Of a stretch of DNA of 64,000 nucleotides, positions 1 through 64,000 are shown one piece after another. The notes under the pieces were generated by a model. The model was not told where the DNA came from and did not search any database. It saw nothing but the letters and a program-made list of their open reading frames with translations. Source of the stretch: Tribonema minus (lineage: Eukaryota > Sar > Xanthophyceae > Tribonematales > Tribonemataceae). The stretch lies in the NCBI GenBank assembly GCA_017506865.1, contig JAFCMP010000031.1, positions 62,001-126,000 on the forward strand, given 5' to 3'. Each line of letters begins with the position of its first letter. Positions within the stretch are counted from its first letter, which is position 1. A program made the translations under genes and the position numbers.

Positions 1-810
1 GCGCACGGCACGGTAGGCCTCTCGCGGCAGGAGGAGGGACCCTGGCGTACAGGGGGGGCTTGCTGGGGGAGGGGGCGGGGGGGGGGGGGGGGGACAGAGG
101 GGGGGGCAGGGGGGGGGACAGCAGCCTGACTGGGCGCGTTCCGCTTCATGTTGAAGTTCAGAAGCTCTGGTGCCAGCGGTGTCGCGAGCGACGCCGTTGC
201 ACACTGCGTTTTGTGCCATGGCAGGCGATAAGGACGGGGCTGGAGGCGCGCATGGCTGCGGCGTGCGGGGCCTGTCGCAGCGAGCGCGCGCGCTACCCGG
301 CATGTACAGGCTGAGTGCAAGTATACGATGAATTTGGTATAGAGTGTGCAAGTATGAGATGAGGGGAGGTCCGCGCAGCCGCGACCGTACATGCGATCAC
401 CTTGCGTGCGCACTATCTCTATCGCTCTCTTGTCGTTTGATGCGCGGCCCGGGGGGGGGGGGGGGGTATGAGCACGCACTTGTCGGAACAGCCTGTCTTA
501 GAAGGAGGAGAAGCAGGCGCAGGCGCAGAACACCAGACATTGCGCACATGATGGCTGCGGCACTGGGGTCAGCAGCAATTGCATTTTCTGTAGCATCCTG
601 CCGCCCATGCTGCGGCCAGGAGAAAAAACGCATCGCCTGCAGACGCTACCGTCTATGTACCTAAGACAGAGTGGGAGCTTGCCCTATTCGCTACAGTTCA
701 GTTCATAGGCTGCCCCCTACCATCAGTCAACAGGAGCTGCTGCTACAGCTGACGGCCTGTGGGCGCAGATCCTCTTGCTTTTTTTCCAACAATTTCTGAG
801 AGAGCATTAC
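1..810. other. Gene-free left end with G homopolymers
   Basis: I see no convincing coding region here. Guanine runs occur around 70-118 and 451-467, broken by single A or C residues. Short open frames across the G runs translate to Gly/Arg-rich low complexity on both strands, without recognisable motifs. No RNA gene is visible. Confidence 0.5.
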
Positions 811-870
811 ACGTGCAATGCTGGCAGTGAGACACATTCAACGTGTAATGCTGGCAGTGAGACACATTCA
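811..870. repeat. 30-bp tandem duplication next to the retroelement 5' side
   Basis: Two adjacent 30-bp units (811-840 and 841-870) differ at one base. Each contains the core AATGCTGGCAG. The 12 bases CAATGCTGGCAG at 816-827 recur exactly at 6322-6333, directly after the 3' tail of the retrotransposon, so this block may include its 5' target-site duplicate. Confidence 0.7.
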
Positions 871-914
871 AACCGACACATGCAATGTACATAGATTTCG
901 TACAGTAAGGTTAG

Positions 915-1664
915 ATAAGATTCGCCTACCAGCTCTCGCCGCCGCCACCCCCGCGCACCGCTCAGCCGCCCAGCGGCGGCCGCGACGACAATGGCGGCAG
1001 CGCGATGCAGCAGATAGAGCAGAGGCTCTTGGCCGCCTTTGCCTACCTGCAGAAGGACAATGGCGACGAAGGCGGACACGGCATGCAGCACAACCGACTT
1101 CGCAAGCCGGATACGAGCACGCAGGGTGTGCTGGCGCGCCTCTTCGGCGGCGCGCTAGCGCGAGGCTGACTGGCAGGTGGAGTACGTGGACCTGCCGCTT
1201 GCCCGGGCCAGGAGGAAGGCGTCTTGGTTCACCGTGCCCCAGTGAAGAACCAAGCCAGCGTCCAGTGGGACGCTATCATCGTCGCGACCCGCACGACAGC
1301 GCGTGGCACGGTGCAGCAGCGCATCTGCTTTTGCAAGGCAAAGACGCACGTGCGCGCCAATATGATCCACGCTACGCCATGCTGCGTGTGCGGCACAAGC
1401 GTCGACGGCACCAGCAGCGATGCTGACGCCAGCGCGCCCGCAGCACGCAAGTTGCTGACTTCGCGGGCTGCGTTGACCACGGAATACATGAACGCGGTGA
1501 AGGAGATGGCGGCGGGCGGCGAGGAGACAGGATGGGTCAACGCCGACGCACGCGAGCAGCGCGACGCTCTGCTTCAGAACGCCGACGACAAGCCGGTGTT
1601 TGTGATTGGTGGGCCCGCGCGTGACCACTGGCGCTGCAGACGGCGAAGGCTCACAGGCCCGTGA
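915..1664 (+). pseudogene. Frameshifted ORF remnant upstream of the RT ORF
   Basis: Three consecutive stretches read like real protein but lie in different frames. Positions 915-1166 encode a segment with MQQIEQRLLAAFAYLQKDN; about 1162-1245 continue as EADWQVEYVDLPLARARRK in the next frame; 1246-1664 return to the first frame with WDAIIVATRTTARGTVQQR, a CCVCG cysteine cluster and PVFVIGGPA near the end. Two frame changes plus stops at 1167 and 1244 interrupt it. It is either a decayed first ORF of the retroelement or an unrelated gene remnant. The VFVIGGP end resembles the approach to a P-loop (GGPGTGKT), but the P-loop itself is not intact, so I assign no function. Confidence 0.45.
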
Positions 1665-1716
1665 GCCCGTGAGCCCGTGGGCCCGTGAGCCCGTGGGCCC
1701 GCGGGCCTGTGAGCCT
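1657..1716. repeat. GC-rich 8-bp tandem repeat
   Basis: About seven imperfect copies of GCCCGTGA/GCCCGTGG lie head to tail. They directly follow the last readable codons of the frameshifted ORF remnant, whose frame ends inside the repeat. Confidence 0.7.
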
Positions 1717-2157
1717 ACCTGACAGGTTGAGGTTGGCCTGTGCATTTTCGTCGATCATGATGGTAGCTATAGCCTCGTAGGACCTCATAGGAGCTCATGA
1801 TGGTAGGCCTCGTCCCTTACAGTCAGGTCAGTGCGCGCGTCCGCGCCGGAAATCAGAAGCACGGACAGTGTACAGAACGCTGCCGCACAGCGTGCCGAGA
1901 GCTTGCGTCGCTCATGATCCGCAGCAGTGCACGATCGCATCAGCGAACGCAATCTTGACAATTGGCAAATCAGCTGCCTTCGTCCACGGTACAGTACTTG
2001 TGTACGATGACCATCAAGCAGCCTTGTGATTGACTTCTGTGCATATGAGCGCGCCTCTCTTGCCCACAAAAAAGAGAGACCTAACCCCCAGTACCGGTCT
2101 TGACTGAGCTGAGTGGAGGCCCCTGCTCGCCGCCCGCAACGGTGCTGATGTGCAACG

Positions 2158-5100
2158 ATGTGTGTAGAGCATTATACATGTACAACGTGGACCATCTCAA
2201 CCCCCGCAGTCGCAGCAGTGCTTGACAGCATCAGCCTCGATGAGCTGTGCAAGCTGCAGTTCGCGACAACTAGAAGCCTTGCTAGACCACGCAATCGTCG
2301 CTATGTGGGAGCTGCACTGGAGAACGCAGCAACACATCTGTTGGCACACACAATGACGATGTTCGTCAATGCGGCGCGGGAGCCAGATTCCGCAGGGCGG
2401 GTGCAGCGACTGCAAAGATCCACGATTCTACACCACCTCATGCCATCACTCATCACCTCCACCGATGGCGCACCTGGCATCACTCGCTCCGACAGAATCA
2501 GAATGTTGGCACGCGGTGAGCTTGACCGATTGGTGCCAGCGCTCCTCGCACACGCGCGTGCGCACCGGCGCTGGCGCGCGCGCCAGCAAACGGAGGCAGC
2601 GATCAACGCCTACGTCCTACAGTGCATGGGCACACGGGGGGGGCTACAGCAGGCAGCGCGTTTCCTTCAGCCCAAAACGGTGGCGATACCTGATGATGAC
2701 TGCTTTGCCGCCATGCAGTCCAAACACCCCCCCGCTGCGCCAGGGGAACAACTCCATGAGCTATCCGGCATGGTGGATCAGCTTGCGGCGAAAGCAGCCG
2801 ACATGCCAGCAGAACTCAGCCTGTTACAGGGGGAGGGAATTGAGCCAGAGACGGTTGCCAAGCTCATCCAGCGAGCAAGCCCTTACAGTGGAGCAGGCCC
2901 ATCGGGGCTGCGCTACAGCCACCTGCAGGATGCGCTACGCACAAGCTGGGGACGGCATGAGTTTGCTGCTGTCCTCACACGGTGGCTTCAGACCGTTATG
3001 CGGGAGGCTGCGCGGCTGCCGGATGCCTTCTGGCAGTTGCATGGCGCGGGGCGCCTGACGCCACTTGCAGAACAACAGGAAGATGGTACAGCTAAGCAGC
3101 GGCCCATCGTTTGCGGCGAGGTGCTGCAGCGACTATGCACTTCGGTGTACGTGGCAGACCGCAAAGACTTCCTGGCGGAGCTCCTTGAGCCAGACGGGCA
3201 GTATGGGGTAGCCGTCTCAGCAGGAGCGGAGAAAGCGGCCATGGCCGGCAAACTCGCGTATGAGCTCGGTCACTGGCAGTTCATGCTGGACCTCAAGAAT
3301 GCCTTCAACATGGTGTTCGTCCTGGCGGCAGCGGAATGGGTAGCAGCACAGCTGCCGGACTTCCTCGACTACTTCATCGGCACATACGTTCGCACTCGGC
3401 CACGCCTGCTGTTCCAGCACGTTGACGGCTCCACGCGCATCATCATGTCTCAGCGCGGGTTTAAGCAGGGGGACCCCGCGGCACCGATGCTCTTCTGCGG
3501 CGCCATTGCTCAGTGCTTGAAACGGTTCAATGAGGCGGCGGCTGCGCAGCGCGCGCGGAGGCGGATGGGCGCCTACATGGACGATGCCAACGTCCGAACA
3601 GGCGCTTGCACGCTGACTCAGGATGACATACAGGCGGTGGCGCAGCTCAAACAACACTTTGCGGAGGTGGGGCTGGAGCTAAACCTCACCAAGTCACGCG
3701 CGCTGCCTGGCAGGGGGCATGTGGTGACGGACCACGAGCGGCAACTGCTGCAGCAGCTGGGCGTTCAGCTAGTGGGGGATACGGATGAAAATCAGAACCG
3801 TGGAGCTGTGTTGCTGGGGGTGCCGGTGGGCCACAGCAGCTTTGTGGACGCATGGCTGCGCAGGGAAGCGGGTGCAGGCGGGGCAGGGGCTCGATTTGCA
3901 GAGCGATGCGCGCGCCTGACATCTCCGAGGGCTATGTTCAGGTTACTGCGCTACTGCGTGGTGCCTCGCATGACGTACTGCCTGCGCACCATTCCCACTA
4001 CGCAGACAGCGCCAGCCGCCAAGGAGTGGGATCGGGTCACGCAGTGGGTGCTTGAGCACTCAATGGGCCTGCAGCCACCAGGCCAGACCTGGCGCCAGTT
4101 TGAGCAAAGTGGGGCCCACTTCCATCTGGCAGCGCACGGCCCAGCCTTACAGCAAGCGCGACTCCCAACACGGCATGGCGGCCTTGGCATTACCAGCGCC
4201 TGCGACATCGCTGATGCTGCGTATGTGGCGGGCACGTTGCAAGCGCTGCAACCAGCACTCTCTGGATGGGCGGGGGTGCTGCAGCAGGCGGCTCCTCAAG
4301 CGGCTGCAGACAACGCTGCTGAGGATGCGGCAACACAAGCGACACCGGCAGCAGCGGCAGCAGCACCAGCACCAGCAGCATCAGCAGCGGCAACTGTTAC
4401 AGCGGCAGCGGCGGTTGCCAGTGGAGGCGCGACCGCTCCGGCAGCGGCAACTGCATCAGCGGCTGGCCGCGCTTATGGCGCAGCCATTCCGGCAACACAC
4501 GACGCAGCTGCCGCTGGATCAGGGGCCGCGGCGGCAGCACAGGCGGCACCAGCGGCAGCAGCAGCAGCGGCGGCGCACGGCGCAACTACTCCGGCGGCAG
4601 CAGCAGCGGCGGCAGCAGCAGCTGCTCCAGCATCAGAGGCTGCTGCAGCAGCGGCAGCACATGTTGCACCTCAAGTGGCCTCGGCGGCATCACTAACTGC
4701 AGCATCAACAGCAGCGGCTGCGGGCATAGGCAATACAGCTGCTACAGGCCCTACTAGCCTAAGGGCTGCTGCAGCACCTGCAACAGGAGCAGCGTCGGCA
4801 GGCGGCGCCGCAACCGTGCCGGCTGCGACAGCGGCAATGGCGGTGGCAGCGGCCAATGCGGCAGGTGCTGCACCAACACCTGCGGCAGCAGCAACACCAC
4901 TGGCAGCAGCAGCAACGGCAGGCGGCACAGCTGCAGCACCAGCGCACGCAGCAGCGGCAGCCGTCAATGCAGGCGCTGCGCGTTCCACACCAGCAATGCT
5001 ACAAGGCGCAGCAGCAGCAGAGGTGGCGCGCCTGCCCCTCATGCGGACGATCGCCACAGCTGCCACATCTCTACGTGCAGCAACAGGTGACAAGCTGGAA

Positions 5101-6210
5101 CATATACTGCCACCAGCGCTAACGCCACTGCAGCAGCAACCACCTACGCAGCAGCCGCCGCTGCGGCCGACAGCAGGTGGTGGCACTGGTGCGGATGCTG
5201 CTTGCGTACTTGACGCCAGTGCTCTGCAGTTGCAGTGTAGCCTGAAGCGCCCCAATCAGAGTGCGCTTGCAGATGCCGTCGCTACCGAGCTTGCAGATAA
5301 GGTGGAGGCGGACCTGCAACAGCTGCCGCAGGGCACGCAACGCACGCAAGCACTTGCTCGATTCCGGTCGCAGCGCCACATGCACTCGATCGGCATGGCA
5401 TTCCTCAACGAGCCCATGTACTCCACAACGGCTTCGTTCGATGGCCTATCCTGGCAGCTGGCCGTCAAACGCGCCATCGGAGTAGAGGAGCAGACGGCAG
5501 GCTGCAAGCTGTGCGGGAAGTCGCCGGGCGGCACCCTGCATGCACGGCTGTGTCAAGCGCCACGCGTCAAGGCGCACGACACCATTGTCCACAATAGCGT
5601 CAAGAGGGCCACGCAGCGCCTCCTGCGGCAATACCTCAAAACGGGACTGGTGGACGAGGACTACACGCCGTTTCTGGGGTCCGCCGGGCCGCCGGGGAGT
5701 CGCAGGATGGACATCGTGCTGCCTGCCGACGCCTTCCCGGTGACCGGCTACGACGACCCGACACGCCACCTACCGCTCATGGTGGACGTTACCTGCTTCG
5801 AGGCACAGGTGGCGTCGCGGGCGGCGAAGACTGCAGCAGACCCCGAGCGATGCTGCCGCGACCAAGAGGCCGCCAAGACTACCCACTATTCTGGTCATTA
5901 TGATCAGAATTGCTACAAACTTGCCACATTGGCAATAGGGTCATTTGGCAGCATCGGGGAGCAGGGGCGGAAGCTGCTGGAGGCTGTGGCGACGGAGTAT
6001 GCCAGCAGGATGTCAGTGCCCGGAGGAGCGCGCCCTAAAGCTCTCAAGGGCATCGCCCTGGCGCGCTTACGCTCGGCACTGTCGGCAGCGCTCCACATGG
6101 CGTACTCTGGCCGTGTCATGACACACATGGCAGAATCCAGGGGGGGGGGGCACATGGAGGAGGACGTAGGGGAGGACCCCGAGATGCCATTTGGCGGCGG
6201 CGGCGTTTGA
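2158..6210 (+). CDS. Reverse transcriptase with CCHC finger and restriction-like endonuclease
   Basis: This is a single 1,350-residue frame opened by ATG at 2158, 12 bases after an in-frame stop. The RT domain covers roughly residues 235-680: GAGPSGLRYSHL (246-256), catalytic block LDLKNAF (377-383), GFKQGDP (434-440), the YMDD catalytic centre (473-476) and LELNLTKS (506-513). Residues ~714-965 are a very alanine-rich spacer (GCA/GCG codons). The C-terminus has a C-x2-C-x8-H-x3-C finger (C1116, C1119, H1128, C1132), then RRMD (1182-1185) and VDVT (1209-1212), which match the (R/K)PD...(D/E) arrangement of the R2-type restriction-like endonuclease, and a downstream CYKLA. Target-primed insertion by nicking and cDNA synthesis is the known role of such proteins. 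All three catalytic signatures are intact, so the copy could be active. No APE-type endonuclease or N-terminal zinc fingers are visible; translation could also begin at a later Met. Confidence 0.85.
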   Translation: MCVEHYTCTTWTISTPAVAAVLDSISLDELCKLQFATTRSLARPRNRRYVGAALENAATHLLAHTMTMFVNAAREPDSAGRVQRLQRSTILHHLMPSLITSTDGAPGITRSDRIRMLARGELDRLVPALLAHARAHRRWRARQQTEAAINAYVLQCMGTRGGLQQAARFLQPKTVAIPDDDCFAAMQSKHPPAAPGEQLHELSGMVDQLAAKAADMPAELSLLQGEGIEPETVAKLIQRASPYSGAGPSGLRYSHLQDALRTSWGRHEFAAVLTRWLQTVMREAARLPDAFWQLHGAGRLTPLAEQQEDGTAKQRPIVCGEVLQRLCTSVYVADRKDFLAELLEPDGQYGVAVSAGAEKAAMAGKLAYELGHWQFMLDLKNAFNMVFVLAAAEWVAAQLPDFLDYFIGTYVRTRPRLLFQHVDGSTRIIMSQRGFKQGDPAAPMLFCGAIAQCLKRFNEAAAAQRARRRMGAYMDDANVRTGACTLTQDDIQAVAQLKQHFAEVGLELNLTKSRALPGRGHVVTDHERQLLQQLGVQLVGDTDENQNRGAVLLGVPVGHSSFVDAWLRREAGAGGAGARFAERCARLTSPRAMFRLLRYCVVPRMTYCLRTIPTTQTAPAAKEWDRVTQWVLEHSMGLQPPGQTWRQFEQSGAHFHLAAHGPALQQARLPTRHGGLGITSACDIADAAYVAGTLQALQPALSGWAGVLQQAAPQAAADNAAEDAATQATPAAAAAAPAPAASAAATVTAAAAVASGGATAPAAATASAAGRAYGAAIPATHDAAAAGSGAAAAAQAAPAAAAAAAAHGATTPAAAAAAAAAAAPASEAAAAAAAHVAPQVASAASLTAASTAAAAGIGNTAATGPTSLRAAAAPATGAASAGGAATVPAATAAMAVAAANAAGAAPTPAAAATPLAAAATAGGTAAAPAHAAAAAVNAGAARSTPAMLQGAAAAEVARLPLMRTIATAATSLRAATGDKLEHILPPALTPLQQQPPTQQPPLRPTAGGGTGADAACVLDASALQLQCSLKRPNQSALADAVATELADKVEADLQQLPQGTQRTQALARFRSQRHMHSIGMAFLNEPMYSTTASFDGLSWQLAVKRAIGVEEQTAGCKLCGKSPGGTLHARLCQAPRVKAHDTIVHNSVKRATQRLLRQYLKTGLVDEDYTPFLGSAGPPGSRRMDIVLPADAFPVTGYDDPTRHLPLMVDVTCFEAQVASRAAKTAADPERCCRDQEAAKTTHYSGHYDQNCYKLATLAIGSFGSIGEQGRKLLEAVATEYASRMSVPGGARPKALKGIALARLRSALSAALHMAYSGRVMTHMAESRGGGHMEEDVGEDPEMPFGGGGV

Positions 6211-6333
6211 GTGGTTGTCGTTGCGACACTTTCAGACTGTCATACGACATGTAGATTCCTTACAGCTAGATGCCAATCATCTGGGCTTTTTCGCGCCCTG
6301 AGCGAGAATTAATAAAAAGTACAATGCTGGCAG

Positions 6334-8284
6334 CCGCTATTGTCGATGATGCACGCCAAGTACCAAATTGAAATGCAGTACCACTGATGTATTTACTTTA
6401 GGAGCATGCTGAACCAGAGCGCCAAAGAGCCAGCGCGCCATTGGCACTGCTGACGCTGTCCTATGCGCATAGGTGGAGCGTGCAGCGAGAATTCTAGGAC
6501 CTGTGGTGGCAGACATGACAAACTCGCACCAGCGTTTGGTAGCACATGCATCTGGCATCAAATGCCCGCAAATGCATGGTGACTAAATCTTGCTCTACAG
6601 ATGTCTGCTTTACTGGTGACCCTGTCGCATTGTCCCAGCCGCAATGGCCATCACGCGCCTTACTCTGAGCATGCAATGTTACTCTGACAACATACCGTTG
6701 TTGAGTGTGCTTGGCCCAGTCCACCATGCCATGCCGACTTCTGCAATTCAAGCATGTACCTTGCCATGTGGCACTACACACAACTGTGATTGCCAACACG
6801 CATCTTGCGCTGAGCATACATTGTTGCAGCGACAACATGGCGTCCTTGGGTGTGCTTGCCTCAAGTCACATGCGGCAATGTTGTCAGGCAGGTTGTGATT
6901 GCGATGTTTTGATGGCCCCGTCTTGTCACCATGCTGCTGAACATGCCTGCTCTTTTGGAACTGGCTGTTAAACCTCTCTGTCATGCGGACTCTATCATGA
7001 GCGCTTACATGGCTGTGAAAACTGTGCGATGGTATGCAGCCAATGAGGCACGTGCAGTGCACACCAGCAAGTTCACTCCATGGCATCTTCGAGTAAGCCT
7101 AGTGCCGCAGAGGCCACGATTGCATTTGCATGGAGACAACGCGGCAGGAGGCAACAATGGTAGTCGTATTGAGTACAGCTGTTACCGTATGTATATGCAT
7201 CAGCATCAGTCGTGCAAAGCGCGAGGTCGAGCACCTAGCGTGCTGCTCATGAGCAAATATGAAATGTTGCACAGGCATGTGTGCATCCTTGACCTGCAGG
7301 TGCTTACAGTCAGACATGTGGATGGCCGTAGGCACCTGAAACAAAAATCAACCAGAAGTAACCTACCCTGCCCCCCCCTCCTCCCATTCGCGCACTGTAC
7401 ATGAGCCCCGCGATTATGCACTTACTGCACCCCCCTCCCCCCCCTTGCGCCTTGTGCATGAGCCGCACCATGGTGCATCCACATGTGAGGCCGTAAATTC
7501 TATGATTTGTAAATGCACACCGCCCCTGTGCCAGCGCTGCGGAGACCACATTCAACAGCCTCTTCTGTCTGGGCAGTCCTGCAGCAGTTGCTCAGCAGAT
7601 ATACATAACCGCTACTTTCGATTCCATGCAGGCGTCTTCTGGATCAGAGTAGCACTCGTGTGGTGAGGATGCCAACGATCACCACAGTGCTCAGCGCCTG
7701 ATGCGGTGCTACCACCGCACGGCTGACCGTTCAGCGCATGCCGATCGATCTGTCCCCTTCTGACTGAGTTCGGCATCAAATAAAACCAACAGAATTTGCC
7801 TGTTTGGCAGTCTTCAGCACCAAATGCAGTCGCGTCAGACTACAAGTGATTGAAGCATAACCGGCAACTGACGCAACACCTGATGCAGCCTCCCCTCTCC
7901 CCCCGGCCCCCCCCACCCCCTCCCTGCCCCCTCCCCGCCCTCCATGTCCGTCCCTGCACCCCCAATGCCATCTGTATGTGCCTCCCAGTGAGCACATTCC
8001 CCTGCCCCCTGTTACACCCCCCCCCCCCCCCCGCAGCGCCGCCCCTTGCAGCAGCGCTCGCTCGCGCCTGCGGCACCCGCCCGCCTGCTGCTGCGGCGTC
8101 ACCGCGCCTGTGCCCAGCGCCCGCCCTAGACCAGCAGTTCCGCAGCGCGTCAGGCGCACACCAGCTGCCGCGCATGCTGACCTCCTCCCCGACGCAGCGC
8201 GACGCCCTCGGCGCCGCCGCCGCCGCCGCCGCCGCCACTCCCCCCCCCCGCAGCGCGGCGCCCGCGCCACTTGCGGCGCCGGCC
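6334..8284. other. Intergenic stretch between retroelement and ankyrin gene end
   Basis: No gene is supported. A direct repeat with a period of about 145 bp lies at 6652-6718 and 6797-6862 (shared CTGAGCAT, GACAACAT, GTGTGCTTG). Pyrimidine-rich blocks lie near 7370-7445 and 7890-8035. The part adjoining 8285 is presumably the 3' UTR of the minus-strand ankyrin gene. Confidence 0.5.
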
Positions 8285-11200
8285 CTACTCCTGAGGCGGC
8301 GGCGCGCCATTTGCCAGCGCCCACTCCAGCAGCTCCACGAAGCCGCCGGCCGACGCCGCCTCCGTACAGGATGCGTCCCACGCGCAGCCATGCTCGCGCG
8401 CCCACTTGAGGACCATGAGGTGGTTGCCAGCGGCGGCGGCGCGCGTCGTGCGCTCGTCCCAGGGGCACCCGTGTGCGCGCGCGTACTGCAGCGCGTCCAG
8501 GTGGCCGCAGCCGGCCGCCTGCGTGGGGGAGGGGGGGGGGGGGAGGGTGTGGTCGGAGCGGTAGGGGTTGGGGGGGGGGGGGGGTAGGGCTGGTTTCGGG
8601 GGGGGGGGGGGTTGAGGGTGGTTGGAGGGTTAGGGTTGGGGGGGGGGGGGGTATAGGCCTGGTTCAGGGGAGCTGACATGCTGACAGCACCCCGCTGATG
8701 CGTGGATGCATGAGAGCCAAACCCTGGGAGTACGCACTGGCATCGGCATCGCGCATTGGCGGCCAGTGCGCGGGACTGCCCTTCAGTAACTTATTGAATG
8801 ACAGCACTGCGCAGTGCTCTACGCAGCGCTCTACGCAGCGCTCTATACGCACCGATCATGACGGCACACCATTGGGGAAGCTTTTGTAGCACACACGTGG
8901 GTGTCGCCGCGCGGCGTGACGGCAAGTCGAGGCAGTTGCACCCGCATCATAGGCGCAGCCGGCAAATCGCATACCCTTTTGTACTTCTCGATTGGGGCGC
9001 GAAAAAGCCCAGACGACCAACGTCAAGCTTGCAGACAGAGTTACCTGTACCCTCCGAGCCAGTGTAGCCAGCCTGATCGACGATCGCACTACAAAGAAGA
9101 CATCCACCACCAAGCGCTCTAAAAGTGCACTTTAATCACACTACAAAGATCACAACCATGCGCTTTGAAGTGCAGTTGCTTCAACTCACCGCTGAGCACA
9201 TGAGGCCGTCTCATGGGCACCCATTGCTGTGGAGCCACTGCAGCGTCTCCATGTGGCCGCCCTCGGCAGCGTACGCATCAGGCAGCACCTTCGCAGCATG
9301 CATGCATGAGTCGCGACGCGCAACGCTGCCACAACGGCGAGGCGAGGCAGGCACACATGCGCCCAGCACGCAAACCCAACGCATCACGCCCACTTCCTTC
9401 GACTCACCGCGGAGCACGTGAGGCCGTCCCACGGGCACCCGTTGGTGTGCAGCCACTGCAGCGTCTCCATGTGGCCGCCCTCGGCGGCGTACGCGCACGC
9501 GCGCGATCCCCACGGCGCGCCGTTCTCGCGCGCCCACTTGAGCACGTGCAGGTGTCCGCCTGCGGCCTGCGAAGGCGGCAGTTGTTGCAGCAGCAGGAGC
9601 AACTGATTTAGTGTCGGCATGCTCCATGGTGGACGACCGTTTCGGCGGCGACCGATAGGTGTGGCAGAGGCGCAGAAACGGCTTGACTGCGATTGAGGGA
9701 ACTCAGGCAAGCAACAGAGCTGCTGCTGCAGTGTACGGGGCGCACAGATGGAGCGTCGGCGCGTACCGGTCCCTGATTATCGCAGAGGCGCGGCTGCGAC
9801 TCGTCTGCGATTTGAGGGAAACCGTGTGCGCACACAGTCGACAGAGCTGCTGCTGCGTCGGACGCCATGCGCGCGCACCGACACTGCGCAGGAGGCGCGC
9901 CGCCGCGCCTGCCGCCGCGCCTGCCGCCACGCCTGCCGCCGTCACGGATCGGTTGCAAAATACCAACCGCATGCGATAGCACTGCTCAACAGGTGTGCGA
10001 GTGCAGGCCTCTGGTGATGTGATAGCTCTGAGGCCAATCACATCCTGCTGGCGTCGGTCGTGGGTGCCTTGTGTGCCTTTGGTGCACAGCCAAACCTGCA
10101 CGGCCCTCGCCCGACGGCTCGTGTGCGCTGTGAGTCAACTTGTGACGCGCCCACACAAAGCCCACACCGGCACATGATGAACTTCACTGCATCTACCAAT
10201 GGTCAGGCGATGCAACTTGCGTGCAGCGCCACGGCCCTTCGCGCCGGGCCAGCGGTGAGGACGGCGGGAATTGCGTCCACGCTAGCACCCCTGACGCACT
10301 GCCATCTAGGCAGCAATGCTCAACAAAGAAGCTTGCTCCCTCCCCCATCCAGTGACGGAGTTGAAACCTACAATTGCGGCGCATCATGTACATGACCATG
10401 TGTGCAGGCCATGCGCACTGGTCGGCCAGCTCAGCGTGACAGCGAGCAGCCGCGCGCGCCTCCCCGCATTGTTGACGCTCGTCACGTGCTAACCCTAATC
10501 CTAACCCTAAACCTAACCCTACCCCTAACTCTCATCCTGACCCTGACCCTAACCCTAACCCAACCCTCACCGCGTTGTTGACGCACGTCACGTCCCAGCG
10601 ACATCCGTTCTCGCGCAGCCACTTGAGTGTGCCCAGGTGGCCGCCCAGCGCCGCGTGGCTGCACGCGCACTCGTACCTGCGCGCGCGCCGCAACCGCAAG
10701 CGTGATTGTGAAGTGGCGGCGGGAGTTGGGCACGCAAGTGCTTGTTGTTTGGATTCTTGCTGGCATGGCAGTGCTCAGTGGGCGCACTCGCACCTGCCCG
10801 TGCCAAGCGGTCAAGCGCGAGATTGCATTCAAGCGCGTCTGCCGTTGCGGCAGGCCGAACGTGCAAGCTCCTGCTCGCGGAAGCCGGTGTGGTGAGGAGC
10901 TGCGAGCTGATTGCCAGGAACGTGCAGTCGATGTCCTCACCGTTACCCAAGAGCCGCTGAATGGGGAAGCAACCGATGAAGCATCGGCAACAAATGTGTG
11001 TGTCGCGCTCGTGACGCGCAGTCCGCATCCGCGGCCACGCACTGCTGACGCGTCCCTCTCGCGCAAAGCACAGTGGAAAAGGCGCATTGCCTGATCAGGG
11101 GCAGGGTACGCCCACTTGAGGCAGTCGAGCCTCTTTCGGTAACAGATGCGCCACAGGGCAACTGCTGCATTGCAACCGCGCTGCACTGCCTCAACCTCGC

Positions 11201-13368
11201 GCCAACGCGCAGGGCTGACACGCCCATCTCATGCATGCCAAGAAGAACAACATCGGAATGCAGCAAGGCTCACCAGGGGCAGCCGTTGGCGTACGCCCAC
11301 TTGAGGCACTCCAGCTGGTCCTCCAGCGCGGCATATGCGCACACGCGCTCGTCCCATGCCACGCCCCGCTCCCGCAGCCACTTCAGGACGTCCAGGTGGC
11401 CGCTGCTGGCTGTGCGCGGCGGCGGCGGCGGGCAGGCGGGCGCGCAGCGCGAGCGCGGAGCAGCAGCAAATGTGGTCAGTGCATGCGGTCGGCGGCGCGC
11501 GGCGGCGGGCGGCGCAGCTTGCGCGCGCTGCGCCGTGTGGAGCTCTGGCTGTATGACTGCACAGCCAAAGGCGGTTGAAGCTGAACCTTCAACTTCCACG
11601 GCCGAGTGAGCTGAGGACGTGTCACGTCGGACGGTCATCCAGCCCAATTGACGACAACAGTGACGGGCGTACTGCGCTGCAATGGACACGCAAAGAGGCA
11701 TCGCGAGACGGCACGGCACGCGCGCAAGCGTCCGTGCCAGCGACAGTGACTTCAACACTGAAGTTTGGCTGCAGCACTGCGCTTGTGGGCTGCCCTGCGC
11801 ACGACACGCCTCAGCTGCGGCCATGACGGCGCTCACAACAAACAACACTGCGGCTGCCTCTCAGCCTAGCGGTGGAGCGAAGTTGCGGTTGCCTCCACAG
11901 CCGTATGCAATCATCAATAGGTACACACAGACGTCTGCACGGCGTCAACCAGGCACGCCAGAAAAATGAACTCTCAATGACGTGACCGCAGCCGCTGGCA
12001 CTGCACGGGCGCGCCACGCAGCACGCCATCACGGCAAGCCACCTCCGAACAGCAGCAGCTGCTGCGAACGCGCGCCGCGCATATCTCAAACAGCATGGTG
12101 TTTTTGCAGCAGCTGCTGCTGCGAACGCGCGCCGCGCATATCTCAAACAGTATGGTGTTTTCTTCACACATAATGGGGGGCACGCCGTCATGCGCGCACT
12201 CGCCTGCGACGGCGCACGTCCACGCGTCCGTGGGGCACCCCTGCGCGTGCGCCCACTGCAGGACGTCCAGCAGCCCGCGCTCCGCCGCGGCGTGGCACGT
12301 GGTGGCGTCCCACGGGCAGCCGTTCGCGCGCAGCCACTGCAGCGTCTCCAGGTGGTTGCCCTTGGCCGCCGCGGCGCACACGGCTGCGCGGGCGGGCGGC
12401 AGACACACGACGAGCGGCGTCAGAGCGAGCATGACGCGCTGACGCATTGCACAGCGCGCAGAACGGCTCTTTTTGGTCTGTCTGTCTCGCTCTCTCTGCG
12501 GCGGCGCGCGCTATGTAACTGCAGGCTCCCGCTGACGCGAGTGCGCCGCCCGCTGCCGGCGTCAGCGCCGATGCGTCGCAGATGCATCACATGAAGGTGG
12601 CAAACATGGACGCTCATGCACGCCGAGCTGCTCATGTGCCACGCGGCGCACGCTGTAGCCCCAATGGTGTGGCGCGTATTTGATTGTACAGGTTGGCGAG
12701 GCAACTTGGTTGTGGCCTCACAGCGCAAGCGTTTTGATCCAAAGTACACTTTACTTGCACGGCGGTGACGCTGCGCGGAGCGTCACCTGCGTCCCACGGC
12801 CAGCCGCGGTCGCACCGATGCGTCGCTGATGCATCACATGAAGGTGGCAAGCGTCAGCGCTCGTGCACGCCAGGGTGCTCATGCGCCACACGGCGCAGCG
12901 CTGCGCGGAGCGTCACGCGCGGACACACGCGCAGCGCACAAAAGGTCGCGCATCAAGAACCACCACACATCTACCCTACGCGCTGCGTCAGAGCACGCAT
13001 CACGCGAAGCTGTCGAGCTGCGAGCCTCAACCCTCGCGTGTGCCACAATGCTCATGCGCCACGCGGCGCAGAGCTGCGCGGAGCGTCACCTGCGTCCCAC
13101 GGCCAGCCGCGGTCGCGCGCCCACGCGAGCACGTCGACGCGCCCCCCCAGCGCGGCCCAGCGGACGAAGCTGCCGTAGCGCTCCGGCGCGCCGCACGCGA
13201 GCGCCCAGCGCAGCAGCCCCACGGACGCGCACACGCGCTCGAGCGACGTGTGCTTGAAGCACGCGGCGGTGTAGACGTCGCGCCAGTTGCGCGAGACGAG
13301 CGCGACCTGGAGGTAGTGGCGTGGCCCGACGTACTGGAGGATGGTGGCCCAGACGTCCGGCCTCTCGC
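8285..13368 (-). CDS. F-box-like / ankyrin-type repeat protein, 5' exon not found
   Basis: Exons in transcript order: 13368-13090, 12383-12204, 11409-11274, 10676-10571, 9566-9408, 8518-8285 (stop TAG 8287-8285). Phases agree at every junction and give 363 codons. The first exon encodes VWATILQYVGPRHYLQVALV and SRNWRDVY, an F-box-like helix pair. The rest is a string of ~25-30-residue units such as HLETLQWLRANGCPWD, HLDVLKWLRERGVAWD and HLHVLKWARENGAPW, ankyrin-type repeats widespread in stramenopile genomes. The likely role is protein-protein recognition, perhaps substrate choice by an SCF ubiquitin ligase; that is inference from the domain pair. The 12383-12204 exon ends at a GC donor (GCA-G|gcgagt). 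No Met starts exon 1, and its acceptor implies an upstream exon; ATG at 13446 would need a frame change. A further exon-like copy at 9288-9190 carries a stop and is listed separately. Confidence 0.7.
8521..8652. repeat. G-homopolymer and GGGTT-rich tract inside ankyrin intron
   Basis: Repeated runs of 10-14 G on the plus strand are spaced by TAGGG, GGTTT and GTTAGGGTTGG. On the coding (minus) strand this is the poly-C tract leading into the acceptor of the terminal exon at 8518. Several G runs in series could form G-quadruplexes. Confidence 0.75.
8808..8850. repeat. Short tandem repeat CTCTACGCAGCG
   Basis: Three imperfect 12-13-bp copies lie head to tail within the last intron of the minus-strand ankyrin gene. 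No function is apparent. Confidence 0.6.
9190..9288 (-). pseudogene. Decayed duplicate of an ankyrin exon (premature stop)
   Basis: This 99-base segment copies the second half of the 9566-9408 exon, including GGHMETLQWLH, the GLMCSA end and the gtgagt donor. It has an AG before its first codon, so it could be spliced in phase. The TGG of the conserved NGCPWDG is TGA here, so inclusion would truncate the protein. Skipping it joins 9408 to 8518 in phase with a perfect repeat junction (CSA|AAGCGHLDALQ). It could be a poison exon or simply a dead duplicate. Confidence 0.65.
10458..10570. repeat. Degenerate TTAGGG array at an intron start, bounded by exon-edge copies
   Basis: From 10489 to 10563 the plus strand is an imperfect CCCTAA series (TTAGGG on the coding strand). 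It begins immediately inside the donor of exon 10676-10571 (gtgagggttggg...). On its far side, 10462-10488 repeats the exon's last bases (minus strand: GTGACGAGCGTCAACAATGCG against GTGACGTGCGTCAACAACGCG), but the donor GT is mutated to GG. Confidence 0.8.
11060..11190 (-). pseudogene. Decayed copy of the 11409-11274 ankyrin exon edge
   Basis: On the minus strand this reads ...CRLDCLKWAYPAPDQ-like sequence, sharing TGCCTCAAGTGGGCGTAC with the real exon end at 11274. The donor (gtgagc in the real exon) is replaced by atcagg. It lies in the intron directly downstream of the parent exon. Joining 11274 straight to 10676 keeps both phase and repeat register, so this copy is not needed. Confidence 0.55.
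12054..12165. repeat. 57-bp tandem duplication in ankyrin intron
   Basis: Two copies share GCGAACGCGCGCCGCGCATA and CTCAAACAGYATGGTGTTTT, starting at 12064 and 12121. They lie just downstream of the GC donor at 12203-12202. Read through without splicing they would encode a two-fold ILFEICAARVRS peptide ending at 11974. Confidence 0.8.
12566..13118. repeat. Tandem units carrying copies of the first exon's donor edge
   Basis: The exon-donor junction of the first ankyrin-gene exon (13073-13118 on the plus strand) is copied at 12766-12811. The shared flanking piece (ATGCATCACATGAAGGTGGC and CTCATGYGCCACRCGGCGCA) is present near 12580-12650, 12830-12905 and 13050-13075. The orphan copy at 12.77-12.81 keeps both the WPWDA codons and the gtgacg donor. 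Confidence 0.7.
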
Positions 13369-15313
13369 CTGCGGCGTGGCGAGGGATTCAGCGGCGGCGG
13401 CGGCGGCGCTGGGATGAGGCGTGGACGTAGAGGAGCGCTTCCGCACGAAAGAAGAAGAGGAGCACTTCAGAGTGACGGTAGTGCGGCTGATTCACATGCG
13501 CGGTGTATATGGTCTGATCGTTTTGCTGCACATAAATGTGCGATTTGAATAGTTTGTGCGACACTTCCGCTATATTGACTCTGAAGGTGCTGCCTGCCTA
13601 TGTGGGCATAGCGCGAGCTGATGGCTGAGTGACAGAACAGCAAGCATTTTTGGTCCCCTGCGAAATCCTTCACTATTGGTTGTACAAACATGCTCGCGCT
13701 GCTGAAGATCGCTTGCACTGATGTGCCTGTCACGAGGCGCTACAGCTCGACATACATGTGATGATCCTCTCGTGTACGTCTACTGTGTGCTGCTCGCAGG
13801 TTGACTCATCACTGCACTCCACGCCTGTTTTTTGTCAGCATGGTGGCAGTAGAAGAGGGGTACGTCGAAGCTAACTACACGCTGTTTGACAACGCGTCAT
13901 GGCAGGCCGTGCTCTCAACTCTGCATTGATCCATGCAAAAAAAAGTCGGAACTGGTGTTGATTTTGCGCGTGTTACATGGTATGCGCAACAAGCTCACCT
14001 TTGACGTTGTGCCACATGCTGGGTACACGCTTGATGCTCATTGTCTCTTAGCTGATCTCACAGCGTGCACGCCTGCTTTGGTGCTACATAAGAACTGTTC
14101 AGAGCACGACAACTGTAACTTCAACGAGAGGGGTACCGCGAGAGGAGGAAGTGGAGAATAATCCCGAATGCGAACGCAGCAGTTGAGGCGATGCCATCTA
14201 CAATTGAGCACGTCATAAGATATATGTGCATCTGGTAGCAAGTTTGACGGAAAAGAACCACACTACACGAAAATCGAAACGGCATTCTGTACTTGCAGGT
14301 GAGAATCAACTGGTGCCATTGCAGCAGTGTGTAGGGAAAACTGCCTCTCATGCATGATGTACCTGTATTGCAGCATGATTCTGGCCTGCAGTTGCAGCCT
14401 CAAACTGCTTGGATGACACAGTGGCTGTGAACATGATGCTGGTGCAATGCATGCACTGCACCTAACAAGAGTAGGTTGGCCCCTTCGTCCATGCTTGCAA
14501 GGCAACATATTGCAGGGTGTCATCCTCAACTGGCATGTCACATGTGTCTGCATGAGTAAAGCAGCATTGGCCAAGGACTGATGGAAACGGCAGGCCAGGA
14601 CCTGGGCTCCAATAATCCCTGCGCCTTTGCCGCTCACAGCGCTTGCGTCGGCGGGCATGTCCACGCGCTGTCAGCATCTCTACGCATCTGCAATGCTGAC
14701 AGCAGCAGCTAATCAACACAAGACATGAACCAGTACACACGCATCCAGGCAGTATGGGGGGTACAGGGGGCATGCAGCCCTCCGAATGCACTATAAATGT
14801 TTTTTTTTTCAGATTGCGTTAATGTGTTGTGCGGTCTATGATACCTGATGCGGACTGCTATTACAAGCGCGCGTGCGCGCGACGCGCTCCAGATGCCTCC
14901 CGCGCTACCATGGCAGCGACGCCCCCCCCTCCGGCGCCGCTGTCCAAAGCTCCACTAAACTCCCTCCAGTTCCGCCACCAGCCGCTACAAATACAGCCGC
15001 AGCAGCAGCCGCCGCAGCAGCAGAATCAGCGCCACAATTACCATTACAGCGCTGTGCTCCGGCTGCGGTCGCGGTGCCGCATGTCTGTGACACGCGCTGC
15101 GGCAGCAGCGGCGGCGGGCGCCAGCAGGCAATCTCCGAGGTGCCGCAGCTCCGTTTCTCCTTCCCGCTGTGTCCATGTGGTCGCGGCTGCGCGGCAGCGC
15201 ATGTGCGATTGGCTGGCAGGAGCTACTGCACAGGGCAGCGCGCGTTCGCTGCGCTGCTGCCGCCGCGCACGCGCCGCCGCCGCCGCCGCAACGCCGGAGG
15301 ACTCGCGGCGCGG
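13369..15313. other. Region upstream of ankyrin gene and downstream of transporter
   Basis: The 5' exon and promoter of the minus-strand ankyrin gene should lie here, but I cannot identify them. Small frames at 13.9-14.8 kb have no recognisable motif. A poly-T run (14801-14810) and Ala/Gln-rich low complexity at 14.9-15.1 kb, just beyond the transporter stop codon, are the only structure seen. Confidence 0.4.
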
Positions 15314-16768
15314 CTATGCCGCAAACGACGCGGTGAACGTCGAGAGCACGGCTAGCACGAGCACGGACAGCACCGACATGGTCTTGAAGACGCCGTCCCA
15401 GCCGAAGTTCGCCACGAGCGCCTTGGTGATGAACGTGCCGCTCACGGACGCGATGGAGAACGCGCTGAAGAGCACGCCGTAGATGAGCGCGCCGTGGCGC
15501 ACGCCGAAGATCTTGGTCGTGACGGCGGGGAACATGGCGAAGTTGCCGCCGAGGCAGAAGAGGATGGCGCATGTCGCGGCGGCGAAGCCCGCGCGCGACC
15601 TGGCGAGCGTCGTGTACGCGGCCATCGTCGCCGCCTGCAGCGTCACGAGCGCCGCGAACGGGCGGTTGAAGCCCGCGGCGTCGAGCATGTTGCCCCAGAA
15701 GAGGCGCCCCGTGCCGTTGGCGAGCGCCGCGACGGAGCCCACAAGCGACTGGAACTGGTCGTCCGCGTGCAGGCGCGCGCCGAACGCCTTGTACGTGCCC
15801 GCGACGTTGATGCCGGCGGTGCCCACGAGCAGCGCCATGAGCCACAGCGACCAGAACGCGCGCGAGCGCACCGCGTCGCGCAGCGACGTGCCGAGCGGCG
15901 GCGCCGTCGCGGGCGCGCCGACGGCGGTGACCACGGGCGGCGGCGGGTTCACCAGCAGCGCGCCGAGGCCCGTGAGCGTGAAGTAGATGAGCGCGAGCTT
16001 GCGCAGCATGACGGGGAAGGCGGCGTAGATGGCGGCGGGGTACACGCCGTCGACGGCGCTGATGCCGGAGGGGTTGATGATGCGCGAGCCGACCTGGTTG
16101 AAGATGAAGCCGCCCGCGCCGAAGCCCGCGACGACGCAGCCGCTCACGAGCCCCTTCTTGCCGGGGAACCAGCGCCAGCCGTTGACCATGGGCGCCGTGT
16201 ACGCGATGCCGACGCCCGCGCCGAACATGAAGGAGTAGCAGAACATGAACGCCGCGAGCGACTTGGCGTACGACGAGAGCAGCACGCCCGCCGCCATGAG
16301 CCAGCAGCCCACGAGGGTGGCCCCCCGGCAGCCCAGCTTGGTCTGCAGCCAGGGGCCAATGGGCATGGTGAGGGTCTGCGCCACGAAGGCGCCGGGCAGC
16401 ACCCACAGCGTGTCGGGCTGGGCGCCGGGGGTGGCCGGCTTGCCGCCGAAGTAGCGCAGGTGGGGCGGCGTGTAGGGGGAGAAGTTGCCCCAGCAGTAGG
16501 TGGTGCCCAGGGCAAGGTGACACAGGGCACCCCCGATCACGCCCAGCCAGCCTACGGTGAGATATGCAGTGGGCTTTGACACTTGTATCGGCGCTGCTGT
16601 AGGCTTCGTCGCTACCGCCGCTCCACCGCCCCTCACCACCGCAAGCTGGTGCTTGGTTGCAGGCTTAAGATCTTTAGTGGGTGTCTTGGGGAGGGCCGCT
16701 GGGGCGGCGCAGGCGGTGCTGGCCGCTGCAGCCACGCCCACTGCAGCCAGCAGCACTGTCAGCTTCAT
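15314..16768 (-). CDS. OFA-like major facilitator superfamily transporter
   Basis: This is one uninterrupted frame of 484 residues from ATG (16768-16766). Residues 1-24 form a signal peptide (MKLTVLLAAVGVAAAASTAC), followed by a Lys/Pro/Ala linker with VVRGGG (44-49). From about residue 66 onward there are twelve hydrophobic segments. Family marks are LGTTYCWGNFSPY after helix 1, GIAYTAPMVNGWRWFPGKKG between helices 4 and 5, GFGAGGFIFNQ in helix 5 and WLMALLVGTAGIN at the start of the second half. These are typical of the oxalate:formate antiporter/monocarboxylate branch (OFA), which moves small organic anions across a membrane. The substrate cannot be read from sequence. The N-terminal signal suggests entry through the ER, to an endomembrane or a plastid envelope. 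It is intronless among intron-laden neighbours, which hints at retroposition or transfer. Confidence 0.85.
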   Translation of the reverse strand: MKLTVLLAAVGVAAAASTACAAPAALPKTPTKDLKPATKHQLAVVRGGGAAVATKPTAAPIQVSKPTAYLTVGWLGVIGGALCHLALGTTYCWGNFSPYTPPHLRYFGGKPATPGAQPDTLWVLPGAFVAQTLTMPIGPWLQTKLGCRGATLVGCWLMAAGVLLSSYAKSLAAFMFCYSFMFGAGVGIAYTAPMVNGWRWFPGKKGLVSGCVVAGFGAGGFIFNQVGSRIINPSGISAVDGVYPAAIYAAFPVMLRKLALIYFTLTGLGALLVNPPPPVVTAVGAPATAPPLGTSLRDAVRSRAFWSLWLMALLVGTAGINVAGTYKAFGARLHADDQFQSLVGSVAALANGTGRLFWGNMLDAAGFNRPFAALVTLQAATMAAYTTLARSRAGFAAATCAILFCLGGNFAMFPAVTTKIFGVRHGALIYGVLFSAFSIASVSGTFITKALVANFGWDGVFKTMSVLSVLVLAVLSTFTASFAA

Positions 16769-17510
16769 GCTGGCGAGCTTGCTTTGCAACCTGTGTCACA
16801 GGTTGTCTTCCTGAGTAGGATCCGAACTTTTTTACTGTTGAAGTAGGCTTTGTTGAAGTTGACAATTTCCTTGCAAGTGAGTGACGTGTGACCAAATTGC
16901 AAGGACCTCTTCATGTGTGTTTCTTGTGATTGCTCTTACGATCACATGCACACAGGGTGTTCATTGAACACTGGCCATAACCTGCAGGTGTTCAGATTCT
17001 TCAGCATGATGAATGGGACTGAGTGTCAGTGAGAGACTTCCAGATGCACATTTGCGAGCACATATATTGACTTATCCGACATGGTACAGCAGAATCGTAT
17101 AATCCCTCATCGCTGATTGTACACAAAGGTCCAGTGACGGCCACAGCCATCCTCACAGATTCTCACTGTGCCTTGGCGTTCGCAAGCCTTTGCAGTGAGT
17201 TCTTCAGCACGTGCATGAGGGCAGCAGTTGAAACAATCGCCAACAAGCACTGGCACAACATGTACAGCACCAAGCCGTTCGACAAACATGCTCACCACTT
17301 TGACAAACATGCTCACCACAACACACAATAGACCCTCGCCTATGGACCCTCACCTCGAGCTGGTCATGTTTTGCAGTTCAGCACACAAAGTGGAGAAGCA
17401 TACAATGTTGGGGTGTGTATAATGAGCAACTTCATGTAGATTAGGGTACGCAATAATACCTACTGTGATGCGACACTAGACATAACAGCCATGGCCGCTG
17501 AGCATTGAGC
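16769..17510. other. Intergenic: transporter promoter side and rhodanese 3' side
   Basis: No gene is seen. It contains a TTGAAGTTGA motif at 16853-16862 and an 18-bp direct repeat, GACAAACATGCTCACCAC, at 17281-17298 and 17302-17319. Base composition is visibly more AT-rich than in flanking exons. Confidence 0.5.
17281..17319. repeat. 18-bp direct repeat
   Basis: GACAAACATGCTCACCAC occurs twice with three bases between copies. It lies in the intergenic region and no function is apparent. Confidence 0.8.
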
Positions 17511-18340
17511 TCAGAAGTCGTCCCCCATTTGCCGCGTGCGCATGTACGAACTGCTCTCGACGTTCCAGAGGTTCTCGAACCCCGCAGCCACCAGCCGCTT
17601 GCACGCCAAGGTGGACCTGTTGCCCGCTCTACATCCAATCAGAAGCTTGGCGTCTTTGCCAAAACGGGCCTCCACATCTGCCTCAAAAGTGGGAACCGGG
17701 ATCCATTCGACGTTCTCGTCCTGCGACGGAGCAAAGCTCACGTGCTAAGTCACTATTGAAAGTGGTTTGATGTGCAGAGCAATCCGCTTCAATTTCTCGT
17801 GTGCACTGGGGAAAGGAGTTGAAGCAAGTCCACTGCTGCTGCATGCGTGCAAACATGACATGTAATTCTGAAGTTGAGATCGACATGTCACTGGAGGAGC
17901 CTGCAACTGCAGTTGACAAGCGTTGTGCTGCTTACCTCAAAGTCCCCATCCGGGGTGAACGCGGGGACATTGATGCTCGATTTTGGCGCTACCATTGTCT
18001 CGTGCTCCTCCTCGCATCTTATGTCCAAGTAGTTGAACCCATGCCCTGGCTTCTCCATCCACTGCACCGCCTGCACCACAGTTATGTCCTTGAACCCCTG
18101 CGGTTGTACTAGACCCATCAGCACCGCAAAATCTTCCATTTCGTCATTGGATCTGAAGACTCGCAAAGGTTGGTTACTGCGAGGCAGCACAGCTTCATGT
18201 TGCCTCGCTCCTGTGCTCTCTGCAGTCCTGCTGCCTCCGCTGCTGCCACCGCTGCTCTGCGTCAAACATTGCGGTGCTGGCTGCACGAAAGCGGAGGCCA
18301 GCGGCAGCGCAGCCGACAGAGTCACCGCTTTCCAGTGCAT
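17511..18340 (-). CDS. Plastid-targeted single-domain rhodanese-like protein
   Basis: There are two exons, 18340-17936 and 17744-17511 (phase 0, donor gtaagc, acceptor ttag), encoding 212 residues. The start MHWKAVTLSAALPLASAFVQ gives a hydrophobic signal peptide with ASAF at residues 15-18, the cleavage-site motif that sends proteins into complex red plastids. The rhodanese fold follows: YLDIRCEEEHETM (104-116), NVPAF (124-128) and the active-site loop CRAGNRS with Cys173 (173-179), then LACKRLVAAGFENLWNVES. Such proteins transfer sulfane sulfur or act as redox/anchor modules. The usual GG after the 'NLxGG' strand is replaced by ESSS, so sulfur transfer is plausible but not certain. An upstream ATG at 18460 is less likely because it would bury the signal peptide. 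Its 5' end lies 225 bases from the start of the oppositely oriented ATPase gene. Confidence 0.85.
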
Positions 18341-18565
18341 GTTGTCCAATCTTCGAAGCCAGATGTGTTTTCTCGCTTTTCGGACCTGCAGTTGAAGTTC
18401 GTCCTGGATCTTCTGTGTGTGTGTGGTCCACGTGGGGCATCCGCGAGAACAGGCACACATTAGCGATACGGTGGCTGCGAGGCCGCTATCCCCGTGCGCC
18501 TGGCCCGAAGGTACCTGCCAATTTTGCAGCAGCCCCTGAGACTACTGAGTCTGCTGGTTTGACAC
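18341..18565. promoter_or_regulatory. Shared divergent promoter region
   Basis: Only 225 bases separate the ATG of the plastid rhodanese gene (minus) from the ATG of the P5A ATPase (plus), so both promoters and 5' UTRs must fit here. I see no clear TATA box. This is inferred from gene geometry only. Confidence 0.5.
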
Positions 18566-21500
18566 ATGCGACATAAGCAACTGCTTGTGCTGGCGTGCAC
18601 CGCCCACTGCACAGGAGCTGCAGCCGTTAGAGGCGCAATAGCTGGCGGCAAGCCTTGCTTGCGACAACGCTCTCCATGGTCGCCAAGTTCACCCAGCGGA
18701 AACCACGCCGTCACTCTTAGAGGGGGTGCCGCTCGCAAGCTACCTCAACCAGATGCTGCTGATCCCACGTCCTTGGCTGCAGGCAACATCGAAAGCATCA
18801 CATTCCTCAAAGCCCGCTCGTACAGCAAAGCGGTCCACAGTTTCTTCCTCGTCATATACGCGCTCTGCGCCAAGCTGTGCCTGCAAAGCGTCGGGCAGCC
18901 CTTCAAAGCCGCAGTGCTGCAAGTGGCCAAGAAGCGGCTCCTGCAGCTCGCAAAGGACCGCGCGGCCACCTCCGCCAACGGCGGTGCCCTCCGCACAACA
19001 CCAACGCTGCGGACTTTGCGAGCGGACTTGATGGAGGAAATCGGAGCTGGCGGCGAGCTCGTGTCCGGCGTCTACGTCCCCCTCGCCTACATGCCGAGCC
19101 CCCTGGCGGCGCTGCTGCTGCTGAGCGCCGTCATGGCGCACACGCTGTTCGCGCTGGGGCAGCGCTGGTCCGTGCGGTTCCGCGCGCTCTGCGGCTACGC
19201 GCGCGCGCTCGACGCCGCGGACGCCGACGCCGTCCTGGTGCAGCCGGTCGCGCACTTCGGCGCGCCGGCGCTGTGCGCGCTGCAGCGCGAGGGCGCCGCT
19301 GCCGCGCAGAGCCGGCGCGATCGCAGCGGCAGCAGCGGCAGCAGCAGCGGCGATGACGGCGCGACTGCTGCATTGACGGATAGCGAGGAGGACACTGCCG
19401 AGGACGACAGCGGCGACGCTGCGGAGGGCGACAGCGGCAATGCTGCGGAGGGCGACGGGCGCGGCAGCAGTGAGGGGGAGGATGGCGCGCTGTTCTTCAC
19501 CTACCAGCGCCGGAAATTTCTGGTGCACCTTCCGGGCGATGGGCCGGACGCATTAGAGGGAGCAGCGCGCGGCGCCGCGCCGCACCGCTCTGCGTGCACC
19601 ATGGTGGACCTGCCCGTGGACCTGCCCGTGCAGCGCTACATAGAGGCGGCGGGGTTGGGGGCGGCGGAGGCGCGGCGGCGGCGCGCGCGCTACGGGCGCA
19701 ACAGCCTGCGCGTGCTGCCGCGCACGGTGCGCGGCACGTTCGTCGACAACGTGCTGGGCCCGTACAGCGTGTTTCAGCTGTTCTCGCAGGTGCGCGGCGC
19801 GTGCGCGCGCTTGCTGCTCTGTGTTGCGTGCAACAAATGAGGCGTCTGGACAGGTGGATATGTTCATGGGCTGCGAGGGCTGCGGCAGCAGGCGTTTGCC
19901 TGGCCTTGCATGCGCCGTGGTGGTGGCAGTGCAGCGCACTTTCCTGCGTGCGCGGACGGTCGCATGGCATCATGCGCTGCGGGTACTTGTGCCATAGCGC
20001 CGGCGTGCGCTCCGCATGCACCGCGCGCATATCACATGCCTGTTGCGCTGCGCCGATGGGGCGTCAAGCGCGCAGACGCGCCTGCTGCGCACGTGCACGC
20101 GAGAGCTGCGCCGTCTGCGCCGCCGTGCGCTTGGAATGCGCCTCAAGGCCGCCGCCGACGCTGCCACTGCATGTGAGGGCAGTCACCACGCGTCTCTCAG
20201 CGCATGGCCCAGTAACATCACGAGATCGCGGTGAACGCGCCACCGCTGCAACCACTTTTGTCGCCCGCCCCCGCCACGTGGCAGGAAATCAGTCACTGCA
20301 CCCAGAGGCCGTGCATTCGGAACTGACAGACATGAGCCTGGGTGCGCCTGCCCCCCCCCCCCTGTGCGCGGCTGAAGAAAACCGTGTGCTGAAGTGCTAT
20401 TGCTCTGTGCGCCTGCAGCTGCTGGGCGTGCTGGAGCAGCACTGGGCGCACGCGGCCATGTCCGCGGGGTTCACGCTCGCGTCGGAGTGGACCGCCGCGT
20501 ACGAGGCGCTGGCCAGGTGCGATGCGGCAGCGCTCCGCAGCGCGTGAGCGCTTGCGCTTTGCAGGGACGGCTCGTTGGCTGCTGGAACTGCGACGCGCGC
20601 TCTTGCCGTACTTGTTGAGAGGAGGCGCTCGCCGGGTGATGCAGCAGTGCTCCACAACGTGCTCGACCCCGGCGAACATGATACAGCTGGTCTGCTGCCT
20701 GCGCTCTTGCCATACTGTTCTGCTGACCGGTGCGGCGAGTTTACGGGACACTGCAGGATGCAGACAGGCTGAGCGCTGCTGCCCGATTCCACTTATGCTG
20801 GGGCTCTCTGCCGCGCTGAACTGCACATCGGCCATTGCAGCGAAACAGTTTGCATTCTCTGAGTCTGACCTCTCTGTCAATGACACAAACTCCGTCGCTG
20901 TGAGTGAGTGTACGGCTGCCGCACTGCGTGCAGCGACTAGCGCATTGTGATGCCGCTCGCGTTCCAGGGAGGCAGGCCCACATACATATGACATGCTCCT
21001 GTCGGCGCGCTTGCATCGATGCGTTGTCGTCATGCACGCGGCCAGACTTGTGCATGAGGCCTGCGCTCCGAGCCCCCTGCTGACCCATGTACACCCTGCC
21101 CGCCCGCCACCGCGCCGCGGACATCCCGCGCTGCGGTCGACTGATGCAGCACACCCACAGGCACTGCCAACTTACCTGCCATATGCACTCATTGAAGCCT
21201 CATACGCTGCCCCCTCACATGCGTGCATGCTGTATGAAGTACATGCACATCGTGTGCACGTGCTCGCGCGAGCGGCGCGCACTACGCCCCGCGTTCGCGC
21301 TGCCATGGCTCCAAGCTGCTGTTTCTTGTGAGGTACACACTTGTATACCTATCGTAGCGGCATGCGCTATGCCGCCACATTCACCCCCACGCACATGCCA
21401 CACAAAACTCATTGACGCAGTATGGGCTGCGCATTACGCACCGCGTTGGCGCTGCCGCAGCTCCAAGCTGCTGAGCGCTCACCAGGCCCGTCTTCTTCTC

Positions 21501-24500
21501 TGAAGCACCCGCTTCCATACTCATCTCTAGTACTTCGAAGTATGGGGCGTGCGCTACGCCGACACATTCTCCCGTACGTACATGCCATACACAACAATAT
21601 GCGCACCGTGCTCGCTCGCTGCCGCAGCTCCAAGCTGCTGAGCGCCGACCAGGCCCGTCTACTTGTTTGTGAGGGGATACGCTGGTAAACTCGCCATCGT
21701 GGTATGCACTACGCCGCCACATTCACCCCTACCCACATGCCACACATTCTCATTGCGGTAACATGCTCTGTCGCATTGCGCATTGCGCCCCGCACTCACG
21801 CTGCCGCGTTGCGCTCCGCACTCGCTGTGCCGCAGCTCCAAGCTGCTCAGCGCTGACCAGGCCGCGCGCGGCGGCCGCCCCGTGCAGTGCTGGCGCGACG
21901 GCGCCTGGGCCGAGCTGCCGTCGGAGCAGCTCGTGCCGGGAGACGTCATGGCGCTGGCGCCTGAGGGATCTCCCATGGAGCTGCCGGCTGACATGGTGAG
22001 CGCTGCTGCCGCTGTGCTGTTGTGCCCCCCCCCCCCCCTGGTCGTGTGCAGCGCGTGACAGCGGACCCTGGGGGCCTCGAAAAGAGTTCAGCAGGCTTCT
22101 TTTTTTTGGGGGGGGGCGGGGCGCGGGGGGGCATTGGGCAGGGGGCCTTGGCCGATGGGGGGTATGGCCCGCTGGCCAGCAATTGCCATCCTGAGGTTCG
22201 GCTTGTGAATGCGTTTGACGCGCTCGAAGCTAGGATGTGCTTGTTGTATGCGGGTGACATCTGGTCTCACATCGGCAGCTCCTGCATGCATGTATGTGTG
22301 TACAGAGCAAAAAAAAAAAAGGGGGGGGGGGGGGCATACCATGTCTGATGTCTCAACAGGCGTACCATGGTCATCACAGCCGCAGCTTACACCCCTCCAT
22401 GGTATTTGGCTCGATGGTGAGGTGTTGACAAGTGTCAGGCTGTGATCACGACAGCCGCCTCAGTACCGACTTCACGAAGAATTGTGAGTGCGTGCAGCCA
22501 AAATGCCCTGGTAGAAGCCACACCCATGTGTCAGGTCACTCCCAGTCGTGCCCCGCACATCAGTTTAGGTAAGGGTTCCCCCAATTGTAGCCCTTGGATA
22601 CACAGCAGCGCGCTCACCCCTGCAGGCTCACCCTGAAAACCTGCAGCACGGCCACGCCCCTGCTCGCCGTGACTCGTGACGTTTCTGACTCTGACTCCGA
22701 CTTCTGATTTGTGACTGCCGACTCCAGGTCGTCCTCCGCGGCTCCGCGCTGGTGGACGAGGCGACGCTAACGGGCGAGGGCGTGCCGCAGATGAAGGCCA
22801 GCCTGCTGAGCGCCGTGTTCGACGAGGGCGCCGCGCTTGACGTCGCGCGCGCGCACCGCACGCACGCGCTCTTCGCCGGCACCACGCTGCTGCAGACGAC
22901 GTGAGCTCTACGGTCTTTTGTTTTGTTTCCGTGAGGAGCACAGGACCGCCGCCATTGCGTCTAGGAGAGTGTGCGCGGCGGCGGGTGGTTGTGGCGCCGC
23001 CATGCCGTGCTGTGCGCGATGTGACGCGGGTTTCGCGCGTGCTCGCAGCGGGCGCGTTTTGCTGCCGCTCGCGGGCGTATTGGGCGCTGGTTGGGCGGCC
23101 TGCGCCGGGCTGCGCTTATCACATTCTAGGTGGTGTCTGCGTAGTGGAATATGCAGTGCACGCTGTCGTGGCGGCGTGGCGCTGCGGCATGGCATGGGCT
23201 ATGCCAAGCCTGCGCAAGTGTGTTCATAATGAGTTCCGAGGTGGTACTCACGATGGGGGGGAAGCTCACATTAAGCAGGAAGCTCTGATGAGCAGGGAAC
23301 CGGCCACTGCTTGCGTGCATCTGCTGACGAGGGTGCGACGCGCGTTGCGCCGCGGCCGAAGCGAAGGCCACATTAGCCTCTGGTGGTCTCCTCCGAATGC
23401 GCTTGTGAACTGCGTCACCATGCCGACAGGTATGACGCGCCGGCTTGACGTGCTGCTTGGCAGGTCGCCATGTGAGCGCGTCACGGGAGGCACTCAGTTG
23501 CGCAAGAAGAGCGGTGTCAACTGAGCTGTTGTACACAATGTCGCGGTGGCCAGCATACCCTGTGCTTCTCGCAGGCGTCGGGCAGCGCGTGCTGTTGTGC
23601 ACCCTCTTGTGAAGGCCTCTTTGCCCATTGTCACTGAGCTAAGCCGTCCCACAGCCCACGTGCCAGAGGCACGCCGGCGCCGCGCTAGCGCCGAGCGGCG
23701 CCTGCCCTGACCCTAGCCCTAACCCATGGCGTGCGCGCGCGCTGCAATGCGCCGTGAATGTGACATCCATGAGCCATCCCCACACGCAATTGGCTTCCGG
23801 GCTCATATCACACTTAGCCATCCACTGCGTCCCCCATCCTACCCCTCTGACGACGCTCTGACGCGATGGTGCGCCGCCGCCGCCGCCGCCACCGCTGCGC
23901 CTCTCTGACACGATTGTGCGCCACCGCCACCGCCGCTGCCGCCGCTGCTGCTGCCGCCGCTGCGCGCATGCAGGCCCGGCGCTGATGAGGAGCCGCCGCA
24001 CGAGTGGCGCCTGCCGCGCGCGCCGCCCCCCGGCGGCGGCTGCCTGGCGTACGTCCTGCGCACGGGGTTCTACAGCAGCCAGGGGGACCTGCTGCGCATG
24101 ACAGAGGGGCTGGGCGGCGGCTACAGGTATGTATGTAGGTATATGTATGGGTTCTTGCGGGGCAATCACGTATCTGGCTGCTGCGGGGGTGACCGAGGGA
24201 TTGGGCGGCGCCTATGATGTTGGTACTCGCGGTACTGGCATGGGGGTATCTGGGGTTGGCGTCGGTCTGGCCCCAGGGGCCCCCGCGGCGACTGCAGAGG
24301 CGATGTGCGCGTGTTTGCCGCCGCGGTGCGATGGGCGTATACAGGGGGGGAACTGGGACCACGTCACAGCACGCTGCTTAGGGTTAGGGTTAGCGCGTTA
24401 CTGCGACAGCGCTGAACGAGCGCCGCTCGCGCGTGTGTGTGTGCGTGCGTGCGTGCGTGCGTGCATCTGCTGTGCGGCGACGGGAGTTGCCTGGACAGCC

Positions 24501-26566
24501 TCTCGGGCCGCCGCCGTGGCTGCCGGCGGCACAGCTGTGAGCACGTCGGCGCGCGCTCGTGGCGTGAACAGTGCGCAGGTTCTCTAGCGGCCGGCATCAT
24601 GGCGCTTTCAGGCGGCGAATGGTCGGAATCGACGTCGGCAGCGCCCAGATGCTGCCATCCTCCCCGCGCCGCCCTCCATGCTGCTGACGCCAGCCCCCTC
24701 CAGCGGCTCCCCCTGCGGCTTCGGCGCCCTGCAAGAGCTCAAGGGGGGTCCGGTGGACCTGCGGTCACGCATGGGCCCTGCATTCAGAGCATTGCCTACT
24801 ACGGTGGGGAAGTGGACTGTGACGCCAGTCATGGCGCGTCCCACTTTCTTCTCACTTGCCGTGCCCTTGCGCTACTACGCACTGCCCCCCCCCCCTTGCA
24901 GCTCCACCTCCCCCAAGTTGGGCTCGCTGCCGCGGCTGCCTTCGGACGCCGGTGCCACGCGGGACGCGCGACGGTCGCTGCGTTTGAGCATTCGGCCCAT
25001 GTGCATCAGCAACAGTCCGCGGCGCATGAGCTTCATACACATGTACATAGCATTGAAGTTGACATTGGAGTTGACCCCACTCTCGCCCCAACCTTGACCG
25101 CCTCCGCTGCGCGGCGCTCGCACGTCGTGCTGCGCGGGCCGCAGTCGACTCACCCCAGCTGCCGTGCCTGCAACTGTCAGTTGCTAACACACCTCGGCTG
25201 CTGCAACACTTAGTACTGCTTCGCCATTGCTGCCGGCCACTGATCACTGCTGCCGCCCCCTGACCCTTACCGCACGCGTCCCGTCATCTGCAGCTCCAGC
25301 ACCCGCGAGACGGGCGTACTGCTGGGACTGCTCTCCGGCGTGGGCGTCGCGTCGGTAGCGCGCCTGCTGCTGCAGTCGAGCGCCGCCGCGGCCACGGGCC
25401 ACGTGTGCTCCGGCTTCCGCACGCTGGTGCAGTGCGCGCGCGTGCTCACGGCGGCGATACCCGTTGAGGTCCACATAGAGGTGCGCGCGCTTGTGACATA
25501 CTACTGTAATGAGTTAGGTTTAAGCATGCTTGTGACCTATGGTAAGGGCAGGGTCAGCGTGCGCACCGAGGACAGTTGCCGTGTTGAGGGACGCACCTCG
25601 GCCGGCACCGCCGCCGCCGTCAATGGCTGGCGCACAGTCTGCGAGTCGCGCGCAATTGCTTGGGTCGGCGTCTGGCGGCGTCGCTGCTGCAGCGCACGCG
25701 CAATGCGGTCACCAGTCTGGCAGCCGGCTCATCACCACCAATTCCAGCGTGTGACTGTTAAAACGAGAGTCGCTGGGGTCGATGCACTTAACCTGAGAAG
25801 CGGAGAAGCTGTTGTGCGCTCGCAGGCGGACACTCGCCAGGTGTGCACAGGGGCGAGAGAACACGGTTGCATGGGCAGTAACGGCCGCCGCCTGCGAGCG
25901 GCTGCGCCGCTCGTGCGGAGCATGCAGCAGCAGCAGCAGCGCTGCGCCAGCGCGCTTGTCTCACATCTTGAGAGCGTGCCATCCACGCCTAACTGACAGT
26001 CACGGTCAGTCTTTGCGGCAAGGAAACATCAGCAGCTGATGCCAGTGTCCATGTCATGCCGCAAGTCAGTGCCCCGCGCTTCTCTCGGTGCCCCGTTCTT
26101 CTGCGCGAGCCCCCTCCCCCCTCCTCTACCTCGCCCCGCCGGCTCCTTCCGCAGCGCGCGACTGCGGGTAAACATGCCACTTGCGGGGCGTGCTGAGCCA
26201 GAGGCGCGCAGTGTTCGAACCAACGCAGTCGCACCAAACCCTCTACTCAGCGGCACGGGCTCGCCACGCGTCATGACATATGCTTTTGTGTAAGCGAAAC
26301 GGGCCTCCGCTGAGCCTCACATGCCCCATGCTGCCGCCGCCGCAATTGCAACTGCGTGCTGCCGCAGGTGATGCACTGCGTTGGCGGCGGCGCGCGCCAG
26401 CTGCTGCGGCAGACGGGCGTCGCTTGCGCGGAGCCGCGGCGCCTGCCGCTGGCGGCGCGCGTCGACGTCGCGCTCTTTGATAAGACGGGCACGCTCACCG
26501 CGGACGAGCTGCGCGCGCGGTGAGGCAGCGCTCTTCCGGTTGTTGAGCGCTCTTCCGGTTGTCGAG

Positions 26567-26608
<42 letters not shown>

Positions 26609-29600
26609 GCGAGGTCACCGCCATCCTCCGCGCCTGATGTAGCGCTTCGAGAAGGATGGCCATGCTTGCCGTGGGCGCGCTGTGCGCACGGTGCAGCAGT
26701 GCTCAGCTGCCGGTCTTGCTCGCAGTTTCGTCGGTGAGAGCCGCTGTTCACGCCTGACTTCAAGTAGAACCCGCAGCCCGCTGCCCTCTGTGAAAAAGCA
26801 CATGGCGGACGGGAGCTCAGGGGCAAGGTTGGGTGGGTCCAGGTGAATCGCCGCAGGTGTAGACTGCGTGAGCTTGGACGAGCGCGTGACGCGAGGCGAG
26901 GGGTTGCTCGTGGTTGTCCCCCCGGGCGTTGCGAGCACTCCGCATGATGGAGCGCTGCTAGCGATGCAGCTCTGCAGCCAGGGGATTCAGGCGCTTGCTG
27001 CGTGCCGTCTGTGTGGCAGCGTGCACATGTGTTTGAACATTGTGCGGCAGGCCGCGCCAGCGCCCCGTGATACGTCACATTACAAGAAGTGCGTTAGCGA
27101 GCACCTTGTGCAAGTATCCAGCCTCAAACGCTAAAAGCTTGCACACAGAAGTCTTTTTGACTGCAGTGGATACGGTGGTACTGTTTGACTCGTGGCCAAT
27201 GACTGCAGCAGCGGCGACCACGGTTGTTGGTGGAAGGCACTTGCGGCTAACCATCCCTTATCACCTAGAGCTCTGCGATCTTTTGAGTCGTATTCATTCA
27301 GGCGAGCCACACTCCGTCAGGAGCTGCGTGAGGCCAGGATCTGCAGGGCACTACGGACGCGGTCTGCGACTGCCTGCGCTCTCTGCCGTCGCCCCCAATT
27401 TACACAGCTGGAGACCACAGCCCCCCCCCCCCACCCCCCCGCATGTTCTGCCTGCACGAGCGTGGCTCTGGACTGCAATGCCTATCGTCGGCGCCACTGC
27501 CGACGCGGGTCCTCTCAATCTGGCAGGCAGATCACACACATGGCGACCGCCAGATTCTCACACGCGCTCCCCCCCCGCCCCCCCTCCCCCCCCTTCACAG
27601 ATCCCTGGTAGTCGGCGGGGACCAACCAGTCGTCAAGCCCCTGCCCCTGCGCCCCCCCACTCATAACAGCAGCAGCAGCGCCGCCGCCGCCAGCGACCGC
27701 CCTGCGCAGCTGCAGCTGGCGGCGGCGGTGCTGGCCGGCTGCCACTCGCTCATGGCGGTGAACGGGACGCTGGTGGGGGACCCCCTGGAGGCTTCTGCGC
27801 TGGGGGGCGTGGGGTGGGCGTACGACGCGACCACGTGCAAGGCAGCGGAGGGGGGGGGGGCGGAGGGGGGGGCGGGCGCGTGCACATCTGGCACCGCTAC
27901 GAGTTCACGTCGCAGCTGCAGAGGTGCGCAGGGCCATGCAGTAGTATGTGCGTGTGGGTCGGCCGCCATCGCTGAGCGCGCGTGCGCGGGGCGCCCGGGG
28001 GGTTCGCGCCCCGCAGCACTTGCCCTGATCCGTCTCATCTTCACAACTTGGTGTGCCCGCGGCGCAACTGTCTGGGATGAAGATGACCGCGGCACAGGCA
28101 GGCCAAAATAGAAGTGGGGCGAGCTGCCACAGACGCTGACCCTGGGGCAAGCAGGCTTGAACCTTCTGGTGAGAGCGTGTCCTCACACCGCTGAGTGTAG
28201 TACCCTTGCACAGGTAAACAGCGCGCGGGCTTTCACGGCACGCCGGATGGAAGGGTGGCCACGCTCTCTCACGTACTGCATGTTGGAGGAGGAAGCGGCC
28301 TGACCGCCCCTGGGTTAGAAGGTGGGTTACGGTTAGGGCGCGCCCGCCAGTCTAGTGCCAGAGTCCATGACATCTGCGCGCATGACGATCGCCCGGGCGG
28401 GCACAGCGTGGGCGGCAGCGCTCAACGAGGCAGCGCTCCACCGCGCGGCGTTCCACACCGCAGGACAGGTTCTCGCTCGACCGTGTGCACGACGGTTGCC
28501 TGGCCGTGACTCTCCGCAGCCCTTAATGCCTGCCCTCACGGATGTATCGCTGACGCAATGCGCTCTGTACCGTTGCGGCTCGCGAGTAACGTGAAGATGG
28601 CACCGGGCTGCCAGAGCAACGCGAAGGACTGTATGGCGCAGGAAGCAGCAACGCTCCGAAGGGGGGGACTCCACTCCGCGCAAATTGCACGCGTGCCGGT
28701 CGGCGGCAGCGCCGCTGGCTGGTGCTGGCCCCTAAAAGTGCCAGCGTGCTGCACCGCACGTCAAGCGCGCTGATGATGCTGCATCGCCGGACTCTGCGAC
28801 GGCGCGCTCAACCAGACGGCACTGTCGGCGCGCGCCCCCATTACATTTCGCACCGCGCATCCCCGGCTCGTGACAACATCTTCCAAGGTTTCTGTGAGCT
28901 CGTACCCCACTACACCCCCCCCCCCCCCCTGCCCGCGCCCATCGGGCTGCTGGTTGCACCCCCGCCTGCAGGATGACGGTGGTGGGCGAAGTGCGGCTGA
29001 ACGCTGCCGCGAACGGGGGCGGCGTCTGGGCGCTGACCAAGGGGGCCCCCGAGGCGCTGCTGCCGCTGCTGGACCCCGCGACCGTCCCCGCCTGGTACAC
29101 CGACAAGCACAGGCGAGCGTTGTTGCGCGCTGTGCAAGTGGTATGTGATCTCTGAAGAATACTTCAAGGTTAAGGGGGTTAGCGGTCGCGGGATGCCAGC
29201 GCGTCGAGAGCGTCGCCGCCAATCATGCCAGCACTTTGCGAACTTTGAAGATTACCTCTATGTTGGGGGTGAGCAGTCGCGTGATGTCAACGCGTCGGGA
29301 CAGATGGCGAATTCTCGCGTCAGCGCGCGCTGGCGCTGCTGCGGGCGCCGAGGCACACGCCGAGTCGGGCGACGACGCGGCATGAGGAGACCGGCCTGTG
29401 CGCGACGGCAGCAGTCGCCGAGCGCTCAGCTTCGGGCCGTCCTCTGCACGGCCTTTGACACAAAGAACGCAGCCAGTTTCACCCACTCATCTGCGACGGA
29501 GCCTCGACATTGTGCCGCTCAAATCTTGAAGGATTTAAGAGCCGCACAGCAAGCACGACTCGCGGACCTTGCGCCAGCAAGTGAGCTGCGCCAGTGCTGG

Positions 29601-32600
29601 CGCCAGTCAGCGGCGCAGAGAGCTGGTGCAAGGCTTCGCGTATGCAGCTGGCCCGGCCCCTTCTCTCATTGCCGCTGGCGCAGCCCGCTCGCTTGGGCGA
29701 AGCCCACATGTCGCGCCTGCTGCACGGCTCTTTGATCTTCGAAGATCTGGGCGATGCGCTGTCGGAGCTCCGTCACCATTTAGTGGTCGAGGCTGGCTGC
29801 CTGCTTCAGGTTGGAGACAGTGGAGAGCACAGCCCTAAGCCGAGTGCTGCGCGTCTGTTGCAGTCGCACGAAGGTTGGCCTCCTCGAGCCGGCGGTACTC
29901 AAGCAAGCCTGCTTGCTGCCGCGCTTCCGCCGCCTCAGCGAGTACGCTATAGAAGTAGTAAACTGGAACTCTCACTTTGAATCAAACAAAGCCTTGGCGG
30001 TGCATGCGCCGCGTGCACCCCACGGCGGTCTCATCAGCGTTAGCTGCCCGCCAATTCACAAAGGCAAGACGTGGCGACGTCACGAAGGCGGCAGCGTCCC
30101 GCCCCGTGGCGCGCGCGGCGTACGTGCAGCCTCGTCCACGCCCCGGCTTGCCGCTGCGCGCCATCAGCTTCAGCTGCCCATACGCGCCTGCTGGTCACTC
30201 AGCAGGCCCCACACAGATGCCACCCTGACCAATGAAAGCTGATGCATGCTCCTCAAACGCCCCCTGCGCCGCCGCCGCGGCTGCCGCCGCTGCCGCTGCC
30301 GCCGTCACAGGGACATGGCACCCTGACCAGTGATGCTGACGTGTGCTGCTCGAATGCCCTTTGCGCCGCCGCCGCCGCCGCTGCCGCTGCCGCCACCGCC
30401 GCCGCTGCTGCATCCACAGGGAGATGGCACGCGGCGGCAAGCGCGTGCTGGCGCTGGCGTACCGCGAGCTCATGACGCGCGCAGAGGTGGAGGCGGCGGC
30501 GGGTGGGCGCGAGGGCGCGCGCGACGGGCTGCGGCACCTGCGGCGCGCCGAGTGCGAGGCGGAGGGGTCTCTCAGGTGCAGCACAGTTGAAGTTGTGCTT
30601 GAGCGTATGATGTAAGCCGAAGCGCTGTGAGCTTTGATGTGGTGGGCGATTGCTTTGTGTGCAGGTCATGATTCTGAAGTGTTGTGATCTGTGACGCCTT
30701 GCGCAGGTCGCACTTTGTGAGTTGTGAGGGGGCGGGCGTTCGCCTTGCGGGCTGTTGAGCGACACCGCATGGTGCAGTGCATCCCAGCCGCGGCGAGTGT
30801 GTTCGGGCAACGCAGGGCTAACCCTAACCCTAGACCATGGAGTTCCCACACACCTACCGTAGCGGGAGCGCTTGCTCGCGACGCCATCCGAACAGGCGGC
30901 GCGGCGCACTGAGGAGGCTGCGTGCGCGTCGCCCACAGCGGCTGATGCTGACGGCCTGCCGCGGCGGGGTCCTCAAGCGCCTGGAATGCCATGCCACGTC
31001 TCAACGCTCCGTGTTTTGCGCATCACCCCGACCGCCGCCTCGCGCCGCGCCGCCAAGACGTGTGCTGATAGGCCTCAACTTCAACAGTCGCATGCACCTC
31101 AGTCCCGGTTTGTGCCACAAGCCTTACGGCTCAGCCTCATTGAGAGCACGATGCCGTCTGACAGCGGCTGCTTCTCCTGCGCGCGAGCGCGAGCGCCTGC
31201 CCCGCCGCTGCCCTCGCCCACCATGACTCAGCGACTCACTCACTTGGTGCACGCCTGCTTGACTCATGAATCAGTGACTCGCTCACCTGATGCGCACTGA
31301 TTTGACGCATGACTGACTGACATTGACTCGAAGCGCGCTGATTTGACTCATTTGTCCGCGCCTGCGCGCCGCTTGCGTGAGCAGGTTTGCGGGGTTTGTA
31401 GAGTTTGACTGCCGCACGCGCGGCGACAGCGCGGCGGTGATCGCGCAGCTGCGCCGCGACGCCGGCATCTCTGTGGCCATGGTGAGGAAAATTGAAGTTG
31501 ACGCGTTAACGTGGGTCGGCTAACCCTAACCCTGACTCTAAGGGTGCACCGCCAGCTTCGTTACAGCAGCGCGCTCTGCGAAGTCAGAGAGGCGTGCCTG
31601 ATTCAGTTTTGCCTGGAGATTTACTGTTTGCCGGCAATGTCGACAGAAGTATCAATGCCGCCACTCGCACTCGCGGGCTGCGGCACTCGCGGGTGGCGGC
31701 ACGGCGATCGCGCAGCCGTGCCGCGCTGCCAGCGAAATCGTATGGGCCGCGGTGAGATGAGAGTGTGAAGACAGTACGTGCCGTGTGCAGAGGGAGCCAG
31801 GCGCCTCAGCGTGGCAATTTTTGGTACACGAATAGAGGCTTCGTTCAGACTGCGAGCCCTACACCTGAGCGCTGAGCTGTGGAGTCAGCACAGCGAATTA
31901 CGTCGCAAAGCGCAGATGACGCAACTGCGATCGCCACTCAACGCCGCGTCCTTGAAGTTGAACTTCACATACTTCTACTTGAATTTGATGCACCTGGCAC
32001 ATGAGGAGCATCTCAACTGCAACGAGGGGATGGCGGCCTGGTGCAGCGCGCAGCCGCGGCCGCGGCAACACCCGACAGCGCACGTGCGGAACGGCCAGCA
32101 CTCCTTGCCTTGAGATCGTGTGGGTGCCGTCATCGCACCGTGACTACGAAGGCCGCTGGCAGCGCGCTCGCCAATGCATGTGCTTCTAGCAGACGGCTGC
32201 TGAGCATCAACACAGCATGGATGATGTTGCACGTGAGCGTGCTCACCGCTGGAATACCATTGTGATTGTGATAGGGTGCGGTGCACGCCGCAGCATGTGA
32301 CCGCGCCTGTGAGGGCCGCAGAGAGATCCATCAAGCACAACGCACAGCAGAGTCTGCAAGGAGATTATGATACTTCTGTCACAGAGCCAGTGAGCTCTAT
32401 AGTCAACCAGCCGATGCACTCCGCATCCACTACACACATCAATTCCGGCAGCCAGCACGTGCACTCAGTCCAGCAGTCCTGAGGCACCTTCCGCCGCTGC
32501 CCCCGCGCCGCGCCCCTTGCCGCCGCCAGGTCACCGGCGACAGCGTCCTCACCGCCGCGCACGTCGCCCAGGAAGTCGGCATCCTGGGCGATCCGCGCTC

Positions 32601-35600
32601 ATCATCAGCGCACACCGCATCTACAAATCGCGGCAGCAGCAGCAGCAGCGCCGCGCGCCGCCGCCGCGTCAAGCGCCGCGCGCCCCTTCTCCTCACCGCC
32701 GCCGCCGCCGGCAACGCCGACGCCGCGCCCGTCTGGCAGCCGCTGTGGTTGGACGCTGCCGCCGACGACAGCGACGTCAGCGGCGGCAGCAGCGGCGGCG
32801 GCGGCGGCAGGGAGCTGAGCCTGGCGCAGGTGGAGCGGCTCGCGCGCCGCTGCGACCTGTGCGTGACTGGGGACGCGCTGGAGGCGGCGGCGCGCGCGCA
32901 CGGCTGGGGCGCGCTCGGCGCGGCGCTGCTGCCGCGCGTGCGCGTGTTCGCGCGCATGACGCCGGACCAGAAGGAGCGCGTCGCCGCCGCGCTCAAGGTA
33001 AGAGATCCGGGGGGATGCGTGTGTGGCGTGTGCGGCGGGGGGGGTTACCCGGGGGGGGGGGTTGAGGGGGGTATAGAGGGGGAAGGGGTGTTGACGTGCC
33101 CACCGGCTGAAGCAGTGGTAATAGTGGTTGCTGTTGTCGCAGGTAGCGCAGTCTGCGTAAACAGGACGACAGCCTGAAGGAATGCGGAAGCTCTGTGCAT
33201 GGCCACACGTGCTCAGACTTGCGTGCTGCGAGCATGCACAGCCCTTGCTCATGTTAAGCAGTCAAATTGCATGTTTGGAGTGCCTCATGGTGCGCTAGCG
33301 GTGCTGAGGATTGTGGTTGCTCTCCATGCAGGTACGCATCAACTCCCAGAGTTTACTCCCATTGAGTGCATGCAACTAGAGTCTCAAGTCAGCCATCCCT
33401 GCTGCAGCAGTGCGGGCGCTCCACGCGGGAAGCCGGTATTCAGCAGGACCTGCTCGTGTCTCATGAGCTCGTGACAAACGCACACGCAACGAGGGCGCGC
33501 ACGCAGGCGCAATGACCGCAGCGCTCGCGCTTGCTCGCAGCATGGCATCCTGTCTGATACGAGGCCCCGCTGAGCCTTAAAAGCGCCGTCGCCACGCATT
33601 CGGATTGCGCGCCTCTGCAACTTCAACTTCAACTATACGCCCACCTCCACCGCGTGTGTCAACCTCGCAGGATGCCGACCTACACGTGCTCATGTGCGGC
33701 GACGGCGCCAACGACGTGGGCGCGCTCAAGCAGGTGACGTGCCGCTCCCGCGCTGCGCACACAGCATGGCCTGGCGTAAGAGAGCTCGGCTCGCTGCACC
33801 CCCGGACCCGTCCTGCACTGCGCGCATGGCGCGGTCTGACATACACGAGATCTCGGCTTGCTTCGCTCCTCGGCAAAACATGGCGCACTGGAGTCATTAG
33901 CACATGCCGCTGGAGATGTTGGCTTCAGCAACTGTGGTGATGGTAGCGTCGCGATACTTGGAGCGTTTGCGGCTGCGTTGATGCGCCTGTGCAGCAAGTG
34001 CGCGGTTACCGGCAACGCTCGCGCATGAGACTTACACGACTGCTGCTTCTGCAGCCATGCATGCTGAGCCATGCACACAGATGCCCGATCTCTGCGGCAG
34101 CGCCGCAAGCAGCGCCTGAGCCCCGCTGTCCGCCACCGTAGACTCGCTGCTCTGGGAGTACCACCACACTGTGAAGCTTGCCAGGCCTCGCCGCACTGCT
34201 GTGCCGTAGGCGCTTTGCCTGCAGCCTAAGTAGGGTGCGAGCGCTTCGCCCGCAACCCCAATAGTGGCTGTCACTAACGCCTTTGCCCCTGCCGCTCTGA
34301 CTCTGAGTCTGGGTAAACAGGCGCACGTGGGCGTCGCGCTGCTGAGCGGTTTCGGAGCCGCCAACACCGCGGACGACGCTGCACAGGCAAGCCACATTGA
34401 TGCACGCTCATTACGAAATGGTTAGCAATCTACCTGATCTCAAATTGCGCCGATCGCAGTGGCGCCCCATGTGACGCAACTTCTCAGTGCTGGCGGGATG
34501 TTCAAGCGCTGCCCGACTGCGCTGGCCGCGAGCAGAGGGTGTGGACACCCTAGGTGGCTGAGCACTGATCTGCAGCCCTGTGCATTCGCCAGCATCTGAC
34601 GCCGTGCCAGTTCGGGTGCTGTACTTCGTGACGCTGCACTCCCACTCATAATGTTGAAGTTGAAGTACGATGCTGCGTCCGGCAGCTGCAGTCGGCAACC
34701 TCTGGCCACGAAACGAGAGTTTCTAATCTGTCGGCTTAACGAGTCAGCAGCACCACTGTTTGTGTTCGCGCATCACTAGGCTCCCTCCGAGGTTGTCTCT
34801 GCGTACGCGAAACAAGGGCCACAAGCAGAAGTACCAGAGGACGAAGTGCTTGCAAGCCACCGCAAAGTGTGCATCCGCAGAGTATGTTTGTCTATAGACG
34901 GCAGGCTGGTCACACGCTGTGCAAAGTGAACTGCTGCAATGACCGCAATGATGGTTCTTGTCATGCACTACGGGGCAGAGCGCATCGTCGCTGCGGGGAA
35001 CCAGGCACTGGTGTCAGGATTTCCGCAGCAACGGCGGCGATGATTGGTATCTACCGCGCGCACGCTGCGGCACGATGTTGGCGCCCTGCAACGCGCTGCT
35101 CCTGCACACGAGCTGACACAAGACAAATGCGCCCAGGCATGCACCTGCCTTTACTAGCACCAGCGCAGCGCGCGGGGCGGAGACAGCGCGCAGCATGGCG
35201 CACTCGGAGCTGCATCCAAGTTCAATCGCCTTGTCCAACAATCCTGCAGCACGCACACCTGCAAAGAGATGCATCCCCTCCCCCCTTTCCATTCCCTGTG
35301 ACCCCCCCCCCCCCTTCCCCCCCCTCTGCACAGCAGGCCACCGCACCAGCCGCTTCCGCCGGACGCGATGGCAAAGGACAACGCGCGCCGCCGGCGCCTG
35401 AATCACGCGCCGCTCACAACGCGCACGTGAGCGCCGCCATCGACGCGGAGGTTGCGCGCCTGCAGCGCGAGGCGGGGCTGCCCGAGGGCGGCCGGCCGCC
35501 GCTGGGGCTGCAGCTGCGCGCGGCGCGCGCCGTGTGGCGCGCGGAGGCGAAGGCGGCGCACGAGCGGCGCGCATCGTTCGCCGCGTCCGCCGCGGCGGCG

Positions 35601-38267
35601 CTCGGCGGCAGCGGCGGCGCTGCGCAGGTGAGAGGCGTTCTCGCGTGCGTAGAGAGATGCGGTGTTATGGCGGGGGCGTACGCACTTGAAGGCGGCTGCA
35701 GGCATGGGCATGTGCAGCAAGAATTGGCCGTTTCGGGTGCGGCACCGCCGGCGCACTTCTTCTTGAAATGCAAGGCTCAGATTGGTGCTCACGTGCGCGG
35801 TTTTCGCTGCGGCAGCGCTGGGGCGTCGCTGCTCTTGATGCCCCTCTGACCCCTGCCCCCCCCCCCCCCCCCCGCGCGCGTCGTTCGCCGCGTCCGCCGC
35901 GGCGGCACTCGGCGGCAGTTGCGATGCCCACCTAATGGGCGTGCGTAGGGATGATGTGCATGGGTGAAGTTTGGCGGGGACGCATGCGGAGGCGGCGGCG
36001 CGGAACGACACGTCGCCGTCGTCGTGATGCACAGCACGTTCTGCTCGCGCTTGATGCGTGCAAGATGCAGAGTAGAGGACGCGTGAGGGGCCTGACCTAC
36101 GGCAGCTCTCTGCGGCTCTAGTTGCCCATTTAACCCCCCCCCAAATGCTTGTGGGATGGCAGTATGCAGGCCAGCGTGACTGGCCGCAGGGTATCCAGAC
36201 GGCCGCTGCGGGCCCCATACACTCGCAGCGCAGCGAGCGGGAGCGCCGCACGTACCACTTCAGGTGGTCTTCTTGAAGTGATGTGTCCTGGCCAACGTCA
36301 ACAGATGACAATGCTTTGTGCAACAACACTTCCGTAATTGCATCAACACGACAGCCGCCGCCGCGCTGACCACTGCTATGCGTTGCGCCGCGCCGCCGCC
36401 GCACCGCCGCGCGAGTGCAGGACGTGAAGGCGGGCGACGCCAGCATCGCGGCGCCCTTCACCAGCAGGCGGCCGTCCATCGCGGCCGTGACCGACGTGAT
36501 CATGCAGGGGCGCTACACGGCGGCGGCGCTGCTGCAGACGTACCAGGTGGGCAACGTCGCACAAGTATTGCGACTGCTCTGGAGTGTGTTGACAACGGGC
36601 ACATGCACCGCGTGATGATGTCTGCCATTGCGCGTGCTCAGGGAGATTATTCCTGCGCTCGGTTCAAAGGGCATGCTTGCCGGGCTGTTTCGTGGACTAC
36701 CAGTATGATCCGCAAGAATGCCGCGCATGAGGATGATCGGCGTGTTGTTGCTCTCTGTGCACAAAGGCGCATCGCTGCTCCTCTTCGATGCTACCGTCTT
36801 GCTGTTTTTACTTCCCTGCGCATGCCATCGTGCACAAAAGATCGTGCTCAGTGCCTGTTCTTCATTGATGGTGTAACCCCGCACGATGCCAAGCACCTTT
36901 TCACAGCGCCCGTGAGTTTGGCTAGTAGCCTCTGGCGGCACCGTCATATCACAACACCAACAGCACTCAACGCACCTTGCTCCCCCCCCATTCCCCCCCC
37001 CCCCCACCCCCACCCCCCGCAGATGGTCGCGCTGGAGTGCCTCGCGCGCAGCGGCTCGCTCTCCGCCATGTACGCCGACCACACGCGCTACGCGCAGCCG
37101 CAGGTCATGGCGCTCACGCTGCTGTTCTCTGCGTCGTACGCGGGCATGCACGTGGCGGCGCCGCTGCGCGCGTCCCCGCTCACGCGCGCGCGCCCCGCGG
37201 CGTCGCTCCTCCACCCCTCCATCTGGCTCTCCGTCGTCGGCCAGTACGTCATACAGGCGGGCAGCAGGGCGGTCGCGGTCGGCGCGGCGCGCGCCGCTGC
37301 AGCAGCGGCGGCAGCGGCGGCGGGGGAGGCGGCGGCGGGCGGCGACAAGTTCGAGCCCAACCTCGTGACGAACGCCGTGCTGACGATGGCCATGGCGGAG
37401 CACGCGGCGGCGGTGCTGGCCAACTACAAGGGCGCGCCGTACATGACGCCGCTGCTGGAGGTACGCAAGGGAAAAACGTGCCGTGGCGGCGCGGCGCTGA
37501 CGAATCGGTTGTGGCAGCGGGCTGCGCGGCGTGGCTTTTGCAGGGGTTTGGAGACATGCAGCGCCCATCATCACGCTTTGTCGCGTTGCAGCGTTCAGTT
37601 TGCAGGTGCTATGTAACCATGCAATGACGCGTCTCTGACACTGGCAGCAGTCGGTGCGGCGCCGCCCGCAGCACGGCCGCCGGCGCAGCGCCAGTGCGGT
37701 GCGTCCCGTGCGTAGCCTGAGGCTGGACAACTTCTCCACAATGACAGCAGCACGCATGTGCGCAGCGCTGCCTCGCTTTGCAGTGGCACCTCGCTCTGCA
37801 GAAAGGCACATGCGGCACGACCCACACCTGCGCCTCGCAGTGCGCTCCGCCCCTGCTCGGCGCCCGTCGCACTACACAACACCTTTTTTGCGAGCCCGAT
37901 GAGCAACGTCGCCGCTGTGGTGCTACCTCTCGCAACGCAGGTTCCCGCGCTGGTGGCGCCGCTCGCCGCGCTCCTCCTCGGCGGCGTCCTGCTCGTCGCG
38001 CAGGCCGTGCCGCAGCTCAATGCGCTGCTGCGCTTCGCGCCGTTCCCGACGCGGCGCCTGCAGCTCACGACGCTCGCCGCGATGGGCGCGTGCGTCGCCG
38101 GCAGCGTCGCGTGGGACAGGGCGGTGGTGGCGCGCTTCGACCCGGAGCTCGCCGCCGCGCGCCGCGCCGCGCCGCTGCTCACGGAGCGGTCCAAGAAGAC
38201 CCTCACGCAGGTCGCCGCGGCGGTCGCGTTTGTGGCGGTGCAGCTGCTGCTGAGCGGCGCCAAGTGA
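18566..38267 (+). CDS. SPF1: P5A-type P-type ATPase (Spf1/ATP13A1 family), 18 exons
   Basis: Exons: 18566-19789, 20419-20516, 21836-21995, 22728-22900, 23974-24126, 25294-25480, 26368-26519, 27601-27923, 28972-29112, 30420-30575, 31385-31481, 32530-32997, 33671-33733, 34321-34386, 35337-35627, 36421-36546, 37023-37460, 37941-38267, for ~1,550 residues (family usually ~1,100-1,250). P5A ATPases sit in the ER and dislocate misinserted transmembrane helices. Landmarks: ALFFTYQRRKF; YGRNSLRV...YSVFQLF; SEQLVPGD; VDEATLTGEGVPQMK (actuator TGE); GGCLAYVLRTGFYSSQG; phosphorylation loop FDKTGTLTADE; GCHSLMAVNGTLVGDPLE; KGAPE; RGGKRVLALAYREL; VTGDSVLTAAHVA; MCGDGANDVGALK; AGDASIAAPFTS; LLRFAPFPTRR. 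The first exon adds a signal-like start, LRGG and an acidic repeat (SEEDTAEDDSGD). The usual PPELP of helix 4 reads AIPVEVHIE. Introns after exons 9 and 14 have GC donors. Exon 8 needs one base added (or two removed) in its G runs. Confidence 0.9.
21298..21862 (+). repeat. Tandem copies of the exon-3 acceptor region in ATPase intron 2
   Basis: GCTCCAAGCTGCT, the first bases of exon 3 with the last base of its acceptor, occurs at 21308, 21460, 21627 and in the real exon at 21835. Each is preceded by related sequence (GCCGCCACATTCACCC...CACATGCCACAC). The two middle copies keep CCGCAG and continue in frame (SSKLLSADQAR) to a stop within 15-40 bases; the first has lost the AG. Confidence 0.85.
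22083..22335. repeat. Homopolymer-rich part of ATPase intron 3
   Basis: This part of the intron holds T8/G9 runs, further G runs, and A12 followed by about 16 G at 22308-22335. It is low-complexity intronic sequence and a likely site of assembly error. Confidence 0.7.
24432..24465. repeat. GTGC microsatellite in ATPase intron 5
   Basis: A run of GTGTGTGTGC followed by several GTGC/GTGCGTGC units. It lies about 40 bases after a short TTAGGGTTAGGG tract at 24380-24395. Confidence 0.7.
26568..26608. repeat. (CTG)13 microsatellite in ATPase intron 7
   Basis: About thirteen perfect CTG/GCT units begin roughly 50 bases after the donor of exon 7. They are preceded by two copies of GCGCTCTTCCGGTTGT. 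Confidence 0.85.
30216..30425 (+). repeat. Duplicated acceptor region of ATPase exon 10
   Basis: The block CACCCTGACCA...GCCGCCGCC...CACAGGGAcATGGCA near 30220-30330 is repeated at 30321-30430, where it forms the real acceptor (CCACAG|GGAGATGGCACG). The upstream copy keeps the AG and the first codons with one base change. Confidence 0.75.
31222..31350. promoter_or_regulatory. Cluster of TGACTC motifs in ATPase intron 10
   Basis: Within about 130 bases there are three TGACTCA and at least two TGACTCG hexa/heptamers (from 31224 to ~31350), all on the plus strand and mixed with TGACTGACTGA. TGACTCA is the classical bZIP (AP-1/Gcn4) site. Here it may equally be a decayed tandem repeat. Confidence 0.3.
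35873..35925 (+). repeat. Copy of ATPase exon-15 3' end inside intron 15
   Basis: CGTCGTTCGCCGCGTCCGCC and the following GCGGCGGC.CTCGGCGGCAG repeat the end of exon 15 (35572-35615). The copy stops short of the real gtgaga donor. It follows a long C run. Confidence 0.8.
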
Positions 38268-39274
38268 CGGCGGCGGCGGCGGCGCGCGCGCGCGCGCTCT
38301 GACGTCGAACCCGCATGGTGGAATGGATGGCGCTTGATGTGGATTGTGCGCAAACGGGGCGCGCGCCGGCGCATGCGGCGGCAGCACCTCCAGCGGAGCG
38401 ATGCGCCCATGTTGGCGGCGGCGCGGACCGTGCAAGTCGCGACATCACGACCAGATGTCCCTGGTGCTTGCATGTTGCATAGACATCACAAATGCGCCGC
38501 CACGCACCAGCGGGTGCTGCCGCATGGTGGTCACGACAAGCAGCAGCGCTCAACTCCAGCAGCCCAATGCTGCCGGCCAAGCCGACAAATGCTCAGCATT
38601 GTGACGTGATCTGCCCAGGGCAAGCCAGGTCTCGTCAAGACTGCGGCAAGCCGTTCACATTAGAGGCTGGCCGAAGCCCTGCCGCTTTGTGTCGTGCAAT
38701 GCAGCCGGACACTGCGGCGGCAACGGTGCATCATCGGTGATGTCGCATTTTGGATGAGCACTGCGCACACAGGCGCTCCACCCACGCACCACGCGTGTGT
38801 ATGTACATGCACGGTGGTGTCAACACACAGAGGCAGCAGCGAGAAGCTGTATAGTGAACAGAGAACAGATCGTACCGTCGCACCCCCCCCGATGCCTTCA
38901 CAAGAGTTGGCCGGACAGCCTGCTTACAGGACGGCTGCGGCGCAAGGCGCCGATTCAGGAGAGCAAGAGCTGCTTTCTCGATGACACGGCATGCATGCGC
39001 CTTTCAATCATTTGCGCTCAAGTGCCTGCTCCTAACAAAGCTAAACGCCTGGGGGTTCCCCCCCCCCCCGTGTGAATTCATGTTCATGAATTCACACATG
39101 AACAAGTTTAACTGCCCAAAATTGCAACTTTGCACCGTGGCGTGTGTTGCCTGCACTCGGTGTCCAGCTGCAACGGTGGCGGAGCGGCGCGCCTGCTACA
39201 CTAGCAATGCTGCAGGTTGGCGGTAGCTTCTCCCTGTGGTGGTGCTGCTCGGCGACAGATCTCAAAAGCATTCG
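38268..39274. other. Intergenic between ATPase and Tudor-like gene
   Basis: No gene is supported. A short inverted repeat GTGTGAATTCATG/CATGAATTCACAC lies at about 39070-39094, right after a C run. The rest is non-coding with mixed composition. Confidence 0.45.
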
Positions 39275-39646
39275 ATGACCTCAGATAAGCCGAACGTCGA
39301 CATTGGCGGCCCTGCAGTATCGGCCGTGGCCAGCAGCGCAGCAGGGGATGGTGCCTTGCACGATGTCACCGCTGCTGATGCTGCTCCAGCAGGCCAGACT
39401 GCATTGCTAGAGCCGCACCTTGGCGTCGTTATCCATCATGCTGCTGCCGAAGAAGCAGCAGCGATTGACACAGTTTTCAAGGTGGGAGACAGGGTGCAGT
39501 CCAAAGCACATGGCCAACACCACGCTGCCACTGTCGTTGCAATAGACGCAAGCGATGGCGAAACCGGCTTTGGCATTACGTACGACAGCGGGGAGAAGGA
39601 GGTAGGAGTGGTGGCATCGAGACTGAAGCCATCAGACGACAGGTGA
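39275..39646 (+). CDS. Small Tudor-like domain protein
   Basis: This frame of 123 residues starts at ATG 39275. Residues 1-65 are low complexity, rich in Ala, Asp and Gly. Residues 68-119 form a Tudor-like barrel: FKVGDRVQSK, HHAATVVAIDASDG and ITYDSGEKEVGVVASRL. This layout (GD+V... xVxxIxxDGxxxIxYDDGExExxV) is common in stramenopile chromatin or signalling proteins, where the barrel binds methylated Lys/Arg or other partners. The last codons, AGG TGA, also look like a splice donor (AG|gtgagg), so the protein could continue into further exons, possibly those of the gene that starts 168 bases downstream. Confidence 0.6.
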   Translation: MTSDKPNVDIGGPAVSAVASSAAGDGALHDVTAADAAPAGQTALLEPHLGVVIHHAAAEEAAAIDTVFKVGDRVQSKAHGQHHAATVVAIDASDGETGFGITYDSGEKEVGVVASRLKPSDDR

Positions 39647-39813
39647 GGCACGCTTACTCTGTCAGCGCTGCATGCTTGAAGCACGCAGATGCACTGTCTG
39701 GGCCATAGACAGCTGTTGCAGAGCCGAGGCTCAGATCATCGCACTCATACACAACCCTCTCCAGCAAACTGAGAACTGCTCATGAACGTCGGGCGCCAAA
39801 CTACTAACTCAAC

Positions 39814-42800
39814 ATGTCACGCGGCGGCATGACTTACCAATCCGTGCCAGCTTTAGCCCCCAATGTGTTCCGACCTGCTGACGTTACGCCGCAGAAGCTC
39901 AAGGCAGACATCGCCGGCGACGCCGAGGTCGCCCGCCTCCTGCAGCAGCAGCGGCAGCGGCGGCGCGGCAGCAGCGCAGCATGCCGACGCTATCGCCGAC
40001 GGCCAGCGGCGCGCGCGCGCAGAGGCAACCGCCTCGCGCGGCAGTGCTGGAGCGCAGCAGCAGAATACGCAGATTTCTGAGCGCACATCTGGTACCACTG
40101 AAGGCACTGCCGCAGACGGAGAGGGTGCTGGCCACGCTGCAGTGCCAGCGCCAGTGCCGGCAGCAGCAGCGGCGGCGGCGGCGCGCGGGGGCGGCAAGCG
40201 GGCGGCGGCGAGTGCGCCTGCGGGCGGCGGCGGCGGCGGCGGCGCGAGCAGGGGGCGCTTAGGCGATCCGACAGCAAGGGCGGCGGTGCCACGCGCGACG
40301 TGGGAGGAGCGCGTCGCGCAGGCGCTGGCGCGGACGCCGTCTCCAGGTGAGGACGGCACTTGCACTGTGACAGTTACGGAAGAGGCGCAAAACGTTCTTC
40401 GTGGGGCGGCGGCGGTGGCGGGCTGCCGTAGTGGCAGCGCGGCAGTATCATCGCCGCCAATGTAGGAGGGGAACAGAGCAACGGCGCAACAGGAGGCTGT
40501 CTGTGGTCATTGCGGTCCCCGTCGCACGCATGCACCGTCGCACCTCTGCGCCAAGCGTCAGACGCATGATGTGTTGACTCGATGGGGTAGCGCGGGGGGC
40601 ATCGCGGCAGCGCACAGGCGCCACAATCAACGTCGGAGGGAGTGTCGCCTGCCAGCTCGCCTGCAGTCAGTCATGGACGGAAGGGTCGCGCGCAGACACG
40701 GTGTCGCGCGTTTGCGGTCGCATGGAGTGCATGGCGTGCGCCGGCCGCGCGCGCGTCCGTTGGATGCGCTGGCGGCGATACTGTTGCCAAGCAGCGCTAC
40801 CCTGATGGCGGCGCTGAGCGCGACGGTCCGAATTGATGACGGGGTAGCGGGTACACGCGCCGTCGCGTGCTGCATTGCTCTCAGTGGAGAGGGCCGTCGC
40901 GGCGCGGTTTGATGCAACGCTTGGTGCGCAGCCCGCCCCTGCTGTCCCCGCCATGGACGCAGCGGGTCCGCACCGGCATAGAAGTATAAAAGCGGCGCCA
41001 TCGGAGATTTTTCTTGCATGTCATGCATGCAAACCTGGGCATGCCCGACGCGCGTGCCGCGCAGCCGCTGGAGGCCGGTGAGCGCGCCTTCAGCCCCCCG
41101 CGTGTTTCGATAATGAGCATGCGCTCGTGCTTGCTTGCGTTCATGTGCCTGTGCATCGCGTCCTGATGACCACGCGTCTACGCTTCCATTGGCTTATAGA
41201 TACACACCTGCCCCCTCACCCTCCCGCTGACCTATTGTATGCGCTGCACTGCGCGCGGCAGTGCGCTCGGCGAGGGGCGCGCCGCTGTCGCCGGTGTCGG
41301 CCGCGGCGCACGTGGTGGCGCTGGAGGACAGCCTGCGCGGCACGGACGCCATGCTGCTGGCGGCGCAGGTGCGTGCCGCGCCGCGCTGCGCGACGGCGCG
41401 TTGCCATCTAACAGTGATGCAGAGCTTGTGTTCAAAGAGCTTGTTTTGGGGTTGGACATGCACCTTGTGGGCAGGTTTTGCATGTGCTGTGGTCACCCGT
41501 AGCGGCCGCGGGTGCGTACATGCTGCTGGCTGGCGCAGGTGCGTGCCGCGCTGCGCTGGCGCGCGAGACAGTCATCGTGCGCGCCCAGGTGTCGGCGATA
41601 CAACCGAGATGCGTTGTATATGACCACACCCGGGCGCACAGTTGCAGCGACCGCGGGTGCCGCGGATCAACGTCTGTGGGGCAGCGACGCCCTCACACAC
41701 GGAGCTGACATGTTGATGTTCGAGAGCAAGTCTAATGTGAAAGCATTGTGATGTAGATTATGTGCGCGCGTCTCCGGCGGCGACTGCGGCGCCTGATGCG
41801 GAGGTGTGGCCGGCGCAAGCGCAGCGGCCGCGGCGAGGCCAGGTCACGCATAGCGCAAGGAAGGGTTGCAAGTTCGCTTCGACGCGAAGCGGCGTGCGCT
41901 GATCATCACCACCCACACGCGCACGGACGTGCGGAAGCGGTCTCAACACGCAACGTCCATCCACTGACAGCGTGCGCTTGTAAAGCGCCGCGCGCGGCAC
42001 TCGCGCAGCAGAGCAGCGCGCGCTCTGCGCCATTGCATAGAGCGCCGCTCCCCTCTCAAACAGCGCCGCGTTTGCATGCCGCCGCCGCCGCGCTGCCGTC
42101 GCAGGCGCTGGACTTGGAGGACAGCCACGCGGCGGAGCGGCTCGCGGCGGCGTCACGGGCGGTGCGTGCGGAGGCGGCGGCGGATTCGCTGCGCGCTGCG
42201 GCGCTCAGGGCGCAGCTGGATGCCGAGCGCTGCCTTCGCGACGCGGCGGAGGTGCGCTGGACGGCCGCGTTGTGTGTATTGCGCATGCCTCGCGTGCCGG
42301 GTGTACTGTGCCAGACGCGACAACGCACGTTTGGAGCGGTGGCTGTATATTCTCGCTCTGTGGTGGTGGTGTGAGTAGGTGGTGCGCTGCGTTCACAACT
42401 TGAAGTGCTCGACCCGCGGCGGCTTCTGGGGCGCTTTTGACGCGCAGTCGTTGACAGTGCTCAGTACCAAAAGGGGGAAGAAAAGAAAACGCTGAAAGGG
42501 GCGCTTCTGTGCGGTCGTTGAGAGGAGTGGCTTCCTCACAGATTTGCACCGGTTCACGCACTTGCACTGATCCGCTGCTGCTCAGTCGTCGCGCCGTCGT
42601 TCATGCGCACCTGATGATCAAGTCACCACCGGCGTGACACAGGTGCAACAGTGTGTCCGTACACTCCCCCGCTCGGAGGCTGGAAAGGCGGCTCAAACAA
42701 GACTTGCATGCAGCGCCCGCGCTGCCGGGAGTGACACTCAAGCGCTTCCACGTACATCGATCCACGCGCCATGCACTCACCCGCTGCTGCTTGAGCGTCG

Positions 42801-45800
42801 TGTCATTGAACACGCGCATATGTTTGTCTCTGCGCCGCGCCGCTGCAGCTGGACGCAGGCCGCGCGCGACCGCCGCCGTCCGGTCCGGTGAGTTGACGCA
42901 CATGTGCTGAGCGTCTGCGCGCTGGGGGTGATTGTTCATGTTGGAACAACTTGTCGCATCGCGGGTGGCGTGAACGTGGGGCATGTCGAGTTATGTCTGT
43001 GATGCTCAGCGCGGAAGTTGACGCGCCATCTTCAACGGCAATCCAATGTTGAACAGCGACCTGCTGCCAGAACGTCAGGCCAGAGGGGGCATAGACTACC
43101 GGACACTGATAATACACAATCAGCAATGACTGATCAGGTTAGGTTTATGATGAAGGTTAGGGTCGAGGGTGAGAATTGAGCAAGCCAAGGGTTGGTATCA
43201 GTGTGAACCGCATGCAATGGCGACGGCAACAGTGCAGGAGCCCTGCCTGTGACGCCTCCATTCATACACGAGAGTCACGGGCAGGGCTGGCAGTGCACAT
43301 TAAGCACAAGGACTGCTGCGCAGCTGCATTGTTGCGGGCCAAGCACACTCATTGAGGAGGCATCTGCACTGGCAGCATGTGCACTCTAAAGCTAGGGTTA
43401 AGGTTAGGGTTGGGGTAAGTAATTGGATGCAACTCACCTTTGCAACTCATGTATAAACTAGTCAGAATGCGACGCCAATTTCCACTCACAGTCATCACGT
43501 CACTGTTCATAATGCAGCGTTCAATTGAGACTGGCTAAGGTTAGGGTTGGAAACAGGGCTAGACCTAGGGTTAGCCAACGAACAGGGCAGGTCACGGAGC
43601 TCACCTCGTAGTATGGATGTGTGCACTGCAGAGGGTTAAAAAAAATGCCTGATGCACAGTTGAATGACTTACAAATGCTCATCAGAATGTGAAACCATAT
43701 TTTCTTAGCAACCAATGGTGCTCTGGCAGCTGTAGCAGCAACTGCTTGTGGTCCTGTGCAACCATATCCTTGATCTGGACATGTAGACTGCATCACAGGC
43801 CGTGGCCGGCTTCTAGCGCAGCCGCTGCCCAGGCTTCACCCCGATCACTCACGCGTCCATATTCATGGGCCCCAAAGGCTGTTCTGCACTTGCATGCAGC
43901 CGCAACTGCCCGTCAGTAGTCGACTTTGTGCTCAGTACATGTTCAAAGTACTGCTTGGACTGATTTCGCGTCTACTGTTTGCTGTGGCTGCACGCATCAC
44001 AACGCACACAGGCGTCGCCGGAGAGCGCGTACGACAGCGGCGGCGCCGCGACGCCGCCGCGCGAGGCCTGGGGCGATGGCGGCGACGACCCCTACCGCAT
44101 CGCCGACCTCGCTGCCGCGGTGAGTCGCCGCTGCCATTGCGCAATGCACGGCCTTTGCGACGAAGCGGCACTTGTGTGCAGTCACCGACAAATATCGTTG
44201 TGGCTGTTACGTAATCGCTGCAACTGTCACTGCGAACAGACACGAACCATATGACTATGGGCTAGACACAGAGCAAGCCCATATTCCGACAGCGGCGAGC
44301 GGCGGCGGAGCGCGCGCTGTCAGTGCTGCGGTGGCGGCGGCGCAGCGAGGCGTCGCTGCCGCCGCCACGGGGGCGGCCACGCGTCACAGCGTGCGCCCCC
44401 CCCTGCAATGTGCATGTGCGCATCTCATGCCTGCAGAGCCGTGCCCGCTCGCGCGCGAAGGCGTTCGCACACGTGCAGTTCCGCCCCAGAGCAGCGTGTT
44501 GCAGCGCTGCCTTTGTGCTGACCCTCGCCACAGCCCCAGATTGCGTGACTCTCACACGCGTTGGCCGAGCTCACCATCGCCGCTGCCGCTGCTGCCGCAT
44601 GCGCCGCTGCTGCCTCCGTGTTCAGGCGCTGCGCCGCACTGCCGAGCGGCGCCGCGCGCGTGAGCTCGCGGACGGCGCGGCACGCAGCCCGAGCCCGGGC
44701 GCCAGCCCGCAGCACCACCGCCGCCGCCAGCGCGGCGGCAGCGGCGGCGGTGGCGTGCGCGTGAGCGAGCGCGCCGCGCGCGGCCTCGGCCTCTCACCGG
44801 CGCAGGTGGTGCTGCTGCGGCACAGCCGCAGCGCCGGCGGCAGTGGCCGCACCGGCGGCGTCAACGGCGGCGGCGGCAGCGCCAGCAGCAGCGGCGGCGG
44901 CGGCGGCGCTCACCTGACACGGCTGGCGCGGCCGCGCGAGCGGCGGCCGGAGGCGGGCGCGCGCGGCTTTGGCGCGTGGATGGAGCGCGCGACTGCGCAC
45001 ATGCGGCCCGCGGAGCGGCGGCGCTTCATGTACGCGAGCCTGTACGACGCGCGTGAGTGCCAGGTGAGGAGGAGCGGTGCGCGGCGGCGGCGGCGGCGGC
45101 AGCCACGGCGCCCCGCAGCGGTGCGAGCGCGCCGGCAGAGTCCGGCGGCACGTGTTGTAGTTTTGCGGCAGCTTTTTGGTGTGAATGCCGCCACCTCTGC
45201 TTGCTCGCAGCGGTCGCATTGCAGAGTGTCAGGGCGCGCCTCAACATGCACACGAGCTGAATGCGTGGTCTGAAACGTCATGTGAAAATGCGCTGTCTCT
45301 CGCGCTGCGCGCGGCAGTTTGCGCCGCGGCTGCGGCGCGGCGACGGCTCGCCGCCGCGCGATGGCGACGAGGAGAAGGACGACGACGACGGCGACGCCTT
45401 CCTGCACCGCATGGAGGCGCTGCAGCGCGCGCGCAGGGAGGAGCTCGAGTACAGGCAAGCAGCAACGCTCAGCGGCAGCAGCACGCTTGAGCAGGTGTTG
45501 TGTGCCTCATACGGATGCGTGGAGCCGACCTGCGTCAGCGCGCCTGTCGCCGCGTCGCCGCTGCCGTGCTGCGCGGGTGCTGGCGATGCGAGAGACTGTG
45601 TAACGCACGCGCAGCGGATCGCGCTGCTGCCAGCATGCATGCGCACACAAAGGCCCGGTGCAGCATCGGTCGCGGTAGCACATCGCTGTGCGTCAATGCC
45701 GACGGCGCCGCGCAGCGCTCGTGCGACGCACGCAGTGTGGCACGTGCGGCCATGCCGCGCGCCGCAGCGCCGATCGCCGCGCTGCCCCAGCCTTCCTGTG

Positions 45801-47929
45801 CATATGACTGGGGGCGCACCAGTTGCTGCAGCTGCCGCAGCAGCGAGCGCAACAGCGAGCACTGTGCACCCACGGTCGGTGCAGCGACGCGTCGGTGCCG
45901 CTGAACCCTCCGCGCCTGCGCTACTGCGTCTGACACACGCCGCGCCGCGCCGCCACTGCCTCTCCCCGCAGGCGCGGCGACGCCGGCTACGCGCTGGTGT
46001 TGGACAAGCGCCAGTGCCCGCGCTGCGGCGCCACGCAGTCGTACGACGAGTTCAAGGAGAAGCGCAAGCAGTGCCCCAACTGCCACGAGGCGTACCGGCG
46101 CCCGCGCGTGTGGGCTGCGGTGCGCCGCCGCTTCCTGGCGCGGCTGCACGCGTTCGAGGCGGCGCGCGCCGCCAACGCCGCGGCGGCGGCAGCGGCGGCG
46201 GCGGCGGGCGATGCTCAGCAGTCCGGCGACGGAGTTCAGGTGAAGTGCACATGGCGCACCTATGACCCAGATTGGTCACACAGTAACATGGTGAGCATGA
46301 GAAGAGCTTTTCCCTGGCCTAATGCATTCTTGTTCGACGCGGCGCGCGCCGCCAACGCCGCCGCGGCGGCGGCGGTGGCGGCGGCCGCGGCGGGCGATGC
46401 TCAGCAGTCCGGCGATGGCGCTCAGGTGATGCACAAATGTGCGCCTTTGATGCACAGTGCAACACACGTGCACTAAGCATGGTAGTGCATCCTCTGGGAT
46501 GAACGCATTTGTTTCCTGACGGGACGCACCTCAGTGACACAGTGCGCGCGAGCAGATACGCTGCTTATACTCATGGCTTGCTGATGAAGTACACCACTGT
46601 CATACGACATGAAGATTCCTTACAGCTAGATGCCAATCATCTGGGCTTTTTCGCGCCCTGAGCGAGCATTAATGAAAAGTACACCACTAGGATATCGCGT
46701 GCGGCCCCTCAAGCAAGAGTGAAGGTTATTCATCGAGTACCAAGCAATGGCCACGCTGTCAACCGCAGGGCGCCGCGTCACACCTGCTTTCCCTGAAGAC
46801 TGCACGAACGTGGCAGCGGCAGCCGCGATGGCTGCGGTGGCAGCGCTCAGTAGGCGCCGCCTCAGCGCTCCGACGACACCGCTGAGGTCCGTTGTGCGCG
46901 TGCACACACACCATCAGTGCTGGAACGCACCTCGCGCTGCGACCTGCTTTCGGCTTCCTGGTGCTGCAGTAGTTGAACATGTGAGTGCATGTACCGCTGC
47001 GGTTGAAAACTTGTATGCGATGCGAGCCGTCTGGCGTGGCTGAATCACCTGTCTCATTCTCGCAGGGCGCCACGGCAGACGGCGGCGACCGGCTCACGTG
47101 GGACGAAGTCGGCGCGGCGTTTTTGGTGAGGCTCGAGGACGACCTGGACCGGCGGCGCGAGTGGCAAGAGGCCAACTGGGAGGGGCTCGACCCGGCGGTT
47201 TACACGTTCAGGTGGGTGGATGCGGAGCTGGCATGCCCGGTGCTGACGCATGCAAGCAATGAATTCAGCTATTTATGTCTCGATGGAGCGAGGGGCCCTA
47301 TAGCGTCGGTGCCGCACAGGCAGCGGAGCGCCGCGGCGTGCTGCCGCGTGCTCCATCATTGTCCACCGATGAAAGTGTGTGCCGCCGCTTTCTGTCAGAT
47401 TGGGTGAGCCGCCTGCCGTCACCAGCCCTTCCAGCTCGGGTCTTCCAGCTCGCGCCGCGGCCTGTCGATGCAAGTGCCAAGCTTCTCTGATGCTGCTGCT
47501 GCTGCCTCGATCACTCCGCAACCACGCGTCACGTCGTTCGCTGCCGTGCGCAGGCCGCAAGTCAACGCCGCAGCGCTCAGCGACGCGAGCCCGTACCGCG
47601 ACATGACGTTCGCGCAGCGCACCGCGGCGGACCTGCAGCGGCGCAGGGGCCGCCCCCCCGCGCCGGCCTCCGATCTGGACTCCACGCCTCCTTCCCGGCG
47701 AGACAACAGCCTCAGCAGGGGCGCCTACTCAGAGGGCCCCCTGACGGCGCCGCCGCGCCACCGCGCGCAGCAGCAGCAGCAGCACTCAGCGTCGGCGCGC
47801 ATCATCAGCGGGGGGCTGAAGGACACCGCTGCGAGCGCCGTAGGCGGATCGGAGGGCCGATCGGCGCAGCAGCGGCGGGCCGCGCAGCACGGGGCGCGCG
47901 GCCCGCGGCGGCGGCTCGCCTTTGAATGA
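39814..47929 (+). CDS. Zinc-ribbon, coiled-coil protein of unknown function (at least 10 exons)
   Basis: Proposed exons: 39814-40346, 41262-41368, 42105-42251, 42849-42887, 44012-44119, 44626-45063, 45318-45454, 45972-46239, 47066-47211, 47554-47929 (~765 residues). Phases agree after one base is removed from a CAG/CGG-rich stretch near 39935-39985. The start reads MSRGGMTYQSVPALAPNVFR. Middle exons are Ala/Arg/Glu-rich helices (e.g. RAVRAEAAADSLRAAALRAQ) suited to coiled coils. Exons 7-8 hold a zinc ribbon CPRCG...KQCPNC (C-x2-C-x16-C-x2-C), and the C-terminus has WDEVGAAFLVRLEDDLDRRR and VYTFRPQVNAAALS, a 'YTFxPxI' pattern seen in cytoskeletal or ciliary coiled-coil proteins of protists. 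I do not recognise a named protein. The intron after exon 7 starts with GC (AG|gcaagc). The 39-base exon 4 is the least certain. Confidence 0.65.
41519..41562 (+). repeat. Copy of exon-2 donor edge in zinc-ribbon gene intron 2
   Basis: ATGCTGCTGGC(T)GGCGCAG followed by gtgcgtgccgcgc repeats 41351-41385, the real exon end and donor. The copy lies about 165 bases downstream in the intron and has one inserted base. Confidence 0.8.
43130..43580. repeat. Scattered TTAGGG-like tracts in zinc-ribbon gene intron 4
   Basis: Short runs such as GGTTAGGTTT (43137), AAGGTTAGGGTCGAGGG (~43155), GGGTTAAGGTTAGGGTTGGG (43395-43414) and AAGGTTAGGGTTGG plus CCTAGGGTTAGCC (43537-43576) occur in the 1.1-kb intron. 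All run in the same direction as the gene. Confidence 0.75.
46240..46425 (+). repeat. In-frame 186-bp duplication of exon 8 end and donor
   Basis: The last ~90 bases of exon 8 (FEAARAANAAAA...GDAQQSGDGVQ plus gtgaag) recur at about 46333-46425 (FDAARAANAAAA...GDAQQSGDGAQ plus gtgatg). The frame stays open from the first donor to the second (62 codons), so using either donor keeps the reading frame. Confidence 0.85.
46599..46676 (+). mobile_element. 5'-truncated copy of the 0.8-6.3 kb retrotransposon tail
   Basis: Starting at GTCATACGACAT the sequence matches 6239-6320 of the full element with only about three differences, ending in the same ATTAATRAAAAG tail. It is flanked by AAGTACACCACT at 46587-46598 and 46677-46688, a 12-bp target-site duplication (its first bases are shared with the tail by microhomology). 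Only the 3' UTR is present. It sits in intron 8 of the zinc-ribbon gene, in sense orientation. Confidence 0.9.
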
Positions 47930-48953
47930 CACGGCGACGGCGGCGCAGATGCCGCGCCTCATGAATTGCGTGCCTCTGCTCTTCGGCTGCTGCAGTACCT
48001 GAAAGTGTCCTGCATGTGTGTGTTGCCGTCGCCGCCATTTTGCAACACCCATAGGAGGCAGCATGGCGCGGTGACTGTCGGTGTACATGGCATTCCGCAC
48101 GCGTACTAATCTCATGCTGATGTAGTATAGAGTACCTGGTAGCCACTTCGACGATCATTCGTCAGACATGAGCCGCAAGCACAGTGCGCACACGGGTGCC
48201 TGTACATCAAACCATAAAAGTGCGTGCGCAACTTGAGCGACGATGAATGCGCTGACAGCTCACTGCGTATGAAGAGCACGGCACAGCGCGGCAGCCCGGC
48301 TGGGAAGTGTATTCATCCGTCTGCAGTAGCGGTCTAACACGGGTGCGGGGCGTGTCGTGATGCTGCGGGCGCGGAAGGCGGCCCAGGGGTTGAAGGATGT
48401 ATCACGCGAACCTATACGATGCAGGCACGTCGGCCTTTGCCCTCTACGGAACCCGTGTATGTGTGTGAATGTGTATCATCGAAAGGGCGCGCGCCGCCGC
48501 CGCTGCCTCCGCCGTCGCCCGCCGTCGTCCGTATAATGTACAGGGGGCGGCGCCGAGGGATGGGGAGAGAAAGTAGTACATGTTCACATGCTGTGCATGC
48601 CCTAGGAACACCCGTGCCACGCTGATGCTGACCTCCACCACGCACACACACACGCGGCGGGTGCGGCCGCCCGCTTTCAACTCTCTGCCTGCCGCTGCGA
48701 GGATCGGCGCCGAACTCTAGTAACGCACACACGCCCGTGTGCGGTGCACCGCGCCGCACGTTCATACGCTCTACAGCACACACGGTGTTGCAAGCGTCGC
48801 GGCGACAATGCATCAGCGCTCATCTGCCGCAGACGCGGCGCCTGACTCGGTCAATTTGCGGGGCGGGGGCAAGAGGAAAAGTAGAAGTACCCCGACCCCC
48901 CCCCCCCCCCCCGCGCGGTGCGCTGTGAGCGCGCGCTGGCGCATGCAGCGGCT
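47930..48953. other. Convergent intergenic region
   Basis: This separates the 3' ends of the zinc-ribbon gene (plus) and the SANT-like gene (minus). No coding region is supported. A C run at 48893-48912 and a CACACACAC stretch near 48642 are the only simple-sequence features. Confidence 0.5.
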
Positions 48954-51900
48954 TCACGACGCGAGCACGGCTCCAAAGGGCTTCTTGGGCGCGCGCTGCG
49001 CGTCGCCGCCGTCCCGCTCTGCCAGCCGTTTCCCGCCCCTGCTGGCCTCCCCGCCGCCGCCGCCGCCCGCAGGCGCCCCCCCCCCCGCTCCCTCCTCCAC
49101 CCGCCCCTCCCCCCCTACGCCGGCAGCGGGCGCCGCAGCAGCACGCAGAGGCGCCTTCCCTCTTTTGGCATCGTCACGGGGCGCTGGTTGCGGCGCAGCA
49201 GAGCCCGCAGCCGGCGGCAGCAGCAGCGGCGGCGCGGAGCCGTCGCTGTCGTCGCGGCGGCGCTGCTCGGTGAGCGTTACTGCCGCGGCAGCGGCGGCGC
49301 GCAGGTCATCGGCGGCGGAGCGCATGTCGCGCTGCGAGCCGCCGCTGCCGCCGCTGCCGCTGCGGTGTGCCTGCCACGTGCTTGCCAGGTGGGCTTGCAT
49401 GAGGTGCGGATAGTGCTGCGCGGCAAATGGGTGAAGGGGAGCGGCGCATGAGAGACGCGCAGCCGCTGACATTGATGGCGGCAGCGGGGCTGCTGTTGGT
49501 GGGTATCTGAAGTGATGCGAGCACGGGGTGTCGGCGTGGCGTACAAGGCGAGCTCAACTGCAGCAGCAGCAGCAGCACACGAGGCGCGCCCGTCGCCGCA
49601 GGCATGCGTGTACAGCAACGGTGCATTGGAGCATGCCACGAGACTGCCACAGCACGCCGTGCAACTTGAGAAATGCAGGCGCGCGCAAGATTGAGCACTG
49701 CTGACAGGACTCTAGTGCTGCGCCCACATCACAGCAAGAGTCGTAGGTGCCGCAGCGCTGGGGCATGCATCAGGTGAAGGAGGGACATTGCTCAGCAAAG
49801 GCAGCGCGCGTGTCGACGGCACCTGACGCTTTTTCGACACGCTCTTGCGCCAAGGCAAAGGCACATGCAGGCACAGCATAAACACTTTCACATGCTGTCG
49901 ACGCAGCAAGCACGATCTTCGTCTAAGGCCGAGTTCCGCGAGGTGCCGCACACACCTGCAATATCTGCCCCGTGCCGCTGCTGCCACCACCGACACCTGC
50001 CGCCGCCGCTGCTGCCGGCCGACGCGCTGCAGCCGCTGCTGCGCTGCTGTCCGCTGCCGTCGACGCCACCTCCGCCGCCCTCGCCGCCACCTCCGCCGCC
50101 TCTGAAACGCCAACTAGCGCATGCGCCGCTGCCACCGCGGAATGCTGCGGATCCGTCTCCAGAAGCGACAGGAAGTCTTCGGTGGACGCGCTGTGCGCGA
50201 GGCCCGCCATGACGTTGCTCGCTGGCGCGTGAGCGAAGCGCCCGATGGAATTGAACGCGTGCTGCTGCTGCTGCTGCTGCTGCTGGCGCCGCCGCTGCTC
50301 CTGGGGGCGCAGCAGCAGCTGCTGCTGCTGCTGTTGCTGGATGGCTAGGTGCTGCCGCTGCTGCTGCTGCGCGTCGTGTGGCAACTGCAAGTGATGCTGC
50401 TGCTGCTGCTGCCGCTGTCGCCCGTGCCACGGCAGCTGCTGTTGCTGCGGCGGCCATGAATAATGGTCATGCGCGGCGCCCGCGTGCGGCTGATCAGACG
50501 GCGCACTGCCATCATCATGACTTTCCTGCTGATGATCACAACAAGATACAGTATGCGTAAGTTATGCTTGCTGATGGTGTTTCGCGTGCATGATGTGCTG
50601 CACTATGTGCTACAAAGTGTGCCAGTGCCAGCCTCTAAGGGCTGCTGGCTGCAAACACCATCCACGTGCCTGCTGCGAAACCATTTTATGCTGCACAAGC
50701 TACTGTCATCAGCCGGCAGTGCCTGCAGCAAGCACCCAGGTGCGCATGCACGCCTTCATTCGAGCAGCACTGCACGAGCGCGGTGCTGTCGCACGGGCGC
50801 GCAGTGCATCGCCTGGATGCAGCGAGCGCTGAGTAGTGGCACACTCCTTGGCCAAACACGCCAACATCCCCTTGCCGCTCAAACGCTCAGTGCTGCCAAC
50901 GAGCGCCCACGGCCCGCCTGCGGCGCCCATGGCGACGCCGCCTGCTAGTCGCACGCGCTGCCGCAGACGCTCGCCGCGCCCCGCGCGCTTCCACGAGGCA
51001 CGAGAATGCGACCCCGTATGCGCATCTGCCTGCCTTCCCCCGCGCCCACTCCGCAATTGCAAAGCCGCATCAAGCGCCGCACCTGCGCGCCGTCGTCCGC
51101 GTCCGCGCCGGGCTCCCCGCCGCTCAGCCCCAGCAGCATCGCCAGGTCCTGCATCGATGCCGTCCCCGGCAGGCCGCCGCTGCGCGAGAACCCCAGCACG
51201 CTGTGCGTGTGCGGCATGCCGCCGCTGCTGGCGGGGTCCTCGTCGTCGAACGCGCCTCTCGCCCGCAACCTGCCTTCTGTGCGGCGCCCCAAGTCCGGCG
51301 CCGCAGAATAAGAACTGCCCCCGCCGCCGCCGTCGCCAGCGATGTCGCCGTGCCGATCCCACTGTCTGCCGCCGCCGCCGCCGCCGCTGCCGTCGCCGTC
51401 AACGTCGCCGTGCCGGTCCCGCTGCCTGCTGCCGCCTGTGCTGCCGCCGCCGCCGCCCCCGCCGTTGTTGCTGCTGCTGCTGCTGCCAAGCAGCAGCGCC
51501 GCTGCCGCGAGCCGCTCGCGCATGTCCCGCTCCAGCACGCTGGCCGCAGCCGGAGGGGGCGCCACGCCGCGCCGCGCCTGCGGCGCCGCGAAGCTGGCCA
51601 GCGCCATGCCGCCGCCGCTGCTGCTGCTGCCGTCACCGCCGGCGTCGGCCGAAGGCGCGTCCGCGCCTCTGCGCGAGGTCACGCCGCGCCGCGACGACGA
51701 GCGCGTCGCGCCCACGGCGGGCGGCGCAAACGCCGCGGGCCCCGGCCCCGTCTGCGCGCCCCCCGAGGCGATGCGGTCCATGAAGCGCTGCTCGAGGCTG
51801 GCGAGCTCCGTGCGCGCGCGCGCGGCGGCGGCGGGCGCGCGCGCGTCCACCGCCGCCTGGTCGCGCCGGAAGACCTGCTTGCCGATGCAGTGCGCGCCCG

Positions 51901-52258
51901 TGAACTTCTTGGAGATGCGCATCGGGTCGCAGTTGAGCATGATGGAGAGGAACGTGCGCAGCGTCGTGCCGTCCGTCAGCGGCAGCAGGCCCGCCTTAAA
52001 CTCCGCGATGAGGCGCCGCGCGTACGCGTCCTCCTCCTGCGTCCACTTGCCGCGCCGCAGCTCGCCGCCCGCCGCCGCCGCGACCGCCTCGTGAACCTCT
52101 GGCTTGGCCATTGCTGCCGCGCGAAACGGCGGCGGCGGCGGCGCGGCAGGGGCGGCGCGCTTCTGCTTGGGCTGTGCAGCGCGCGGCTGCGCCTGGGGGG
52201 AGTCTGAAAGGCCGTCCGCCATGGCAGCGGCCGCCGCCGCAGCCAGTATGCTGTGCAT
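48954..52258 (-). CDS. SANT/Myb-like regulator with stramenopile-type conserved block
   Basis: Three exons, 52258-51083, 50528-49956 and 49415-48954, all phase 0, encode 736 residues. ATG 52258 gives MHSILAAAAAAAMADGLSDS; ATG 52222 (MADGLSDS) is an alternative. Residues ~69-132 form the only conserved part: GKWTQEEDAYARRLIAEFKA, LPLTDGTTLRTFLSIMLN and CDPMRISKKF...GKQVFRR. The GKWTQEED start resembles a SANT/Myb helix. I recall this combined block from diatom, brown-alga and oomycete proteins, where its biochemical role is undescribed. The rest is Ser/Gly/Ala-rich with polyglutamine in exon 2 and two short motifs that look functional: ASNVMAGLAHSASTEDFLSL and SMQDLAMLLGLSGG. It is probably nuclear and regulatory, by inference. 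Its 5' end faces the FAD oxidoreductase gene. Confidence 0.75.
50235..50450. repeat. CTG/CAG-rich stretch encoding polyglutamine
   Basis: Several interrupted (CTG)n runs on the plus strand correspond to glutamine runs in exon 2 of the minus-strand SANT-like gene (for example QQQQQQQQ before HAFNSIGRF). It is coding sequence and likely length-variable. Confidence 0.75.
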
Positions 52259-52982
52259 GCTGCGGGAGCGAATAGCAAGAGTCAGTGCCACTGCATCCAT
52301 GGGTATCCATGACAGTTGCAATTTGTGGATCAAGTGGTGACAAACAGCTTCACGATAAGGAAACAGATGAGAGCAATGCAGTCCTTGTGTAGGAGCAATC
52401 GATGCAATAGGCTTGTTGACAGCGGTACATGCATGTGATCCGTGCGCAGTCCGGGGGTGTTGCAATTTCATGACCATTCGCCTGTGATCAACAGCACTCA
52501 TGTGCCATATTCACGGTGCTGCACACCCATTTACATCTGTGTTTCTCGATGGCCCGATGCTTCCTGCTGCACCAACATGATCCCTTCGTTGTCTAGTACG
52601 TTCGTCTTCACCTCCTTGAGAAGCTCTGCAGCACCACATCATGCAATCAACAAGAACACGCTCACCTGTTTGTGCGAAGTATTCTGGGTTCGGCCATGGC
52701 GTGTGGTGCAGCGCGCTGGCTGGCGAAAGCCACCCAAACCACAGAAGGCCGTTGTGATCTTTCAGCCAAGACTGAGCTTGAACCTGTTTAGCTGGCAGCA
52801 GGCGACGGCGTCAGCAGCAGCAGCCGGTGACGAGCACCGACGTAGTCGATTTCAACCTGTGTTCAGGCGCCATACCCGCACCCACCTGAGATACCTCAGC
52901 AGGTGCAGCTTACTCCTTGCTTCAACATGTGAACCCCAGAATTCTTTGTGTGTGCAACAGGACTGTGGTGCGCGCCGGAGCA
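52259..52982. promoter_or_regulatory. Divergent intergenic region, SANT-like gene / FAD oxidoreductase
   Basis: Promoters of both genes must lie in these ~720 bases. No coding region is convincing. The sequence is AT-richer than the exons on either side. No specific element is recognised. Confidence 0.4.
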
Positions 52983-55900
52983 ATGCGCAGCGGTGTGGTG
53001 AGATCTGCTGCTGCTGACTCTGTGGTATGGCAAGTCGCGAGGTCCTCCGCTTCGCTGAGGCGAGCTGGTGTCGGGGCGGCTCCGCACGAACATCAACTTG
53101 AAGCAAGGTGGGAAGTTTGTGAAGGTTGGCGCGTTGAAGAAGCAGCGAAAAAATCATGGTGTGCAGAGGGAAGTGCCGCTGCCTGCTGGTCACTTTGCTG
53201 CTGTACTCTCCCGCTGTGTGCCATGGCTTCACCCACTGCATACGCATGGTGGCGTCCAAGCCACAGAGCGGAGCGCGAAAGAGGCCAAGGAGTGGCGGCG
53301 CAGCCAGACCATCAGTGGATAAATGGCGGTACGTAATCACTTGACACCCTGCTGATGCTCTTGCATTTTGATTGCTGAGGAAATTTCAAGCGCGCGATTG
53401 AATCAACAACACCACTGATTCTGCGGATCAGGATCGTCCCAACAGAGAGTGCGGCAGCATTTCTGGCTGGATCATGATGACAATTGCGGCAATTCGCTAT
53501 GTTTGCTGACTGCGAAGTTGCATGAAATCGAAAACACAGCACACATCAAGCTTTTAGGTCGCCTTGATTCGTGTCGTCAACTCTCTCTCGCTGGCAGTCA
53601 TGAAGCAGAGGCTGGAGTGGCAACTGCCAGACTGCCAAGCTGCTTTATGGGTCAACCTTGCAGTAGGAAAGACAACACAAACAAGGCAACCAGTTGAGCT
53701 TATCCACATCTTTGACTTCATATTACAGTCAGTCATGAGCTTATGAGGACACAACCCAAAAGTGCTGCTGCTGCTGCTGCTGCTGCTTGTATTTGGCTTC
53801 CCTGCAGACTGTTTAACCTGGAGGTCCCTCTCAGCAGGGACCCTGGGAAGGACGACATAGGCATCCACGATGCTGTGCTGAGCGCCATCAGCACGCGTCT
53901 GGGCATGCGCCCCGACATGCCCTCGCTGCTGTCCGCTGACGTGAGCATCGTGCGCAAGAGCTTTGACGGGCGATGGAAGAAGGATGGAGAGCCAAAGTTC
54001 GGTGAGCCATGGTTGGTGCGCGGGAGCACGGCAGCGCTGGCATCTGCGGTCTCCCATCTGTCACCATCACTATTCGTAAATGACCGTGATGCGCAGTATA
54101 TCAAAAAGTCGCGTTGACCATGACATTGCCGTGTCGAATGCCCCCATACGTCCGCGCGGTCCTTCATCTCCTCCCTCCCTCGCCCCCTTCACCCACGCCC
54201 CCTCAGTGTACACGGTGGACGTGAGAGTGGACAGGGGCACCGCCGCCAAGCTCAAGCTCAGGGTGAAAGAGGGGCGCATGGAGCCTGCGCCCGCGCCTGC
54301 AGCAGCAACAGCGGCGGCGCCGGCGTCCGCGGTGTGGAGCACTGAGGCTGCGGCGCCGCGGGTGTTGGTTGTGGGCTCTGGCCCAGCGGGCCTGTTTGCG
54401 GCGCTGGCTCTGGCGCAGGTGCGAGATCTGATGTATAACATGCTGTTGTGGCAGAGAGGCAGTTGAAGCCTCACGTGCTCAGGACCGCCGCTGCCAGCAG
54501 CCATCGCAGTAGCAGCAGCTATTGAATGCGCGTGGCTCACGGGATTAGTTCAAAGGCGCTCTACGCGCCCGCCGCTTGGCCATACGGCGTGTGCGCCGCT
54601 GCAGTTGAGGACACCAATGTGCAGCTGCGTCCCTAATGGCAGCGCAGCAGTTCTGAAGAGTTCACTGTTCATCGCTTTGCGATGCCATGTCTACACACGC
54701 GCAGCGCTCGCAAGAAGTGACAGAGGGGGGGGGTGACGGCACGCATGCTGCATGCTTCGCCATTCTCACGCTTACACAATGTCCATCCTTTACCATCTAA
54801 CCCATGCATCAGGCGGGCTACAAGCCTATTATATTGGAGCGCGGGCAGCCGGTGGAGGTGCGGGGGCGGGACATAGGCGCGCTGTTTGCCAGGAAAATCC
54901 TCAACGGAGAGAGGTGGGTGATGACACGCCCTTCTGCCATCGTTGCGTGCGTCGGACGGACTCGGCGCGGCGCCCGATTCCATATGGTTGCAGGTCACCT
55001 GCATAGAACATGCCAGAAGACGTGGGGTGGGCAGAGTCGACTGCAGTTGCCGCCAAGCGCATTCTCCGCCGTGTTGCTGCAAAGAGCGTGCTGCAACTTC
55101 AAGAACTGCAGACTGCTGCTGGGCGTGTGTAAGCGCAGTGACGTGCAAGCCCTCGGCCGCTGCGTGGTGGCCCTGCCCGAGAGTTGTTCTGTCGTGCCAG
55201 TGACAACTTTGACAACCGCCTGCAGCAGTACTAGACTCTGCTGCAAGCCTCAGCAGCGCTACAGAACATCCAAGTAGCGGGCCAAGAGGCTGCTGCGCAG
55301 TGGCCGGCTGCCATTGGGGGCTGTGCGGGTCTCGCAAGAAGTGTGCACAGAAGTCTGTTGTTGTGCTGCCAAATGCGTTGTGCTGCCAAATGCAACTTGA
55401 AGTTGAACAATGGTCGACGTCAAGACTTTGCCAGTGGACGTGTGAGTGTGCTTTCATGCTTGATACGGTGCGATTGTCAACCAGTCTTGCATGATCTCAC
55501 GTCAGCCAGAGCCCCAGCATGTAAGTCAAAGGACTTGAGGATAGCATGGTCGCAGCACATGTCGCTGACAACATCCACGCACGAGCACGCACCTTATGCT
55601 ACTGGATGCAGGCATATACTATGCCATCATAAATAAAATAGGGAACTGGTACTGCACGACTTTGCCCCACCGCTTTTGTGACGTAATCACGTGACACCTG
55701 GCACATGATAACATCGGCTTTGCACTGCCGCTCCAGAAGTCTCAATGCCAGCCTTGTCCCCCCGCGCCTGCCGCTGCCACGAGCAGCAACCTCTGCTACG
55801 GCGAAGGCGGCGCCGGCACGTGGAGCGACGGGAAACTCACCACGCGCATCGGCAAAAACAGCGGTGAGCAGCTCCTGTCGACACCTAGCCTGCGACCTGC

Positions 55901-58900
55901 AGTTTCTCTGCCAGAGTAGTTGCCGCCTCGTTCGTACAGTCGATGGCGCTATCATGCGCAGCGCCCTGCAACGTGTCTGTGGCGCGCGCGCTCAGGCACG
56001 CGCCGCCGCCGCCGTGAAGAAGACGCAAGCGGCCAGCGGCTGGTGCGAAGTGCAGCGATGCTCAGCAGAGGCCGGCGAGCTGCGTATGCGGTCGATCGGC
56101 GGGCCATGAGACGGCGCGCCGAGTCTGCTGCCATCTGCTGTTGGCTGCCGTTGAAGCCTGCACCGCTGTGGCCTCTGCCGGCGGCGCGTAACACACGCGT
56201 GTCAGCGCAAACGCTGTTGAAAAGTGCAAGTTTTGCAGCGTTGTTTGACGATGACGTCTCGTCACCGGCACCCTCCTCTGCCGCACGCTGCGCCTGTCAT
56301 TGGCGGCCGTGGCGCCTCCGCCGCCGGGTGCGCGCGCGCGCCGCCGCCTCTCGCCGCGCCGCACGCCGCCACCGCCATCACCGCTGATCTTCTCATCGCT
56401 CAGACAGTACAGTCGAAGTGCACGCTTATCCACACCCATTTCTCGTACCTCACCTTTCCCAGCATGCCCCCACCCCCCCTTCCCCCTGCTCGCCGCCCCT
56501 GCCGCGCCGCTGCAGAGGACGTGCGCGCGGTGCTGGAGGCGCTGGTGCAGCACGGCGCGCCGGACCGCATACTGGTGGACGGCAAGGTGAGGGGACGCTC
56601 GCCGAGACGGTCACTGCACCGCATTGTGTCGCCTACTTGTGGCATGCGCTGTGGATGTCATCTGAGCGCTGATGTTGCACGGTGCTGGCAGTGCGTCGTC
56701 ATACAGTGGCTTGCATTGGCGGGTACCGCTTCTTGCTGCAGCATCAACCACCCTGTTGGGATCTGATGAGCTTCCATTTGCAAGTAACATGGCACAGGCC
56801 CACGGCAGATGCGGCGCCCGCTTTGCAAGCGTGTCCTGCCCGCGCCACCGGCCCTATGCACCGTTGATGATGCAGAAGTACACAAACTTTTTCTAGTCTT
56901 CTACCAATGCTATACACCACGTTGGCCTAGGACCCCATGAAGTCTTCAGAATCTCTCAGCAACATCTTGTCTCGCCGTGTGGTGCCATGGATCGCTTGAC
57001 TCCATCGCCCACACCTTCACCGGCCGTTGCTGACGCCTGGTCTGCCGCCTTGCGTCGCCGCGCGCGCAGCCGCATCTCGGGACCGACCGGCTCGTGCGCA
57101 TCCTGCGCGGCATGCGGCAGTACCTGCAGGAGCTCGGCGCCGAGTACAGGTTTGGCACGTGTGTGAAGGACGTCGTCGTGAGGGGCGGCAAGGTGGGGGC
57201 TCTTCACGGACTCATATGTTCACAGCAGCACGAGTCCATTCCATTGACATGAAGCCGCTACAAAATAAACTCCAATACGCAATGAGAAGCTCTGACCACA
57301 TCTCGACACGGGTTCTTTCTGTCGATGTATCTGCTCATCAGCGAACTTCAATATGCTATGAGTAGCTCGCGCGAATCTATGCTGCGCCGGCAGCCGCGGC
57401 ACTAGTGAGCGGCGCGTGGCCTCGTTACGCGACACAATGCTCAGCTCTGAGACGCTTGCGGGACGTACACAAAGCTGCACGGGGAGCCACGACGCGCACA
57501 GCGGAAGCGAAATCACCAGCGAGTGCCCCCTGCAGAGCATACGTGGTTGCACGAGCAGGCAGGCGTCGCCCGCTGCCTTGCGGCGCAGCTGTGCTTGATC
57601 AGTACATGGCGTGCACAGGCTTGGTGCCTCGCTCGACCAGCGCGGCCTCTGGCAGTGCACGCGCATCACCGCAAGTTCGCGTGCATGACGCGCAGTGCGC
57701 GTATGCAATCAAGCAGCCTGACGTCTCAATATATGCAGCGTGAATCGCAGTGGAGCGTAGCATCAGCACTTCGCTCTGTGTGTTTGCCCCCCCCCCGATC
57801 ATCCACCCCCGCTGCGCAGGTCACGGGCGTGGAGCTAACGGACGGCACCGTGCTGCCCGCCGACGCCGTCGTCCTGGGCATTGGCCACAGCGCGCGGCCC
57901 CTCTACGAGAGGCTGCTGGATGGGGGGCTGCATCTGGAGCCAAAGGTGCGGCAGCTCTCTGCGCGCGCGCGCACGCCCATTTTGTGTCGCGCAGCATCGT
58001 CGCAGGTGTGCGCACGGGATGTCTCTGCGGAGCCGTGGCTGCGCGCACCCATCTGCGACTACACGCAAGTGAGCACTGCCGCAGGTGTCTGCGCGTGCCG
58101 CCGTCGCCGCGCGCACGGTGCGAAGGCGGACCTGGGGATGCGAGTTCAGTGGAATTGGCACGCAGGCGTTCAAGCTGATGAGCGCTGAGCACGGTTGTGA
58201 GGCCCTCACCCGCAACCGAGTCTCGCCACCGCCGCGCAGTCCCAGGCATGCATAACTTGTCGTGCTGCCATTGCTGGTGCTGCTGTGCGTCTCGCTCGCA
58301 AACAGTGTCCTGCCTCCGGCGCACTGTCCTGGGCGTCCTCGACCACGGTGCTGGCGTTTTTGACGCGGCCACGCGTAGTGCGTGCGCGACACGTGCTGCG
58401 GCGGCTGACGCTGCTGCCTGCATCTTCTGCTGCTGCCGTATCTGCCGCGCGCGCCGCAGGGCATCGCCGTGGGGTTCCGCGTGGAGCACCCGCAGGACCT
58501 GATTGACTACATACAGTACGGCGCGTTTTCCGCAGAGGTATGTAGGTACAGGCGCTCTGTCAGCGTTAGGGCTGGGGTTGGGGTTGGGGTTTTTCTCTCG
58601 TGCGAGCGCACTTGACTCCATACAGTACGGCGCGCTCTCCGCAGAGGTATGTAGGTACAGGCGCTCTGTTGGGGTTGGGGTTAAGTTTAGGCTTTTTTCC
58701 TCGTACAGAAAGAGGCAAGCATGTGCTTCTAGAAGTACTCATGTATCGCGAGGTTGTGCGTCGTTTCGCCCGCGCGCTTCATCCGCTGGCAGACGCCACG
58801 GGCGAGCGGCAGCGGTTTCTTGGCGTCCAGGGCTCCGCGCCGCCTCTGCCGCGGCAACCGCCGCAGCAGCAGCAGAGCACACAGCAAGAGCACGCGATGA

Positions 58901-61900
58901 CCCTTTGGCGCTCCATTTTCTGGCCTGCATGCTTCAGCTTCAACTCTGAATATGTGTTGAATGAGCCGTGCGTCGACCCACACGCCACACATGCAGAGCA
59001 CTGCGTAGCACGAAGCCCGGCGGTGCCCGCCGCATGCCACAGGCTGTCACGCTCCACGAACACGCCCTCGCGGCAGGCGGCGGCAGTCCTGCACCAGCCC
59101 TGACGCGCCGCGCCACGCCACGCTCCCCTCGTGACGTCACCTCCCCTCGCGCCACCTGTCCACGCAGGCGCTGCGCATCACGCCGTGCGCCTACCCACAC
59201 ATCACACTCGCAGAGCGTTACGCAGGCGCTCGCCACCGATTGCACACAAACATGCATATGTCAAAGCGGCTGGCGGCATCAGTCGTGTGCAAACTCGACA
59301 CGCCCCCCAAACTTCTTCCCCCTCCCCTTCCTTCCCCCCTAGGTGCTGCGCGGCAAGGGCCCCGTGCCCGTGGCGGACTACAAGCTGGTGGCGGACCTCG
59401 GCGGCGGGCGCGCGTGCTACAGCTTCTGCATGTGCCCCGGCGGGCAGATCGTGCCCACGAGCGTGGACCCACGCGAGGTCTGCGTCAACGGCATGAGGTC
59501 AGCGCTCGACTGCAGCAGCCGCCGCCGCCGCCGCGCTGCGCTGCGCGAGTGCCTATGCAGTGCCGCTGCTGGTGTACGGTGGTCGTGATCTGCAATAACA
59601 ACAGTAATAAGGTCTGCGTCAACGGGATGAGGTCAGCGCTCGACGGCGACCGCCGCCGTTGCTGCCGCGGTGCGCCGCGCTAGTGTCTTTGCACTGCCGC
59701 CGCTGGTGCATTGTGGCCCTCGGCTACGTCGTGCCCTCCATTGTTGGCAGCTGCAGCAGCACTGAAGCGTGGGAGGGGTCGCTGCGCGCCGTGCTGCGTT
59801 GCGATGCCGCCGCCGGGCCCATGCATCTTCTCGCGCTTGCGTCGTTGCAACGCGCGTTCTGTGCCCCACGATGTGCCGCTTCAGTGCTCACCTGCGCAGT
59901 GCCGCGGCGTTGTTGCCATGCGTCGCTGGCAGGCATGTGGCTGTTCAGAGGAGTGTGCGGATCTCCCGTCCAGACAGGCTTTAATTAGGCCATGGTGCCC
60001 ACATCCAGCACGGGCCCGACTCGTCATGTTCCAGCCTCATTTAGCGGTCGAAGCGCTTGTGCTGAGTTATCGCTTCGGAGTGCGCCGCGAGCTTTGCAGC
60101 GCAGAAATGCAGTTATGAGAGCGGCGAAAAGAGTGCGACCTTCGATGCGCTCGCCGACGCCACATCCCAACAGCAAGATGTACACCGGCACATTGTTCAC
60201 CCATCCAGGTTGCACTTGAGTTGCCACCTAGCGCCTGCGAAGCCGAGCACGACCTCGCCATCATCACCTCTGCGTTGCTTTTGGTGTTGTCCCGGGCGTT
60301 GCAGCTTCTCCAAGCGCGGCAGCAAGTGGGCCAACAGCGCGCTGGTGGTCAACATCAGCCCCGATGACATGCGGGACTTCGGCGGCGACGGCCCGCTGCG
60401 GGGGGTCTACTGGCAGCAGGTATGTAGGTGTGCCTGACACATTTCGACTCTCTGTACAGCACACAGGAGACCTGAGCTATCTGATGCAAGAAGGGCGGAT
60501 GCGTTAACGCATTGCCGCAGGCATAGTCACCGCGTTTGCGCATGCATGGCGTCACTCCCCATGCCCGTCGTGAGCTCGGCCGCTGAACTGCACGCCGCCG
60601 CTGCCGCCGCTGCGCCGCTGCCGCCGCCAACGCCGCTGCCGCTGCGTCGCCGCAGGCGGATGGATGCGCCTCGCTTTCCTCACGCAAGCACGCTCGCGCC
60701 CTTCAGTGTTTCATGCCAGCGCATCTCGAGTCACCGCCTACGCACCAGGCCATTCGTGCCGCCACGCTCGCTCTCGTCGCGGTCTGCGTCGCCACGCACA
60801 TTGTGCCTGGGTAGCATCAATCGACATACCCGCCGCGAGCTCGGCCGCTAAACTGCACGCCGCCTCCGCCGCCGCTGCCGCGCCGCAGGAGATGGAGCGC
60901 CGTGCCGCGCGCGCGGGCGGCGGCGACCTGGTGGCGCCCGTGCAAACCGTTCCCGACTTTTTGAGCGGTGCTGCCGAGCCGAGCGCGCCGCTGCCGACCA
61001 GCAGCTACCGCCTCGGCGTGCGCGCGGCGCCGCTGCACGAGCTGTACCCAGGTGGGGCTTGGCTTTGCGCGGCGACTCGTGCGCGCGGCGTCGCACGAGT
61101 TTCTGGCGCACGTGCCGCTGCCGCTGCAGCCGTGGGTAGGAAGCTGGCTGCCCTTTGCAGACAATCGGGCCTGTTGATTCAGTCCAGGATATGAGGCACT
61201 GCTTCATGGCGTGTTCATGCAGGAAGGTTCGGCCGGTGTCGGCGGTGCCTCGAGCGTGAACGAGTGAAGTTGTTCACAAGCAGATGAGCGTCTCCATGAC
61301 GCGATCCGTCTCACCCTTGTGTGCCACCGAGGTCTGCAAGAAATGGGCAATGAGATGCGACAGCCGCATTCCCAATGCCACAGCAGAGCACCGCCACAGC
61401 GCGGGAGCATAGCGGAAGGCTTTCACTGAAGCTGCTGCGGCGGCGACGCGCCCGCTTCAACTTGCATACATAGCGCGAGCGTCATGCGCTTCAGTCACAG
61501 CATCGACTGTGGCGCGTTCACCACATTGTACCACTCGCAGCACCACCTTGAGTGCGTGCGCATGTGCGTTGACCCCCCCTGCGGCGGCGGCGCGCCCGCT
61601 TCACTTGCGTACATCACGTGAGCGTCACGCGCTTCAGTCAACAGCATCACGTGTGCAACCGAGACCCCCGCCCGCTCCCTCTCTGCACCCGTGCAGCTGC
61701 CGTCACGCAGGGCCTGAAAGACGCGCTGGCGGCCTTTGAGGCGCGCCTGCCGGGCTTTGCGACATCGCCCGCGGCGCTGCTGCACGGCGTGGAGACGCGA
61801 ACGTCGGCGCCCGTGCAGATCGCGCGCGACGCCGCGTCGCTGCAGTGCGTCAGCGCTCAGGCCCTGTACCCCACGGGTGAGCGCACGCGCGTAGCGTAGT

Positions 61901-62779
61901 GCGGGATCAGCGGGATGTGGCTGAGGAAGTTGAAGTTGATGCTGTCTGTGACGCGGCTGAACCTCGGCTCTAGGGTTACGGTTGGCTGACGGCGCAGCCT
62001 TCAGCAGGATGCATAGCGTGCCGTGGCGGCTGACAAGGGTGTGGCATCACTGCAGGACCGTGCCACATACTGGCAACTCTGCCCTGGGGGGTGAGAAACA
62101 CCACGCCGCTGCACCATTCAGCCCTTGCGTGTAGCATGAGTTGCATTGCGGAGCCACTGACTTTGCTACACAGCATCAGTGCTCCGGGCTTGGTGTCGCG
62201 GACGGTGTGGTTAGAGGTGACAGACAGGAGGCAATCACGGGTTCGCTGACCGCCGCGCATTCGGCGTGCAGGCAGTGCCACGATGCGGCAGGCTTTGCGC
62301 AGCTGCATTGCATCAGCGGCGCGCACATTTTCACGGTCAATGATGTGAGCGAGGCATGTCTCAACAAGGTGTTGTGCATTGCCCTGTGAGAGTTGCGGTG
62401 ATGCTGAGGAGAGCAGGGGTTGAGGCTCAACACGCACATACCATGTGCAGCTGCACCGGTATCCGGCGCAGCGAGGTACTGCTCGCTGGCGCCATGGCCA
62501 TGTGTTAACCCTTTGATATCTACACACACAGCACATTGCGCGGCACCGCCCCTCGCAGTTTGTGTGCCACTACGATTGTGTGCTTTCTTTGCGCAGAGTA
62601 CTAATCACGCACATCATCTCTGCTGCCCCCCCCCTGCAGGCGAGGGCGCAGGATACGCCGGCGGCATAGTGAGCGCAGCTGTGGACGGTGCACGTGTGGG
62701 GCGCGCTGTCGTGGCAGCACTTGCTGCGTTCCGGCCCGCTGCTGGTGCTGCTGCTGCAGCTGCTGACACCAGTTCATGA
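52983..62779 (+). CDS. FAD-dependent oxidoreductase, COG2509 type, 14 exons
   Basis: Exons: 52983-53107, 53808-54001, 54207-54418, 54813-54913, 55787-55863, 56516-56586, 57070-57192, 57820-57945, 58460-58537, 59343-59497, 60305-60419, 60889-61051, 61697-61876, 62640-62779. All phases fit and total 619 residues plus stop. Landmarks: VPLSRDP and VRKSFDGRWKKDG before the flavin domain; dinucleotide-binding VLVVGSGPAGLFAALALAQ (GSGPAG 163-168) followed by ILERG; GESNLCYGEGGAGTWSDGKL; GTDRLVRILRGMRQYL; DAVVLGIGHSARPLYE; GFRVEHPQDLID; CMCPGGQIVP; KWANSALVVNIS; GVETRTSAPVQI; C-terminal GEGAGYAGGIVSAAVDG (574-590). This is the widespread COG2509 family of predicted FAD dehydrogenases; the plant member is needed for normal plastid pigmentation. 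The electron donor and substrate are unknown. The first exon (MRSGVVRSAAADSVVWQVAR) is chosen only on phase and position; it is Arg/Ala/Ser-rich like an organelle presequence and could be wrong. Confidence 0.85.
53763..53790. repeat. (CTG)9 microsatellite before the exon-2 acceptor
   Basis: About nine CTG units lie 18-45 bases upstream of the CCTGCAG acceptor of FAD gene exon 2. The pyrimidine content of the repeat may substitute for a polypyrimidine tract. Confidence 0.8.
58502..58692 (+). repeat. Tandem duplication of exon-9 donor edge with TTAGGG/GGGGTT tract
   Basis: CATACAGTACGGCGCG..TCCGCAGAG plus gtatgtaggtacaggcg is present at the real junction (58510-58556) and again at 58619-58665. 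Each copy is followed by a GGGTTGGGGTT-type tract with TTAGGG pieces. The copy keeps both the exon sequence and a perfect donor. Confidence 0.9.
59478..59650 (+). repeat. Duplicated exon-10 donor edge
   Basis: AGGTCTGCGTCAACGGCATG with AG|gtcagcgctcgac ends exon 10 at 59497. AAGGTCTGCGTCAACGGGATG with the same donor recurs at 59610-59645. Downstream sequence (CGCCGCCG...GCGCTG) is also duplicated, with a period of about 134 bases. Confidence 0.85.
60568..60905 (+). repeat. Duplicated acceptor region of exon 12
   Basis: GAGCTCGGCCGCTRAACTGC and the following GCCGCC-rich run with GCCGCAG appear at 60573-60657 and 60837-60888. The second copy forms the real acceptor (GCCGCAG|GAGATGGAGCG); the first ends in GCCGCAG|GCGGATGGATGCG. 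Confidence 0.8.
61433..61655. repeat. Tandem duplication inside FAD gene intron 12
   Basis: Two ~75-base copies, 61433-61505 and 61580-61655, share GCGCGCCCGCTTCA, TACAT and GCGCTTCAGTCA. Neither copy crosses a splice junction. Confidence 0.75.
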
Positions 62780-63225
62780 CGGTGGTCGCGGCCCCACCAT
62801 GCCTGATCTGTGCAGGAGCGGCAACAGCTGCTTGCTGGCGACTTTCAACACCTGAGGTCGGATTTATTTTGAAAAAAATTCTCAATGAGAAAGTTGACGA
62901 CAGATGATCCGGACGAGTCCAGCGAGCATCCACCCCTCTCCAAGTGCTGTTGTTGAACGATGATGTTGAAAGAGGATGACCCTGCTTGATGAGGATGATC
63001 TCTGAACAAAATGACACTCGCGCGAGTCTCGCGCGAGTGGTGTGCCTAGCTACCAAGCAGATGGTGCGGATTGTTGATCTGGTGTCCTGCCCCGATGATT
63101 GGTCAGGTGTGCGCCAATCGCGTGTGTAAGTGAAACAACCTGGCACAGCGCTCAACCTCCCCAAGTTGACGTTGAAGAGTTCACCTGAGACATTTGGAGA
63201 TGAGAAATAATAGATTCATTGCGCT
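62780..63225. other. Intergenic after FAD gene
   Basis: No gene is seen. It is relatively AT-rich just past the stop codon (an A/T run at 62861-62880, possibly 3' UTR). The main feature is the perfect hairpin at 63015-63039. Confidence 0.5.
63015..63039. repeat. Perfect inverted repeat, 11-bp stem and 3-base loop
   Basis: CACTCGCGCGA, loop GTC, then TCGCGCGAGTG. It is GC-rich and would form a very stable hairpin in RNA or single-stranded DNA. It lies about 240 bases after the FAD gene stop codon, so it could be part of its 3' end or a separate element. No T run follows. Confidence 0.75.
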
Positions 63226-63861
63226 GTGTGGCTACAGGACGACGAGGCAAGCTGTGGCGGTGTGAGCAGGCGTGTGGTAAGGCGTGCCATGCACATGAGC
63301 TGGTGGCACGCGCACAAGTCTGGCACCAAAGAAAGAACAGAGCAGTTGAGCAAACCGTACAAGCTAGGAGTAGCCGAAGCAGGTGTAGCAGAAGCAGCTG
63401 CACCACCTGCCGGTAACAAGCCCCACTTCTGGCACATAGGCAAGATGTGCAAGGGCCCGGATCCCCCCGCGCCTAGCTATGCTGGCACGATGTCATGCAG
63501 CGACGGATCGGCATTCTCGCTGCAGGACGATTGGGCAGGGTGCCCACCCGCACAGGCGTACGCACCGCTCGCCACGGCAGGGGCAGGATCGACGGCGGAC
63601 ACACTCTCTCACGGGTCGCTGGCGCTGCGAGGGCACGGGGCGGTGGCGGAGCAGGTGGTGGCGGTGGCGCAAAAGGCCGATGATCACCGACATCCCGCCG
63701 TACATTGGCACCACCTCAAGGCGCAGTGGAGCCAGGCGGTGAAGGGCATACAGCCCTGCGAGGAGGAGTTGGAGATGCCACAGGACTACCGCCTGCACCT
63801 GTCAAGCCAGCGAGTGCTGGAGCACCGGAAACCAGGCGAAGTATTCGAGATGGAGCTGTAA
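63226..63861 (+). CDS. Unidentified open reading frame
   Basis: The open frame runs from 63226 to TAA at 63861. The first ATG is at 63289 (MHMSWWHAHKSGTKERTEQL), which would give about 190 residues; alternatively CTACAG|GACGACG at 63237 could be an acceptor of a longer gene. The composition is balanced, unlike chance frames in this GC-rich DNA: NKPHFWHIGKMCKGP, an Ala/Pro/Gly-rich middle, then HPAVHWHHLKAQWSQAVKGI and LHLSSQRVLEHRKPGEVFEM. No signal peptide, membrane segment or known catalytic motif is visible, and I do not recognise a family. Confidence 0.4.
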   Translation: MWLQDDEASCGGVSRRVVRRAMHMSWWHAHKSGTKERTEQLSKPYKLGVAEAGVAEAAAPPAGNKPHFWHIGKMCKGPDPPAPSYAGTMSCSDGSAFSLQDDWAGCPPAQAYAPLATAGAGSTADTLSHGSLALRGHGAVAEQVVAVAQKADDHRHPAVHWHHLKAQWSQAVKGIQPCEEELEMPQDYRLHLSSQRVLEHRKPGEVFEMEL

Positions 63862-64000
63862 TTCGAATCTGCTGCTCCTGTAGGCCCCATTCATGTACAT
63901 GGTGCGTCAGTTGCTGAGCGTGCGAGCATTGCCCCCGCTTGAGTTAGCCGGGCGCAGGGCCTGTTTCATTTCTGTTTCTCGGTCACCTAATGTTTGTGCA

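What the first reader, a model, noticed from the sequence alone, without database searches (positions are those of the whole stretch)
8285..62779. Recurrent duplication of exon-intron junctions inside introns
In at least twelve introns of four genes I find, within the intron, one or more extra copies of a sequence that crosses the neighbouring splice junction: exon edge plus donor (12.77, 11.1, 10.46, 9.2, 35.87, 41.52, 46.33, 58.62, 59.61 kb) or acceptor plus exon start (21.3-21.7, 30.3, 60.6 kb). The copies range from near perfect to decayed (splice site lost, stop codon acquired). Tandem genomic duplication across an AG|GT proto-splice site is a proposed route to new introns. Here it looks like a continuing, genome-wide process, which would explain how nearly 20 kb of gene can hold ~4.6 kb of coding sequence. 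I consider this the most interesting signal in the window.
Basis: partly seen in the sequence, partly recalled or inferred. Interest (0 to 1): 0.75.

Follow-up and report, generated by a model that had tools for sequence, protein, structure and literature searches.

The report
Local tandem duplications crossing splice junctions
In a yellow-green alga, short stretches of DNA are often copied next to themselves; many copies span an exon-intron border and then decay inside the intron, lengthening introns a little without visibly creating new ones.

Summary
The observation largely holds. The window lies in a 158 Mb genome, very probably Tribonema minus (Xanthophyceae). A copy of sequence next to a splice junction is found at all 12 named positions: seven donor copies and the acceptor array at 21.3-21.7 kb are clear, two donor copies are decayed, and two acceptor cases (30.3, 60.6 kb) are mainly intronic repeats ending near the acceptor. 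They are direct duplications; reverse-complement controls give almost none. But they are not peculiar to junctions: local direct copies are as dense in mid-intron (47 of 810 sampled 40-mers) and intergenic DNA (33 of 528). Intron birth is not supported: the two ends of one intron are no more alike in register than random pairs (223 introns). Best reading: ordinary tandem duplications, spaced about 70-400 bp, tolerated where splicing ignores the extra copy, then eroded. One annotated protein uses a copy as a mini-exon behind an 88-nt intron; RNA must decide.

The parts
13020..13116 (-). Original exon end + donor, ankyrin-type gene (last exon base 13090)
12760..12813 (-). Donor copy, GT kept (exon part 27/27, intron part 24/26)
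12555..12655 (-). Further intronic copy, pairs with 12803-12903 (83%)
11079..11130 (-). Decayed copy of exon end + donor of junction 11274; GT lost
   Evidence: 33/35 exon part, score 24 v best shuffle 20
10459..10487 (-). Decayed copy of exon end + donor of junction 10571; GT now GG
   Evidence: 26/29, targeted alignment without shuffles
9173..9276 (-). Donor copy of 9391-9494 (89%), GT kept, in-frame stop acquired
   Evidence: sequence
21277..21664 (+). Three upstream copies of acceptor + exon start in the P5-type ATPase gene (original 21810-21863, first exon base 21836); the outermost is not significant alone
   Evidence: junction agrees with homologues
30217..30401 (+). Tandem repeat (97-98 bp) whose last unit lies just before the acceptor of the exon starting at 30420; mainly intronic, GCC-rich
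35875..35956 (+). Copy of exon end + donor of junction 35627; donor lost (CT)
   Evidence: 50/57 exon part
41486..41563 (+). Copy of exon end + donor of junction 41368, GT kept
46332..46435 (+). Copy of 46152-46251 (86%) with donor (original last exon base 46239, copy 46425); gene finder calls it an exon as well
58503..58601 (+). First unit: exon end + donor, FAD oxidoreductase gene (last exon base 58537)
   Evidence: homologues continue across this junction
58612..58704 (+). Second unit of the 109-bp tandem duplication; annotated protein P0155 uses 58626-58646 as an exon behind an 88-nt intron (58538-58625)
59610..59716 (+). Copy of 59476-59582 (exon end + donor, last exon base 59497), GT kept; not used in the annotated protein
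60536..60621 (+). Intronic repeat of 60801-60886, which ends at the acceptor of the exon starting at 60889; AG not kept

Best explanation
The copies are products of ordinary small tandem duplications (spacing about 70-400 bp, median 155 bp) that occur in genes and between genes alike. Those in introns, between genes, or across a junction are tolerated, because splicing keeps using the original site (the first donor, the last acceptor) and the extra copy falls inside the intron. There it decays by substitutions, insertions and deletions, so an old pair becomes separated. A 100-200 bp unit placed at random in such intron-dense genes often spans a junction, and one copy of its exon half is held by selection, so junction-crossing pairs stay recognisable longer than purely intronic ones. 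Shown: the copies, their occurrence in four contigs, direct orientation, like background in introns and between genes, contiguity of the youngest pairs. Inferred: selection and neutral decay as the filter, and which site is spliced.
For: Direct v inverted pairs 40-700 bp apart: 135 v 3. Share of 40-mers with a copy within 400 bp at score 20 or more: mid-intron 47/810, intergenic 33/528; reverse-complement control 0 and 2. Contiguity falls with age: of loci at 90% identity or more 8 of 9 are contiguous, of those at 80-90% 11 of 34, Fisher p = 0.006 (43 of 70 loci used, those at 80% or more). Mismatches in the exon part of 27 junction copies by codon position: 45/386, 46/389, 60/387, so no clear coding constraint on the copies, only a mild third-position surplus. 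In 5 of 6 whole-genome searches the duplicates match only their own locus, apart from one related ankyrin repeat in the same gene; the sixth is.
Against: Junction loci exceed random placement within their block: 31 of 70 seen, 19.0 expected (one copy on a junction 19 v 15.2, p = 0.16; both 12 v 3.8, reached in 0 of 300 permutations). At strict identity (32 of 40 or more) donors have 9/187 v 6/810 mid-intron, more than I can fully assign to slower decay. Exon and intron parts of the copies differ less (87.0% v 83.7%) than a simple 1:2 decay predicts, though local alignment trims the difference. Removal of exon-only duplications is weakly shown: 1 locus v 4.6 expected, p = 0.057, while exon-interior 40-mers have copies at the background rate (12/218). 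Junctions come from a self-trained gene finder without RNA support.
Confidence: 0.72

Rival explanations
1. Intron creation by tandem duplication across AG|GT: duplicating an exonic AGGT segment makes a new intron as long as the unit.
For: Local duplications do cross junctions. The annotated protein P0155 implies an 88-nt intron (58538-58625) within the 109-bp duplication at 58.5 kb and keeps seven codons of the copy as an exon, like the 'imprecise' outcome described in PMC3443670 (passage).
Against: No in-register likeness of donor and acceptor surroundings in 223 introns (shifted registers not tested). Here the duplications contain a junction already present and enlarge the intron. The 7 homologues aligned lack the 7-residue insert, and P0155 carries two further inserts absent from them, so it may be over-predicted.
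Confidence: 0.08
2. The copies are working alternative or repeated exons rather than debris.
For: Splice dinucleotide kept in 23 of 27 copies in the four contigs; 12 loci have both copies on predicted junctions; the 46.33 kb copy is open and called an exon.
Against: Mismatches are nearly even over codon positions. Stops in the 9.2 and 21.4 kb copies; splice sites lost at 11.1, 10.46 and 35.87 kb. Seven homologues of the FAD gene lack copy-derived residues.
Confidence: 0.12
3. Donor-selective process (can coexist with the best explanation): duplications spanning 5' splice sites are formed or tolerated more than others, for instance because the first-transcribed donor wins while a duplicated acceptor would be used too early.
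For: At 32 of 40 or more: donor 9/187, acceptor 0/167, mid-intron 6/810 (donor v mid-intron p = 0.0004, donor v acceptor p = 0.004). At score 20, donor 24/187 v mid-intron 47/810, p = 0.001; outside the window 16/136 v 37/581, p = 0.028.
Against: Donor and acceptor do not differ at score 20 (24/187 v 15/167, p = 0.31). Longer junction-crossing copies are equally many (14 donor, 13 acceptor). Positions 90 bp inside the intron reach 19/215 (donor side) and 18/205 (acceptor side) at score 20, so the peak is not sharp there. Intergenic DNA also holds near-perfect copies (15/528 at 32). Thresholds were inspected after the fact; the Fisher tests ignore clustering by gene.
Confidence: 0.2
4. Introners or another dispersed mobile element that carries splice sites.
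For: Many introns affected.
Against: Duplicates match only their own locus in 5 of 6 whole-genome searches. The sixth (46252-46435) has nine further matches of 36-72 bp on seven contigs, which I read as GCG-rich coding sequence, not a family. The search scores only the best candidates, so counts are lower bounds.
Confidence: 0.02

Closest known systems
Internal gene duplication (Gao and Lynch 2009, PNAS; content recalled, title seen as a reference in PMC4974935 and PMC3443670; the paper is not held)
   Same: Small duplications within genes, across introns and exons, some activating latent splice sites.
   Different: Here 19 of 42 gene models (45%) carry a local duplicate against 8-17% of genes in six genomes as I recall that abstract; methods differ, so the comparison is loose.
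Tandem genomic duplication model of intron gain (Rogers 1989 and Hellsten 2011, known here through PMC4974935 and PMC3443670; passages read)
   Same: Tandem duplication touching splice signals; the 58.5 kb case resembles the imprecise variant.
   Different: Units contain an existing junction and end up inside an existing intron; no sign of new introns.
Introners (PMC9860276; one passage read)
   Same: Intron-associated repeats.
   Different: No dispersed family found.

Membership tests
Local tandem (internal gene) duplication | Direct copies close together, not dispersed | tested here: met
   135 direct v 3 inverted pairs; own locus only in 5 of 6 searches
Local tandem (internal gene) duplication | Young copies contiguous head to tail | tested here: met
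   8 of 9 loci at 90% identity or more contiguous
Tandem-duplication intron gain | 5' and 3' intron boundaries lie in two copies of one exon segment | tested here: not met
   223 introns, no in-register excess over re-paired ends; one annotated case at 58.5 kb is not proven
Tandem-duplication intron gain | New intron spliced in RNA | not testable with these tools
   No RNA data; annotation alone suggests one case
Introners | Many near-identical copies in introns of unrelated genes | tested here: not met
   (six duplicates searched)
Functional duplicated exons | Coding constraint on the copy (third-position bias) | tested here: inconclusive
   45/386, 46/389, 60/387 mismatches by codon position over 27 pooled copies: no clear bias overall, but single open copies such as 46.33 kb are not excluded

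The most novel reading that the evidence does not exclude
Duplication here is coupled to 5' splice sites: donor-spanning tandem duplications are tolerated (or made) far more than acceptor-spanning or mid-intron ones because co-transcriptional splicing picks the first donor, so the genome keeps laying down spare exon-donor modules that now and then become mini-exons with new introns, as annotated at 58.5 kb.
Probability: 0.15. Interest if true: 0.65.

Novelty: new member of a known kind. Interest (0 to 1): 0.4.

Why it matters
It gives a genome in which small duplications are frequent enough to watch how splicing filters them: which splice site wins when two stand side by side, how fast the spare copy decays, and whether any becomes a new exon or intron. 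It also warns that annotated proteins of this species may contain residues taken from intronic copies.

Tried and rejected
Tried: self-alignment of the window and 250 kb more; a self-trained gene finder (one search failed on a Python path, worked); one-sided junction test, two-sided test, gene bootstrap, split inside/outside the window, strict thresholds, permutation of loci, in-register intron-birth test, codon-position test, contiguity, dispersed-family searches. One search was useless: my search region contained the query's own flank; one search replaced it.

Rejected: introners; assembly duplication (copies too diverged); chance (shuffles and reverse-complement controls); repeats of the ankyrin domain as the sole cause (other affected genes encode an ATPase, an FAD oxidoreductase, an SNF2 helicase, a calreticulin-type protein, a kinase).

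Weak points: the gene finder fused the MFS transporter to the ankyrin gene, the P5-type ATPase to its neighbour (and cut it in two), and cut false introns into the reverse-transcriptase ORF; these were left in all counts. It was checked by Pfam on 4 pieces chosen for recognisable motifs out of 10 printed proteins, and by homologues for the FAD and ATPase genes. Filters that dropped rows: introns under 200 bp (65 of 287), 40-mers of low triplet entropy, BLAST pairs below 50 bits or low entropy, introns with very short exons (223 of 287 kept), copies scoring under 32 or with under 12 aligned bases on either side. Score thresholds were chosen while looking at the data. The Fisher tests v mid-intron are one-sided.

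Papers: PMC4974935, PMC3443670 and PMC9860276 by found passages only; all other papers by search listing with the start of the abstract. Gao and Lynch 2009 and Hellsten 2011 not held. I saw no paper on such duplications in Tribonema in searches; that is no proof of absence. The ankyrin-type name and the label P5A (Pfam match below its cut-off) rest on motifs and recall.
Full report
What the window is. It is C31:62001-126000 of a 158 Mb genome in 554 contigs. C31 is 449,771 bases long, the contig length listed for protein JKP88DRAFT_352619 of Tribonema minus, nearly all of whose residues map exactly to the window. So the source is very probably that yellow-green alga. Genes, by homology or Pfam: a reverse-transcriptase ORF (2158-6210), an ankyrin-type gene (8.2-13.4 kb, minus; name from motifs), an MFS transporter (15.3-16.8 kb, minus), a P5-type ATPase (18.6-38.3 kb), an unnamed gene (39-48 kb), and an FAD oxidoreductase (53.6-63.9 kb as annotated).

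The copies are there. Self-alignment shows local direct repeats at 9.2/9.4, 12.6-13.1, 21.3-21.9, 30.2/30.3, 46.2/46.3, 58.5/58.6, 59.5/59.6, 60.5/60.8 and 61.4/61.6 kb. In 11 of 12 introns the copy beats all 200 shuffles; at 10.46 kb the best match was a telomere-like tract and the intended copy was found by a separate alignment. 30.3 and 60.6 kb are mainly intronic. Seven homologues continue across the junctions at 58537, 59497 and 60419/60889, and homologues of the ATPase fit the junctions around 21836 and 30420 without residues from the copies.

How common it is. I fetched 250 kb more and trained a small gene finder on all 314 kb: 42 genes of 300 coding bases or more, 287 introns, median 472 bp. 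Pfam supports 4 of 4 pieces tested, chosen for recognisable motifs (S5, SNF2, kinase, calreticulin). Its errors are listed under tried and rejected. Direct pairs 40-700 bp apart outnumber inverted ones 135 to 3 and fall into 70 distinct loci: 17 intergenic, 19 intronic, 31 touching a junction, 1 exonic, 2 mixed. 19 of 42 genes hold at least one pair.

Are junctions special? Two-sided test at score 20: donor 24/187, acceptor 15/167, mid-intron 47/810, intergenic 33/528, exon 12/218; reverse-complement hits 0, 0, 0, 2, 0. Neighbouring positions are also raised: 30 bp into the exon from the donor 15/149, 90 bp into the intron 19/215 (donor side) and 18/205 (acceptor side), so the peak is broad at this score. 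Acceptors alone are not significant (p = 0.09). Resampling genes, junction over mid-intron is 1.87 (1.07-3.23); the chance of a ratio of 1 or less is 0.015, of 1.33 or less 0.11. 1.33 is my rough figure for slower decay when half of one copy is under selection. Outside the window the ratio is 1.7 (28/258 v 37/581, p = 0.02). Among near-perfect copies (32 of 40) donors have 9/187, acceptors 0/167, mid-intron 6/810, intergenic 15/528, exon 3/218. So there is a real but modest junction excess, strongest at donors; how much is decay bias cannot be settled with this sample.

Not intron birth. If introns arose by duplication of AG|GT, sequence around the donor would resemble that around the acceptor of the same intron. 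In 223 introns it does not (only the exact register was tested). The duplications add to existing introns. Their detected share is modest: intron coverage is 4.0%, 17.9%, 7.4% and 9.3% in the four blocks, and 708 of 19,698 bases of the ATPase gene. Older, unrecognisable ones may have added more.

Mechanism. Young pairs are head to tail and older ones are more often separated (8 of 9 v 11 of 34 contiguous, p = 0.006), as expected of tandem duplication followed by insertions and deletions. Codon positions in the exon halves of 27 copies differ little (45/386, 46/389, 60/387), so the copies as a set are not held as coding sequence. Splice dinucleotides survive in 23 of 27; identity near 85% per base would leave about 19-20 by my reckoning, but alignments that span the site are favoured.

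The one odd case. The annotated protein contains YGALSAE, encoded by 58626-58646, in the second unit of the 109-bp duplication (the next residue V can be read from either side of the junction, so the 21-nt length is my reading). That would need an 88-nt intron from GTATGT to CATACAG. Seven homologues lack these residues, and the same model has two other inserts they lack, so over-prediction is likely; if RNA confirms it, this is a new intron made by duplication.

Noticed in passing
window 6236-6323 and 46596-46683: 88 bp just after the reverse-transcriptase ORF recur at 96.6% identity in a predicted intron of the 39-48 kb gene, probably a truncated LINE-type insertion.
   Followed up: no
window 10489-10563, 24376-24395, 30817-30833, 31519-31536 and others: Telomere-like TTAGGG tracts: 28 in 314 kb, 26 in predicted introns, 2 intergenic, 0 in exons; 0.6 in shuffles; other hexamers of the same composition 1-21. 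Intron v intergenic per base p = 0.0006.
   Followed up: partly
window 29378-29891: A 514-bp imperfect palindrome (65%) inside an intron of the P5-type ATPase gene.
   Followed up: no
window 55939-56082 and 58009-58068: Annotated protein JKP88DRAFT_352619 has segments of about 48 and 20 residues absent from the 7 homologues aligned; likely intron read as exon.
   Followed up: partly
L010-L015 (C5:100001-160000): Several genes in this block are unusually rich in local duplicates (21 pairs in one gene); intron coverage 17.9%.
   Followed up: no
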